This document shows, piece by piece, positions 1 to 64,000 of a DNA stretch of 64,000 bases (positions are counted from its first letter, which is position 1; each line of letters opens with the position of its first letter). The notes below the pieces were generated by a model. It saw only the letters and a list, made by a program, of their open reading frames with translations, was not told where the DNA came from and ran no database searches. This stretch comes from Tetracentron sinense (Eukaryota > Streptophyta > Magnoliopsida > Trochodendrales > Trochodendraceae): contig CM026560.1 of the NCBI GenBank assembly GCA_015143295.1, forward strand, positions 9,116,501 to 9,180,500, in the 5' to 3' direction. A program made the translations under genes and the position numbers.

Positions 1-1632
1 ATGATAGAGGTATCATCCTGTTATGCAATGCACACAGCACTCATTTAAAATAACAATATAGTATTCAAAAAAAAAGTATGCATAATTGTTGATAACAATG
101 GACAAAAATCAATGGGGCATTTCCAAATGGAAAGAGTATACTGCAATTTATGAATAATCCTCGAGCCCTTAAGTGACCCCATAAGCATTAAGAAGCAGGT
201 GCAGCAGATGGAACAGCAATAAAACACAGGAAAAAAGCTATTAGAGGCCCATCATAAGAGCAATACTCAGGGTAGAAAATCAATGCAAAGCCCTCCCACC
301 CATCCTAAGAGCAATACTCTAGGTAGAAAATCAATGGAAAGCACTTCCTCCCCCCCCACGAAAAAAAAAATGTACCACAATACAACACTCAATAAATTTC
401 TGACTAAGTTGAGTTGGGAGAGCATTTGAACCATCAACTTAGATTTAAGTGTTCTGCAGTAAAATAGCATTGCAATGGTGTAAGATGGAAACACACAATT
501 CCACAGCATTTTCACTCATTAGGCAATGGTGTAACTATTAACTCATGTATATCAATTTCCAGCTTATGGTTCTTGTGAACGACATACAAGCCAAGCCATC
601 ACTCTGGTTAGTTCAACAAGCGACAGCTGACAAGAACTGTTGAAAACCATGTCTCACATTAAGAATCTGCAAAGTTTCTGTCTTACTACATAACCAGGCC
701 AATAGTTTGATAGGTGCTAAGTAAAAAAATACAACCATAACTAACTTTCAAAGGGATGTTTTATTTTACGACACTTTTGCTATTGTAATCCTTTTTGCTT
801 TGGTTGAGAGTGGGCTTTTTCTTCTCTGTATATTTCTTTTCCATTTTATATATTTTTTGTTGATCTTTGTTACCAATCAAAAAGAAAAGGAAAAAACTCA
901 CTTTTAAGACCTGCAACATTTTGTATGATTTTCTCTGTACATTTCTTCGTATTTAATATATTTTTTTTATGAACTCTATAACCAATCAACATAAAGATAA
1001 CTCACTTTTTGTAATACGATCTTTATTAATTTATGGCATACACTGATACACATGTATGTGCATACATGTTTGTTAGAATCGTGTACTGTTACTGTCTCCA
1101 TTATATTAATTCTCCTTTTCATATAATCCATCAATCTTTTAACAAATGACTATAATGATAGATCTTTTATATGATTAGTCTCATAGTCTGTCAAATATCA
1201 AGTACTAAACAAGCTATGTTTAGCTACTGATCTGAAATGAATATTATTTAATAAAATTTCATGTATTACAGTTCATCAAAATATTAAAAACAAATAAAGA
1301 ACTACATCAAATGAAGTAATAAACATATATTAAATTCAAATTGTTAATGCTAGTTAAAGAGGATAATAATGCAAAATCTGATTTTTTTTATAAGAATAAA
1401 AAGTAAAACAACTAAAATAGGTTCTCTCTTTCTTTCTTCCACCTCTTTTCCCTTAGGTGGTCCCTCCCTCACCCCCTCCCTCTCTTTATCTGCCTTTATC
1501 CTGGTTTATTTTTCTATTGTAGGAACTAGTGGTCTTTCCCCCCTATCTCCCTTTTTATTGTGTTGAGGGAGAGGGACTAGTGGTTCCTCCTTTTCTCTCT
1601 TCTCCCCATTTTTTATGCTAAGGGATCAGTGG

Positions 1633-1635
<3 letters not shown>

Positions 1636-1675
<40 letters not shown>
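1636..1675. repeat. (TC)n microsatellite
   Basis: Twenty consecutive TC/CT dinucleotides in a pyrimidine-rich stretch. The short ORF across it (runs of Ser-Leu) is an artefact. Confidence 0.95.
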
Positions 1676-1677
<2 letters not shown>

Positions 1678-2641
1678 GCCCTATCCTTTTTGTTGGAGGG
1701 ATCGATGGCTGGATCATCCTATTCTCTCTGATTTTCTTTTTTCAAATGAAAACAAACGGACGAGACGATGGTTCTCCTCTCTCTTTCCCTATCAATTTCT
1801 ATTTTTTTTATGAGAATTAAATCAAATTTGTTGACAATTATGCTAAATTATGCAATTGTATGCCTATTTTCTCTAATAAACTCTTATAGTTTATAATTAT
1901 CAACCGAATCCGAGTCCAAATGTGAATCCAAGTCCATAAATGAGTCCAAAGGCAGGGACTCTTGTTGCTATAAGCCACAACAGCCGAGTCCCTGTCCACA
2001 TTTTTTGACACATGACGTGCTTACTATCGTGAAGAGTCCGAGCAACATAGCTCTTGGTCATCAATCTTAACTACCGCCTCAACACTATTCGTATTCGTAC
2101 TAAAATTGAATCCATTTAGGGTGTAATATTTTTAGGAGTCACGGTACTCTTCTTGGGTGCAGCCTTTTTTGAGTCCTAATTTTGCTATTGGGCTTTGCCA
2201 TCCTCAATGAAATTATCTATACTTTGACCAGATTCAATATATTAAAAATACTAGTTAAAATTATGCAAAATCAAAGTCTCACCATCTCTGGAAAAGACTA
2301 TCTCCAATTGGATGCCAAGTAAGTGTTAATCTGGTTTTCTCCTTTTTTATATCTTGCAAATTCCAAATCTTTTTAGCTATTTCTTTATCACGCAAGAAAT
2401 ATTGTTCAAAAAACAATATCAGCTAATCCTTAGGAAGTGTAGAAATCAATGCAGGTACTGGGAAGCAGGTATAGGATTCTAAAATCTATACTAGTGTTAC
2501 AGTTGAGGAATGTGAGGCTGCAGCGTAGAGACTGATTAAGATAGTTTAAGCTAGACAGGTAAGTTAGTGGAAGGCAACAGGAGTACGATTTGAGGACTAA
2601 GGGACCAAGTAACGAAACTGTAAACTATTAAAAGAAGTCTC

Positions 2642-2677
<36 letters not shown>

Positions 2678-2678
2678 T
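2642..2678. repeat. compound (GT)n(GA)n microsatellite
   Basis: About nine GT units run directly into about nine GA units. It sits just upstream of a roughly 195 bp local duplication. Confidence 0.95.
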
Positions 2679-2679
2679 G

Positions 2680-3013
2680 ACGAGGACAGGGAAAAGGAAT
2701 CTCACAACTGTGAAGGTACTCAAAGATAGAGCATCAATAGGTGGAGAAATCACCCAAAGAAAGAGTCCTCAAAAGAATAGCAATCGCAGCAGCTTCAAGA
2801 ACTAATACTAAGGGACAAATTAATAAAACTTAAAACTAAAGAGAAGAAAAGAGAGAGAGAAAAAGAAAGAGAGAGAGAAGACAGGGAAGAAGAGTCACAC
2901 GACCATGAAGGTACTCAAGGATAAAGCACTAGTGATTAGAGACACTAGCCCAAGAAAGAGTCCTCAAAACTCAAAAAATAGAAATAACAGCAGCTTCAAA
3001 AACTAATACTAAA
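2680..3013. repeat. old local direct duplication, period about 195 bp
   Basis: Two diverged copies (about 2680-2815 and 2877-3013) share the ordered words ACAGGGAA, GAAGGTACTCAA, AGAAAGAGTCCTCAAAA and CAGCAGCTTCAA, then AACTAATACTAA. Each copy is preceded by a GA-rich run, so slippage or unequal exchange between the purine runs probably made it. No coding potential is seen. Confidence 0.8.
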
Positions 3014-5139
3014 CTTCAACTGTATTCTCAAAAATATGATACATACGTTTTAACTTTTAATAGAGGTTGGGCGATGGCATCTTTCCTCTTTACAATCAAA
3101 TTATAAAAAAGAAATGATCTAGATACCCCTTGCTTCTAAAAACCAACACTGACTAACTTCTTGACTTTTATATGGAAACCCAATAAGATCCTTAATTGGA
3201 CTCAAAATAGAAACTAACCAAGGACCAATTATGAATCAATTTAGAAACTACTTAGAATTTAGAACAAAATTTAGGAATCTAACAAAACTCGAGTTTGGTA
3301 GTTAGCTAAGGACATTTGAGACCAAATTTAAAACAAACATAAGAGTCAATAAGGACTAAAATGACCAAATACAAAATAAGGATAAAAAACAGGAAACTCA
3401 CAAAATAGTAATCCTGTCAATGAATTATATCCTATCTGCATTTTGGCCATAATAACCTGCTTAAATCTGGTTTAAATTATCATGATCTTAAACTTGTCTG
3501 ATTGATAATTGAATATGTTACCTAATGACACAAAACAAAGGCATTTAGACAAACTATGGCTATGGAAAATTAGGCATCAAGTAGTGAGATGAGATTGCAA
3601 CCATTTATCAATGGATATTGATCCTCTGCGGTATTTAAATGCAACCATAAATGCTCTGCGTAATATATACAGCGAAAAGAAAAAAAATGCCTAAAGAGAG
3701 GCCAGACAAGGTGCTTCTACGTAGCGAGGCCTGCTAATGCTCCTAGGCATGCACCTGACTCAAGGCACAATGGGAATGAGGCATCATGTAGGCATGCACA
3801 GTGCACCTAGGGAATGAAATTTGCACATGACCAAAGTGCATTCAGTTTGTACAATGGTGTATGTTAGTATTTTGTACACAGTAATGGTGTATTAAGAATT
3901 ATTTTACCTAATGTTATCTTCTAATTTATATACAGTTCATATCTGTATATAAGAGCTATCTTAACAGTATGTTAGCTCTTTCTTTATGGTTAACATTTAG
4001 GGAGAACTTAGTAGTGTCAGCAAGAATGTTAAACTAGTATTCTTGTTATTTTGCCTAATTCTTCTTCTTCTTGGGATTAAGGAGCAACTAAGCAAGAGAA
4101 GAAGTAACAGGGATTAAAAAACACAACTGAGCTTCTTATTCTGCTGCTGTTTTTCCTTCCTTCCTTCTGTTTCTGTTTTTTTTTTTTGTCTCTTTTCTAC
4201 AGGTGGGGACTGAGCTACTGTCAAAAGTGCTCTTTCTTTCTTTCATTCTTTTTCCTCCATTTTCTTGTTTGATGGACGGGAATGTGTTGATGCTGTTTGT
4301 GCAAACAGAGCAGCCTGCTGTTCATACAAACAGAACAGCCAATATAACCCTTTTTTCGTGTGAACAGAGTTCCTTTCTGTCATGTTTTTCTTTTGAAGAA
4401 GACAAAGCTCCCTAGTTTTTGCTCCTCTTCTGAAAGGAAGGATAATGTGTATAACATATCTTTGCTAAAGATGCATTTCCCAGTTTTTTTCCTTGTTCAA
4501 CTGGGCTTACCAATCAATCCAGGCCTCTGATGTACATTCTATTTTCAGGTGCAATTTGATTTTGACATCACATGATTCTTGGCCGCTTCTGGTTATAAAG
4601 ATATATTATTTAAGTTGTGAAATGTTTAGATTTCATCTTAGTTTTTTCCCAATTTCCTTAGATTTTCTGTAATGTCTGTATCTGTTTTATATATCATTCA
4701 TTTACTTATGACAAGTACCACAGGCATGTACCTTGCGCCTCAGGTGCTAGGATGCCATTGAGCCTAAATTACGCTTTTCACAATTTAATTACACTGGATT
4801 TAATAAATTTATTACTAAAGTAGCCAACTCATTCAATGTCCATCGACTGGTTTGAAAAGAAAAGGAAAAAAAGAGAAGAAAGAAGTTCCTCTCTTATAGC
4901 ACTCATACATAAAACAAGACATCCCAGTGGCCTTGAGACTAGCACAATGATGTTAAGACATTGAACAAATAGTGACCATTACTTGAAATAGGTTAATTGC
5001 AGATGATGAGGTATTGGTAGTTGAGAAATGAGAATAGAAGGGGCAAATGCAAAACTAGAATTCTAGACGGATAACTCTGTTATCTAAGGATTTTAAATAA
5101 TCCGGACCAAGACTAAATAACGCCAATTTAGAAAGATTG

Positions 5140-6005
5140 ATGGCTAGGAGATACCCCCAAGTGACCAGTTTTGGTATCTTGACTCAATTGTTCATAAGCA
5201 TGAAAAGATTGACAGGGATGCTGCTTATAAAGTAAAGTTGCATGGCTAAAATTAAGTTGTGATTCTGGAGTGTTATGTGATCAACAGGGAGTTGCACGGC
5301 TCAATTGTGACAGACGGAGAAGGAGTTTTGGTTCATTTAAATGTGCTGCATCTTCCTCTCCAAAACTCTGAAAAGGGATTTTTGGAACACCAAAGGTATT
5401 AAATTGAGCAAAAAAGAGTAAACTACAATATTTAATTTTGATGTGGAAATGTAACAATGGATTTATTCCGCTCAGACTAAAAGGAAAATTTATAAAGCAA
5501 CACTAAGGCCAGCTATGCTTTACGGAACAATGTTGGCAACCAAGAAACAACATATTCATAGGATGGGTGTAACCGCAATGAGTAGGTTGAGATGGATAGT
5601 GGAAAAACTAGGAAAACTAGATAAAAAATTATCATTTTTTTACAAGTGAGAAAAAAATTAAAAATAAAGATAAAAACTATTACAGACTAATCATCCTTGT
5701 CAAGAAAAGAAAACGGAATTTGGAAGTAGCTCCAATAACTCATAAAATCCAGGAGAATCGATTGAGATCGTTTGGACAAATTCAACAAAGACAATCGAAG
5801 ACACTAATTAGAATGAATGATTCGGTACAAATTAAAGACTCACTCTAAAGGGCAAGGGGAAGACTGAAAAGGATGTGGATGGAGATGATGAGAAAAGATT
5901 TGATAAAATACTCTTTTAACCGAAGAAATTTCTCATGATACACAAAATTGGCAAAACATGATTCGTGTTGCTGACCTCAAATAGTTGGGATGGAGCACTA
6001 ACAAG
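5140..6005 (+). pseudogene. decayed RTE-type LINE, 3' part of reverse transcriptase ORF
   Basis: In broken frames the DNA still reads like the C-terminal third of plant RTE-clade polymerases: a stretch like FWYLDSIVHKHEKIDRDA (about 5172-5225), then LRLKGKF, a cysteine/tryptophan-rich stretch corresponding to the usual AMLYGTECWA block (about 5500-5550), a basic GRGRLKRMW-like block (about 5850-5880) and a terminal VADLK*LGWST-like ending (about 5970-6000). Stops and frameshifts are frequent. RTE elements end in short simple repeats, and an (AT)n(AG)n run begins five bases after the last coding match, which fits a genuine 3' end. The 5' portion is missing or unrecognisable. Family assignment is from motif memory. 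Confidence 0.65.
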
Positions 6006-6009
6006 TAAG

Positions 6010-6010
6010 A

Positions 6011-6057
<47 letters not shown>
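6010..6057. repeat. compound (AT)n(AG)n microsatellite
   Basis: About 13 AT units followed by about 10 AG units, immediately after the RTE remnant; likely seeded by the simple-repeat tail of that element. Confidence 0.95.
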
Positions 6058-9000
6058 CATGTATGCAGCTAAAAGAAATGATATATCCAATCAATTTCTA
6101 CAACCATAAGCATTAACATAAAGATACAGGGACGCCATTAAAGTCTACGAGATTGGCACTTTCTATGGGAGCAAAACAAATTTACAAGGACTCACATACT
6201 AGCAAAGAGCCATTTAAAAATAGACCATGGAGTCTTCTGTAAGTGGGTTGTTTCATTCTTTTTCTAGGATAAACAATAAAATGAAGAACAAAAGGATGCA
6301 CCTTTTATCCATGCAATGCCTCTAAAAAGGTGTATTCCTCCACCTTCACTTTAAAGAGAACTATCATTCAAAGTTGTCAAACATCACTAAATTTGCAGAT
6401 AAGCCCTTCAAAAGCCAACCTTCTCCCCTAGGTATCTTTTGACTAAATGACTCCCTTTCAAATTTTGCAACTCTAAACCTATGAACCCTATCTAAACCTT
6501 TCCACGATGATATCTTTTGCGTTCACAAAGGTATAGTCAATACAGTTGGAAAGAGAATCGTTTACAAGATTGAACTCCAACGGCTTTAGAAACAGTCCCA
6601 TGTTAATCCAATTAGGTTAAGCTTCTTAATTTTAGTTCATCCACCAGAGACCAGCTCATAAAAATGTACCATCCAAGATTACAATGTAGTTAACCTATTA
6701 ATGCATCTAGATAAATCTGCATCAATTATTCAACATCTTTCCAGCTCTGAAATTGGCCAAGTAAGGAATCCTTTGGTCTAACACAGTGACCAATTATCCA
6801 CATAATAAATCCTACCAAACAGTTAAGTATACGATGGAAAAACAAGGCAAGAACCTCATCAAATCTAATTGTGAGAGACTTCAGATCCTGAATCTCCAGT
6901 TTTTAGATACCTGGCACGATATAGGAGGCATTCACCAAGTATAACGATGGTGGCCCTATCAAACCTTGACTGCCTTCACATCTATTGATCCATCTTTTTA
7001 ACTTCCCCCTTCACTTTCATCTCAAATTCAAGGCAGGTAGTGAACGTTTTCTCAGTTCTGCCCCTGTTTAACCAGATTGGGCTAGTTGATTACTCAATTT
7101 GAATCTGCCAGCAACAATTGTGATTCCTGTTGCTTGCTATCCTCTCGGTCAAGTAGTGATCTCTTCTCTATCTAGGTTGAATTCTGGTGCCTTCTGTTGA
7201 GGTAATTTATATTGAAGAGAAAGAAAGTGTGAGGGAAGCTAGAGGTTGCTCCCAGATATACATGGAAGGATGAGTAATACACTCTTTAGCTGAAGAGTAG
7301 GCATCACCATGTAGAAATCTATGTGTAAACATTGCCATTGAGAAATCTCTGTGTGTGTAATTTTATTCAAAATATGAACAGGCCTCCAAGGCCGTAGTAG
7401 CACCTAAAGCCCAAGTGCATTCTTAGAATCAGCTTCAAAGGTGAACTAAAGCTTGTGCTATACATCTCAAGCCCAATGAGAACGGCATGAAGAAATCCTC
7501 AAGGACCAGAGGAAGTCCTAAGCATTGGCTCAAATTGATCCCCAAGGAAGGCTATCTGGCAGGCATTGTCGGGTGCTATAGCATGGTCCATTTGGAAAGA
7601 GAGGAATAAGAGAGTTGTTGAGAACTCTCATTCATCACTCTATAGTACCTTCTCTAGATTCTGTTTGTTGGTTTTAGAGTGGTGCTCCTTCAGGTCGCTA
7701 GGGAGGGATTTGGGCATACTGTGAGTCTGATTGTGCATAGTGGTCGTGAGTTTGCTATCAGGGGCCTTCAGGGTCTTGTTTGGTTTTCTTTCTAGATTTG
7801 TGCTTTCCAGTTCACGATCTTGTGAACTATAGTAGTTTTTATGCCTTTCTAGCTCCATTTCTATGTTCTTATATATATTTGCTTGATTATTGATCAAAAA
7901 AAAATTGATCCCTAAAATTCCAGAGACACCACCCAGACCAGGGTTGCCGAGCGAGCAACCTTAGAAGATAGCTTTATCCACTTTCCCTAGGCTTTTCACA
8001 ACACAGGCACACCTTCTCAAAAGGCTTCTTACACTCACAAATGGCTCTCTAACTGATATCAAGATCGAAGAAGCGGATACCTAAAATACTTCAAAAAGTA
8101 GTCGAACTTAAAAAATTTGGGCTTGATTCTAGAAAAAAAGTCAAAGGCCAACATCTTCTCAATTGGAAGATTAGAAGTTTGTGTACCTCCCAAATGCCCC
8201 AACAAAAAAGAAGGGTGAGAGAAGGATCTTCCATCCCTTTAAAAACACTCATCAATCAAATTTTCAAGAAATTGACAAGTTTAGTAGAGAGCATACCCAA
8301 AAAAGGAAAAAGACTTACACCAAAACCCTTTTTGCAACAGGAATAGATGAATCAAAAATTGATGCACATCGTACTCGGAAACACTAAAAAACACATAAAT
8401 TAGGAATCACTATCCCACAACGAATTAAGTCATCAATGGTAAGAACTCTATCTTGAGCCACCCACTCAAGGACAGCCACCTTAAAAGAAAACAAACACTA
8501 CTACAATTTAGGAGAAATGAAATCAGGACTCTGCATCATGGAAGAGGTGGTCATAGATGAAAATGAAATGTAAAATTACTTGTAGGACCCCACCTCCAAA
8601 GACGCTTTCATTAGGGTCCTCCAAAATGAAATCATCTATGGAAGCTACATGTTCAAACTAAGACCTAGCATAGACCTCCCAAATTTTCCTACAAAACAAG
8701 GACACCAATCAACCCTACTTCTCACCCATGTAAAATATGAGATAACAGGAACTTCTTTAGGCTGCACTTCCATATAAAGGCAGAGAACTAACACAAAAAG
8801 GGGAATCATCACCACATCATGTATCACCTCAAAACTTACATCACACGACACAACCATCAATCAATAGAGGTTGAAGTTGGCCTTTTAAAGTTTTTTTCTT
8901 CTTTTTTTATATATTATTTTTAGATCAGTAAGAGGGCATTTTTATGTTTAATGCTGTAAACAAACCTGATATGTTTAAATAATATCCTCGTCATCCTTCT

Positions 9001-9062
9001 AGCCATAATCCAACTATTTGTGGTTGGCTACAGCCTACATATATGGGCATATCATCTTGGTC
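6058..9062. other. no recognisable gene
   Basis: Three kilobases with only short ORFs (for example 7640-7897 minus and 8181-8387 plus) that lack recognisable domains. Fragments read on the minus strand have patchy codon-like character (around 6420-6520 and 8640-8860) and may be very old transposon coding sequence, but no family can be named. It ends at the TSD of the LTR element that starts at 9068. Confidence 0.5.
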
Positions 9063-9769
9063 TGCTATGTAACGCTAACACCCCGAACCCACACCTTAGG
9101 GAATCATGTTTCGAGACGCGTGCTCGATCGTCATTTCCACACAGCAAAAGACTTTGCCCGCGAAAATGCAAGAATTTTCAACTTGTCTTATGAGCGTATA
9201 TGAGCAATAACAACTGGTCATCACAATAACCCATCATAAGCAAATGCGTAACCTTACTTGCTATAGAAGTCTTTACTTTTGGCACCACTAATGCACTAAT
9301 ACACTTTCCAGAATTTATCAAGCGTAGCTCCTTACCAATCGGCAACCACTTCAGGATCTGAAGACATAAAATAAGGGAGGTGTGAGCTATAGAGCCCAGC
9401 AAAATCCACAGTCCATTTAGACTATTTTCCACATAGTAACATTCATCAATAATGATATAGTAGTATAGTACAATTCTCATATTATAATAATATGCTAAAT
9501 AATAATATCGTAATTCATGACCGAAGGTCACTCAAGGCTATTTCACCATATCTGAGGTTCCCAAACTCCAAGTGTTTTCCATTGTCAAGTTCATCCAATC
9601 ATTGTTCACAACACCAGGTTACCGTTTCAGATAACTGCTCACGCTCTATCCTTGAGTCTACAGACTCGATTATCAACCAATCGGGACTTCTCCCAATTAC
9701 AACCAATCATTAGGTATGTCAACCCAATTAACCTTAAATCTGTATATTTCACACATAGCCCGGGCCTTC

Positions 9770-10410
9770 ACCTGATGACTGTCAGGAACAACACCTCTGA
9801 CATATAAACCACTGCCAGGAACAACACCTCTGACATATCACACTCTGCTAGGAATAACACCTCTGACATATTACTTTATATTTGTCCATTGTGGGAACGC
9901 CGGCTCACACAACCACATCTGTCAAGAAACACATCTGATTGCAAGGATACACATTTGATTGCCAGGATACACATTTGATAGGCAGGAAACTCATCCAACC
10001 TGTCAAGAAAAGAAACTCATCTGACATGCCAGGGACGCACCTCTAACTAATAAGAAACACCTAACCACCAGGAAACACCTGTCTATCAGGAACACATTTG
10101 ACATATCGCTCTGTCAGGCATAACACCTCTGACATAACACTCTTGTCAGGTAACACATATGATAACTAGGATACACATCTGATCGTCAGGATACTCATCT
10201 GATAGCTAGGAAACTCATCCGACCTGCTAGGAAAATAAACTCATTTGACATTCCAGGGACGCACCTTTAACTAACAGGAAACACCTGACTACCAGGATCA
10301 CCTCTGACAATATAACTTTATCAGGTAAAACACCTCTGACATCAAATCCTGTCAGGCATAACACCTCTGACATCAAATCCTGTCAGACACAAAACCTCTG
10401 ACAGTACAAT
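9770..10410. repeat. diverged minisatellite inside the 9068-14565 LTR
   Basis: Many imperfect repeats of a unit containing CAGGAA(C)ACACCTCTGACAT, spaced roughly 25-40 bp apart, with variants such as CAGGATACACATCTGAT and CAGGAAACTCATC. Related gypsy LTRs in the window carry unrelated minisatellites at a comparable position (40096-40430 and about 61840-62050), so a 3'-half minisatellite seems a structural habit of this LTR group. Confidence 0.8.
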
Positions 10411-10605
10411 GCTTAATCTAACCTCTGTTGGGATGTACCTGCCCCTGCAGAACATCATCCCTCAAGGCAACCATCCTATAACATCACAACCTCTGTTGAG
10501 TGCATAACTACCAACACAGGTCAATGTTCCCTCAAGGTAACATTATTGAGTTCGTAAACTCAATACACCCCTAGGTCTGTAGACCCAATCCAACTTACAG
10601 TCGGT

Positions 10606-10831
10606 AGACTCGTTATCCATTTCAGAATCCGTTACCATCGAAAAACTCTGTTACCATGATGTCTCATACCACCATTATAACTATTCATTCTCAGTAATTT
10701 GTCAATCAAATATAATATAGACTCGTTATCCATTTCAGAATCCGTTACCATCGAAAAACCCTGTTACCATGGCATCACATACCACCGTGATAACTATTCA
10801 TTCTCAGTAATTTGTCAATCGAATATAATAT
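10606..10831. repeat. two-copy tandem duplication, period 113 bp
   Basis: AGACTCGTTATCCATTTCAG starts at 10606 and again at 10719; both copies run through GTTACCATCGAAAAA and end in TCAGTAATTTGTCAATC plus an ATATAATATA tail. Only a few substitutions separate them, so the duplication is younger than the surrounding minisatellite. Confidence 0.9.
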
Positions 10832-11469
10832 ATTTATCTCATTGCAATCATTTCCTTTTTAATTTCAATCATCGATAATCAATTTCACCCCATTCACCCA
10901 TATTTGGGCTTACACAGGGTCTCACAACCCTTTTTCATGCATGGATTTCATCAACCAAACCATCCATCACCCATACATGTCATTCCAAGACATTCCAAAT
11001 CATTCCAAATATTTCAAATCAACAAATCATACACCGATCGTTCGCATGATCAGGCGCCGAGCCTAAATTGTGAGTTGTTTAGCCCGAAACCGAGGTCTAC
11101 GCACCTCTGCTCATTTTTCACGCATCCTCACACTTCATATCGGGTCTCCGACCCTTTTTCCATTCACATCCATCACACACAAACCATTCCACATAAAATA
11201 TAATGTGATAATAGGGAAAATAAAGGAGAGGGAAAGAGATTTTACCTCCTACGCGCGAAACGAGACTCCAGATGGCGAAAAGGACATCGCGGTTGTGTCC
11301 GAAGCATCGAAGAACCTTAGGGTAGCCCTTCTCTCTCTACCCTCTACTTTCTCTCTCTACTCTCTCTTTAATCTCTCTCTACATGCAAATCAAGGCTACG
11401 GGTGGTGAAACGAACGTCGTCAATGCGTCCGGGATATCGAATAACCCCAAGGTAGACTTTCTCTTCTTC

Positions 11470-13688
11470 TGTAGCACCCCGGATATTATTTTTCTGTCCT
11501 GTATTAAAACCTTAATGTCTTTTCCTTGAATACGCAGTAGGAATTCCGAGTTTCTAAACTCCTTTTGGAGATCAGTCAACTTTGGGGACATTTTGGTCCA
11601 TAAATAAAGTAGAATTTGGAAATTCTAAAACGTCAGAAATGTTCCTTTTCGAAAGACGAATCTAACGCAAGTTGAATCGTCGAAATCCGACGAACGAGTC
11701 AAAAGTTATAGCCAAAACAGTAAAATGGGTCAAAAATCTGCAAAGCACCGATTGCTAGGGATCGCTCGGTTCACAACCGATCGCTCGGTCCAAATTAGCG
11801 ATCGATCGGTCCACAACTGATCGATCGGTGGCTATCGACTGATTAACTTTTTGTATGGGGAATTTTTCCAGAGAGGGTGTTTTTGACCGAGAGCTCGGTC
11901 AAGAATACCGGTCGATCGGTAGGCAACCGATCACTCGGTCATAACCACCGATCACTCGGTCTTTCGTGTTTTTGCAGAATTTCAGTAAGGGCTTTTAGGT
12001 CTTTTTGCCCTCAACCCTTGAGGCTATAAATAGGGGTCCTATTTCGAGGTATTAGAGTACTCTACCTATTTCTAACCTAATTTGGCAAAAAGGGAGAGAA
12101 AACCTAGGGTTTTGAGAGTTAGATTGCTTGGAGAAGGAGGAAATAGCTTGGATATCGCAAGGAAAGCTTGGAGATCTCCCCCAAATCACCTTGTGAGCGA
12201 TTTGGATCCAAGGGAAGGATGCCTAAGGTCGATAAACTCCCTAACTCAACTCTATTAATGATGTTTGGTGAATATTATTATAATATAAATGATAGAAATG
12301 ATAATTTGATTTGTTATTCCCTAATTATGCATAAATTAAGCTTGTTAGAGATGAAAATAGATTTATACTATGGATAAATTGTATGAAGGATGAGAAATAT
12401 TATGGAGGAAGGGATGAATGTATGAATGTGGAGTATGTTTGGGTTGTATAAATGGATTATGGTGTGGTGGAATGTTAAAATTGAGAAAGGGCAAAGTATC
12501 CATAATTAACGCACTCAAGGTGTTTGTTGAAATGCTTAAAAAGGAGAAATGTTAGTATGATGCTATTGATTATTAATAAATTAAGTTAAATAGATATTGT
12601 TGTCGCTATGATAAATTATGCCCTATTTACTTGTATGGTGATCGGTATTCGGGTAGGCCAAATCTTAGTGGAAAATCCTCCATGTTGGGAATTCTCTGAC
12701 TAGGGAGATATAACCTAACGGAGTTTCCTAACGGAAGATTAGAATCTAAGGGATGACTCATTTGAATTCTAATCACGACACTCAAGCACACATGCACTTG
12801 CATGGTAAATATTCAAGTCTCATGAGTCTACTTGTCTCACAAGCATGCATGCATCGAATACGAACATGTTACGAATTATGCCATGAAAGAATGATCCCCC
12901 ACTACGAACATCCACTCTACGCGTTGTCGCACTCATGTTATGCTATGGAAGAATGATCCCCCATTACGAACATCCACTCTATGCGTTGTCGAATACTATG
13001 AATTATGCGTTGACGGGACAAACACACTATGAATCATGTATGTATGAGTCTATGCATATGTTAAGGCAAGTTCATTGATAAGAATTGCATGAGTACACGA
13101 GTCAAGATGATGTTATGACATGTTATATGCTCTGCACTCTGATTATGTCTATTTTACGTAAAAGTATTATGATTAAGCTTAGATAAACTGAGTTATGATA
13201 TTGTTATTGCTCATGCTATCTTATGTTGTTGTTAGTTTGTTTATCCACTAAGTATTCCACACTCAGTCGACCTGTCATTGTCTTCAGGTTTAGGAGGAGA
13301 GCCGTGGACTGAAGAGGTGTACGCCGAAGAGGAGAAAGAAGGTGAGCTTCCTGAGGAGGAGGCTAGGGATTTTGATAGTCATCCCTATTGAGTAGTTTTA
13401 GTATTTCTTTTGGACGAGATGTTTTATATTAGACTTTTGACTTTTAGTTGATGTCGCCTTAATTGTCTTACTCTATTGATGGTTTTAGACTATTTCGTTT
13501 ATGAGGAGTTATGGTGTGTGGATTATCATTGTACATGATGGTTTGACTTCTTATGATCGAGATTTTATTATCCTCATTTTTGGAGACTCGTGTTAGTACG
13601 TCTTGTATGTATGGATTTTAAGCAAGTTTATATAATGTGACAATTTCAAAGTCCTATTTTAGCCTTGTAGGATTTTGGGGTCGTTACA
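11470..13688 (+). mobile_element. solo LTR, gypsy family, TSD TCTTC
   Basis: Begins TGTAGCACCCCGGA and ends GGGGTCGTTACA, flanked by a perfect TCTTC duplication (11465-11469 and 13689-13693). Length 2219 bp with no internal domain, PBS or PPT, so it is a solo LTR left by LTR-LTR recombination. From its start it carries a module around 11665-11720 (core CGACGAACGAGTCAAAAG), a palindromic word array (11747-11961), a TATA box at 12025, an AG-rich leader, imperfect repeats (about 12890-13010) and a 3' block containing CCACTAAGTATTCCACACTC that also occurs in the LTR at 60824-62699. Confidence 0.92.
11747..11961 (+). promoter_or_regulatory. U3 palindromic word array with TATA box 64 bp downstream
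   Basis: About ten variants of the self-complementary word ACCGATCGATCGGT (forms with CGCTCGG, CACTCGG and GAGCTCGG) flank a spacer TTTTTGTATGGGGAATTTTT followed by CCAGAGAGGGTG. The array ends at 11961; a consensus TATAAATAG box lies at 12025. The position just upstream of the box marks it as U3 enhancer-like sequence. The same word-spacer-word organisation recurs in the Copia LTRs and in the LTR at 60824. Confidence 0.8.
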
Positions 13689-13814
13689 TCTTCTCTCTTC
13701 CTTTCTCTCTCTACTTTCTCTCTGCTCTCTCTCTCCTCACTTTCGGCTCTCTCACACGAAATGGGGAGAAAATGAGGAAAGGGGGGCTGAGTCACCATGG
13801 TGAGGTGTCCCTCA

Positions 13815-13859
13815 TGATGTCAATGATGACATCATTGTGTGATGTCATTGATGACATCA
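13815..13859. repeat. two perfect-arm inverted words TGATGTCA...TGACATCA
   Basis: TGATGTCA-N4-TGACATCA occurs at 13815-13834 and again at 13840-13859, each with perfect 8 bp arms. This resembles a paired bZIP-type half-site arrangement and may be the equivalent, in the 9068-14565 LTR, of the palindromic arrays in the other LTRs. No TATA box is evident at the matching distance. Confidence 0.7.
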
Positions 13860-14570
13860 CACTTTGACTATTTGACTTGTTGACCAGTTTCCCACCTTTT
13901 CATGGGTACGACCCCCCATAATTCCTTGAAACGGCGTGCGATGATGACGAAACGACAAGTGACCGTAGAAGGGGCAGTCTGAAACCCGCTACCCGCTGTA
14001 CGAATCTCGGGAGAAAATGTTGAGTTTTAACAGTAAAACCAAAGTCCGAAAGAAAATTGCAAAACCCAAAAATTTCCTGATTTTGGACACTAAACGTGTG
14101 GTTTCGTGGTTTGAGTTGTAATAAAGCTGAAACGACAGACAGTCGTCCAAACAACTGACTGACACGTGGTGTGTGAGTTTCGAAGATTTCTATTAAGGCA
14201 ATCAAGAAACATTGAGTACCGACTGAATTTCAAAACTCACAGATTTACGGGTTTTTTACGTACGAGGCTTCACAGTTTCGCGAATCGATGCGTGACGGAG
14301 CTGACACAACATGTACTCTTACAGAAATGCAAACCGATACACAATGTGAGATTTTCAGGGAAAAACATTGGGTTTTACCTGTAATTATCGAACAACGAAT
14401 CCGATAACCAGAACCCTCGGTTACACCTAAACACTTTCCCAAGGTTTTACAGATTCCAATTAGGGAAAGTGACACTATAATATTCATAAATATCATTCTT
14501 TAATTAATTATACTTAAGGGTCATTCCGGCCTCAGGATTTTATTTAGAAAATCTGGGTCGTTACATGCTA

Positions 14571-15066
14571 TTTCATTCTTTGTGGGATCAGATCCTAGGG
14601 TAACTCAGATGCACCCATTTCTAATTAATATTACTGATGTGACTGAGTGAATACCCCATCAAATTCTTTTATTTGAACTTTTACCCGAAATTTAAAAAGT
14701 TCTTAAGAGATTAGAAAATACAACGTATCTCAGTTGTAAGATAACACAATATTGGAGTGTATAAATTCGAGTATATTGATGATAAATGTTATATAATACA
14801 CAATAAGCTGAAATGTGATATAAAACAAATGGTCCATTCATCTCTCCATCAAATTTACCCCAATCCTTCCCTCTCAATCACTGTTATAACTCTCTCGAAT
14901 TGATTTCGAAAAAACGAGACAAAAAAGAAAAAATAAAGATAAAAGCTAGGACATGATATATACATATGAGATTTGGCTCCATTTCCACACTGAAGTAGTG
15001 CAACTTTGACACCTTCCTTTCGCTGGTTGTTGCATTGAAATATGAAGACAAGAACTAAAGCTTTAC
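14571..15066. other. probable intron 5 of the TOM1-like gene
   Basis: It lies between the LTR insertion and the last recognised exon, directly after a clean minus-strand GT donor. No exon of the expected continuation was seen, and no other gene. Confidence 0.55.
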
Positions 15067-16227
15067 CTGTATAGCGTACACCACTGCATTAATTGTATAG
15101 AAAGTCGGCTTGAGCCCATCAGTAGATACAGTGCGTGCCTGTCAAATAATACTTGTCAGAGAGAAAAACACATTGGCTCATCATGAACCAACCAACAGAA
15201 GCAAGTGATACATAATAAAACAAAATCCCAACCTGGTAGTATATCTCTGCCCAGAACAGGGCCAGAAGTGCATACGTCGTGAAGAATGCAAGACTTGGCA
15301 TATCAATCAAGACATGTTGGAAAATCTGAGAGTAAGTCCATGGAAAACTATCCATTAGAATCAATCAAAATACAGAATTTCCTGAAAACTTCAACCAAGA
15401 AATATCAATACGAACCTCTGGCTCTATTCGTTGCACATTCTGACGGAACACGAAGACTAATGAACGAACTGTGGAACATGAGCAAGCATGTTTTGAGAGA
15501 AAATACAAAATTCCCAGGTTATCATGCCTGTAGAAAACTAAGGCAAACCCCTAGCATACTAACATGCAATGCACCGAAGTAACAAATACAAACCTGTATT
15601 CACCGCAAAGTTGAGGAAATGGAAGACCTTCTGCGTGGTCCAACCGTACTCGGGCACTCTCAATTCTATTCTAACAAGTTGGATCTGCAAACTAAAATTC
15701 CATCAATCCCTAAAACATGACTAAGTAAAATACCGAAAACCCATATCGTGATAGAATCCATTTCCACATAATCACTAATAATAACTATGCATAACCCCAG
15801 TTTACCTATAACAACATCTAATTATAAATCCCCCATTTCTGCCATGAGATTTCTCTGAGTATTAAAGCTAAATAAACCTTAAATCATTAACAGAGACGGT
15901 ACTAAAAAAAACCCAAATACTCTTCCTATTCAATGCGAAGCCCCCTAAAGATTCCTAAACCAACATAAACTTACATATCAAATCGAATTCAAACAATAAT
16001 TCCATCATATATATATATACTCAGATTATAGGAAAAGAGAAACGAATTTCTAGGGTTGATAGAAGAAAAAATACCAGAGCAACGACGGCAACGAGGCCGT
16101 AGAGGCCGGCGAGGATATGAAAGATCCGATTCTGCCAAACAGGGGAATTGTTAACTTCTTCCCACCAATCAGAGGCGTTTTCTAGGCCGTACGCGATTAT
16201 CGCTGCCGGATTTTCAGTCGACGCCAT
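15067..16227 (-). CDS. TOM1/TOM3/THH1-like seven-pass membrane protein, N-terminal five exons (3' half not found)
   Basis: Five exons join in frame through GT-AG junctions: 16227-16075 (51 codons), 15684-15594, 15468-15416, 15325-15233 and 15138-15067, together 154 codons. The product starts [14 protein letters not shown], has a WW pair, then [56 protein letters not shown] and a NAVVYAIQ segment, the order seen in the plant TOBAMOVIRUS MULTIPLICATION 1 family, integral tonoplast proteins that several tobamoviruses use to anchor replication complexes; their normal cellular role is less clear. Hydrophobic stretches in exons 1, 4 and 5 fit membrane helices. Family members are about 290 residues, so some 140 are missing. 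They were not recognised to the left, where a 5.5 kb LTR insertion begins 500 bp away; the gene may continue beyond the window or be truncated. The start at 16227 matches the usual family N-terminus better than the in-frame ATG at 16248. Confidence 0.87.
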
Positions 16228-16480
16228 ATAAATCCCGCCGGAAATCAAATTTTCCGGCGACGTAACAGCCCCTGATTCTTCGAGATTCTCTCTAAAAACT
16301 AAAAAAGGCCTTCAAAAATTTTTTAAAAAGAAAGTTCAAATAAGTTATAGAAACCAGAACAGAGAATCTTAACCAGGTGGAGAATTCGGGATGGAGTCGC
16401 AAAAGGCCGACAAAATGGAGACGCAAAGAAGGGTTGATTTAAGTCGGCTTCGCATTCTCATCTTTAGGGAAAGCTTCTAA
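16228..16480 (-). promoter_or_regulatory. 5' leader and proximal promoter of the TOM1-like gene
   Basis: Upstream sequence on the minus strand, ending at the ATG. It contains pyrimidine-rich leader sequence (TTCTCTC-type words) and no clear TATA box. It is bounded upstream by the 16481-16606 hairpin. Confidence 0.4.
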
Positions 16481-16606
16481 GACCCTATTAGGGCTGATAC
16501 CACCGAGACCATGCTCTAAGAGCATGGGATTTCAGGTGTGAAATGGCCCCACCTGAAATCCCATTCTCTTAGAGCATGGTCTCGGTGGTCTCGGCCCTAA
16601 TGGGTC
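16481..16606. repeat. long hairpin / MITE-like foldback
   Basis: Left arm 16481-16538 and right arm 16550-16606 are inverse complements over about 57 bp with only a handful of mismatches (shared core ACCGAGACCATGCTCTAAGA), separated by a loop of about 11 bp. Outer ends GACCC/GGGTC. It sits about 250 bp upstream of the TOM1-like start codon. It could be a small MITE or a hairpin capable of giving small RNAs. No convincing target duplication was identified, so the class is open. Confidence 0.85.
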
Positions 16607-16607
16607 C

Positions 16608-17529
16608 CAGTAGCAAAATACCCTTCAAAAATGGCTTAGGAGTTTAGGACAACATTGCTTAGATACGAGCAATAGCCGGTCGTATGGCTGCTGTATATAA
16701 CACGTGTCGGTTTTGTGGACAACAACTAATTTCTGGAGCTTGGGGAGACGGTTTGGCCAGCGCAGCTCACAGCTTAGCACATCATGTGTTCCACGAGATT
16801 CAACGTCAGCTTTGTCTCTGTAACTATAAATCAAAAAAGCAGCTTTGTCTATTTATTTGGATAGAGATGTCATAGAGCCCATTACAGTATATTAATTTAC
16901 AACCGGAATCCTAGCCGTTAGCTTTCGCCTCACTTATCTTTAGTTAAGGGCCGGCTGAGCTAAAGTTAGTAATAGGCTTGAGGGCCCAGTCCGGCCCCAT
17001 TGTAAGGCGTTGATTTCTAGGTGGCTAAAGGTTCGTTTGCCACACTCTTGGGAGTGGTTTTCTATTTTTGGTAATAGAGACATAGAATTGCCCTTAGAGG
17101 ATCACTAAATTTTGGGAATAAAAAAATATCTTTTGAGAATCAATTCTCAAAAGCATTTACACCAAATTTTTTTTTAAAAATCTCAAAAGCATAAATTCTA
17201 TGAGACGTTTGGTTAAAAAAAATATTGGATTTTATCACCACCATCACCCTACTCAACCCGCCCTAACATCCACCCCCACTCCCACTAGTTCACAATGATA
17301 TTTGTTTTTTTTTTCCAACTAAATGTGATTCCTATTGTTTCTATTCTTCATAATAAATTTTGATTGATTGTTTTCAAACAGGTTATTTGTAAATAATTAA
17401 TTATGAAAATCTAGAAATGTGAAATTTATTTCACTTTTAGAAATAGAGAATCACTAAAATTGAATCAAACATGCCCTTAAAAGTCCCCTAATGACCGGTG
17501 GCTAGCTGGTATCGTCCACAAGTAAAGTG
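16608..17529. other. intergenic, possible hAT-like MITE
   Basis: No gene recognised; the ORFs at 16625-16875 lack motifs. About 17026-17482 may be a MITE: GGTTCGTTTG near its left end and CAAACATGCCC near its right end form weak inverted termini, and the interior has short palindromes such as CTTTTGAGAATCAATTCTC. Possible target duplications (CTAAA / TTAAAA) are imperfect. Confidence 0.35.
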
Positions 17530-17765
17530 GACCTTAGTAACATTTCAAAAAGTCCACGTTATAGATCTAGATCCATTAGAAATCCGTGAGGATCTCACAT
17601 TGGTAGAACAGCTGGTACAGATTTTAGATAAGCGAGACCAAGTTTTGTGAACCAAGACTAATCTCTTGGTTTTAATGCATTGGCAACACCATTCAGCTGA
17701 AGAAGCCACATGGGAGAGAGAAGCCGAAGTGAGAGAAAAATGTCCTCAGTTGTTTTTATAGTTTC
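17530..17765 (+). pseudogene. gypsy pol C-terminal fragment (integrase tail / chromodomain-like end)
   Basis: Reads HVIDLDPLEIREDLT, LVEQ, VQILDKRDQVL, a stop, then LMHWQHHSAEEATWEREAEV and a final stop. It aligns block by block with the pol end of the gypsy element at 60480-60731 and resembles the degenerate chromodomain tail of Tekay/Del-type chromoviruses. The upstream pol is absent. The fragment is cut at 17765 by the Copia insertion and resumes at 25468, where the post-pol spacer, polypurine tract and 3' LTR follow. Confidence 0.82.
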
Positions 17766-18376
17766 TGAAATTCCTTAGTTCAATGAACCCTTTGACCTAG
17801 AGGGGGGTGAATAGGTCTACTTAAGAATTTCTACCAATTTTAATTTTATCCAATCACACTCATTCAATCACACATGAACATGCAAAATTTTTTACGTGAA
17901 AAACTCTTCCGGGAAAAACCACGAGACCTAGTCCAGTACAAATTTCACAATGAGAATATTTAAACAGTACAAGACTTGAATCTTATCCAACCGGACACGA
18001 CACACCATTCCTCGGTATCAATTCCTTAGCTTGCAAACCACGAACTCAGCTTGTTCGATCTCTGCAACAACAGCTCCAATTCCTCACCGGCCAATCTTTC
18101 TCAAAGCGATCTACCACGATCTCCGAAGATTGATCTCCATCCTTGACGGCTTTGGCCCAAGCCAACCAACGCTCACAGCGGAGCACAATATGGGTTTTAG
18201 GGTTTTTAGAAGCTCTAGAGTGATCTCATCAAAGATTGAGGATCATTCAATGCAAGTTCATAATGATGTGAATGGATAACTTGCAACCCTATAGAATAAT
18301 TAATGGAGAAGGAGTGAAATATTTTCTAGAGTTTAGATGAACTCTAGAATGAGTCAAAAGTGCTCTCAAAGCTCTT
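17766..18376 (-). repeat. truncated 3' LTR of the minus-strand Copia element
   Basis: Matches 22094-22695 nearly base for base (CCTTAGTTCAAT, GGTGAATAGGTCTACTTAA, CCTCGGTATC, CAAAGTGCTCTC-like end). Homology ends at AAAGCTCT, where the sequence switches to integrase C-terminal coding DNA. The missing part is the LTR's 5' half, consistent with one deletion spanning pol and LTR. Confidence 0.9.
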
Positions 18377-19944
18377 CAGGCAAAAGTGGAATATTCTTCA
18401 GTATTGTCATCCTCAAGTTGCAAGGTCTTAGATCCTGAGTCATTAACCATCACATTTATGAACTCCATAACAGTAGAAGTTCTTAAGTTGTACACTCGAT
18501 AAGCCCTACTATTTGTGGAATATCCAAGAAAAATCTCTTCATCACTATGGGAATCAAACTTACCCAATTGCTCTCTATCCTTAAGGATGTAGCACTTACT
18601 TCCGAATACTCGAAAGTACTTGACATTGGGTTTGTTGTTGTTCCACAACTCATAGGGTGTCTTCCTTGTTCCAGGCCCAGTGTAGACTCTGTTTACAGTA
18701 TAACATGCAGTACTAACTACTTCAGCCCAGAAATGAACAGCCAGGTTGTTACTGTGAAGCATCACTCTAGCCATCTCTTGAAGCACCCTATTCTTTCTTT
18801 CCACAACACTATTTTGCTGAGGTGTTATTAGGGCTGAAAATTCATGTTTGATGCCCGATTCATCACAAAATTCATTGTACTTGGAATTTTCAAAATCCTT
18901 TCCATGATCACTACGAATCCGAGTGATAGGACATCCCTTTTCATTTTGCACTCTCAACCCAATACTCTTGAAGTTCTCAAAAGCATCCGACTTCTCTCTT
19001 ATGAATGCAACTCATGACATGCTTAAGAAATCATCAACCATCACTAGGATATATCGCTTACCTCCTAGACTTTCAATTCTGGTAGGACCCATGAGATCCA
19101 TATGTATTAATTCTAGTAGGTATGAGGTAGCGATATTTGAAGCCTTCTTGTGTGGGCTTTTAATTTGTTTGCCAATTTGGCATGGCCCACACACAGCAGT
19201 AGAGGGCTTCCCTAGTTTGGGCACTCTTCTCACACGTTAGTGTTTTGAGAGTTTACTTAAGTCTTTGAAATTCATGTGACCTAACCTCCTGTGCCACAAT
19301 TCAACTTCCTCAACTTTAACCCTGTTGCAGATTTGAGAAGAACCATCACTTGGAATTAGACCATAGCAATTATCAGTGGTTCTTGACACTTCCAAAACAC
19401 ACACACCTTTGTCATCCACAACAGAACACTTATTGTTGGTAAAGTAGACAGCATGGTGATTATCATATAATTGACTTATACTAATTAGATTAGCTTTCAG
19501 TCCTTCTATAAACAAGACATCCTTCAGTTTTAGAATGCCTGGAGCTTGGATGACACATTTTCCTTTCACAAGGGATTTGCTTCCATCACCAAAAGAAACA
19601 GTCTTATCTGAGCATTCCTCAAGTTGAGTGAAGAGGGACTTGTTACCTGTCATATGTCTGGAACATCCACTATCGAAATACCACATATCAAAATTTTGGG
19701 CTTTTAAAGCGGTGTGAATGACAAGGCATTTTAGGTCATCATTTCTCACATAAATGAACTTAGACTTTTGGTGAACCCTATTGTCTTTATTCATTTCATT
19801 TGTAGGCATGACCTTCTTCTTTTTAGATCTTCTGCTAATTCTTCTCTTCTGAGAGACCCTAGCATTCTGGTTCATCCTATTACCTTCTTCATGATGAGCA
19901 TAAGAAGTGTCATGACCATGTTGTGTACTAGAGAGTTTGAGCAA
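18377..19944 (-). pseudogene. Copia pol: protease and integrase, frameshifted, RT lost
   Basis: The protease motif WYFDSGCSRHMTG (catalytic DSG) lies near 19645-19683. The GAG-pre-integrase block [17 protein letters not shown] is near 19240-19290. Integrase core motifs follow: [10 protein letters not shown] near 19090, [16 protein letters not shown] near 18900 and TPQQNSVVERKNR near 18800, giving the D,D,E triad; then the [13 protein letters not shown] block. The G of the usual QQNGVVER motif is S here. Frames break near 19235 and around 18960-19010. Reading ends where LTR sequence begins at 18376, so reverse transcriptase is wholly absent. Confidence 0.9.
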
Positions 19945-19983
19945 TTTTCATCACTTCTTCACCCAAACTCCTAGATTTTTCAG

Positions 19984-22023
19984 CTACGGCTTGAATTTGC
20001 CTTTGAAGATTCCCTTAATGTTGAGTTTGATTTCATGAACCATTTCGGGGATTTCTCTTAAAGGCATTGCAGTTAGGTCGGGTGTGCCCTTCACTCCACA
20101 TTGGTAGCAAGTGGGTATGAACCTGGAATAAGGAGATCTTTTAGCTTGGGGCTGAACCTTAGTTCTCTCAGCTTCAGTTGAAGTTGAATTTTTACCATGT
20201 CCGGAAGTAACAAATGTTTGGTACAACTGAGAGTTTGGCATCTTAGCTTTTAATCCTGAGGAGGTGGAACTCACAAATCTTGGATTTTCATGTATTGGCT
20301 CAAATGTTACAGTAGACATCATACCGACATTCAAGGGACCAGGTGGTCTGTTTGGATGTCCTATGTCGAACATGCTTACTTTTGAGCGCTGTATTCTAGC
20401 CAGTTTATCCAGGATTTGAGTGTTGCTAAGGAGTCTAGCTTTTTTCTCGAGTTCAATTACTTTCTTAGCTAGCCCATCCTTAACTTTCAGAATATCGAGA
20501 AATTCCATTTATAGAAATTTAACTTTTTCAATAAGGTTTTCTCTTTCAGATTCCAATTCTGAAATGCAAGCCTTTGACTCTTCAGATACACTGATGGAGT
20601 TATCTTCCTCAGTTTCTAGAACCTTTACCCATTTGGACAGAAAAACAATTTCTTCCTCATGGTATTCTATTTTGGACATCAGTTCAGCTTTTTCACTTTC
20701 AAGCTAAGCTACTAAAGCATTGTTCCCTTCTGTTTCTAGTTTGCAAGAGTCACTTTCCTATTGAGCAATTTTAAGTTTTTTGTTCAAAGAGATCTGGGCT
20801 TTCTTCAGCTTGAGACTTTCAGAAAACAACATTTCATAGATTGTATCCATATATTCATCAGACTCAAAGACAGTGTAACTCTAATCATGATCTTCACTAG
20901 ACTCACTCACTTGATCTTCATTGCTCTTCTCTTCATAATTAGTGGGAGAATTGACAATCTCAGATAGGGTGACAGTGAAAGTCATATGATTCTCAGATTC
21001 TTCACCTTGAGGTGGAGCTTTCAAATTGTTCATCCTCAGATTCACTGTCATCCCATGTGGCATTCATCACATTTCCCTTACTCTTCTTCTTGTTAGGGCA
21101 ATCAGGTGAAACATGGCCATAGCCTTTGCATTCATAGCATTGAATGCCACGAGATTTCTTGTCAATTCCTTTGGGGATTTTCTTGTTTTCCCAAGGTTTT
21201 GATTTTGGCTTTTCAAAAGGTTTTCCTCTTTGTTTAGGATTGAACCTTCTATTTGTTTTTAGGTATTTTTGAAATTTCTTAACAAATAGAGCCAACTTCT
21301 TCTCTCCCAACTCAGCATCACTGTCATCTTTATCCAAGGTTTCCTTGACAGTTTTCAGGCCACAGACTAGTTTTTCTTGGATGGTCGAAGATTGAGTTCG
21401 TAGGTTTGGAGTGATCCGACCAATTCCTCAATCTTGAGAGCATCAACATTCTTGCTCTCCTCGATGGCAGTGACCTTAGATTGAAACCTTTCCGGTAGAG
21501 ATCTAAAGATTTTTCTAACAATTTTGGACTCACTAATTTTCTCACCCAGGTTGAAACTGGAATTAACAATGTCACTTAGTTTTGCATAGAATTCATCAAA
21601 AGTTTCATTATCTTCCATTTTCAGATTTTCAAATTTAGTGGTGAGAATTTGGAGCTTTGAGATCTTGAAATTGGTGGTACCTTCATGAGTCATTTCTAAA
21701 ATATCCTAAGCCTTCTTTGTTGTTTCACATGAAGAGATTCACCTGAATTTTTCTACAGTGACTGCAGTAAAGATTGCATTGAGACCTTTCATGTTCCAAC
21801 CACTTGTCTCGAGCTCATCTTTGTTCAAATCTTTGGAACTTTTAGTGAGTATTACATCACCTAGAATATTCACCAATGGAGTCCATCCATCTTGAATAGA
21901 CATCTAGATTCTCTCATCTATGGATTTGAGAAACGCTCTCATTCGAGCTTTCCAATACGCATAGTTGTTCCTATCAAACAATGGGGGACTAGAGATGGAG
22001 CCACCCTCTCTTAGAGTAGTCAT
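19984..22023 (-). pseudogene. Copia gag with two zinc knuckles, broken
   Basis: Starts at the ATG complementary to 22021-22023, 58 bp after the PBS. It shows the UBN2-type gag block (FDEFYAKLSDIVNSSFNLGE, LPERFQSKVTAIEESK near 21450-21620), a canonical CX2CX4HX4C knuckle CYECKGYGHVSPDC near 21130, an acidic and coiled-coil linker (20400-21000) and a damaged second knuckle CYQCGVKG near 20080. Several stops and frameshifts interrupt it. The order matches gag of the plus-strand element at 43062-45400. Confidence 0.85.
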
Positions 22024-22080
22024 TGACTTAAGGATAGACACAAGATCACACTTAAGGAATTAACCTTATGGGTGTACTCG

Positions 22081-22091
22081 CTCTGATACCA
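22081..22091 (-). other. primer-binding site (initiator tRNA-Met type)
   Basis: CTCTGATACCA is the complement of TGGTATCAGAG, the usual plant LTR retrotransposon PBS. It lies two bases from the inner end of the LTR, as in the Copia element at 39005. Confidence 0.9.
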
Positions 22092-22093
22092 AT

Positions 22094-23222
22094 TGAAATT
22101 CCTTAGTTCAATAAATCATTTGACCTAGAGGGGGTGAATAGGTCTACTTAATTGAGCAAAGAAGACCAATTTTAATTTTATCCAATCACACATGAACACG
22201 CAAAACTTTTTACGTGGAAAACTATTTCAGGAAAAATCACGGGACCTAGTCCAGCACAAATTTCACTATGAGAAGATTAAAACAGTACAAGACTTGAATC
22301 TTACCCAACCGGACACGACACACCGTTCCTCGGTATCGATTCCTCAGCTTGCAAACCACAAACTCAGCTTGTTCGATATCTGCAACAGCAGCTCCGGTTC
22401 CTCACCGGCTAATCTTTCTCAAAGCGATCTACCACGATCTCTGAAGATCGATCCCCGTCTTTGACAGCTTTGGCTCAAGCCAACCAACATTCACAGCCGA
22501 GCACAATATGGGTTTTAGGGTTTTTAAAAGCTCTAGAGTGATCTCATCAAAGAATGAGGATCATTCAATGCAAGTTCATAATGATGTGAATGAACAACTT
22601 GCAACCCTAGAGAATAATTAATGGAGAAGGAGTGGAATATTTTCTAGAGTTTAGATGAACTCTAGAATGAGCCTAAAGTGCTCTCAAAGCTCTCTAAAAA
22701 GTATGGTTCATGGACTAGGGGTGTTGCATTAAATAAAGGAACAACCCCCACAAGTTAGAAGTTACTAAAAATCAAATGAGAAACAAAACCCATATCAGGG
22801 TCGACCCTGGGAGTCACTTGGGTTGACCCAACATTGCACTTCGGTCAACCCAATTGTCTTCCAGGGTCGACCTTGGATTTTTAAGTTTCTGCCTTTTTTC
22901 ACCATTTTAAATTTTGGAGACTCAGGGTCGACCTTGAGGTGCCAATTTCAGAATTTTTGTTCCTTTTAACCTTAATGCATTCCTTCACTTGACCTAGGCT
23001 TTTTGGAACTAAATTCCATGATTTTGGGTATTTCCAAGTGGGTGATTTTTGATCTTCTAGGTCTCACTTACCATCCTAAACCTTGAGTCATTCTTAGATG
23101 ATGAATCTTCATTCTTCATCATGACATCTTCTTTACTTTACATCGAACTGGATGATGACCTAAGGACTACTATACAACCTTTTGGACTCGGAATTTTGCC
23201 AATACAAAAACTTGACTTTACA
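22094..23222 (-). repeat. 5' LTR of the minus-strand Copia element (1129 bp)
   Basis: TG...CA ends on the minus strand, next to the PBS on one side and TSD GTTTC on the other. At about 22797-22942 it carries several AGGGTCGACC(C/T)-type palindromic words and variants (GGGTTGACCC, GGTCAACCC), lying upstream of a TATTTAA-like box near 22731 when read on the minus strand. Confidence 0.88.
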
Positions 23223-23227
23223 GTTTC

Positions 23228-25467
23228 TGTCGAGAACCCAAAACCCACCCTAAGACTTAGAGTGAATCTTAGACAACTTATCATGACATGCTTGACAAAC
23301 CATCCTGCAAATCACACGGGGAATATACAATAGAGGACAAAATAGAGGAAGCATAAACTAACATGGCACAGTAGAAGTTTAACCAAAACCTCAATGTATA
23401 TGCATGTTCCAAGTTTTTGTGCAAAAGTGTAAACAAAAAGAAAGGTGCGGACATGCCCGCCAAAATACATGGATATATAATCTCTCGTTCTCACTCACAC
23501 TCACTTAAAATCTATCACCTAATAGTAACCATCTACATGAGGCTCCTTAGCAGGGACCTCCTCGAAGTACTCCTCTTCCACCCATGGACCGGGAGCACAT
23601 ATGTCAAAAGGAGTGATCGCTCCACTAACACTTGTCGACATCAAATGTACGGCTAAGTATTGAAACACTCAGCGGGTACCAAATACTAACCAACAGTCAT
23701 AGCAACATAATAATGAAAATAAAGCAGAAGCAATTCATATCATAACAGGAAAGTAAACAGTTTATATTTCATACTTGCTTCACATCAAAGCTGAGAAAAC
23801 TTTTGAAATCATCGTGTGCTTGACTTGACTTTAAATACTCTTTTCATGCTTGAAAACTTATCTTGTCATGTTAAGTCTTGCTTGTCTTTTCATATTCTAT
23901 CTTGCTTGTCTTGTCGTGTCATGCATGTCTTGTCATGAAATTAAAATGCTCATGCTTGCTTGCTTGGAATTCAAACATGCTCATGCGCTTAGGATGTTAG
24001 TGCCCTTGAACAACTTGAAGGGAGGGTGGTGTAAACCCCCTCTTTTTGAGATATGAAAAATTCAACTTGAAGGGAGGGAAGTATAAACCCCCTCTTTTTC
24101 GAAAATGCAATAAGTAAACATGCATGCTTGGAGGCGCACTAACATCTTGCTTGACGTGTTCTTGTTCTTGTCAAAAGCAAAGCAAAACATATCGTAGGAT
24201 ATGCCCTACCTCTTATTCCAACCCTTCCGTTTGGCCTTGTCATGGTGTTCGTGAATCGAGACTAAAACCCTTGTCTTGAAAAACTCGGTAAACCATGTCA
24301 TGCATGCCGTGCTTGTGGTTTTGTATACATGCTATCACTTGGAATTAAACATGACATATGGAGTTCAATAATACATGTAATAGCATTCATTTCAACACAT
24401 TAAACAATTAAACACACTAGCATGAAACCCTAGAATTTTCACATGTCTTAAATCATGCTTTTCTTGATCAATTAATCATTCAATCCATCCATCATCCATG
24501 TGTGGTCATTATTAGTGAAATACCCTTCATATTTGTTTTCATCACAAAACACATCCATGGCATCCATCGCCCAACATCCATCTCCACTCATGCATCCTAT
24601 CTTATAGTATGTTCATAATTTAGGGAAAACGAGGAAGAAGGAAAACAAAAGAGAAAACATGACTAGGAGGGTAGCATAGGGTACCGACCTTGAAAAAGGG
24701 AAGGAAAACCCTTGAGAATGTCGTGGAAGATGCTGCCGAGCTTGGAGAAAGAACTCCACGCATGCTTGAGCCTTGGATTGAGAAATCCAAGCTTTGGGGA
24801 CGATCTTGGGTTCTCAAACCCTTGATTTCTCTCAAGTTGATGCCCTATGTGAAAACCCTTTTCTCTTCTCTCACTCTCTCTCAAATATATTGCTAAGGGT
24901 GTTTATGAATACCCTTGGCTCGAGCAAGCCTTTATGGGCAAGGGTGGAATGTCCAAAAGACAAAAAACCCCTTACTGAAATTTCTGCAAAATGCGAAAGA
25001 CCGAGCGATCGGTGCTTATGACCGAGCGATCGGTGGCCTACCAAGCGATCCGTGTTTTTGATCAAGCGATCGGTGTTTTTGATCAAGCGATTGGTTGAAA
25101 ACACCCTCTTTGGAATTTTTTCCTATACAAATTTTTAGATCAGTCGACAGATACCGATCGCTCGGTTTTGAACCGAGCGATCGCTACTTGGACCGAGCGA
25201 TTGGTCCTCTGTAAATTTTGACACTAGGTCCATTTTCCACTCAATTCCACTACTTGGACTTATCCCACTTCTATTCTAACCATTTTTCCTTCTGTTTTTC
25301 ACCCTCATAGGCTTAAGGAACACCTATTATCTTCTTAATACTTATATATCTTAAGAAATAACATATACATGATTTCAATATTTTCCTTTATTGAATTTTG
25401 AACATTACAAAGGCTTCATGCCTTGACACACATCCCAAGACACATACGAAAGTTTTGGGGTTCTACA
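23228..25467 (-). mobile_element. solo LTR of the gypsy family, minus strand, TSD (G/A)TTTC
   Basis: Bounded by TGTCGAGAACCC on the left and GGGGTTCTACA on the right, 2240 bp with no coding domain. The flanks are GTTTC (23223-23227) and ATTTC (25468-25472), one mismatch, and gypsy 3' spacer sequence continues on both sides once this LTR and the abutting Copia are removed, confirming the boundaries. It carries a palindromic array at 25000-25205 and a 3'-half block with CACTCAGCGGGTACC near 23668 related to the other gypsy LTRs. Confidence 0.85.
25000..25205 (-). promoter_or_regulatory. U3 palindromic word array (GATCGCTCGG type), minus strand
   Basis: At least seven variants of ACCGAGCGATCGGT with the spacer read on the minus strand as TTTGTATAGGAAAAAATTCC then AAAGAGGGTG, the same word-spacer arrangement as at 11747-11961. 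A minus-strand TATTCATAAA near 24905-24915 is the best TATA candidate, about 90 bp beyond the array. Confidence 0.75.
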
Positions 25468-25538
25468 ATTTCATCCCATGTATGTTGACTTCTTTGTATC
25501 TCCTTGTATCGTCCTAATTTCGGGGATGAAATTTCTAT

Positions 25539-25551
25539 AAGGGGGGGAGGA
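25539..25551 (+). other. polypurine tract of the split gypsy element
   Basis: AAGGGGGGGAGGA directly precedes an LTR start TGTAGAACCC. The preceding spacer (25473-25538) contains TCGTCCTAATTTCGGGGATG, matching TCGTTCTAATTTCGAGGACG just before the PPT at 60811. Confidence 0.9.
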
Positions 25552-27060
25552 TGTAGAACCCAAGATCTTGATGTCATAGCATTGGGAATAGTGTTGTGAA
25601 TAGTGTTTAAGGTTTAAAGCCAATTATAATGTCTTGAATGGTTATCAATGATAATGAGAACCTTGTTTGATATATTTCAGGTGGATGATGTGTTATGGCA
25701 TGTATTAAAGCCTTAAGAATATTTTCTTAAGTTTATGGGTGTTTGGGATGAAGGAGTAAGAGTATAAAATACTCTTAAGTGTCAAAAAAGGGTTATGTCT
25801 TAACGTACCCTTAATTTTAAGGAACATTAGTTTTATCCCCGCTCATCAGAATCAAGTGATTCTTGAGTCATTAGAAAGATATCCAAACCCTCTTCGATGT
25901 TTAAGTTTATCATTTCTCCAGCTTTTTAGTCCAAGTTAGGTAAATGTTTGAATTTCCGAAGACTGGTCAGCTGAAATTCTGGTTTGTTGAAATCCATACC
26001 ACGACCAATTAGCTTTAGATCTCATTTATACAATTAATAACTTAGAATTTAGATTTGTCCATTAGACATAAAATTATTCTCCTTTGACTGACGAGTCCAA
26101 CGCAAGTTGAATCGTCAAAATCAGATAAACGAGTCAAAGGTTATGATCGAAATACAAAAGCAAGAAAAACTCAACCCAGTTAGAATTCTCAAACGTCGAC
26201 GTGAGCACTAGAGGGCCATGAAGACGTCGACGTTTAGGATGAAAATAATGCTCAAAAATCCCAAACGTAGATGTCTGTAACCCAAACAACGATGTCTGGA
26301 ATCCAAACATCGATGTGTACATGCGAGGATCACGAAAAAAGGGATTTTTAAGGGTACAAGCGTGATTTTGACCCTAACCGTATAAATACCCAATTTTCGT
26401 GGGATTAAGGGTTTTAACACTTTTAGAAACATATTTGAGAGGAAAAGGGAGAGAGCTAGGTTTTCTAAAAGGGGTTTTCATTTGAGATCAAGGTGGAGCT
26501 CGATTTCTTGCCCTAGAAGCTTGGATCTTCATCTCCAAGCTCAGATCTTCCTTCCATTGCACCATTGAAGCTTGGAGTTAGCTTCTACAAGCATCATCAA
26601 GCTTCCTCAAGGTTTGGATCTTCTTCCTGAAGCCTTCTCAAGTTTGGATCGTGCATACAAGGCAATTCTCAAGCTTCAACCAAAGTGCGTTTTTTTGTCT
26701 TAGAAGTTAACTACACTCTGCTAACTAGCTTGTTGTAATCTCATAAGTAAATAAACCAATTCTCTAATCTTGTCTATGATTCAACCTAGAAATAAGGGTT
26801 TTAAATTAGGAGATTTTCTCAAGGTCAATGATAAATCTATTTTTGAGTTATTATCTTTAAAGAAAATGTGATGTGGGTATAATGTTGATGAAATGGGCTT
26901 AATGGCCAAGATAATTGTGATGTAATGCCATAAATAAAGATGTCCCATGTTTTTAGGATTTTTCCAAGTATACTATGATGTTAATATGTCTTGTGTGAAC
27001 ATGTATAAAATGTTTTAAGTTTCTTAAGTATATAGTGATGCTCACAAGCACTCCACGCAC
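25552..27060 (+). repeat. 3' LTR of the split gypsy element, truncated
   Basis: Begins TGTAGAACCCAAG right after the PPT. It contains the module CAACGCAAGTTGAATCGTC / AAACGAGTCAAAGG (about 26099-26140), a palindromic array (26191-26318), a TATA box (26381) and a leader rich in CAAGCTT words. No CA end followed by TSD is found; it fades near 27060, just before the LINE ORF1 start, so the LINE probably truncated it. Confidence 0.75.
26191..26318 (+). promoter_or_regulatory. U3 array of AAACGTCGACGTT-type words, TATA box 63 bp downstream
   Basis: AAACGTCGACGT, GACGTCGACGTTTA, AAACGTAGATGTC, AAACAACGATGTC and AAACATCGATGTG follow each other within 130 bp; a TATAAATAC box starts at 26381. The word differs from the GATCGATC type but the layout is the same. 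Confidence 0.75.
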
Positions 27061-27095
27061 TCTATGTTTTACATAACCGAGGTTTTCTCATAAGC

Positions 27096-28310
27096 ATGGT
27101 ATTTCAAACCCCATCTTCTTACAAAGGTGAACCTGCGATTTTCTTTTCGGAGGAAGAAAATAGATTACTTGCCAAGCCTCATGCTTTAGCGTTGGTGGCT
27201 AAGTGTTCATATGGGCATCCCTCTCTTGATGATATTAAGATTCATATGAAAAAATCTGAGAGTATCCGTATGGCCTTTACAGTTGGTATACTAGATTCAA
27301 GACATCTCTTGTTTTGGTTTAATTCGGAAGCAGATTTTTTAATGATTTGGATCAAGGAAGTAGTTTATATTAAGGGTTTCTTGTTTCGATTCTTCAAGTG
27401 GACACCCTCCTTCGTATCCGGGGAAAAATCATCGATTGTTCCAAGTTGGGTGTGTCTTCCAAATCTTCCATTGCACCTATTTAATGAATCTGCGTTAGTA
27501 TCTATTGGTAGTCTTTTAGGCAAAGTGCTGAAAATTGATGGAGCCACAAAAACTCTTTCAAGACCAAGCGTGGCCAGACTATGTGTTGAGATCGATCTTC
27601 TCAAGAAAAACCCGGATAGAATTTGGCTGGGTTTAGGGAACCATGGACACTGGCAAGAAGTGGAATATGAAAAAAAAAATTTATATTGTGTTCATTGTAA
27701 AAAGTTGGGTCACGAAGAAAGCTACTGTTCAACGGGTTCTAAAGGAAGTTTTAAAACTAGATCTACTCCCAAGGAGATCGAAGAGGGATTAAATCTAAAG
27801 GATAATGATGCGGGTATATCAAAAAATCAAACTAAGCATTGGGTTGTGAAACAAATTCCTCCAAAATCCAATAATGATGGGATCACTGGTTCGGAACAGC
27901 CTACCCAGATTATTCAGATTCTGAATTCCAACGACAGAGATATAGAACACCTTATCAACTTTGAATCACAGCAAAGGTCTCCAATCCTAGTGCTTGCTAG
28001 TACGCTTGATAAAGGCAAGAATATAGGAGTCGATGGAGAGAAGATAGCAGCTAATTCCTCTATAGGTAAATCAATTTTAGAGGCTGCAAATGAGCAAAGT
28101 AAATCAATTTCAGCGGCTACAAATGAGCAAAGTAAAGAGTTGGGATTGGGTGTGGCTGGTGGGAGTTCCATCACTCCTTTTTCTCTAGTTAAGTTTCTTT
28201 TAATTGATTCTAATGAGGTAATGATATTGCCTATGAATTCTACTACTAAGGAGAATCACATAACATATGCTAACAAATTTTCTGAGTTTAATAATATTGA
28301 TTTGATTTGA
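27096..28310 (+). CDS. LINE ORF1: DUF4283-like RNA-binding protein with CCHC knuckle
   Basis: An open 404-codon frame. Residues about 10-190 show the plant L1 ORF1 pattern (YKGEPAIFFSEEE, the PSLDDIK block, WTPSF, VWVCLPNLPLHLF-like segment, LGKVLKIDGAT), followed near residue 195-215 by a CX2CX4HX4C zinc knuckle (CVHCKKLGHEESYC). ORF1 proteins coat the element RNA. The C-terminal part is polar and low in complexity, with a short internal repeat (ANEQSKSIS / TNEQSKELG). The frame stops at 28308-28310, but the other frames up to 28787 still look codon-like, so the ancestral ORF1 probably reached 28787, where TAG overlaps the ORF2 start. It is the most intact LINE gene here but is probably a pseudogene copy. 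Confidence 0.8.
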   Translation: MVFQTPSSYKGEPAIFFSEEENRLLAKPHALALVAKCSYGHPSLDDIKIHMKKSESIRMAFTVGILDSRHLLFWFNSEADFLMIWIKEVVYIKGFLFRFFKWTPSFVSGEKSSIVPSWVCLPNLPLHLFNESALVSIGSLLGKVLKIDGATKTLSRPSVARLCVEIDLLKKNPDRIWLGLGNHGHWQEVEYEKKNLYCVHCKKLGHEESYCSTGSKGSFKTRSTPKEIEEGLNLKDNDAGISKNQTKHWVVKQIPPKSNNDGITGSEQPTQIIQILNSNDRDIEHLINFESQQRSPILVLASTLDKGKNIGVDGEKIAANSSIGKSILEAANEQSKSISAATNEQSKELGLGVAGGSSITPFSLVKFLLIDSNEVMILPMNSTTKENHITYANKFSEFNNIDLI

Positions 28311-28779
28311 TTGAAGATAGAAATTTTCTTACACAAACTAATAAAGTCGGTCTAAGGAAATCTTATAATTCTTCTTCTTTATCAAATCCTGATCTTAAAA
28401 GTTTGACATCTAATGCTAATAGGCAGTCTAGATTTGATTTTATTAATTCCTCTCATTATCGTATGTGGAATAATTTGACTTATCATCTAAAAGAATATCC
28501 CAAGATTAGTAATAGAAAACAATATACTTTGAGAACATTCTCAAACTTGTGAATATCATTCCAAAATAGACCCATGCTTGTTAAGCAACATTGAGGATTT
28601 TAAGGAGGAAGGGAAAAAAATGTCCCAAAGGTTGCTAAAGTCCAACTTTTTTTCTTCTTATAAAGAGGAAGTTTGTAAGAATAATCCTAAAGGTAAGAAA
28701 TGGTTGCCTCCATCTAATAGAATTACTCAATCTAGATCCGCGATCCTATCTTTGTCTGCAAATCCTAATAATGTTACAA

Positions 28780-31606
28780 ATGAATAGCTTTCTTATTTGG
28801 AATACTCGTGGTATAGGTAATTTTGCCTCTAAAACTAGATTAAAGCAGTTGATTTCAACTAATAATATTATGCTTTCGGTAGTTATGGAACCTAAAAAGA
28901 ATATGAATACTCTTCGGGAAATTTGCTCTTTTATTGTATGGATAAACATATGGATATCCAATTTTGTCATCCAAAAATCTGGTTGTTTTGGAAGAATAAT
29001 CTTCAACTTAATTATGTTACAGCTACAAATCAAATGATTGTTGTTGATATTTCTTCTATAGAAATCAATTCTATTAGATGTGCTTTCATTTATGCTAAAT
29101 GTACGAGTAGAGAGCGTCTTTCTCTCTGGTCGGATTTGTGTGGTGTTTTCTCCTCTTTTTCAGGTCCTTTTTTTTTATAGGGGGAGACTTCAATGCTATA
29201 GGTAGTGTTGATGATAAATTGGGAGGTAGAGATGTGAACATCGAATCTCTGTTGGATTTCAATAATATAATCAACGATTTGGGAATGCTAGACGCTGGAT
29301 TTACTGGCAATAGATTCACGTGGTGTAACAACCAGAAAGGTTTGCATCGTATTTATGCTCGTTTGGATCGTATCCTTTTAAGTACTAATTGGAACTCTAT
29401 TTTTTCTACTGCCTCAGTTACTCATCTTACCAAGTTATCTTTTGATCATTCTCCTCTCCTTTTTGTTTTTGGAAAAGATAACAACAGAAGCCCTTCTTAT
29501 TTTAAATTTCAACAAATGTGGATCCATCATGCTGATTTTCACAGAGTTGTTTCTGAGTCCTGGGATACCCCAATTTATGCTAACCCTCTTATGTCCTTTT
29601 TCTTGAAACTTAAAAGACTTAAAGTTTCTTTAAAAAGCTGAAATAAGAATGTTTTTGGTAATATTTTTCAAAAAATTAAAGATTATGATGCTCAAATTAG
29701 TTTTCTTGAGGCTGATCTGCAAAATTCTTGGGATTTCGGGAAAGATGCTCAACTTAATAATTTAAAAGATGAGATGCAATCTTTCCTCCTATACAAAGAA
29801 ATCTTTTGGCGTCAAAAGTCTAGAATTAATGGCTTCAAGAAGGGGACACTAATACTAAATTTTTTCATATGATTACTAAGTCTAGGAGGGGAAAAAAACT
29901 GCATATCTAGGATTCAGGACACTCAGGGTAATTGGTTGGAATCTAGGGAAGATATTGGTAATGCTGCGGTTAACTTTTTCAAAAATATATTAACCTCTTC
30001 TGAATGTATTGTGGATCAAAATATAATTAATCATATTCCTTGCCTCATTTCGGAGGATGATAATAATTCTATCTCTTCTACTCCTTCTCTTGAGGATATT
30101 AAAAATGTTGTGTTCAGTATGTCTGCAGATAATGCCCCCGGTCCGGATGGTTTTTCAAGTCACTTTTATCAATCATGTTGGGACATTATCAAAAATGATC
30201 TGTTTAGTGCTATTACTTAGTTCTTTGTTCATGCTATCATTCCTAAAGCTATTAATGCCATTGCTATAGCTTTGATTCTGAAATGTAGCTCCCCTTTGTC
30301 TTTTTCGGATTTTAGACCTATTAGTTTATGTAATTTTCTTTACAAAATTATTTCTAAAATTCTGTCTGATCGGATTAGTATTTTTCTTTCTAATATTATA
30401 TCTGAAGAACAAAGCGGTTTTGTTAAGGGTAGAAATATTACGGATAATATTAATCTTGCCCAGGAGATGGTGCAGGATATTGATAGGTCAATTCCAGGAG
30501 GTAATATCATTTTCAAATTAGATATGTCTAAAGCTTATGATCGTATGGAATGAAATTTTATTATCGCTGTTTTGCATAAGATGGGATTTAACTATGATGT
30601 TATCAGATTTATTAAAGGATGCCTTTATAATCAATCATTTTCTATTAATATTAATGGCACTCTTCAAGGATTTTTTCAGAGTTCGTGTGGTCTTCGTCAA
30701 GGAGATCCTCTTTCCCCTACTCTTTTTATTTGAGTAGAGGAAGTTCTTAGCAGGGGCCTGAAAGCTATCTCTGAAAGCCTAACTTCTAATTATAAGCTGG
30801 GAATGTATGGTTTTCCGATTTCTCATTTACTTTTTGCAGATGATACATTAATTTTTTGTAATGGTAGAAAGCAAAATATTAAAAAAATCTTTGAATTTAT
30901 TTCTTTTTATTAAAAGTCTTCTGGTTAGTTGATCAATCGAGACAAAAGTGTCTTCTACTGTTCTTCTAACCTATCTAGAAAGAGAATTGGTGATATCTTT
31001 AATTGGGTTGGGATTACTAATAAAAAATTTCCTTTTACTTACTTAGGAGTTCCCCTCTACAAAGGTCGTTTAAAAAATTGTTATTTTAATCCTTTAGTAG
31101 AGAAAATTCTTAATAAGATTGGGGGTTGGAAAGGTAAATTTTTATCTTCGGGTGGTAGGCTTATCCTTATTAAACATGTTTTGTCCTCATTTCCTACCCA
31201 CTTGTTGGCAAGGATTCATGTTCCTAAAGTCATTACTGGTCTAATTGATAGATGATTAGTTAAGTTTTTTTGGGGTCTCTTGTTACTGGTCTTTCTCTTG
31301 AAGAGAATAACTCATGTGATTCTAAAAGGCGTCATTGGGTGAATTGGAAAACCTGCTCTCTTCCCACTTTAGAAGGAGGGTTAGGAATTAGGAGAATGCA
31401 TGAATTTTCTTTAGCATTTAGAATGAAACAAGCATGGAATTTATATCAACATGAAAATATTTGGTCAAAATTCTTTAAATCTAAATTCCAATTCAACCAC
31501 ATTTGGTTTGCGTCCTCCTCCTTGGGCTCTTCCAAAACTTGGAGCCATATTTCCAAAATCTGTAAAGATGTGATTTATAAATCACAAGCATTAATTGGGA
31601 ATGGGA
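28780..31606 (+). pseudogene. LINE ORF2: endonuclease and reverse transcriptase, multiple stops and frameshifts
   Basis: It starts at ATG 28780 (MNSFLIWNTRGIGN), overlapping the presumed old ORF1 stop at 28785-28787. The apurinic-like endonuclease domain shows WNTRG, GGDFNAIG near 29180-29205, LDRILLS near 29365 and the catalytic-type SFDHSPLL near 29440. The RT domain shows SADNAPGPDGFSSHFYQ (30122-30175), FRPISLCNFLYKIISK, EEQSGFVKGRNI, FKLDMSKAYDRMEW, FADDTLIFCNG near 30835 and YLGVPLYKGR near 31045. A region like WVNWKTCSLPTLEGGLGIRR follows at 31330. At least eight frame breaks or stops (such as TGA at 30551-30553 and TAA near 30911) make it non-functional. Confidence 0.88.
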
Positions 31607-32860
31607 TGTCGTGACCCAAAATACCTCCTAAGAGTTAGGGATACATTGACTCGTGACCGCCGTATCATACCTCCAGTATAATACATAAAGCACACGTGGA
31701 GACCTGTCAGAAACACAAACATTTCTAGCGAAAGCGATAAAGAATGCACAGCGGAATAAAATACTAAACATAGCGGAAGCAAAGCGATACTCTTATAACT
31801 CAGTTCAAGTATGAACCAACAAAAATATATACATGTGAGAAACCCAAAAGTGGAGTGGACAAACCCCACACTCACATAACAAAATAACATCTTAAAGTTC
31901 TAAGTCTGCCGATCAACAAAAGTCGAAGTCTCGACACCTATCTATAGGACCATCGTTCTGATAATGATCCATGGAAGGCTCTGGGTCGAAGTACTCTTCC
32001 TCCAACTATGGGTCCCGAGCACCTGCCGATGATAACAAATATCGGCTAAGCGTGGAATACTCAGCGTATACAAACTAATAACAATAAAGCAATATAGCAT
32101 GGAGCATACGAAGCATGGAGATTGAAATCCTTAAAGCATAGTAAAGCGTAGAAACCATGTAAGCATATGTGATGAAATCCGAAATCCGAAACCAAAACCA
32201 TATCCGTGTGAGTCATTTGCTAATCATAGCCTTGTGAGTTTCTTGTGAGTTCTTGTGAGTTACTTAGAGTCATTGTGATCCGTAGAGACATAGAGATACC
32301 ATAGAGCACAGCATAGAGCCAATACCATAGAGATCTTAGAACATTTTCTTTTATGATCCGTAGAGCTTGTGAGACGATCTTAAAGCTTATCATAGAGTTC
32401 CTTGTGAGCATAGTATGATCCGTAGAGCTTGTGAAACGATCTTAGAGAAATCATAGAGTTACTTAGAATCGTTTCTTATTGGTCATTTAGTGAAAAACCC
32501 CTTTTTGTACTTTTAGAAATTCATGGAAAGCCTCGATTCATACGAGACATGCGAGCATATGAGCATATGAGAGAAATCACCATATTTAAGCATAAAATCC
32601 CTTAGAGGTATTTCATCAAACACTTAGAGTGCATCATAATAGTATCTTTCATACTTTCATACCATAACATCCAAGATATACATATATATATAGTATAGAG
32701 TGAGAAGAATCATATATATCAACTAGTAGGATTGCAAGATTGGTAGTAGAGTGTATCTACCTTGGTGAAATCAACAACTTGATCCCCAAAAGCCTGAGCA
32801 AGCAAGAACCTTGAGTTCTTGGCTAAGAATCACCGAAGAGAGCTCGATCTTCCTTCAAGT
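31607..32860 (-). mobile_element. truncated gypsy LTR inserted in the LINE
   Basis: Left edge TGTCGTGACCCAAAATACC is the complement of an LTR 3' end and matches the end of the LTR at 60824-62699 (GGGTATTTTGGGTCGCGACA). Similarity continues through the ATACTCAGCGTATAC-type block and the many ATGATCCGTAGAGCTTGTGA-type repeats to about 32860, where LINE RNase H sequence resumes. The U3 half of the LTR is missing, and so is LINE sequence between RT and RNase H, so a deletion followed the insertion. Confidence 0.8.
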
Positions 32861-33157
32861 GAAGGTGGTATTATTCGGGATAATAATGGAGAAATGATAG
32901 CTTGTTTCTATGCTTCCTATGACAATTGTTCTAATTATGTTGTTGAAACTTGAGCACTTTTTGATGGCCTTATTCTTTGCCAAAGTCTTGGCCTTCTTCA
33001 GGTAGAGGTCGAATCAGATGCCCAGACTCTTGTTCAAGCTTGGAAAGGTCCTTACCGCCATCCGTGGAATGTTTGGTATGGAACAAGAAGATTAATCAGG
33101 TGATGAATATCTGCTACTCTTTTTCTCATATCTTTAGGGAAGCTAATATGGTAGTGG
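32861..33157 (+). pseudogene. LINE ORF2 C-terminal RNase H fragment
   Basis: Reads EGGIIRDNNGEMIACFYA, a stop near 32951, then ALFDGLILCQSLGL, VEVESDAQTLVQAW and FSHIFREANMVV. These match the D-E-D-H layout of the RNase H domain that ends plant L1 ORF2 (RDNNG, VE.xALFDG with E, ESDA, REAN). The frame is cut at 33157 by the Copia LTR. Confidence 0.82.
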
Positions 33158-35334
33158 TGTTGGACATATATGCCATCAAAAGCCAATAAGAGACTTTTCT
33201 ATGTTGATTAGATAAGCATCATATTCACACAACCAACTATAATGCGTATTTATATTAATTACTGTCTCATATGATGATGACATAAAGTTCCATATGTAAC
33301 ATTGTAGGAAAATCATGCAAAGGTTGCGAGGAGATATGATTTTCCGGTTCCTTGTAAACCTAATATTGTTCGAAGCCTCTAGAGTACTGGTTGGGCGCCG
33401 TACTTCATCATGGCTTGCACATGTGTAGTTCTATGAGATAGTGTGATGAATCTCATTCACAAAGAGTGGTGACTCTTGACTAGCATGTGAGTATATGTAG
33501 CAAGTACATAATACTGAACGGGGTCACTAGTGGATACCCTATGGAATACACTATCAGATTGTATTAGGGTTATCCATTTGACAAATTGTCCTTAGACCTA
33601 AGAGGTTAACATCATCTTAAATATTTGTCTATATGGCTTTGATGTGCCAATCGGCAATGTCCAATACACAGGACTAACTCGGGGTACGTTGGGTCATGTA
33701 CACAATGTTTGGAGAAGTGTGTAAACACTCAATAAGGAATCCACAACTCCTTAATTGGAGATAATGATATCAAGGTGGTACTTGTTGAATTGAACTATTA
33801 AATCCAGTACTGGTGCTTTTTCAGTAAAATGGTTTTTATCTAAGTTGATATTGTCAATATGGAAAAGTATATATAAATATATATATGTCAGTTCTTTTCT
33901 AACGTTTCTTCAAAAGTATTTTGAAGGTTCAGTTCAATGAAAAAGTAATCATGAGAAAATGTTCTATTCATAAGCTAGGGACTAAGACAGTGGAATTGTT
34001 CCAATCCCGGAAGCTTACAAGTGATATCAGAATGTGGAAAGATTTATTTGTAAATATATTGTGAGATGGTACTTACAAGCAATTCTCTAATTTCTGGAGG
34101 TTAATCACATTGTGTTAATGGACATTAATTGTGATTGGTGGAAGTCCAGGGACATAGATAACATTCTATGATCCTAGTAGAGTTTTAGGAAAGGTGTTTC
34201 CTAGTAACAATGCTTTAACCAAAAGGTTGAGTACTTGGTCCCACAACCGAAAATAGGAGATCCTTTTAGATCCCACACACAAGGACCTTTTTAAAGTATT
34301 TAATTTAATAATTAATTAAATTAATTAATTTCTCTAAGTAATCACTATATGGTATAGTGAAGCTCTAAAAGGTGGAATCACATTAGATGTGAAGAACCAA
34401 ATGGGTAAGACCCATTGGGGAATATGATAAAAGATCAATTGAAGTGACCTAAATAGGGTTTAGAACCCTAGGGGTGTGTGGAGTAGGGCCCACCTAGGGT
34501 GGGACGCCCACTTCAAGGAATAATAATAATTGTTATTATTATTTAATTAGTATCTAATAACTACTCTCTTTATTGGATAAGGTTAGTTAGTTAGTTAGTT
34601 AGTTAGTTACTAATTAAAGATTCCTTGTTGGACAAGGATTCTATTAGTTTCTTACTAATCAAGGAATCATAATTAGATTAGGATAAGGATAAGATTAGTT
34701 AGACACTAATTGATAAGGTTAGTTTCTATTAATGATTATTCCTAATTAGATTAGGAGAAATCAAGAATTAGAAACAAATTGAGGATTCTAATTGGATTAG
34801 AAAGTGGACTCTTGAGTTGCAAGCAACCCAAGCTCTCCTAGGCTTAGGACACAATAAAATTTTCAGAATTTTATTTTCTCCTCTCCTCAATCTCACGCCC
34901 TCCCACTCCTCTCTCTTTGAGGTGTACGGTCAGCCCTCTTCTCCCCTTTTCTATTCTCTTGAGTTCTAAGTTATGAATAATCAAGAAGAAGAAGATTAAG
35001 GATCTTGTTAATCAAGAAAAGTTCTTGATCAATAAAGATTGGATCTTTATTTCAAGATCCTAGAGCTGGAAATTTGGAAGGGTCATTAGCTTCTATTAGA
35101 GAAAGCTTTAAAAGAAAAAGAAGGTTCGTGTGAATCGACAGGAGACTTAACACTTGTGAAGTTTTGCGAGTACTATTCTAACGTGGATTTGACTTAACAA
35201 TTTCAAAGTCGCAAAGGTGAATGTTATTCCTACCTTCATTGAATATAATCAATTAGAATCTTAGTCAGATCTTGGGATTCGATGTATGCCCCCCAAGAAC
35301 TATGTTTCTAAAATTAAAAAGAGGCATACTTTCA
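33158..35334 (+). repeat. 5' LTR of the old Copia element
   Basis: TGTTGGACATAT...ACTTTCA, followed after one base by the PBS. It contains a (TTAG)n run at about 34583-34608 and many TAATTA-rich stretches. Sequence similarity to 54995-57055 is continuous, with scattered substitutions and small indels (for instance a different TTAG count), so the two have diverged appreciably. Confidence 0.92.
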
Positions 35335-35335
35335 G

Positions 35336-35348
35336 TGGTATCAGAGCC
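35336..35348 (+). other. primer-binding site of the old Copia element
   Basis: TGGTATCAGAGCC, complementary to the 3' end of initiator tRNA-Met, one base after the LTR. Confidence 0.9.
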
Positions 35349-38300
35349 TTGACTTTGCTTCTCTTTGATTTTAGGATATAATCAAATTTTAATTATATCA
35401 AGAATGCCTCCCCTATGAATTTTGGTTACCCTAATGAATCAATCTTCTAGATTATTGATTATTGGATAATCATTTATTAGGGCTAAGGGATCCCTCTAAT
35501 TATTGAGGGAGAGATCAAACCCTTATAAATTAGTGTGATACTAATTTTGGTTTTGGGTTTTTTTAAAACATCTTTTCATAAGGGATAAGTATTTAGAGAT
35601 ATCTAAATCTTGATTATAGCCTTTAAGGATTTAGAGATCCTTTTTAGAATATTAAATTAAATTGTTTAATTTATTCTTGAGAGCCTAGGGCAGGTTTTCC
35701 CTTTGATTTAGACCACTTAGATACCCATTGATATTTGTGCTATATATATATGAGATTTTATTTATTAAATGTTAATTAATAAATCTCATGGTGTTTGACA
35801 CCCTTGCTCAAGCATTCTTGGAGATTAAAGCTTATTTCGATTAAAATTGATTCATGAATTTTCGGGTTTGTATTTGATTAGAAGAATCGATACAGTTTCG
35901 GTATTTTGGCCATAACTTTGTGACCGTAAGTTCAATTTAGGTCCGTTAGTACATCGTTTTGAAGCCGTCGAACAGATCTACAACTTTCATGAAATTTTTT
36001 TTTCCAGAATCCATCATTTTGAGGGTCAAAACATGAGTAGAAAATTTAAAGCGGGAAAAGGAGTTAACTAAATTAATTTTCTAAGAGGCTTTCAAATTTT
36101 TCCTAAATTCCATTATTTGATTTGGGAGCATAGGATGCTATTAAATCGTTTAATGGGCTATCAATTAATTAAATAGTTTAATTATTTGATTCGAGAGTAT
36201 GGGCTGAGATTTAATTAAATTGTTTCATTATCTGCTTCGAGTCCACAGGCTATCATTTAATTAAATGTTAATTATGATATCCTTTATGGTTCCCTAAAAA
36301 GTTTATGTGAATAATACAATAATTATTGTAGTTGATTTAGATCAATTACATGTGCTCAGAATGATTGACTATATAGTATTTATAAGTTTTTATTTGATTA
36401 ATAGTTAATCAAGTAATTACATAAATGCCATTGGTTGAGATACAGGGTTTTATCTCAAGTGAATTTTAATTGATAGAGATCAATTATTTTATGGACATTA
36501 AATACTATTGTTTAGGGTATTATTTTATTTAATTGTTAAATCAAATAATCCCTAAAGCAGTTGGTCCTTATGGGAAATTTTGATTTCACCTATTATTGAT
36601 TTTGAATTTATTTTTGGAATCAATATAAAGTGATATTAAAAATTAGCAATTTGCTGATTTTTTATTTTGGTCTTTTAATAGTTATTAGATCAAAATAGTA
36701 TGGAAGAGATTAGATCCCAAGCCTAGCTGAATTTAATATGGTGTTTTCTATTTGTTTATCAATTGAGGAATGTGAGGATGAATTTTAGGGTTAGATTAAT
36801 TTTTAGAGAAATTGTTTCTCTTAATGATTTTCCAAGCATTAAAGGAAAATTATTTTCTTTTAATGATGATCTAAAAGCCCTAAGAATTCATTCATGACAT
36901 ACTTGCTTTCTTTGCTCTAGGGTTTTTCTATTAAATGTTAATAGAGGCCTTAACTATATGGGAAAAAGTTTCCCTAAGGTTAGCAAAACTCTTGTTAAGG
37001 TTATGGACTTTCTAAGTAATTTGTCATGCCATATTATTATTCATAGTTGATGAATTGTTAATATATATTCTTGTTGAATGGTGGATGGGTTACATGATCA
37101 TGCCTTCTTCTCTCTCTATTCTCTTCTCTTTCTTCTTATGGGTTGTACTCCCCTTGAGCACCCGATTTTGGGTGGTTTCTCAAGGTTTCTTATTTTGAAT
37201 ATGATGTAATCTTAGTATTAGGAGTTGCTGATTTTTCTATGGAGAAATCGAATTGATGATAGAAGATGATGGTGATTGCATGGAGAATAAATCTTGGAAG
37301 GCGTACTACAAGAGTAGTTGTAGGATTTTTAAGATATCATGATCATGTTGACCCATTGTGCGGCTATATTATGTATTTCATGTGATGATTTGTTATAGCT
37401 TTTAGTTGCTTAGAAAAGTTCATAACCCTTGTGATAATGTGATTATCATTTTTGTGCAAATTTTGGATAATTGGATCAAACCCTACAATATGTGTTTTGA
37501 TGAAACATAAAAAGTTTATGTTTAAATAAAACACATTATTATTGCCCTTTTGGACGTGATGCATGTAGTCCACGTTGAAATTTTTACGTGGAATATGTTA
37601 CTTGCATGATTATGAGATAATTGTGTCTTAATTGACATAGATGTAAGCTAACAATATTCACGATTTTGGGAAGTACTTGAGTGACACTTATAGACCCTAG
37701 TAGAGGTCTTAGAGAGTTGTTTAAAGACTCCCATAATTTTTTTTTAGACTTAGGGTTGGTGAACCCTAATGTGCTGAAATTAATTCGTAGAGAATTAAAG
37801 GGTAATATAGTCTATTTTGATTTATGGGCTTTACTGATGCACATGGACACTTTATAATTGTTATTTTGGGCCCATGGTGCTTAGTATGACCAATGGTCCA
37901 TCATATGGATGAATGAACCATCTAAAGCCCACCGATGTTAAAATGACCTTTATACCCTTGGATTAGATCCATTAAGATTTCTGAGGCTAGTGGGAGTTCA
38001 TTGGAATTAGTTTGATCTAATTAAACAAAATTTGATTTATTATCATATGATGATTTTGTATATTGTTCTATGCATGTGACGCAATGATAAATATTGTGAA
38101 TACTTTTAATATATGCATTAGATGTATAATTTATTCATAATATTCTATTTTCTCTCAAGAAAAATATTAAGTGAATTAAATGGGCTTATCTATCCTACGG
38201 GATAATGTTGCCCTATGACCTTCCATTATCAATAAGACTAGGAATTAATTAACCTGAGTCTTGTCTCTCTGGAAGGAATTAGACATAATTCAATTTAAAT

Positions 38301-39004
38301 TAAATTCCTAGTGCTTTATTTCTATAGTAGATAGGAATGTGTATGGCCTGATAGGGAGTGTCAACTAGCATGGGACTATATTCCTACTTAATCATATGAC
38401 AACCGAGAATAATGGGTTTCACTTAACCAAGGAACATGACGGATGACATAGTAACAGTCATGTTGTCCTTGGAGGTCATAAGAAAATTGGGAATCACTGA
38501 TTTACATAAGGAGTTATGCATGAGATGTTCAGTGATGGTCAGTGATGGATAGCTACTATCCACTTTGTGGTGCATGTGTAATACTATCCTAGCATGGAAG
38601 ATTGCATGTGTATTATAAGGCACCCAATGCTCATCAGAAATATGAAGTAGCATATTTCCTAATTTTATAGATTAAGAGGTCTATGAAATTTGATTGAATT
38701 ATGAGTAATATCATCAAAGATGGAAAGCCCTGATCTACTGATATTATTATGTGTGAAATATTATGATGTATGTTTTATTGTCATGTCATTCTATAACCAC
38801 CTTTCCAAGACTTTAATGAGAATCTCTTGACCAATTCAAAGTGTTTAGAATGAAAAAAGAATCTCAAGTTTGTGCTTACTATCTAAAGAATTGCTCAAGT
38901 TCTCACTATTAATGGTAAATGTCATTTAAGATGTTTACATAATACAAAAGGACTGCTAGGCAACTTACTATATAAAAGGACAAGTGGACACCAAGTTGAC
39001 TAGG
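35349..39004 (+). other. non-coding left interior of the old Copia element
   Basis: 3.66 kb of AT-rich sequence with no gag, protease or integrase motif in any frame. At about 35855-36050 it holds a block (TTCGGGTTTGTATTTGATTA, GAATCGATACAG, AGATCTACAACTTTCATGAA, GGGTCAAAAC) that also occurs at 63455-63655 inside an LTR. Since gag/pol should start here, the element was either a non-autonomous form or has lost its gag-pol to decay or replacement. Confidence 0.65.
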
Positions 39005-40095
39005 TGTAAATTCCTAAGTAGGTGTTGGCAAATTCCGTAATCATTAGATAGGTCATGTGAGTCGAGTCGTGTTCAACTTGTCAGAAGAGAAGAGCTAAAG
39101 CATCAAGAAGATTGAAGAAAGTGAAGAAAAAGCTCCTACTCTGGATCTAGAAAGGTAATTGACTTAGAGACCCCTACCTAGGTTGGATTTGACTTAGATA
39201 ACTCTAAACATACCTAGGAGGATAGTTTTAAACCTAACAAAGTTGTTTGATCTTAGTTGAATCAAATAAACATCAAATGTAATATGGTTTGAAAAAATTA
39301 TGTCTCAACCGATCGCTCGGTGTTGAGACCGATCGATCGGTGACCTACCGAGCGATCGATGGCTATCGACTGGACAAAAAATGTAACGCCCCAAAATACC
39401 CCCTAGGAGTTTAGGGATATTTTAGGTGTCACACTACGTACCTATCAAACCATCCTGTAATGCACAAGATAAAATACAGTACTAACAACGATAATCAGAG
39501 CGCGGAAGCTAACATATATACGGAAGCGTAAACAAATTTTCATTTCTTCTGATGATCCAAAATAGTATTCCAAGTTAACATAAATACAAGACATGTCTAA
39601 GTCTAAGGTGGACAGGCCCACCTATCAAAGTATCAAAATACACAAGACCCTCTCATACTCTCCCCTCAACAGTAGTCGAGGTATGGCCACGTATCGAGGT
39701 CTCGGTTCGCCTGAGACTGTAATGGAATAGCCGGCTCTCTCTCCTCTATATACTCTTCCTCGACCCAAGGCTCCGGGTCGAGGGCTCCCTCAGTACCTGC
39801 CGACATGAAAGTACGGCTGAGCATGGCATACTCAGCGAGTACAAGCTACTAGCAGACCATAACAATAATAAAACACACAATAGTAATATCATACAAGCAG
39901 TAATAGAAACATCACAAAAGAAACAGTATAAGGCATGATACAATACAAGCATCCTGACATACGTACATGAATGCGAAAACGCCGATAAAACTCATGCTTG
40001 AAAACCCCTGTCATGTCCCGGTATGCCTCGTAGAAATCATGTATGCGTGCATGCATGAATGCATGATCATCATCTTGTAAACCTCCATCTTGTAA

Positions 40096-40430
40096 CTTGT
40101 GAGCCAGAGGCTAGCACCCGAATCTCCCTGGGCTGCCAACCTCCTTGATATGCAATGCACTTGTGAGCCAGAGGCTAGCACCCGAATGTCCCTGGGCTAC
40201 CAACCTCCTTGTTATGAAATGCATGGTTTTCTTGTGAGCCAGAGGTTAGCACCCGAATGTCCCTGGGCTACCAACCTCCTTGTTATGAAATGCATGGTTT
40301 TCTTGTGAGCCAGAGGTTAGCACCCGAATCTCCCTGGGCTACCAACCTCCTTGATATGCAATGCACTTATGAGCCAGAGGCTAGCACCCGAATCCTCCCT
40401 GGGCTACCAACCTCCTTGACATGCAATATT
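40096..40430. repeat. minisatellite, five copies of a 64-70 bp unit
   Basis: Each unit begins CTTGTGAGCCAGAGG, runs through TAGCACCCGAAT and CCTGGGCTACCAACCTCCTTG and ends with a variable ATGNAATGCA linker. Units start near 40096, 40160, 40230, 40299 and 40366. The short plus-strand ORFs here are by-products of the repeat. Confidence 0.93.
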
Positions 40431-41407
40431 TTCTTGTTGTTTATTATATGCACATGCTCTTGAAATCTCGGTTCATGCTATCATGCGTGCTCGTGTACGT
40501 GTCCATAGTGACAATCATGATAATGGGAATAACCAAGATATGACATTACAATTCAATTCATGATATGAACATCGGTAACATAAGTAGTTTGCATAACATT
40601 TGATCAATTTATCATTTATAAGAACGCATGCATAAAACCCATTTCTATATTCTTCATTGAGATCATTTATTCATAGTTTAGGTATTTTGTCAAACACTTT
40701 CATACATTATTCCTTAGTAGTTTATCTCCTTCTTTTTAATGCATATTTTCCATTCAATCACACAATGGTAGGTTTGTTATTTGTACTATGCCCATCCTCC
40801 ATTTTCCAATCCACAACCCACACATCATACATCACACATTCGGCATCCAATCGCCATATCCAACCTCCATCCAAGCATCCCTACCCTTTCTTTATCTTGT
40901 TTATATTTATTATAGATGACACATTTTGCAAGGAATAAAACATACTAACAGGAATCATATTTCATAAGGAAAACCTAGATTTATTGCTAGGGTAAGTTAG
41001 TAGGGTGTACTAACCTTGCTCAAGGCTTGATCCTTGGTGGGAAACTTGATTGAAGCTCCAACTTGAAAGAAGAACACCTTTGCTTGAAGGATACTTGAGT
41101 TGGTGAAGAAACCCCTTTCAAAACGTGCTTGGGTTGCTGCCCTAGCTTGGAGAACGCTCTCCACGAGTGCTTGAGCCGTGATCTTGGAGAAAAACCGGAC
41201 TTGAAGTGATCTAGGGTCTCAAAACCCCTTTGATTCTTCTCCAAAAGCAAAACCCTAGCTTAGGAAACCCTTTCTCCTCTCTTCTAATCCCCCAAATCCT
41301 CTAAGTGTTGAGAATGAGCCCTAAAGGCTCGGGTTAAACTCTCAAGGTAAGAGTGAACCGACCAAAAGACCATAATACCCTTACTGAAATTTCTGCAAAA
41401 ACGCGAG

Positions 41408-41712
41408 TGCCGAATACGTTGAGCTGTGAATAGTGCCGAACACGTTGTGCTGTGAATAGTGCCGAACACGTTGTGCTGTGAATAGTGTTGAACACGTTGT
41501 GCTGTGAATAGTGTTGAACACGTTGTGCTGTGAATAGTGCCAAACACGTTGTACTGTGAATAGTGTTGAACACGTTGTGCTGTGAATAGTGTTGAACACG
41601 TTGTGCTGTGAATAGTGCCAAACACGTTGTGCTGTGAATAGTGCCGAACACGTTGTGCTGTGAATAGTGCCAAACACGTTGTGCTGTGAATAGTGTTGAA
41701 CACGTTGTCACG
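41408..41712. repeat. 26 bp tandem array, eleven full copies plus a partial one
   Basis: The unit is G(CC/TT)(G/A)AACACGTTGTG followed by CTGTGAATAGT. Variants alternate among GCCGAAC, GTTGAAC and GCCAAAC, suggesting higher-order duplication. Beyond it (41713-41865) come further ACAACGT/ACGTTGT inverted words. It occupies the same U3 place as the palindromic arrays of sister LTRs. The long minus-strand ORFs across it in several frames exist only because the 26 bp unit lacks stops there. Confidence 0.95.
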
Positions 41713-42180
41713 TTGTGTTGTGCATAGTGCTGAGCTCGTTGTTCGTTGTCTTATGTACAACGTGCCCGTCGTGAGCTGTACAACGTACACGTTGTTTACT
41801 GTACAACGTACCCGTTGTCTGTTGCACAATGGATGCACAACGTATACGTTATCAGAGCTAGAGCTACGTTATCAGAGTACGTCCTTAGTGCCTTCCGAGC
41901 TACGTCCTTAGTGCCTTCCGAGTTACGATTGCCTGCAGGTCCAGACTGTTTTGGCCATATCTTTTGACTCGTTCGTCCGATTTTGACGATTCAACTTGCG
42001 TTGGGTTCGTACTTCGAAAAGAAATATTTTTGGCATTTCGGAATTTCCGATTTCTCCCTTATTTATTAATTAGACTATGAGGAAGGCCAAGTAGCTACGA
42101 AAACGGTATTCATTAAGTGTAGAAAAATCCGGGGTGCTACAAAAAATTTGTATGGGGTATTTTTTCAGAGAGATGATTTT

Positions 42181-42266
42181 CAACCGCTCGATCGGTTATG
42201 AGCACCGATCGATCCGTTTTGGACCGAGCGATCGGTAATGTGCACCGATCGATCGGTCCCCGTAAA
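42181..42266 (+). promoter_or_regulatory. U3 palindromic words of the Copia 5' LTR (right part), TATA at 42306
   Basis: CCGCTCGATCGGTT, CACCGATCGATCCG, ACCGAGCGATCGGT and ACCGATCGATCGGT in a row, then TATATAAAC 40 bp on. The left half of the same array is at 39308-39373, now separated by the nested solo LTR. Confidence 0.8.
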
Positions 42267-42996
42267 AAGAATTTTTTAATTTTTCTGGATTCTTTTTTTA
42301 AATCCTATATAAACAACTTTTTGGAGACCTAATTCGTATCTTTGTTTATTTTTGAAAGAGTAGAGGTCTGAGAAACTCCTCTAGGGTTTTTCCTATTGTT
42401 CTTATTAGATCTTTGTTGATCCCTCCTCTTTCTTTGATCCTAGAGAATGCAAGTATAGATCTAAACCTTTGATCTTGCATTGTGTGATCTCAGATCTATA
42501 TGAGATCCCTCTAGGGTTTGAAACTTCCTAAATTGATTCACAACCCTACACCTTGTGTGTGTGTCCGGTGTTTGATCCGGAGCCTTCGTGGAAGGAAATC
42601 GATCGTGTGTGATCGTGTTTTTTGAAGTAGCTTGAGAAGATTTGGTCTGTGTGGAACCGAAGCTGCTACGGTGGAGATCGAACCTGTTGGTTTGTGGAAA
42701 TCAAGAGTAAGAGTCTATACCTAGGAACATCGTTTCTGTTTTGGTAAGGTCTTGTCTTGTACTTGATATCTTTTCATAGTGAAGTTTATTGCTGGACGAG
42801 GTACCGTGGTTTTTTTCCCGTTAGGGTTTTCCACGTAAAAATCTTCTGTGTTTGATTTGTGTGGATTGTCTGAGTGAATTATTCATTGATTTCTAAACAT
42901 ATTAATACAAAAATTAAAATTGGTTAGAAATTATTAGATAGACCTATTCACCCCCCCTCTAGGTCTTAGAGATCATTGATCTGGATAAATTTCAAT

Positions 42997-43008
42997 TGGT
43001 ATCAGAGC
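42997..43008 (+). other. primer-binding site of the SIRE-like element
   Basis: TGGTATCAGAGC, complementary to initiator tRNA-Met, two bases after the LTR end. Confidence 0.93.
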
Positions 43009-43061
43009 TTGTTCACTGATAAGGCTAATCCCTTAAGTTTGATCCTGTATTATCCGTGATC

Positions 43062-44388
43062 ATGAGTACTCTAAGAGAAGGTGGATCCGTCTCTCGTCCC
43101 CCACTTTTTGATGGGAATAATTATGCATACTGGAAAGCTAGAATGAGAGCCTTTCTCAAATCAATTGACGAGAGAATTTGGATGTCTATACAGAATGGGT
43201 GGACTACGCCCATAAACACTATAGGTGATTTGACTGTCGTCAAATATTATAATGAATGGACCAGAGAAGAGCTTGAGTCGAGTGGATGGAACACTAAAGG
43301 TCTCAATGCTATCTTTACCGCAGTCACTGCTGAGGAATTCAGACGAATTTCTTCATGTGAAACAGCAAAGGAGGCTTGGGACATTCTTGAAATTACCCAT
43401 GAGGGTACTACCACTGTTAAAATCTCAAAACTCCAAATGTTAACCACCAAATTTGAACATTTAAACATGGATGACAATGACACTTTTGATGAATTCTATG
43501 CAAAACTTAGTGACATTGTCAACGCTAGTTTCAATTTAGGTGAGAAAATATCTGAGTCCAAAATAGTTAGAAAAGTCCTTAGATGTCTCCCTGAGAGATT
43601 TCAACCCAAAGTCACTGCAATCGAAGAGAGTAAAAATGTTGACTCTCTAAAGATTGAGGAATTGGTTGGTTCACTCCAAACCTATGAACTCAATCTCCGT
43701 CCATCCAAGAAGAACAAATCTTTAGTCTTGAAATCCATCAAGGAATCTTTGGATGAGGATGACAGTGATGGAGATATGAATGAGGAAGAAATGGCTCTCT
43801 TCGTTAAAAAATTTTGAAAAATTTTTAGAACGAAAAAGAGGTTCAATCCCAAACAGGGAGGAAAATCTTTTGAGAAGTCAAAGTCTAAGCCCTGGGAAAA
43901 CAAGAAAAATTCCAAGAGTGGCGACAAGAAATCCCAAGGTGTTCAATGTTATGAATGCCATGGCTTCGGTCATATTTCACCTAATTTCCCTAACAAGAAG
44001 AAGAGTAAGGGCAAGGTGATGAATGCCTATTGGGATGACAGTGATTCCGAGAATGAAGAATTGGACAGTTCCTCTTCAAGTGAAGATACTGGAAATCATA
44101 CGACTTTCACTGTTTCCCTTTCTAGGATTCTTGAGACTACCTCTGCGGTTGATGAAAAGGATAGAAGTGATGAGAGTGTTCATACTGAGTCTAGTGATGA
44201 CATACAGAAGAGTCAAACTGACTCTGAAAGTGATGAAGATTTGAAAACAACTTATGATAAGTTGTATGCTGAAAGTTTGAAGCTGACTAAAACAAAAATC
44301 TCCTTGAGCAAAAAACTCAAAATCATTCAAAATGAAAGAGATTCTTGTAAACTAGTAGCAGAAGAGAAGAGTGCTCTAGTTAGTCAAT
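43062..44388 (+). pseudogene. Copia gag, N-terminal part, with in-frame stop
   Basis: Starts MSTLREGGSVSRPPLFDG, 54 bp past the PBS. The UBN2/DUF4219-type capsid block covers about residues 15-230 (NYAYWKARMRAFLKSIDERI, FDEFYAKLSDIVNASFNLGE, LPERFQPKVTAIEE). TGA at 43815-43817 interrupts the frame after FVKKF; the minus-strand relative reads a sense codon there. The same frame then resumes into a zinc knuckle CYECHGFGHISPNF near 43945, where the last cysteine is phenylalanine, so it should bind zinc poorly. The acidic Ser-rich linker (DSDSENEELDSSSSSED) ends at the junction TGA 44388-44390 made by the tandem duplication. Confidence 0.9.
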
Positions 44389-44734
44389 GATTCCGAGAAT
44401 GAAGAATCAGACAGTTCCTCTTCAAGTGAAGATACTGAAAATCATATGGTGTTTACTGTTTCCCTTTCTGGAATTCTTGAGACTACCTCTGCGGTTGATG
44501 AAAAGGATAGAAGTGATGAGAGTGTTCATACTGAGTCTAGTGATGACATACAGAAGAGTCAAACTGACTCTGAAAGTGATGAAGATTTGAAAACAACTTA
44601 TGATAAGTTGTATGCTGAAAGTTTGAAACTGACTAAAACAAAAATCTCTTTAAGCAAAAAACTCAAAATCATTCAAATTATAAGAGATACTTGTAAACTA
44701 GTAGCAGAAGAGAAGAGTGCTCTAGTTAGTCAGT
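44043..44734 (+). repeat. 346 bp tandem duplication within gag
   Basis: Copies 44043-44388 and 44389-44734 differ at only about a dozen positions. 346 is not a multiple of three: gag before it is in one frame (that of 43062) and the rest of gag-pol in the next; removing one copy returns both to a single frame. The duplication also creates the stop at the junction. It lies in a low-complexity acidic and coiled-coil region. Confidence 0.93.
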
Positions 44735-47700
44735 TGGAAAATGAAAAAGAAGCATTTGTTATGAAAGTTTAATGTCTTTTGGAAGAGAATGTCTCATTGA
44801 CTAATGTGGTCAGAAAATTAGAAGTTGAAAGAGACACTTCCATGAAAGAAATTGAAGAGTTAAGAACTCTGCAAATGGAGCTGGAAACTTTTAAAGACTC
44901 TCTTGTTGATAAGGTGAAATTTCTTGAAAAAGAACATCAAATTACCCTTAAAGACAAGACTGACTTGATTCAGAAGGTCTATACTCTTGAAAAATAAGTA
45001 AGAATGTTTGGTAACACTAGCTGCCTAGATGAATTAGTTAGAAAATATGGGTCAAATTCGAGTAGATCTGGGATAGGACATGCTGACACACCAGCTGGTC
45101 CTTTAGCTGTTGGTACAATGGCTAGTGCAGTGTTTGAGCCAATACATTCTGATCCTAAAGTGAATATACCTTCTACATCAAGTACTAAGGTTTATACAAA
45201 ATTTGTAAAGCCTAGAAATACAGCTCCTAGAGTGAATGCTATGAGGAATCAAATTCCTTTTAGAAGAAATCCTCCTCCTCTCCCAAGATTCATACTCACA
45301 TGTCACTTTTGTGGTGTGATAGGTCACATTCGACCAAATTGTAATGCTTTTAGGAGAGCTCCCCAAAATGGTTCATGGAACCAAAATCAATGTCAAGGAT
45401 CTCTTCAAAGGCAGATTCATGTTCTGGCTGAAAAGTCTAGAATTTTGAGCGAAGATGTTAATAGAATTGCTCAAATCTCTATGACAAGAACTGGTCAATT
45501 TATTCCAAATGATTATTCAAGAGGAAAGAATTTGACTAATCAAAAAGCTAGAACTGAACAAAATAGGAAAAGGTCAAGGAGGACAAAAAGGAAAAAGGTT
45601 TCAAATACACAGTTTAATGATCAAAGATCTAAACAAAATTTAAAGACTGTGTATGTAAGAAAGGATGACCTTAAGTGCTTCGTCATTCACACAGCCTTGA
45701 AAGCCCAAAACACAGAAATGTGGTATTTCGACAGTGGGTGTTCTCGGCATATGACAGGTAACAAGTCCTTATTTACTCAATTTGAGGACTGTCCAGATGG
45801 GACTGTTACATTTGGTGATGGAAGCAAGTCTTTAGTCAAAGGGAAGGGTATCATCGATTCACCAGGCATACCAAAATTGAAAGATGCCTTGTTTGTTGAA
45901 GGACTGAAAGCTAATTTAATTAGCATAAGTCAACTATGTGATGATAACCATGCTGTGCACTTTACCCAAAATAAATGCTTAGTCATTAATGGTAAAGGTA
46001 AGTGTGTTCTAGAAGGGTTAAGAACCACTGACAATTGCTACGGCTTAATTCCCAGTCCTAATCCCTCAAATGTCTGTTATAAGACTAAAATTGAGGAGGT
46101 TGATTTGTGGCACTGAAGACTAGGTCACATGAACTTCAAAGACCTATGTAAAATCTCTAAGCAAGAGCTTGTAAGAGGTGTTCCCAAACTAGGAAAGCCT
46201 TCTACTGCTGTGTGTGGGCCATGCCAAATTGGTAAACAAATTAGAACCCCACATAAGAAGACTTCAAGTATTGCTACTTCATATCCACTGGAATTAATTC
46301 ATATGGATCTTATGGGTCCTACAAGAACTAAAAGCCTAGGTGGAAAGCGATACATCCTAGTCATGGTTGATGATTTCTCAAGAATGTCATGGGTGGCATT
46401 TATAAGAGAGAAATCCGATGCTTTTGACAATTTCAAAAGTATTTGCTTGAAAATTCAAAATGAGAAAAGATGCCCAATCACTCGAATTCGAAGTGATCAT
46501 GGAAAGGAGTTTGAAAACTCTAAGTACAATGACTTTTGTGTTGAGTCGGGTATCAAACATGAATTTTCTGCACCTATTACACCTCAGCAGAATGGTGTAG
46601 TAGAGAGGAAGAACAGGGTTCTCCAAGAAATGGCTAGAGTTATGCTTCATAGCAACAATCTAGCTTCTCATTTCTGGGCTGAGGCAGTTAACACTGCTTG
46701 CTATATAGTTAATAGAGTTTTTGTAAGACCTGGAACAAGGAAAACCCCATATGAGTTGTGGAATAACAAGAAACCCAGTGTCAAGTACTTTCGAGAATTC
46801 GAAAGTAAATGCTATATCCTTAAGGATAGAGAGCAACTGGGTAAATTTGAATCCCGGAGTGATGAAGGGATATTTCTTGGATATTCCACCAACAGTAGAG
46901 CTTATCGAGTGTACAACTTGAGAACCTCTACGATTATGGAGTCCATAAATGTAGTTGTTGATGACTCCGGTGTTGAAAATGTGCAACTTGAGGATGATGA
47001 AAGTGCTGAAAATGAAAATGTTGAAACTGTTTCAACTCCACCTATAAATAAGAAATCATCTCCATTAAAACCTACACATTTTAGGGTCATGAGTCCTCAC
47101 ACCCCCACTGATATAATTGGTGATCTTGAAAGTGGAGTGAGAACGAGGAAACAAATTGAAAATGAAGTTAGCTACATTTGCTATACTTTATCTTTTGAAC
47201 CCAAGAATGTAGCTGAAGCTCTTGCAGATGATAATTGGATAAATGCAATGCAAGAAGAGTTACTTCAGTTTACTAGGAATGATGTTTGGTATTTAGTACC
47301 TAGGCTTAACAATACAAATGTGATTGGTACCAAATGGATTTTCAAGAACAAATCTGATGAAAAAGGTACTATCATAAGAAATAAGGCTAGGTTAGTTGCA
47401 CAAGGATACACCCAAATTGAAGGTATTGACTTCGATGAAACGTTTGCTCCTGTAGCCAGGCTAGAATCAATAAGAATTCTTCTAGCTGTGGCTTGCCATA
47501 TGAAATTCAAACTTTTTCACATGGATGTTAAGAGTGCCTTTCTGAATGGCATTCTACAGGAGGAAGTCTATGTGGAACAACCAAAAGGGTTTGAAGATCC
47601 ACATCACCTTGATCAAGTCTATCAGTTAAAAATGGCTCTCTATGGTTTAAAGCAAGCTCCAAGAGCTTAGTATGAGAGGCTGACTACTCTCTTGGAAAAC

Positions 47701-48720
47701 GGATTTTCAAGAGGGGGAGTAGACAGAAACCTTTTCATAAAGAATGTGAAATGTGATATTGTCATCGCCCAGATATATGTTGATGACATAGTGTTTGGTT
47801 CCACATTAGACTTACATGCTCTTTCATTTGCTGAACAAATGAAAAATGAATATGAAATGAGCATGGTTGGTGAGCTAAGTTTCTTCCTTGGTCTTCAGAT
47901 CAAGCAATTGGATTCTGGGATCTCAGTATCTCAAATCAAATATGCTAAAAATCTAGTGAAGAAATTTGGCATGAGCTCTGCTAAGCATGTAAGGACTTCT
48001 ATGAGTTCTACTACAAAACTTAGTAAAGATGCGTCAGGCAAAGATGTTGATCAAACTTCTTATAGAAGCATGATTGGTAGTTTACTCTACCTAACTGCTA
48101 CTAGACCTGACATAGCCTTTAATGTTGGTGCATGTGCCCGCTATCAAGCGAGCCCAAAAGAGTCTCACTTGCTTGCAGTTAAGCGTATCATTCAATATGT
48201 GAGTGGAACTCTGTCATTTGGCCTCTTGTATTCTTTTGATACAAATGCCACGATAGTTAGATATTCCGATGCCGATTGGGCCGGAAATGCTGATGATAGG
48301 AAGAGCACCTCTGGAGGATGTTTCTATATTGGAAACTGCTTAGTTGCTTGGCTTAGCAAAAAGCAGAATTCAATTTCATTGTCCACTGCAGAAGCTGAGT
48401 ACATAGCAGCTGGCAGTTGTTGCACTCAACTTCTGTGGATGAAGCAGATGTTGAATGATTACGGGATTGAACAGAGCACTATGACTGTATATTGTGATAA
48501 TTCAAGTGCTATCAATATTTCCAAAAATCCCGTTCAACATTCTCGCACAAAACACATAGACATTAGACATCACTTCATCCGTGATCTTGTTGAGCAAAAG
48601 ATTGTGTCTATAGAGTATGTCGAAACAGAGAATCAATTTGCGGACATTCTTACAAAACCCTTAGATTCCCTTAGGTTTGAACTCCTTAGGAAATCTATAG
48701 GTTTGTGCGGAGTTGAATAA
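44735..48720 (+). pseudogene. Copia gag C-terminus and pol (PR-INT-RT-RH) with four in-frame stops
   Basis: One frame from 44446 to 48720 with stops at 44770, 44995, 46114 (TGA where RRLGHM is expected) and 47668 (TAG where Trp is expected). Order: coiled-coil gag, second zinc knuckle CHFCGVIGHIRPNC (45301-45342), protease DSG at 45730, GAG-pre-integrase LGHMNFKDL, integrase triad D46306, D46495, E46603, RT from about 47220 with YVDD at 47776-47787, and RNase H from about 48260 (SDADWAG, STAEAEYIA, DNSSAI, HIDIRHHFIRD). Catalytic residues are kept; only the frame is broken. The 46114 and 47668 stops fit C-to-T / G-to-A changes at methylatable sites. Confidence 0.93.
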
Positions 48721-49880
48721 AGATGTACTTGTTTCATAGCCTATGTGTTCTTCATGTTCTATTTGTGTCATAGAGCTATTTTTTTAAATTAATAAAAATC
48801 CAAAAACATTCAAAAAATTGAAAAATATTGCAAAAAATAATGTGTTTGTATGACCTTCTTTCCAATCATTTTGCTTAAAGTTATTTCCTTGAAATCATGT
48901 TTGAACATATAATACAAGGATAAATATTTCATAGGATTGGATAAATTAGGATAGGTCAACTGTTGGTTTGATTTTGTGATTGAATTTGGTCATGCTAACT
49001 AATCTCAGTTAGAGTTGAGTAAACAAAGATGTTATATATTGCACATGCACTCTGATTGATTCTTTAGATGGTATTAGTTCCTATTTAAAGGTTCTGATAT
49101 TATACCATATGGTTCCCTAGATTAATCAAATCTAGTATAACCAATGTAATAAAAAAAATTCCATAAGGTGAGCCCCCTAGTTATAAAAAATTATTGACAT
49201 GGAGAGGACTACCTATGAGTTTGTGTGATAGCTACTAGTGAATGCAAACAGTGAGTAATGACTACCTAGACAAACAGTAGGTATCTATATGGATTGCTAG
49301 TGTGAAAGCCCCCACTGTCATTAGAAAGAGCTACCTTCTCACTTGTGTGAAAGTCACCAATGTGCTAAAAACTATATATGTGTACTCCAAAAAGAATTTT
49401 CACAATGAGTACAATTTGACTGAAAAAGATATGAAATAAATTTGTTAGTCAAATTTGGGGTAAAAATTGCTCATCATATAAGTATGGATGTTTATTGGTT
49501 TTAAAACTAGTTTTTAAAAATTTTAGAGTCTCATTTGAGCTATAATGTCAAAATCTAGCTTAAGGAAGGAAACCAATTCAAAGAGTCAAGTAATGAATTT
49601 TGATTTCACACTAACATTACTTCTAATTGTTTATTGACTCTGATTGTGAATTTGATGCAAATACCAAAATTAATCACCTTTGAAAATCAATTATTGTTTA
49701 CATAATCCTTATTTATGACTATACTTGATATATAAATTCTTGGGTGATTATTCTTTATGATTTTAATGAAATAAATTATTGCAAATTTTTCGGTGAATTG
49801 GTTATTTTGAGGTGAAAATTAGTTTTAACTGTACCATTGGTTGAGGGGGAGAAATGGTTGAAAATGTAAAATTTTTTCAG
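48721..49880 (+). other. spacer between pol and envelope-like ORF
   Basis: AT-rich, no ORF of note. GAGGGGGAGAAA at about 49842-49853 is a polypurine-like stretch close to its end, conceivably a second plus-strand priming site. Confidence 0.6.
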
Positions 49881-49883
49881 ACC

Positions 49884-50142
49884 ACCGATCGATCGGTCTT
49901 TCGTGAACAGAGTTATAAAACCCTCATTTCTATCTTTTCTGTTCACTTCTTCTCCGAACTCCAGAGCGATCTCTCGGTTCCCTCTCCTCCAAATCCTTCC
50001 TACGGTCATTCCATTCAACTCTAAGGGTTTCCCAAGCATCAAAAAGGTAAGCCTTGTACGTTTTCTTGCGTATAGGTTGAATTTCTCATCTAGGGCATCG
50101 TCTGTTCATCCATGACTTTCATTTTGTCCTTAATCATTCTAG
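49884..50142 (+). promoter_or_regulatory. putative internal promoter and 5'UTR intron for the envelope-like ORF
   Basis: ACCGATCGATCGGTCTTTCG at 49884-49903 repeats the LTR array word plus the same downstream bases seen at the end of the array in the solo LTR at 11470 (CGGTCTTTCGTG). TTATAAAACCC (about 49912) is a TATA candidate. AAG/GTAAGC at 50047 and CATTCTAG ending at 50142 would make a 96 bp intron that brings the leader next to ATG 50151. Nothing proves transcription; the resemblance to the LTR promoter is direct sequence evidence. Confidence 0.55.
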
Positions 50143-50150
50143 CCTATCTC

Positions 50151-51401
50151 ATGTCTGGCGTTCCTAAACGCCGAAATTTGATCCTCAACAACCAAGAGGA
50201 CCCTCCTGAAGATGAACAAAACCAAGAGCCCTTTTCCTTCACTCCTATAGGACATGAGATTTCAATAGGGGATCGACCAATTCGTAGAATGGTGGATTCT
50301 ACTACTGAAAATCGCCAAAAGTCTTTGGCAGATAAAACCCGGAAACAAAAGGGAAAAGCTAGTTCATCTTCAACTGTCCTATTGGGTCCCTTCATTAGCC
50401 CTAATGCTGCTCAACTTTATAGTGAGTATTTTAGTAAAAAGGGTATTATGGTTGAAAGGAGCATTAGAATTTCAGATTTTGGTGATTACTACCTTTCTAA
50501 ACTCATTACCGATCGTCACTGGGAAGGTCTTCTCAATTTATCCGGTCCTGCTCCTATTCAGTTAGTCCAGGAATTTTACTCAAATTTCTCTGAAATAAAT
50601 TTCAAAACCTGGTCTTTTAAATCTCGTTCTTTAGAACAATCAGTTTTGATAAATTCAAATGTCATTGCAAAATTTATTGGTTGTCCTCGAGTTCCAGATG
50701 CATATTATCCTTATAAATACAAGAAAGATGAGGATAAAGAATCTATGAACAATGTAGTCACATTCCTTTGTGGTGCTCCTACATTTTGGGTTGGTTCCTT
50801 AATCGAAGTCACAAAACTCACTAGGGATGCCAGACTTGTAAACCTAGTAATGAGTGCAAATATCCACCCAAAGGTTCATACTGCAGACCTTAGGGAAGAT
50901 AGAGCTCGATTTTTATTCAGTCTCCTTCGTGGACATGATATTGACCTTGCAGCACACATAATTGATTTGATGATTCAAGCCCATCAAACTCAAACTGTGG
51001 TTGGAGCTCTTCCGTTTGGATCCCTGATTACTAAACTCCTTGGTTCTCAAGGAATTATTGCTCCTCCTGGAGTTCCTACCCGTACTCCGAAAGGTCCAAT
51101 CAACAAAAAGACCATCGCTCAAAGTTTCTCTCATGCTTCAGTTCGAGATATTGAGGAAGAAGCTGATTTTGGTACAGGATCCTCTCATCCACCTCCGGTC
51201 ACGATTGATGATCTAGCCAGAATGATGAGAGAGATGCAGATGGATCTCTCAACGCATATTTCATCCCACCAGTAGTTCACCACAGAGATCCGTGGCAGAC
51301 TTGGATCACTGGATGCAGCAGTGCTGGGCGTACAAAGAGATGTTCGTGATTTTTGAGCTTATTATGAGTCCCAGCTCACTTCTGATGACGAGCAGGAGTG
51401 A
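50151..51401 (+). pseudogene. envelope-like ORF of the SIRE-like Copia element (plant transposon protein domain)
   Basis: Starts MSGVPKRRN. Residues about 85-275 resemble the domain found in the third ORF of sireviruses and Athila-type gypsy elements: a DFGDYYLSKLI block, VQEFYSNFSEINFKTWSF and a NVIAKFIGCP segment, then a long helical stretch. The role of these proteins is unknown; the envelope name is positional. The frame is open to TAG 51273 and then resumes (second stop TGA 51354) to TGA 51399-51401, with a C-terminal heptad-like LGSLDAAVLGVQRDV. If the upstream in-frame ATG at 50112 were used, a hydrophobic leader (FILSLIILAYLM) would be added, but that segment lies inside the probable 5'UTR intron. 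No transmembrane segment is evident otherwise. Confidence 0.8.
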
Positions 51402-52012
51402 TAGTTAGATTGATGTACTAGGATAGAAACTCCTTCTGGTTCATGTGTATATTTTGGAGTTTATCTTAGTCCTAGTTTTAGTTTGACAGTTCGATGTATT
51501 TTGTCTTGGTTGTACTTAGTACAAACCTTTTGGATGTTATTGACTTAGTCATCGATGTATGCATTTGGATGATTTATACTCATTCTCTTATATCTCATCT
51601 CATTTGTGTTTATGCGTTCATTTTATTGTTAATAGTCCGCCTTTGGCATTTCGAGCCAAAAAGGGGGAGAGTGCATGATATGTGCATAACACATGGATAT
51701 GAATTTGTGGATGATGATTTTGTGAATGATGTTATAGAAACATGATTAACCTGTTATGGATATAGTATTGTGGAATTGTGGATGTTATACATGTTTTATT
51801 TCTTCCCATATTTTATTTCTCATGCTTCACAGGTTTGTGATTTAGCATGTGCAGGCAAACAGGTTCTAAGTTTGGTGAATCATGACAAGTTAAAATGTCA
51901 AATGTCATGTATTTATTTTTGAGTCATGTAAAGGTCAATTTTCCATTTTTGAATCATTTGGGAAAATTTGTACCTAGTATATGAGTTAGTCTTGTTTTGT
52001 CCCAGAATTGCC
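51402..52012 (+). other. 3' untranslated spacer of the SIRE-like element
   Basis: T-rich, with short chance ORFs only. It includes a purine-rich AAAAAGGGGGAGAG at about 51657-51670, another PPT-like stretch. Confidence 0.6.
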
Positions 52013-52023
52013 AAAGGGGGAGA
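52013..52023 (+). other. polypurine tract of the SIRE-like element
   Basis: AAAGGGGGAGA, one base before the 3' LTR start. Confidence 0.92.
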
Positions 52024-52024
52024 T

Positions 52025-53234
52025 TGTAAATCCCTAAGTAGGTGTTGGCAAATTCCGTGATCATTAGATAGGTCATGTGAGTCGAGTCGTGTTCAACTTG
52101 TCAGAAGAGAAGAGCTAAAGCATCAAGAAGATTGAAGAAAGTGAAGAAAAAGCTCCTACTCTGGATCTAGAAAGGTAATGGACTTAGAGACCCCTACCTA
52201 GGTTGGATTTGACTTAGATAACTCTAAACATACCTAGGAGGATAGTTTTAAACCTAACAAAGTTGTTTGATCTTAGTTGAATCAAATAAACATGAAATGT
52301 AATATGGTTTGAAAAAATTATGTCTCAACCGATCGCTCGGTGTTGAGACCGATCGATCGGTGGCCTACCGAGCGTTCGATGGCTATCGACTGGAAAAAAA
52401 ATTTGTATGGGGTATTTTTTCAGAGAGATGATTTTCAACCGCTCGATCGGTTATGAGCACCGATCGATCCGTTTTGGACCGAGCGATCGGTAATGTGCAC
52501 CGATCGATCGGTCCCCGTAAAAAGAATTTTTATTTTTCTGGATTCTTTTTTTAAACCCTATATAAAGACCTAATTCGTATCTTTGTTTATTTTTGAAAGA
52601 GTAGAGGTCTGAGAAACTCCTCTAGGGTTTTTCCTATTGTTCTTATTAGATCTTTGTTGATCCCTCCTCTTTCTTTGATCCTAGAGAATGCAAGTATAGA
52701 TCTAAACCTTTAATCTTGCATTGTGTGATCTCAGATCTATATGAGATCCCTCTAGGGTTTGAAACTTCCTAAATTGATTCACAACCCTACACCTTGTGTG
52801 TGTGTCCGGTGTTTGATCCGGAGCCTTCGTGGAAGGAGATCGATCGTGTGTGATCGTGGTTTTTGAAGTAGCTTGAGAAGATTTGGTCGGTGTGGAACCG
52901 AAGCTGCTACGGCGGAGATCGAACCTGTTGGTTCGTGGAAATCAAGAGTAAGAGTCTATACCTAGGAACGTCGTTTCTGTTTTGGTAAGGTTTTGTCTTG
53001 TACTTGATATCTTTTCATAGTGAAGTTTATTGCTGGACGAGGTCCCGTAGTTTTTTTCCCGTTAGGGTTTTCCACGTAAAAATCTTCTGTGTTTGATTTG
53101 TGTGGATTGTCTGAGTGAATTGTTCATTGATTTCTAAACATATTAATACAAAAATAAAAATTGGTTAGAAATTATTAGATAGACCTATTCAGCCCCCTCT
53201 AGGTCTTAGAGATCATTGATCTGGATAAATTTCA
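52025..53234 (+). repeat. 3' LTR of the SIRE-like Copia element (1210 bp)
   Basis: TGTAAATCCC...AAATTTCA followed by TSD CTAGG. Its palindromic array (52328-52513) is uninterrupted, unlike that of the 5' LTR, and TATATAAAG starts at 52559. The leader contains a TGTGTGTGTCCGG stretch and a GGGTTTTCCACGTAAAAATC block. Confidence 0.95.
52328..52513 (+). promoter_or_regulatory. intact U3 palindromic array of the Copia LTR, TATA 46 bp downstream
   Basis: Eight words of the CCGATCGATCGG / CCGAGCGATCGG type in two blocks flanking GGCTATCGACTGG and TTTGTATGGGGTATTTTTTC plus AGAGAGATG. Both the words and the spacer match the gypsy LTR arrays at 11747-11961 and 61059-61244. Confidence 0.85.
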
Positions 53235-54994
53235 CTAGGGAAACCCAGTCACAAAGAATATGATAGAGATCATTGGATTTATAAATCCCAATTCTTGGTG
53301 TTGAGATAAATTGAGATAAATTTATAAGATTAGAGGATATGATCCTCGACAAACTCCCGTAGTCCTTTAATATGGTTATATTGAACAAGTAGGAAATCAG
53401 ATTGTCTGAAATCCCACATGTTGCATATGGCTAAGAACCTTTGAAGAGTTTAATGCTACTTGCAAAGATGTTCAAAAGAGTTGAATTTTCAAAATCCCGA
53501 GTATTTATGCAAAGGAAAGAAATCCAAGATTTTCCATTTGAAATATATTTTGGTAGTATGGACAAGGGCTCTTCTGAGAAGAAAGGAATGTATAAGGATT
53601 GTACTTCATGGTGAAGCAATTAGTCATTGGATACAGGACAAACCTTTGGAAGGATTGTCCAGCTTGTATACTCATCAAGTCGAACTTAATTGTTGGAACC
53701 TCAAACTCCTAATGTTTGGTATGATCTTGCATAAGTGCAATAGTTGCATGCTTGTTAAGGAGAATGAAAAATTTAAGTAGATAAAACTTCTACTTGAGAA
53801 TGGGACAAAAGTTGGATGATCGTAACCATATGAATCTTCCATTAAGACGTAGTTAACTTTATTTCACCTTCTTTGAAAAGTTCAAGGATTTCTGCATTGA
53901 AATAAAGAAATAGCTAGGTAAGTCTTCCATGATTGAGAAGAGTGCCTCTTAATAGAAATTTCATAATTTACTCTTATTACATCTTGTCTCAGATAATTCC
54001 CACAACAAACCATTGTATGATGGTGTTGTTATATCGAATTATATTGGATATGATTTAATGGAAGATGAGCTTGGGATTCGCATTAGAGACACTTAGTCTC
54101 TAATCCTAGATAACCAAAAGATATTTGTAAATAGGAATGTAAGTTTCCTAGAAGAGAAACTGAATCTAGAATTGTTCTAGAAGCGGAAGCCCAATAGACC
54201 AATAACTATGAGAATTGATTGAGATCAACTCTCTACTCTCACTATACTTAAACAGTACACTAGAATCCACCGGTCCTAGAATCTGTAGTTGGACTAACTT
54301 TTATTCTGATGAAATAATCAAACTGTTTGATTTTTATCTAAGAATGAAAGTATCATTTGTGTGCAAATTGGTTAGTAGGAGCATAATTACTTTCTGGCTC
54401 TATGCAAAGATAATATTCTTTTCATTGTGAATGAAGTATGAATATTATTATTCTCTTAGATTTGATCTAGCAATTTTGCAATGAAGGACAAAAACTTTGA
54501 CATCATATTTTCTTAGTCCTAAATGGTTTAGAGACAAAAGGAAAATGATATTGTTATTCTCCCAATAACAATCATGTTTTTGTGCAAGTAAGATTCCAAG
54601 AAAAGAGTTTCTATCTTTATGGAATGGAATCAGTTTCTCTTAGATATGTGATATATTGAGAAAGTATACTTGTACTAGACCGGATATTCATCACATGTTG
54701 ATGTGATAAGATATTGATCAGATTAGTCCGGAGCATTGCATAATGGTAGAGCACAAGCATGTTAACTTTTGAAAATGACTGTTGGACAGTATCATTTTTG
54801 TTTAGTCTTTTAAGACTGTGGTTATTGATAATAAATTTGCAAGAGTTGCAAGTGTTATTGCATCACTTCAATAGTTATGGTAAAGCAGACATGACAGACT
54901 CAGGTATATTAATTTATGCTTCAGCTGGTGTTTGAGAAACATCATTGAGAAGATGGGCATCACATGTAATTGGCTTAGAGTGCAAGTGGGAGAT
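53235..54994 (+). pseudogene. decayed right interior of the old Copia element (RT/RNase H remnants)
   Basis: No frame stays open, but KYTCTRPDI at 54662-54688 matches the conserved CTRPDI signature near the end of Copia RT, preceded by ICDI-like residues, and the run before the LTR (GCTTAGAGTGCAAGTGGGAG) is the usual Copia pol end and PPT. Other stretches, such as the 106-codon ORF at 53460-53780, cannot be assigned. Confidence 0.6.
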
Positions 54995-57055
54995 TGTTGG
55001 ACATATATGCCCTCAAAAGCCAATAAGAGACTTTTCTATGTTGATTAGATAAGCATCATATTCACACAACCAACTATAATGGGTATTTATGTTAATTACT
55101 GTCTCATATGATGATGACATAAAGTTTCATAGGTAACATTGTAGGAAAATCATGCAAAGGTTGCGAGGAGATATGATTTTCCGGTTCCTTGTAAACCTAA
55201 TATTGTTCGAAGCCTCTAGAGTACTGGTTGGGTGTCGTACTTCATCATGGCTTGCATATGTGTAGTTCTATGAGATAGTGTGATGAATCTCATTCACAGA
55301 GAGTGGTGACTCTTGACTAACATGTGAGTATATGTAGCAAGTACATAATACTGAACGGTGTCACTAGTGGATACCCTATGGAATACACTGTCAGATTGTA
55401 TTAGGGTTATCCATTTTACAAATTGTCCTTAGACCTGAGAGGTTAACATTTTTCTCAAATATTTGTCTATATGGCTTTGATGTGCCAATCAGCAATGTCC
55501 AATACACAGGACTAACTCCGGGTACATTGGGTCATGTACACAATGTTTGGAGAAGTATGTAAACACTCAATAAGGAATCCACAACTCCTTAATTGGAGAT
55601 AATGATATCAAGGTGATACTTGTTGAATTGAACTGTTAAATCCAGTACTGGTGCTTTTTCGGTAAAATGGTTTTTATCGAAGTTGATATTTTCAATATGG
55701 AAAAGTATATATAAATATATAAATGTCAGTTCTTTTCTAATGTTTCTTCAAAAGTGTTTTGGAGGTTCAGTTCAATGAAAAAGTAATCATGAGAAAATGG
55801 TCTATTCATAAGCTAGGGACTAAGATAGTGGAATTGTTCCAATCCCGGAAGGTTACAAGTGATATCGGAATGTGGAAGGATTTATTTGTAAATATATTGT
55901 GAGATGGTACTTACAAGCAATTCTCTAATTTCTGGAGGTTAATCACATTGTATTAATGGCATTAATTGTGATTGGTGGAAGTCCAGGGACATAGATGACA
56001 TTCTATGATCCTAGTGGAGTTTTAGGAAAGGTGTTTCCTAGTAACAATGCTTTAACCAAAAGGTTGAGTACTTGGTCCCACAACCGAAAATAGGAGATCC
56101 CTTTAGATCCCACACACAAGGACCTTCTTAAAGTATTTAATTTAATAATTAATTAAATTAATTAATTTCTCTAAGTAATCACTATATGGTATAGTGAAGC
56201 TCTAAAAGGTGGAATTACATTAGATGTGGAGAACCAAATGGGTAGGACCCATTGGGGAATATGATAAAAGATCAATTGAAGTGACCTAAATAGGGTTTAG
56301 AACCCTAGGGGCGTGTGGAGTAGGGCCCACCTAGGGTGGGACGCCCACTTCAAGGAATAATAATAATTGTTATTATTATTTAATTAGTATCTAATAGCTA
56401 CTCTCTTTATTGGATAAGGTTAGTTAGTTAGTTAGTTAGAGTTAGTTACTAATTAAAGATTCCTTGTTGGACAAGGATTCTATTAGTTTCTTACTAATCA
56501 AGGAATCATAATTAGATTAGGATAAGGATAAGATTAGTTGGACACTAATTGATAAGGTTAGTTTCTATTAATGATTATTCCTAATTAGATTAGGAGAAAT
56601 CAAGAATTAGAAACAAATTGAGGATTTTAATTGGATTAGAAAGTGGACTCTTGAGTTGCGAGCAACCCAAGCTCTCCTAGGCTTGGGACACAATAAAATT
56701 TCCAGAATTTTATTTTCTCCTCTCCTCAATCTCAAGCCCTCCCACTCCTCTCTCTTCGAGGTGTACGGTCAGCCCTCTTCTCTCCTTTTCTATTCTCTTG
56801 AGTTCTAAGTTATGAATAATCAAGAAGAAGAAGATTAAGGATCTTGTTAATCAAGAAAAGTTCTTGATCAATAAAGATTGGATCTTTATTTCAAGATCCT
56901 AGAGCTGAAAATTTGGAAGGGTCATTAGCTTCTATTAGAGAAAGCTTTAAAAGAAAAAAAAGGTTCGTGTGAATCGACAGGAGACTTAACACTTGTGAAG
57001 TTTTGCGAGTACTATTCTAACGTGGATTTGACTTAACAATTTCAAAGTCACAAAG
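54995..57055 (+). repeat. 3' LTR of the old Copia element, truncated
   Basis: Begins TGTTGGACATATATGCCCTC after the PPT AAGTGGGAGAT and matches 33158-35215. It stops after AAAGTCACAAAG; about 115 bp of LTR end are missing and gypsy gag sequence follows. The junction shares an AG with the gypsy sequence, fitting end joining. Confidence 0.9.
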
Positions 57056-57086
57056 TCTTTGCCATGACTGATAGAGACGCAAGCAG

Positions 57087-57261
57087 TCACAGTCTGGATC
57101 ACAGGGAGTTCGGCCTCCAGGCAGGCAGAATTCACTTCAGGGGTCTTCATCTCAGGCCTCTAGATCCTTGCAGCCTACCCAGCAGCCTCGTCAGGCGAAC
57201 CAGGGCAGAGTCTTTGCCATGACTGATAGAGACGCACAGGCATCTGATGATGTTGTGCAAG
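57087..57261 (+). pseudogene. gypsy gag C-terminus (exon before the intron)
   Basis: Gln/Ser-rich linker (RKQSQSGSQGVRPPGRQNSL, then QPTQQPRQANQ) leading to GRVFAMTDRDAQASDDVVQG, the conserved gag-protease linker of chromoviruses. The zinc knuckle upstream is lost. The frame enters the protease frame only if 57262-57399 is removed. Confidence 0.85.
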
Positions 57262-57399
57262 GTACGCGCGAACTAGTCTTTGTCGAAGTTCTAATATTGC
57301 CATGATATGTTCGTATCTATATATATCCTATGTGGTGTTTTGCGATGTTTGTATCTATATGTATAGTTGTGTTATAACTGGGATGATTCAAATTCTCAG
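57262..57399 (+). other. apparent spliceosomal intron between gag and protease
   Basis: 138 bp, T/A-rich, starting GTACGC after CAAG and ending ATTCTCAG before GTTTGTTGCTTGTAAATG. Removing it joins DVVQG to [16 protein letters not shown] in one frame, exactly the residues expected in uninterrupted relatives. Inside it are stops in the coding frame. Confidence 0.75.
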
Positions 57400-60300
57400 G
57401 TTTGTTGCTTGTAAATGAATGTTTGGCAAGAGTGTTGATAGACACAGGATCCACTCACTCGTTCGTTTCACCAAGCTTTGCCAAAGGCTTTACGTCCGAG
57501 CCAAGCAAGCTACTTAGGGAGTTGTCCATTTCGACTCCACTGGGAAAATCCATTGAGACAGATGAAGTGTATCCGAATAGTGTTGTACGAGTCATGCAGC
57601 ACGAGTTGCCAGTCGACTTGATCCTTCTGGGATTTCAGGATTGGGATTTCGATGTCATCCTAGGTATGGATTGGCTCTCAACTCACCATGGACACGTGGC
57701 GTGTTTCGAGAAGGTGGTGCATTTTAAACCCGTGGGGTTAAAGCCGTTTCATTTCAGGGGACTTCAGAGAAGAGACATTGCCCGCCTTGCAGCTCTTAGT
57801 CTCGAGGGTGTAGAAGTGCGAGACTCCACACCCATTCCGGTGGTATGTGAGTATATGGATGTTTTTCCAGAAACCTTGCCGGGATTGCCTCCCGATCGTG
57901 CAATCGAGTTTGCGATTAAGCTAGCTCCAGGCACAGTTCCGATTTCAAGAGCTCCGTATAGGATGGCCCCTATTGAGCTTAAGGAGTTAAAAGAGCAGTT
58001 AGAAGAATTGCAAGGCCTTGGTTTCATCCGGCCAAGTGTTTCACCTTGGGGAGCTCCGGTTCTCTTCGTGAAGAAGAAAGATGGATCAATGCGTATGTGC
58101 ATTGATTACAGGCAATTGAACAAGGTCACGATCAAGAATCGTTATCCATTGCCTCGGATAGACGACTTGTTTGACCAATTGAAGGGTGCGCAGTTTTTCT
58201 CCAAGATTGACCTTCGATCTGGTTATCATCAGTTGAAGATCAAGAAAGAGGACATTCCGAAGACAGCATTCCGAACTCGATACGGTCATTACGAGTTTTT
58301 GGTCATGTCTTTTGGACTGACTAACGCGCTGGCAGCATTCATGGATTTGATGAATCGGGTGTTCAGATCGTCTCTCGATCAATGTGTGATCGTGTTCGTA
58401 GATGATATCCTTGTGTATTCTCAGTCACAGGAGGATCACACGAGAGATCTCCGTCTGGTATTGCAGACACTTCGAGAGCATAGTCTGTATGCTAAGTTGA
58501 GCAAGTGTGAGTTCTGGCTGAACAAGGTGTCTTTTCTTGGACACGTGGTATCTGCTGAAGGTATTTCAGTTGATCCTGCAAAGATTGAAGCGGTGATGAA
58601 TTGGGAAAGGCCGAAGAGTGTCACCGAGATTCGTAGTTTCCTCGGGTTGGCAGGATATTACAGAAGGTTTGTGGAAGGATTTTCAAGTTTAGCAGCTCCG
58701 CTTACCTATCTCACACGGAAGAACACGAGGTTCACTTGGAGTGATAAGTGCGAGGCTAGTTTCTTGGAGTTGAAAAAGAAGCTTACTTCGGCTCCTGTTC
58801 TCACAGTTCCATCTGAGAGCGGTGCTTTCGAAGTCTATAGTGATGCTTCACTAGTGGGACTTGGATGTGTTTTGATGCAGCATAAAAAGGTGGTCGCCTA
58901 TGCTTCCCGTCAGCTGAAGGAGCATGAGCAAAACTACCCCACACATGACTTAGAGCTCGCTGCAGTCATCTTTGCACTGAAACTTTGGCGTCACTACCTC
59001 TACGGAGAAGAGTTCGTGGTGTTCACAGACCACAAGAGCTTGAAGTATCTTTTCCTCCAGAAGGAGTTGAATATGAGGCAGCGTCGTTGGATGGAGTTCA
59101 TGAAGGACTACGACTGTTCCATCCAGTACCACCCGGGTAAGGCTAACGTGGTAGCCGATGCTCTTAGCAGAAAACCTTATGGAGTTATGGCTCAATTGAG
59201 AGTGCAAGAGTGGAAGTTATTACATGATATGTGTCATTTGGACACTACTCTCAGGCATGTCACCTATGGGCCGATAATGTCCAATGTGGTGGTTAGGCCA
59301 CAGATCCTGAGCGAGATCAAGGAGTTACAGAATTCAGATGTTGAGTTGCTTGCTTACCGAGACAAGTCGGTGAGTAACGGCAATCAGGAGTTCGCTTTAA
59401 ATGATGATGGTGCTATCACATTTAAGGGTAGGTTGTGTGTCCCCGCCGACACAGTTTTGAGGGATGAAATTTTGAATGAAGCTCACCGATCAAAGTACAC
59501 GATACATCCGGGAGGTACTAAGATGTACCAGAATCTCAAGAAGCACTACTGGTGGCGAAACATGAAGAGGGAAGTCGCTGAGTACGTCGCCAGATGTTTG
59601 ATTTGCCAGCAGGTAAAAGCCGAACATCAAAGGCCGGCAGGTCTTTTGCAGTCCCTTCCTATTCCGGAGTGGAAATGGGAGAACATCTCGATGGATTTCA
59701 TTGTGGGTTTGCCGGGAACGGCGAAGGGCTCCGATGCTATTTGGGTGATTGTGGACAGGTTGACTAAGTCTGCACATTTTATTCCGTACCGGACTACTTT
59801 CAATGCAAATCAGTTGGTAGCCCTATATGTTAAGGAGGTGGTTCGACTGCACGGTGTGCCAGTATCTATTGTGTCTGATCGAGATCCTCGGTTTACTTCC
59901 AGGTTTTGGAAAACTTTCCAGGATGCTATGGGTTCTCGTTTAGAATTCAGACTGCCTTCCATCCTCAGACTGATGGACAAACGGAGAGGGTGAATCAAGT
60001 AGTGGAAGATATGCTCCGAGCTTGTATGCTGGATTTTCAGGGTAGTTGGGAGGAACATTTTCCGTTGGTTGAGCTTGCCTACAACAATAGCTATCAGGCA
60101 AGCATCCAGATGGCACCTTTTGAAGCTCTGTATGGTCGGAGTTTTCGATCACCGCTATACTGGGATGAAGTTGGTGAGAGGAAAATTCTTGGTCCTGAGT
60201 TGATAGAGTGGACCGCAGGAAGGGTCAAAATTATCCGGGAGCGATTGAAAAGTGCTCAGGATAGGCAGAAGAGCTATGCGGATATACGCCCGCAAAGATT

Positions 60301-60731
60301 TGGAGTTCCGAGTCGGAGATCGGGTCTTTGTGAAGATTTCGCCGAGTCGGGGAATCATGCGATTCGGGAAGAAGGGAAAGCTCAGTCCTAGGTACGTGGG
60401 ACCATTTGAGATCGTCACAAGGGTTGGTGAGGTTGCTTACAGGGTAGCACTACCGCCTCACATGGCAGCGATCCATAATGTATTTCACGTCTCTATGCTT
60501 AGAAAATACATTTCGGATCCGTCTCACGTCATCGCTCTTGATCCTGTTGAGATATGAGAGGATCTTACGTTGGTTGAGCAACCAGTTCAGATTCTGGATC
60601 GTCGAGATCAAGTGTTGCGAACCAAGACTATCCCTTTAGTCCTAGTGAAGTGGCAGCATCATTCCAAGGAAGAGGCTACATGGGAGCGAGAAGCGGAAGT
60701 GAAGGAAAAGTACCCTCACTTGTTTGAGTAG
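57400..60731 (+). pseudogene. gypsy pol: PR-RT-RH-INT-chromodomain-like tail, two frameshifts and one stop
   Basis: Open from 57402 to 59950 in one frame. Protease DTGS at 57441-57452; RT with [31 protein letters not shown] (Leu where most relatives have Pro) and FVDD at 58395-58406; RNase H with [15 protein letters not shown] and TDHKSLKYL; integrase zinc finger ([10 protein letters not shown] ... CLICQQ) and core triad D59694, D59877, E59984. A one-base loss near 59950 and a one-base gain near 60288 move the frame; TGA at 60555-60557 (CGA expected) precedes the tail LTLVEQPVQILDRRDQVL ... WQHHSKEEATWEREAE ... YPHLFE, ending at TAG 60729-60731. Catalytic residues are intact, so decay is recent or mild. 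Confidence 0.93.
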
Positions 60732-60810
60732 TTTTCCTTGTTAGTTTTGTATGTATTTTGTTCTTGTTATGTTTTTGGCATCGTTCTAATTTCGAGGACG
60801 AAATTCTTGT

Positions 60811-60823
60811 AAGGGGGGAGGGA
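60811..60823 (+). other. polypurine tract of the gypsy element
   Basis: AAGGGGGGAGGGA, immediately before LTR start TGTAGAGCC. Confidence 0.93.
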
Positions 60824-62699
60824 TGTAGAGCCCCGAAATTTCATTTCACTAAGAATGAATAGTGTGTGAATAGTGCCCAAGTGTGGTTTTGTACACTTAT
60901 GAGTCTTATGTTAATATATGTGTTTGGAATTATGGCGTATATGTTCCAATGGCTCTATATGTCTTTAGGGAATGTGTTGAAAGCATAAAAGAGTGTTGGA
61001 AGTGCATTGGGGAAGATTCGAGTGGTGTAAACAAGGTTTTTCAGCAAAACAGGGGTCGACCGATCGCTTGGTCATTACCTGCGATCGATCGGTCAACTAC
61101 CGATCGCTCGATAGCTGTCGCACGGTCAACTTTTTTGTATGGGGAAAAATTCCAGAGAGTGTGTTTTTGACCGATCTCTCGGTCATAACACCGATCGACC
61201 GGTAAGCCACCGATCGCTCGGTCCATACCACCGATCGATCGGTCATACGCAGATTTTCTTCATTAAGGGTGTTTAAGACTTTAACCATCACCCTTTGCCT
61301 ATAAAAGGGCTGGGTTCGTGCCTTAGGGTTTCACAAACCCTTTGTGCATTGTTTTTGAGGGATTTGAAGAGGAGAAGGAGGAGAGGACCTTGGTGATCGT
61401 TCAAGCTTGTGGAAGATCAAGTTCTTCCTTTCCATTTGGTGTTTTCCAACCAAGAACTCACTGTTCTTGCTTGTTCCAGCCATTGGGAGTCAAACTCATT
61501 GATTTCTCTAAGGTAGATACACTCTACTACAATCTTGCAATCCTACTAGTTACTAATTATGATTCTTCTTATCTATGCCCTATCTATATGTATTGGATTT
61601 ATGTATGAAAATGTGTGATTATATACTTGGATGAAGGTTACTATTATGATGCACTCTAAGTGTTTGATAAAATACCTCTAAGGGATTCTATGCTTAAATA
61701 CGATGATTTCTCTTATTAAGTGCATATGCTCGCATGTCTCGCATGAACCGATGGTTTCCATGGATTTCTCCAAGTACAAACAAAGGTTTTTCACGAAAAG
61801 ACGAATAATGAATGATTCTAAGTAACTCTATGATTTCTCTAAGATCGTTTCACAAGCTCTAAGGATCATACCATGCTCACAAGGAAACTCTATGATAATG
61901 CTCTAAGATCGTCTCACAAGCTCCACGGATCACAATGAAATGCTCTAAGATCTCTAAGGTTATGCTCTATGGAAATGCTCTACGGTATTGCTCTATGCTC
62001 TATGTCTCTACGGATCATAATGACTCTAAGTAACTCCATGAACTCACAAGAACTCATAAGGCTATGATTATCGATTGACTCACACGGTTATAGTTTTTGT
62101 TTCGAACATTATCTCACATACGTTTTCACGGTTTCCATGCTTTAAGGAATTTACGGATTTCATTCTCCATGTCTTGTATGCCCCATGCCTAACCGTTTTA
62201 TTGTTATTAGTTTGTATACACTGAGTATTCCATGCTCAGTCGATATTGTTATGATCGGCAGGTGCTCGGGTTCCATTCGATTTGTGTGGCGAAGAACCTT
62301 GGGCCGAGGAAGAGTACCGTGACCCGGAGCCTTCCATGGATCACTATCATGATGATGGTGCGTTAGATAGGAGTCGTGACTTCGATTTCTGTTGATCGAC
62401 CGACTTAGAACTTGTGTCATTTTGTTATGTGAGTGTGGGGTTTGTCCACTCCACTTTTGGGTTTCTCACACATGTATACTTGTTGGTTCTTACTTGAGCC
62501 AAGTTATAGGAGTATTCATTTTGCTTCCGCTATGTTTAGTATTTTATTTTCCGCTGTGCATTGTATTTCGTTTCCGCTATGTATATTCAGGTACTCTGAC
62601 AGGTTTCCACGTGTGCCTTATGTATCATACTGGAGGTATGATATGGCGGTCACGAGTCAAAGTATCCTTAACTCCTAGGGGGTATTTTGGGTCGCGACA
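60824..62699 (+). repeat. LTR of the gypsy chromovirus (1876 bp), followed by a PBS
   Basis: TGTAGAGCCCCG...GGGTCGCGACA. From its start: a GTGTGAATAGTGCCC stretch, a palindromic array (61059-61244), TATAAAAG at 61300, a leader, a run of CTCTAAGATCGTCTCACAAG-type imperfect repeats (about 61840-62050), and a 3' block with CACTGAGTATTCCATGCTC and GGCAGGTGCTCGGG. The last 1.25 kb matches the minus-strand fragment at 31607-32860. Confidence 0.93.
61059..61244 (+). promoter_or_regulatory. U3 palindromic array of the gypsy LTR, TATA 56 bp downstream
   Basis: Words ACCGATCGCTTGGT, GCGATCGATCGGT, ACCGATCGCTCG, ACCGATCTCTCGGT, ACCGATCGACCGGT, ACCGATCGCTCGGT and ACCGATCGATCGGT, with the central spacer TTTTTTGTATGGGGAAAAAT then TCCAGAGAGTGTG. 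Same arrangement as in the Copia LTRs. Confidence 0.85.
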
Positions 62700-62703
62700 G
62701 ACT

Positions 62704-62715
62704 TGGTATCAGAGC
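62704..62715 (+). other. primer-binding site directly after the gypsy LTR
   Basis: TGGTATCAGAGC four bases after the LTR end, followed by about 50 bp of typical leader (TAGTTATGTCTAACGATAG). A PBS belongs to the 5' side of an element, so this LTR also acts as a 5' LTR. Confidence 0.9.
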
Positions 62716-62809
62716 TAGTTATGTCTAACGATAGACTTAGTTAGGTCACTCAGGCTTGGCCTAAGCGGAAGTAATTCCTATGAGATATTGTCATATAAAC
62801 TTATAACAA

Positions 62810-64000
62810 TATTAGATAGTGGAATGACGTGCCTGTAAACAAATCTTGTAACAGAATATACCTGCAAGTAATTCTCGAATTTATGGGGGTTAGTCACATT
62901 ATGTTAATGGACATTATTGTGATTAGTGGAAGTCCAAGGACATAGATAATATTATATGATCCTAATGGTATTATAGGAAAATGTTTCCTAGCAACAAAGC
63001 CTCAACCTAAAGGTGAAGCACTTGGTCTCACTATCGGAAATAGGAGATCCCTTTAGATCCCACACACTAGGACCTTCTTAAAGCTTTTAATTCAATTAAG
63101 AATTAAATTAATTCATTTCTCCATTTATTTCACTATATGGTATAGTGAACCTCTAAAAGGTGAAATCACATAAGATGTGATTAACCAAATGGGTAGGACC
63201 CATATGTGATTTTGAGAATGATCAAAATGTGACCATCATGAGGTGTAACAACAAAAAGTGGCATGAGATATGTGGGGCCCACCTAGGGTGGGATGCCCCA
63301 CATTAATAATAATTCTCTATTATCTTTAATTGTTTACTAATGGTTAGTTACTAAATATAGATTTGTTTCTTAAATAGATTAGGAATACATAATGGGAATT
63401 AAATGAGACTTCTAATTAGATTAAAAGAGTTTCTATTTTGATTTAATTGAAATTTTGATTTGATTTGATTTGTGGATTTTCGGATTTGTATTTGATTATG
63501 AGAATCGATGCAGATTCAGCGTTTGGAAAATTACTTTATGACCATAACTCCGATTTTGGTCTGTAAGTACATTGTTTCAAAGCTATCGAAAAGATCTACA
63601 ACTTTCATGAATAAACTTTTTTCAGAATCAATCGTTTCGAAGGTCAAAACCTCAGTCGAAAATCCACAACGGGATAATCATAATTAGAAAGAGAATTCTA
63701 ATTGGATTAGAATTACAAAAAAGAGTTTTACTTGAACAACAAGTTAGCAATCATTGAGTCTATAAAAGGATCCCTTTGTGTGGAACGTCCAACACAGTTG
63801 AGATTTCTAAAATCCCTTTTTCTCTCTCTCCCTAAAAAGTGAACTCCCCTCTCTTATCTCTTTGGTTGTACGATCACCCCTCTCCATCTTCTTCTTTGGT
63901 TTGTTTTGATTTTGTTAAAGATCAAGAACCATTCTTCGAAGATCAGGATTGTTTCTTTAAGGATCAAGATTGATTCTTTATTGATCAAGAAGAGTTCTTG
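62810..64000 (+). repeat. diverged LTR related to the old Copia LTR, runs off the window
   Basis: From about 62813 the order of blocks matches 33980-34900 (GTTAGTCACATTATGTTAAT, AATAGGAGATCCCTTTAGAT, CACTATATGGTATAGTGAA, GGTAGGACCCAT, GGGCCCACCTAGGGTGGGA). It differs by carrying the block 63455-63655 (AGATCTACAACTTTCATGAA) upstream of a TATAAAAGG box at 63762. Its 5' start is missing, so it is truncated on the left. Confidence 0.75.
63762..63770 (+). promoter_or_regulatory. TATA box of the right-hand LTR
   Basis: TATAAAAGG in a setting like that of the other LTRs, about 100 bp after the end of the AGATCTACAACTTTCATGAA block. Confidence 0.6.

Follow-up and report, generated by a model that had tools for sequence, protein, structure and literature searches.

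A palindromic U3 module common to Ty1/copia and Ty3/gypsy chromovirus LTRs

Results

The window, that is, the whole 64,000-bp stretch of DNA analysed, holds LTR retrotransposons of both the Ty1/copia and the Ty3/gypsy kind (Table 1). In the copia element, integrase precedes the reverse transcriptase (RVT_2) and pol is followed by an additional ORF, as in Sireviruses; the two LTRs of the element show 21 differences over 1,210 aligned sites. Among the 120 listed of 7,782 relatives of its reverse transcriptase, the best identity is 73% and those named are from flowering plants (Acer, Malus, Vitis, Camellia and others), so that a plant host is assumed; viral_contigs gave no match. Its U3 carries an array of seven palindromic words, the last ~46 bp ahead of TATATAAA, with the arms ACCG...CGGT that represent the CGG/CCG signature of Sirevirus repeated motifs (RMs). 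RM-bearing elements are defined by at least eight words in the 3' LTR plus linker; here there are seven in the 3' LTR, and one perfect and one imperfect word (three mismatches, at 49965) are internal. This internal number is at the low end of the 2 to 18 copies reported for published Sirevirus elements. The internal perfect palindrome, which is absent from the list in the preliminary description, precedes a TATA box and the env-like ORF, as published for Sireviruses, and TATAAAAC lies at 49914. The Pfam family of this ORF is described as 'putative plant transposon protein'; no homologues were found at E ≤ 1e-3 in a protein search or at E ≤ 1 in the PDB, and AlphaFold2 prediction of the ORF alone gave no useful model.

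Table 1 Features of the window and their coordinates
Feature	Position	Strand	Remarks
LTR A, solo gypsy-type, 2219 bp	11470..13688	+	target duplication TCTTC/TCTTC
Module copy A, 186 bp	11776..11961	+	palindromes 11776, 11797, 11816, then 11886, 11907, 11926, 11947
LTR A TATA box TATAAATA	12025..12032	+	64 positions past last module base
Second Sirevirus-like LTR (~22094-23222), array	22796..22945	-	CAGGGTCGACCCTG-type palindromes; without module
LTR B, solo gypsy-type, 2240 bp	23228..25467	-	flanks GTTTC/ATTTC, 4/5 match
Module copy B, 206 bp	25000..25205	-	
LTR F, start and U3	25552..26388	+	related to LTRs A, B, E; without module
Sirevirus-like Ty1/copia element, env-bearing	39005..53234	+	target duplication CTAGG; Pfam RVT_2, rve, gag
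Copia 5' LTR	39005-42994	+	holds nested LTR E
Copia 5' LTR, left module part	39308..39381	+	
LTR E, nested gypsy-type solo LTR	39382..42141	-	AAAAA on both sides; inserted in A-run of copia module spacer
LTR E alternative cassette	41407..41944	-	flanks homologous to LTR A
Copia 5' LTR, right module part	42142..42258	+	TATA at 42306
Internal perfect palindrome ACCGATCGATCGGT	49884..49897	+	upstream of env-like ORF
Env-like ORF after pol	50112..51275	+	named from position only; Pfam PF20167 Transposase_32, E 6.9e-27
Copia 3' LTR	52025-53234	+	
Copia 3' LTR, whole module	52328..52513	+	TATA at 52559
Gypsy pol (RVP_2, RVT_1, RNase H, Integrase_H2C2)	57402..59993	+	adjoins LTR D
SH3_Tf2-1	60249-60554	+	other frame than main pol ORF
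Chromodomain, E 3.5e-8	60558-60728	+	other frame than main pol ORF
LTR D	60824..62699	+	directly after polypurine run of gypsy element; then TGGTATCAGAGC (primer-site-like)
Module copy D, 186 bp	61059..61244	+	TATA at 61300

The element ending in LTR D has the marks of a Ty3/gypsy chromovirus, namely RVT_1 with protease before and integrase after it, a chromodomain and a polypurine run abutting the LTR; its pol gave 14 pattern matches in viral_contigs, none of which was confirmed. The solo LTRs A and B and the nested LTR E were classed as gypsy-type by similarity to LTR D, to its relative LTR G, or to one another. With the module masked, LTR A is similar to LTRs B, D, E, F and G, and LTR B to LTRs A, E, F and G. 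LTRs A, B, D, E and F may belong to the Tekay/Del lineage, as suggested only by the ~2 kb LTR length and the chromodomain.

Both LTRs of the copia element and the gypsy-type LTRs A, B and D carry a module of three palindromes (ACCGATCG[A/C]TCGGT type), a spacer of ~57 bp and four further palindromes. Three copies measure 186 bp, whereas copy B, with an extra 21-bp unit, reaches 206 bp. The palindrome steps (19-21 bp) and the gap (70-71 bp) are constant in all four full modules; in LTR A, imperfect words also occur at 11747 and 11757. The array coordinates given in the preliminary description are correct, and so is its statement that the similarity exceeds chance: the 14-mer ACCGATCGATCGGT has 6 exact and 17 one-mismatch occurrences, with those of both copia LTRs included, against a mean of 0.0 for either class in 20 first-order Markov simulations, and the spacer pattern (up to three mismatches) has five matches in the 64-kb window, one per module copy, and none in 100 shuffles. 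TTTGTATGGGG is found at 11850, 42147, 52402 and 61134, and GGCTATCGACTG at 11830, 39361 and 52381. The latter word is thus present in LTR A and the two copia LTRs and has diverged in LTRs B and D. A TATA box follows the module in LTRs A and D and the copia LTRs at the distances first reported (64, 56 and 46 bp); in LTR B, no TATA[A/T]A match occurs in the 150 bases scanned. The CpG observed/expected ratio is 1.5-1.9 in the modules versus 0.44-0.76 across the remainder of the same LTRs; it is 0.45 in the array of the second Sirevirus, showing that high CpG is not general. Together, the four module copies indicate that the dyad arms, the 19-21 bp pitch, the 70-71 bp gap and the spacer core are the parts under constraint.

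The copia-gypsy homology of roughly 180 bp proposed earlier was recovered by self-BLAST of the window in 1-kb pieces, in which the copia module matched those of LTR A (192 bp, 72%, E 4e-22), LTR D (190 bp, 70%, E 1e-16) and LTR B (139 bp, 68%, E 5e-9). Module identity is thus 68-72% between copia and gypsy and 73-79% among gypsy LTRs. An alignment outside the palindromes had been set as a check. It was clear for the copia-A spacers (39/47; score 50 versus 28 for the best of 2000 shuffles) and weak for copia-D (score 27, best shuffle 27, Gumbel p ~5e-4) and copia-B (score 28, best shuffle 31, Gumbel p ~8e-4).

Outside the module, the earlier statement that the LTRs are unrelated holds between copia and gypsy but not among the gypsy LTRs. 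When eight LTR sequences were compared on the sense strand at E ≤ 0.01 with the module (and only the module) masked, so that the cassettes of LTRs E, F and the second Sirevirus stayed in the comparison, 0 of 12 copia-gypsy pairs matched, against 12 of 15 gypsy pairs (exceptions B-D, D-F and F-G); the two copia LTRs also matched each other (468 bp, 68%). The 150-bp flanks on either side were random-like in all six copia-gypsy comparisons with LTRs A, B and D (0.25-0.90 of 500 nulls reached the observed score). The downstream flanks of LTRs A, B, D and F are mutually related (null fraction 0.000-0.016), and the 150 bp upstream of the module show no relation even among LTRs A, B and D. In these tests, therefore, a U3 module is common to Ty1/copia and Ty3/gypsy chromovirus LTRs that share no other LTR similarity. 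In a binned global alignment, one 31-bp bin reached 84% (copia versus A) and a few other flank bins reached or exceeded the shuffled 95th percentile of 68%. An extension of the homology to the TATA region was nevertheless rejected, because this method is too noisy and local alignment of the flanks against random controls found nothing.

Other LTRs carry different repeats at the same place. LTR E lacks the module; its palindromes include AACGTATACGTT, a 26-bp tandem array occupies 41354-41760, and its cassette is flanked by sequence matching LTR A at 84% over 122 bp upstream and 86% over 43 bp downstream. In the cassette of LTR F (~26160-26345) the palindromes include ACGTCGACGT and ACATCGATGT, with TATAAATA following at 26381, and the palindromes of the second Sirevirus lie at a distance to the LTR start similar to that of the module. 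These counts with and without the module exclude LTR G (31603-32850; truncated before U3) and a partial copy of the second Sirevirus LTR (17766-18375). The relationships are also incongruent: in the sequence preceding the module, LTR A has its nearest relative in LTR E, whose array differs, and downstream its match to LTR E is about equal to that with LTR B, while within the module it is closest to LTR D (79% over 187 bp), with which its upstream flank does not align and its downstream flank aligns weakly. Since LTRs E and F and the second Sirevirus hold other repeats there, the array acts like a U3 cassette that can be swapped.

Beyond the modules, no further match to the spacer pattern was found in the 64 kb, and the best other profile match, where the second Sirevirus LTR has its 5' end, fell below the threshold (E 0.15). 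An origin of the spacer from that LTR end was considered, but the similarity was judged not significant; the profile E-values within the window come from models built on the module copies themselves and are no independent evidence. The LTR D spacer aligns to 23214-23190 with a score of 27, equalled by 1.1% of 522 background stretches, the corresponding fractions being 8-9% for the A and B spacers and 43% for copia. The spacer pattern had no match in viral_contigs and five in prokaryotic genome_contigs (L001-L005). In three of these (L002, L003 and L004) the profile matched 32 bases where the pattern had been found (E 0.002-0.017), the one alignment shown covering model positions 73-104; L005 had a chance-level match elsewhere and L001 no profile match. 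No palindrome match was seen in the five contigs, and these matches were taken as chance.

Discussion

The homologous module in gypsy LTRs is new, whereas palindrome arrays upstream of TATA and ENV in Sireviruses were known already. Bousios et al. (2010) described palindromic RMs in Sirevirus LTRs that, like the module, are CpG-rich, have CCG/CGG arms and lie in U3 upstream of TATA, with further copies upstream of ENV as in the copia element here (PMC2829016). In the available text of that paper, RMs are a Sirevirus feature absent from classic Ty1/copia, the three mentions of gypsy concern other matters, the 13 RMs listed in Table 3 do not include ACCGATCGATCGGT, and the factor binding the palindromes could not be named in 2010 (PMC2829016). 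The present module is not confined to Sireviruses, as it also lies in gypsy-type LTRs, one of them adjoining an RVT_1 pol and a chromodomain. Among chromoviruses, Del elements have Ty3/gypsy LTRs with plastic 5' CpG islands, a fast-changing CpG-rich region toward the 5' end that was interpreted as offering silencing a moving target (Cruz et al. 2014; PMC4029996). This resembles the module carriers; however, no CpG islands were found in Del of eudicots, the word palindrome is absent from the paper, and its available part reports no module shared with copia (PMC4029996).

We favour the view, with a probability of about 60%, that the module is an exchangeable U3 regulatory array, most likely moved by recombination between Sirevirus and chromovirus LTRs. 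In the cassette, seven or eight 14-bp dyad sites, spaced every 19-21 bp, surround a conserved A/T-rich spacer, and these sites are probably occupied cooperatively by a DNA-binding protein of the host (or of the element), so that LTR transcription is started or kept open; the identical site ahead of the env-like gene probably serves an internal promoter. Transfer in either direction could have occurred by, e.g., template switching between co-packaged RNAs: if the switch falls within U3, it would be copied into both LTRs, the palindromic words at both module edges may offer microhomology, and selection would then hold the cassette while the remaining U3 turns over. Recombination among ONSEN members during transposition (PMC5668417) and the template-switched complex elements of Sabot and Schulman 2007 (PMC1950507) represent a process able to bring a new U3 into both LTRs, although the available text of neither reports a copia-gypsy case. 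Against the exchange counts that switching between superfamilies would need co-packaging, and that ONSEN recombination stays within one family.

Nested insertion, suggested in the preliminary description as a source, is rejected, as the module of the copia 3' LTR is uninterrupted, target duplications such as CTAGG are present and the nested LTR E has another array in place of the module. The available module lineages are only four and all lie in one window, too few to show which way, or how often, the module was transferred. The copia-gypsy identity, slightly under that among gypsy LTRs, suggests that any transfer is old, and fits a common third source as well; as the upstream 150 bp are unrelated even among LTRs A, B and D, fast decay around a constrained block would also give sharp borders.

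The module may instead have an epigenetic role, as a hairpin-forming small-RNA target or as a landing array for a VANC-like anti-silencing factor, a possibility we regard as rather unlikely. RNA of the copia 3' LTR and LTR D modules folds better than 200 shuffles (z -5.7 and -4.7), but these scores are not specific, because any palindrome array folds well. Palindrome motifs in the LTRs of three maize Copia families have been called sRNA mapping hot spots in the published text available. The VANDALs are not LTR elements, and their motifs are arrayed in one orientation, not as palindromes. Like the cassettes here, these short-motif arrays in noncoding parts of mobile elements of Arabidopsis vary in motif content between related elements (Nat Commun 2017; PMC5735166). 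Their binding protein VANC is known and element-encoded (PMC5735166), whereas its counterpart here is still only hypothetical, the model of the env-like ORF having a mean pLDDT of 36.5.

Somewhat less probable is a third source, a host promoter, satellite or other mobile element that supplied the module to copia and to gypsy in separate captures. The similar divergence across all pairs (68-79%) and module edges that fall at palindromes are consistent with it, but the spacer search of the 64 kb revealed no such source and several captures into the same U3 part would be needed. Inheritance from an ancestor of both LTR groups, with selection keeping the module while all else diverged, is improbable: the module is indeed far better conserved than the remaining U3, even among gypsy LTRs, but its origin would have to lie before the split of Ty1/copia from Ty3/gypsy (here RVT_2 and RVT_1), and it is missing in two of the five gypsy-type LTRs with U3 present (E and F) and in one of the two Sirevirus-like elements, where other arrays take its place. 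This absence from relatives on both sides fits exchange better than inheritance. Convergence of unrelated U3s on sites for one host factor is the least credible, for although different palindromes at the same place suggest that sites arise and turn over readily, convergence on a 14-bp site would not be expected to yield three modules of the same length, a shared pattern of steps or a common spacer, and the copia-gypsy spacer alignment already disfavours it.

Tentatively, and with doubt similar to that attached to the epigenetic role, exchange between Sirevirus and chromovirus LTRs could be extended to a pool of interchangeable palindrome-array cassettes circulating between them in this genome. 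Elements sharing a cassette would use one trans-acting factor, possibly Sirevirus-encoded given that the env-like gene carries the same site before its TATA box, and gypsy elements would pirate Sirevirus activation or anti-silencing.

Both the timing of retrotransposon movement and the effects on neighbouring genes are set by LTR promoters. Should whole U3 cassettes pass from one superfamily to another, the evolution of LTR regulation would follow a network of exchange instead of descent, otherwise unrelated elements could fire or be silenced together, and the factor binding Sirevirus palindromes could be sought among features common to all carriers. The same promoter block in two unrelated kinds of element suggests that on/off switches can pass between selfish elements.

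Structure and homology of the shared U3 module

The palindrome block reported in the preliminary description was found at every position it had named, in the U3 of both copia and gypsy-type LTRs. The module consists of three 14-mers of the ACCGATCG[A/C]TCGGT type, a spacer of approximately 57 bp and four (or five) more 14-mers, with word-to-word steps of 19, 20 or 21 bp that tend to alternate and a gap across the spacer of 70-71 bp in all four copies. The 186 bp of three copies comprise the 185 bp that run from the first palindrome through the last, plus one common base. The equal lengths hold only net of 1-2 bp indels, so that identity among the 186-mers is 44-64% ungapped versus 70-79% gapped.

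Coordinates of the LTR elements, module copies and other repeats
Feature	Position	Strand	Remarks
Copia element	39005-53234		LTRs 39005-42994 and 52025-53234; target duplication CTAGG
LTR A	11470-13688		solo LTR; target duplication TCTTC
LTR B	23228-25467		solo LTR; flanks GTTTC/ATTTC
LTR D	60824-62699		directly after polypurine run of gypsy pol (RVP_2, RVT_1, Integrase_H2C2)
LTR E	39382-42141	minus	nested gypsy-type LTR; AAAAA flanks both sides
LTR G	31603-32850		truncated before U3
Second Sirevirus-like element	17766-23222	minus	degraded; LTR about 22094-23222
Module copy A	11776-11961		186 bp
Module copy B	25000-25205	minus	206 bp; one additional 21-bp unit
Module copy, copia 3' LTR	52328-52513		186 bp
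Module copy D	61059-61244		186 bp
Tandem array in LTR E	41354-41760		26-bp unit; probably spurious 184-aa minus-strand frame
Tandem duplication in copia element	44039-44732		~346 bp, 95%; between gag ORF and next pol ORF
Direct repeat	33158-35216 and 54995-57055		~2 kb; 96-99% identity; 21.8 kb apart, flanking copia element
Partial copy of direct repeat	62859-63331		79%
Degenerate repeats	9776-10403		ACACCTCTGACAT-rich

The 14-mer occurred 6 times exactly and 17 times with one mismatch, against a simulated mean of 0.0 (n = 20 simulations). The spacer pattern (≤3 mismatches) matched five times, once per module copy with both copia LTRs counted; none of 100 shuffles contained it. Alignment outside the palindromic words, proposed earlier as a test of homology, was clear for the copia and LTR A spacers (39/47, score 50; top of 2000 shuffles, 28) and weaker for copia against LTR D (score 27; top shuffle 27; Gumbel p ~5e-4) and LTR B (score 28; top shuffle 31; Gumbel p ~8e-4). 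Gypsy-gypsy spacer pairs aligned strongly (scores 47-56; top shuffles 23-29). By these alignments, the modules of A, B and D are firmly linked to one another, and that of copia firmly linked to A.

Outside the module, eight LTR sequences (A, B, D, E, F, G, copia 3' and second Sirevirus-like) were compared by blastn on sense strands with the modules masked. None of the 12 copia-gypsy pairs matched at E ≤ 0.01. Matches were found for 12 of the 15 gypsy pairs (all except B-D, D-F and F-G), including A-D (89 bp, 73%, E 3e-8), D-E (520 bp, 60%) and A-E, and the copia LTR matched that of the second Sirevirus-like element over 468 bp (68%). Six copia-gypsy comparisons (with A, B and D) of the 150-bp stretches flanking the module on either side revealed no similarity. 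Downstream of the module, the flanks of A, B, D and F are mutually related; upstream of it, the 150 bp of A, B and D showed no relatedness to one another. Because the masked and flank comparisons gave matches within the gypsy group but not between copia and gypsy, the earlier statement that these LTRs are otherwise unrelated is half right, holding between the superfamilies and failing among the gypsy-type LTRs.

Elements carrying the module

The DNA of the window is plant DNA dense in LTR retrotransposons. The copia element codes for copia gag, integrase and RVT_2 reverse transcriptase, and for an ORF downstream of pol (Pfam PF20167) named env-like by its position. Its insertion is fairly young, judging from 21 differences in 1210 aligned sites between its LTRs. 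LTR E divides the module of the copia 5' LTR; its insertion point is the A-run of the spacer, with one palindrome cluster on each side, although one survey found that LTRs are not common nesting targets (PMC6911290). LTRs A and B, which have no pol of their own, are called gypsy-type by their likeness to D, E, F or G. The gypsy element of LTR D encodes a chromodomain (E 3.5e-8) in a frame different from that of pol. Gypsy pol and a polypurine run precede LTR D and, within 62690-62720, a primer-binding-site-like TGGTATCAGAGC immediately follows it, an arrangement resembling complex elements with one LTR common to two internal regions.

The reported array-to-TATA spacings of 64 (LTR A), 56 (LTR D) and 46 (copia 3' LTR) positions were confirmed. 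In the copia 5' LTR the TATA box lies 48 positions after the array, and TATA[A/T]A is absent from the 150 bases scanned after the array of LTR B.

Relation to published Sirevirus motifs

Within the copia element, a perfect ACCGATCGATCGGT is present at 49884 and TATAAAAC at 49914, and the env-like ORF starts at 50112. By eye, the palindrome at 49884 is directly preceded by 11 bases, ATTTTTTCAGA, that recur in the spacer of the copia LTR, and directly followed by 8 bases, CTTTCGTG, that also come after the final 14-mer of LTR A. According to Bousios et al. (PMC2829016), Sirevirus LTRs carry palindromic repeated motifs, their arms bearing CGG/CCG, ahead of the TATA box, further copies lie ahead of ENV, and classic elements lack the motifs; Table 3 there does not list ACCGATCGATCGGT. 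Since such arrays before TATA and ENV are published, the copia half of our finding is of a known kind. A U3 module common to copia and gypsy LTRs was reported neither among the literature matches listed (titles and abstract starts, with few subscription papers covered) nor in passages of further papers. Sirevirus palindromes are reportedly the subject of a 2016 paper.

Probable exchange at the module's place and possible function

Both module flanks of LTR A have counterparts in LTR E, the upstream one at 84% over 122 bp and the downstream one at 86% over 43 bp; between them, LTR E holds palindromes such as AACGTATACGTT together with the 26-bp tandem array. Upstream of the module, the likeness of LTR F to LTR A is about 65% over 192 bp, and LTR F has ACGTCGACGT and ACATCGATGT upstream of TATAAATA. 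The LTR of the second Sirevirus-like element has its own, different array, with palindromes of CAGGGTCGACCCTG type. As these three LTRs hold other palindromes there, the module is present in three of the five gypsy-type LTRs with U3 kept and in one of the two Sirevirus-like elements. The module's place in U3 is probably a swap site. The LTR nearest to A is D by module (79%) and E by upstream flank, with E and B about equally near by downstream flank; module and upstream-flank similarities thus conflict, as exchange would predict. The main rival to a direct exchange is that copia and gypsy elements each took the module from a third source.

Exchange between the superfamilies may have occurred by template switching. 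Within-family recombination, in one case inside U3, has been shown for the ONSEN family (PMC5668417), and for Triticeae complex elements formed by template switching have been proposed (PMC1950507).

The CpG observed/expected ratio is 1.5-1.9 in the modules versus 0.44-0.76 in the remainder of the same LTRs, and 1.17, 1.34 and 0.45 in the palindrome arrays occupying the same place in E, F and the second Sirevirus-like LTR, respectively. RNA folding of two modules was good (z -5.7 and -4.7); because palindrome arrays must fold well, these scores are uninformative on a small-RNA role, and would neither prove nor exclude it. The pitch and gap were kept while the remaining U3 turned over, which points to cooperative protein binding to spaced dyads upstream of the TATA box as the predicted function of the module.
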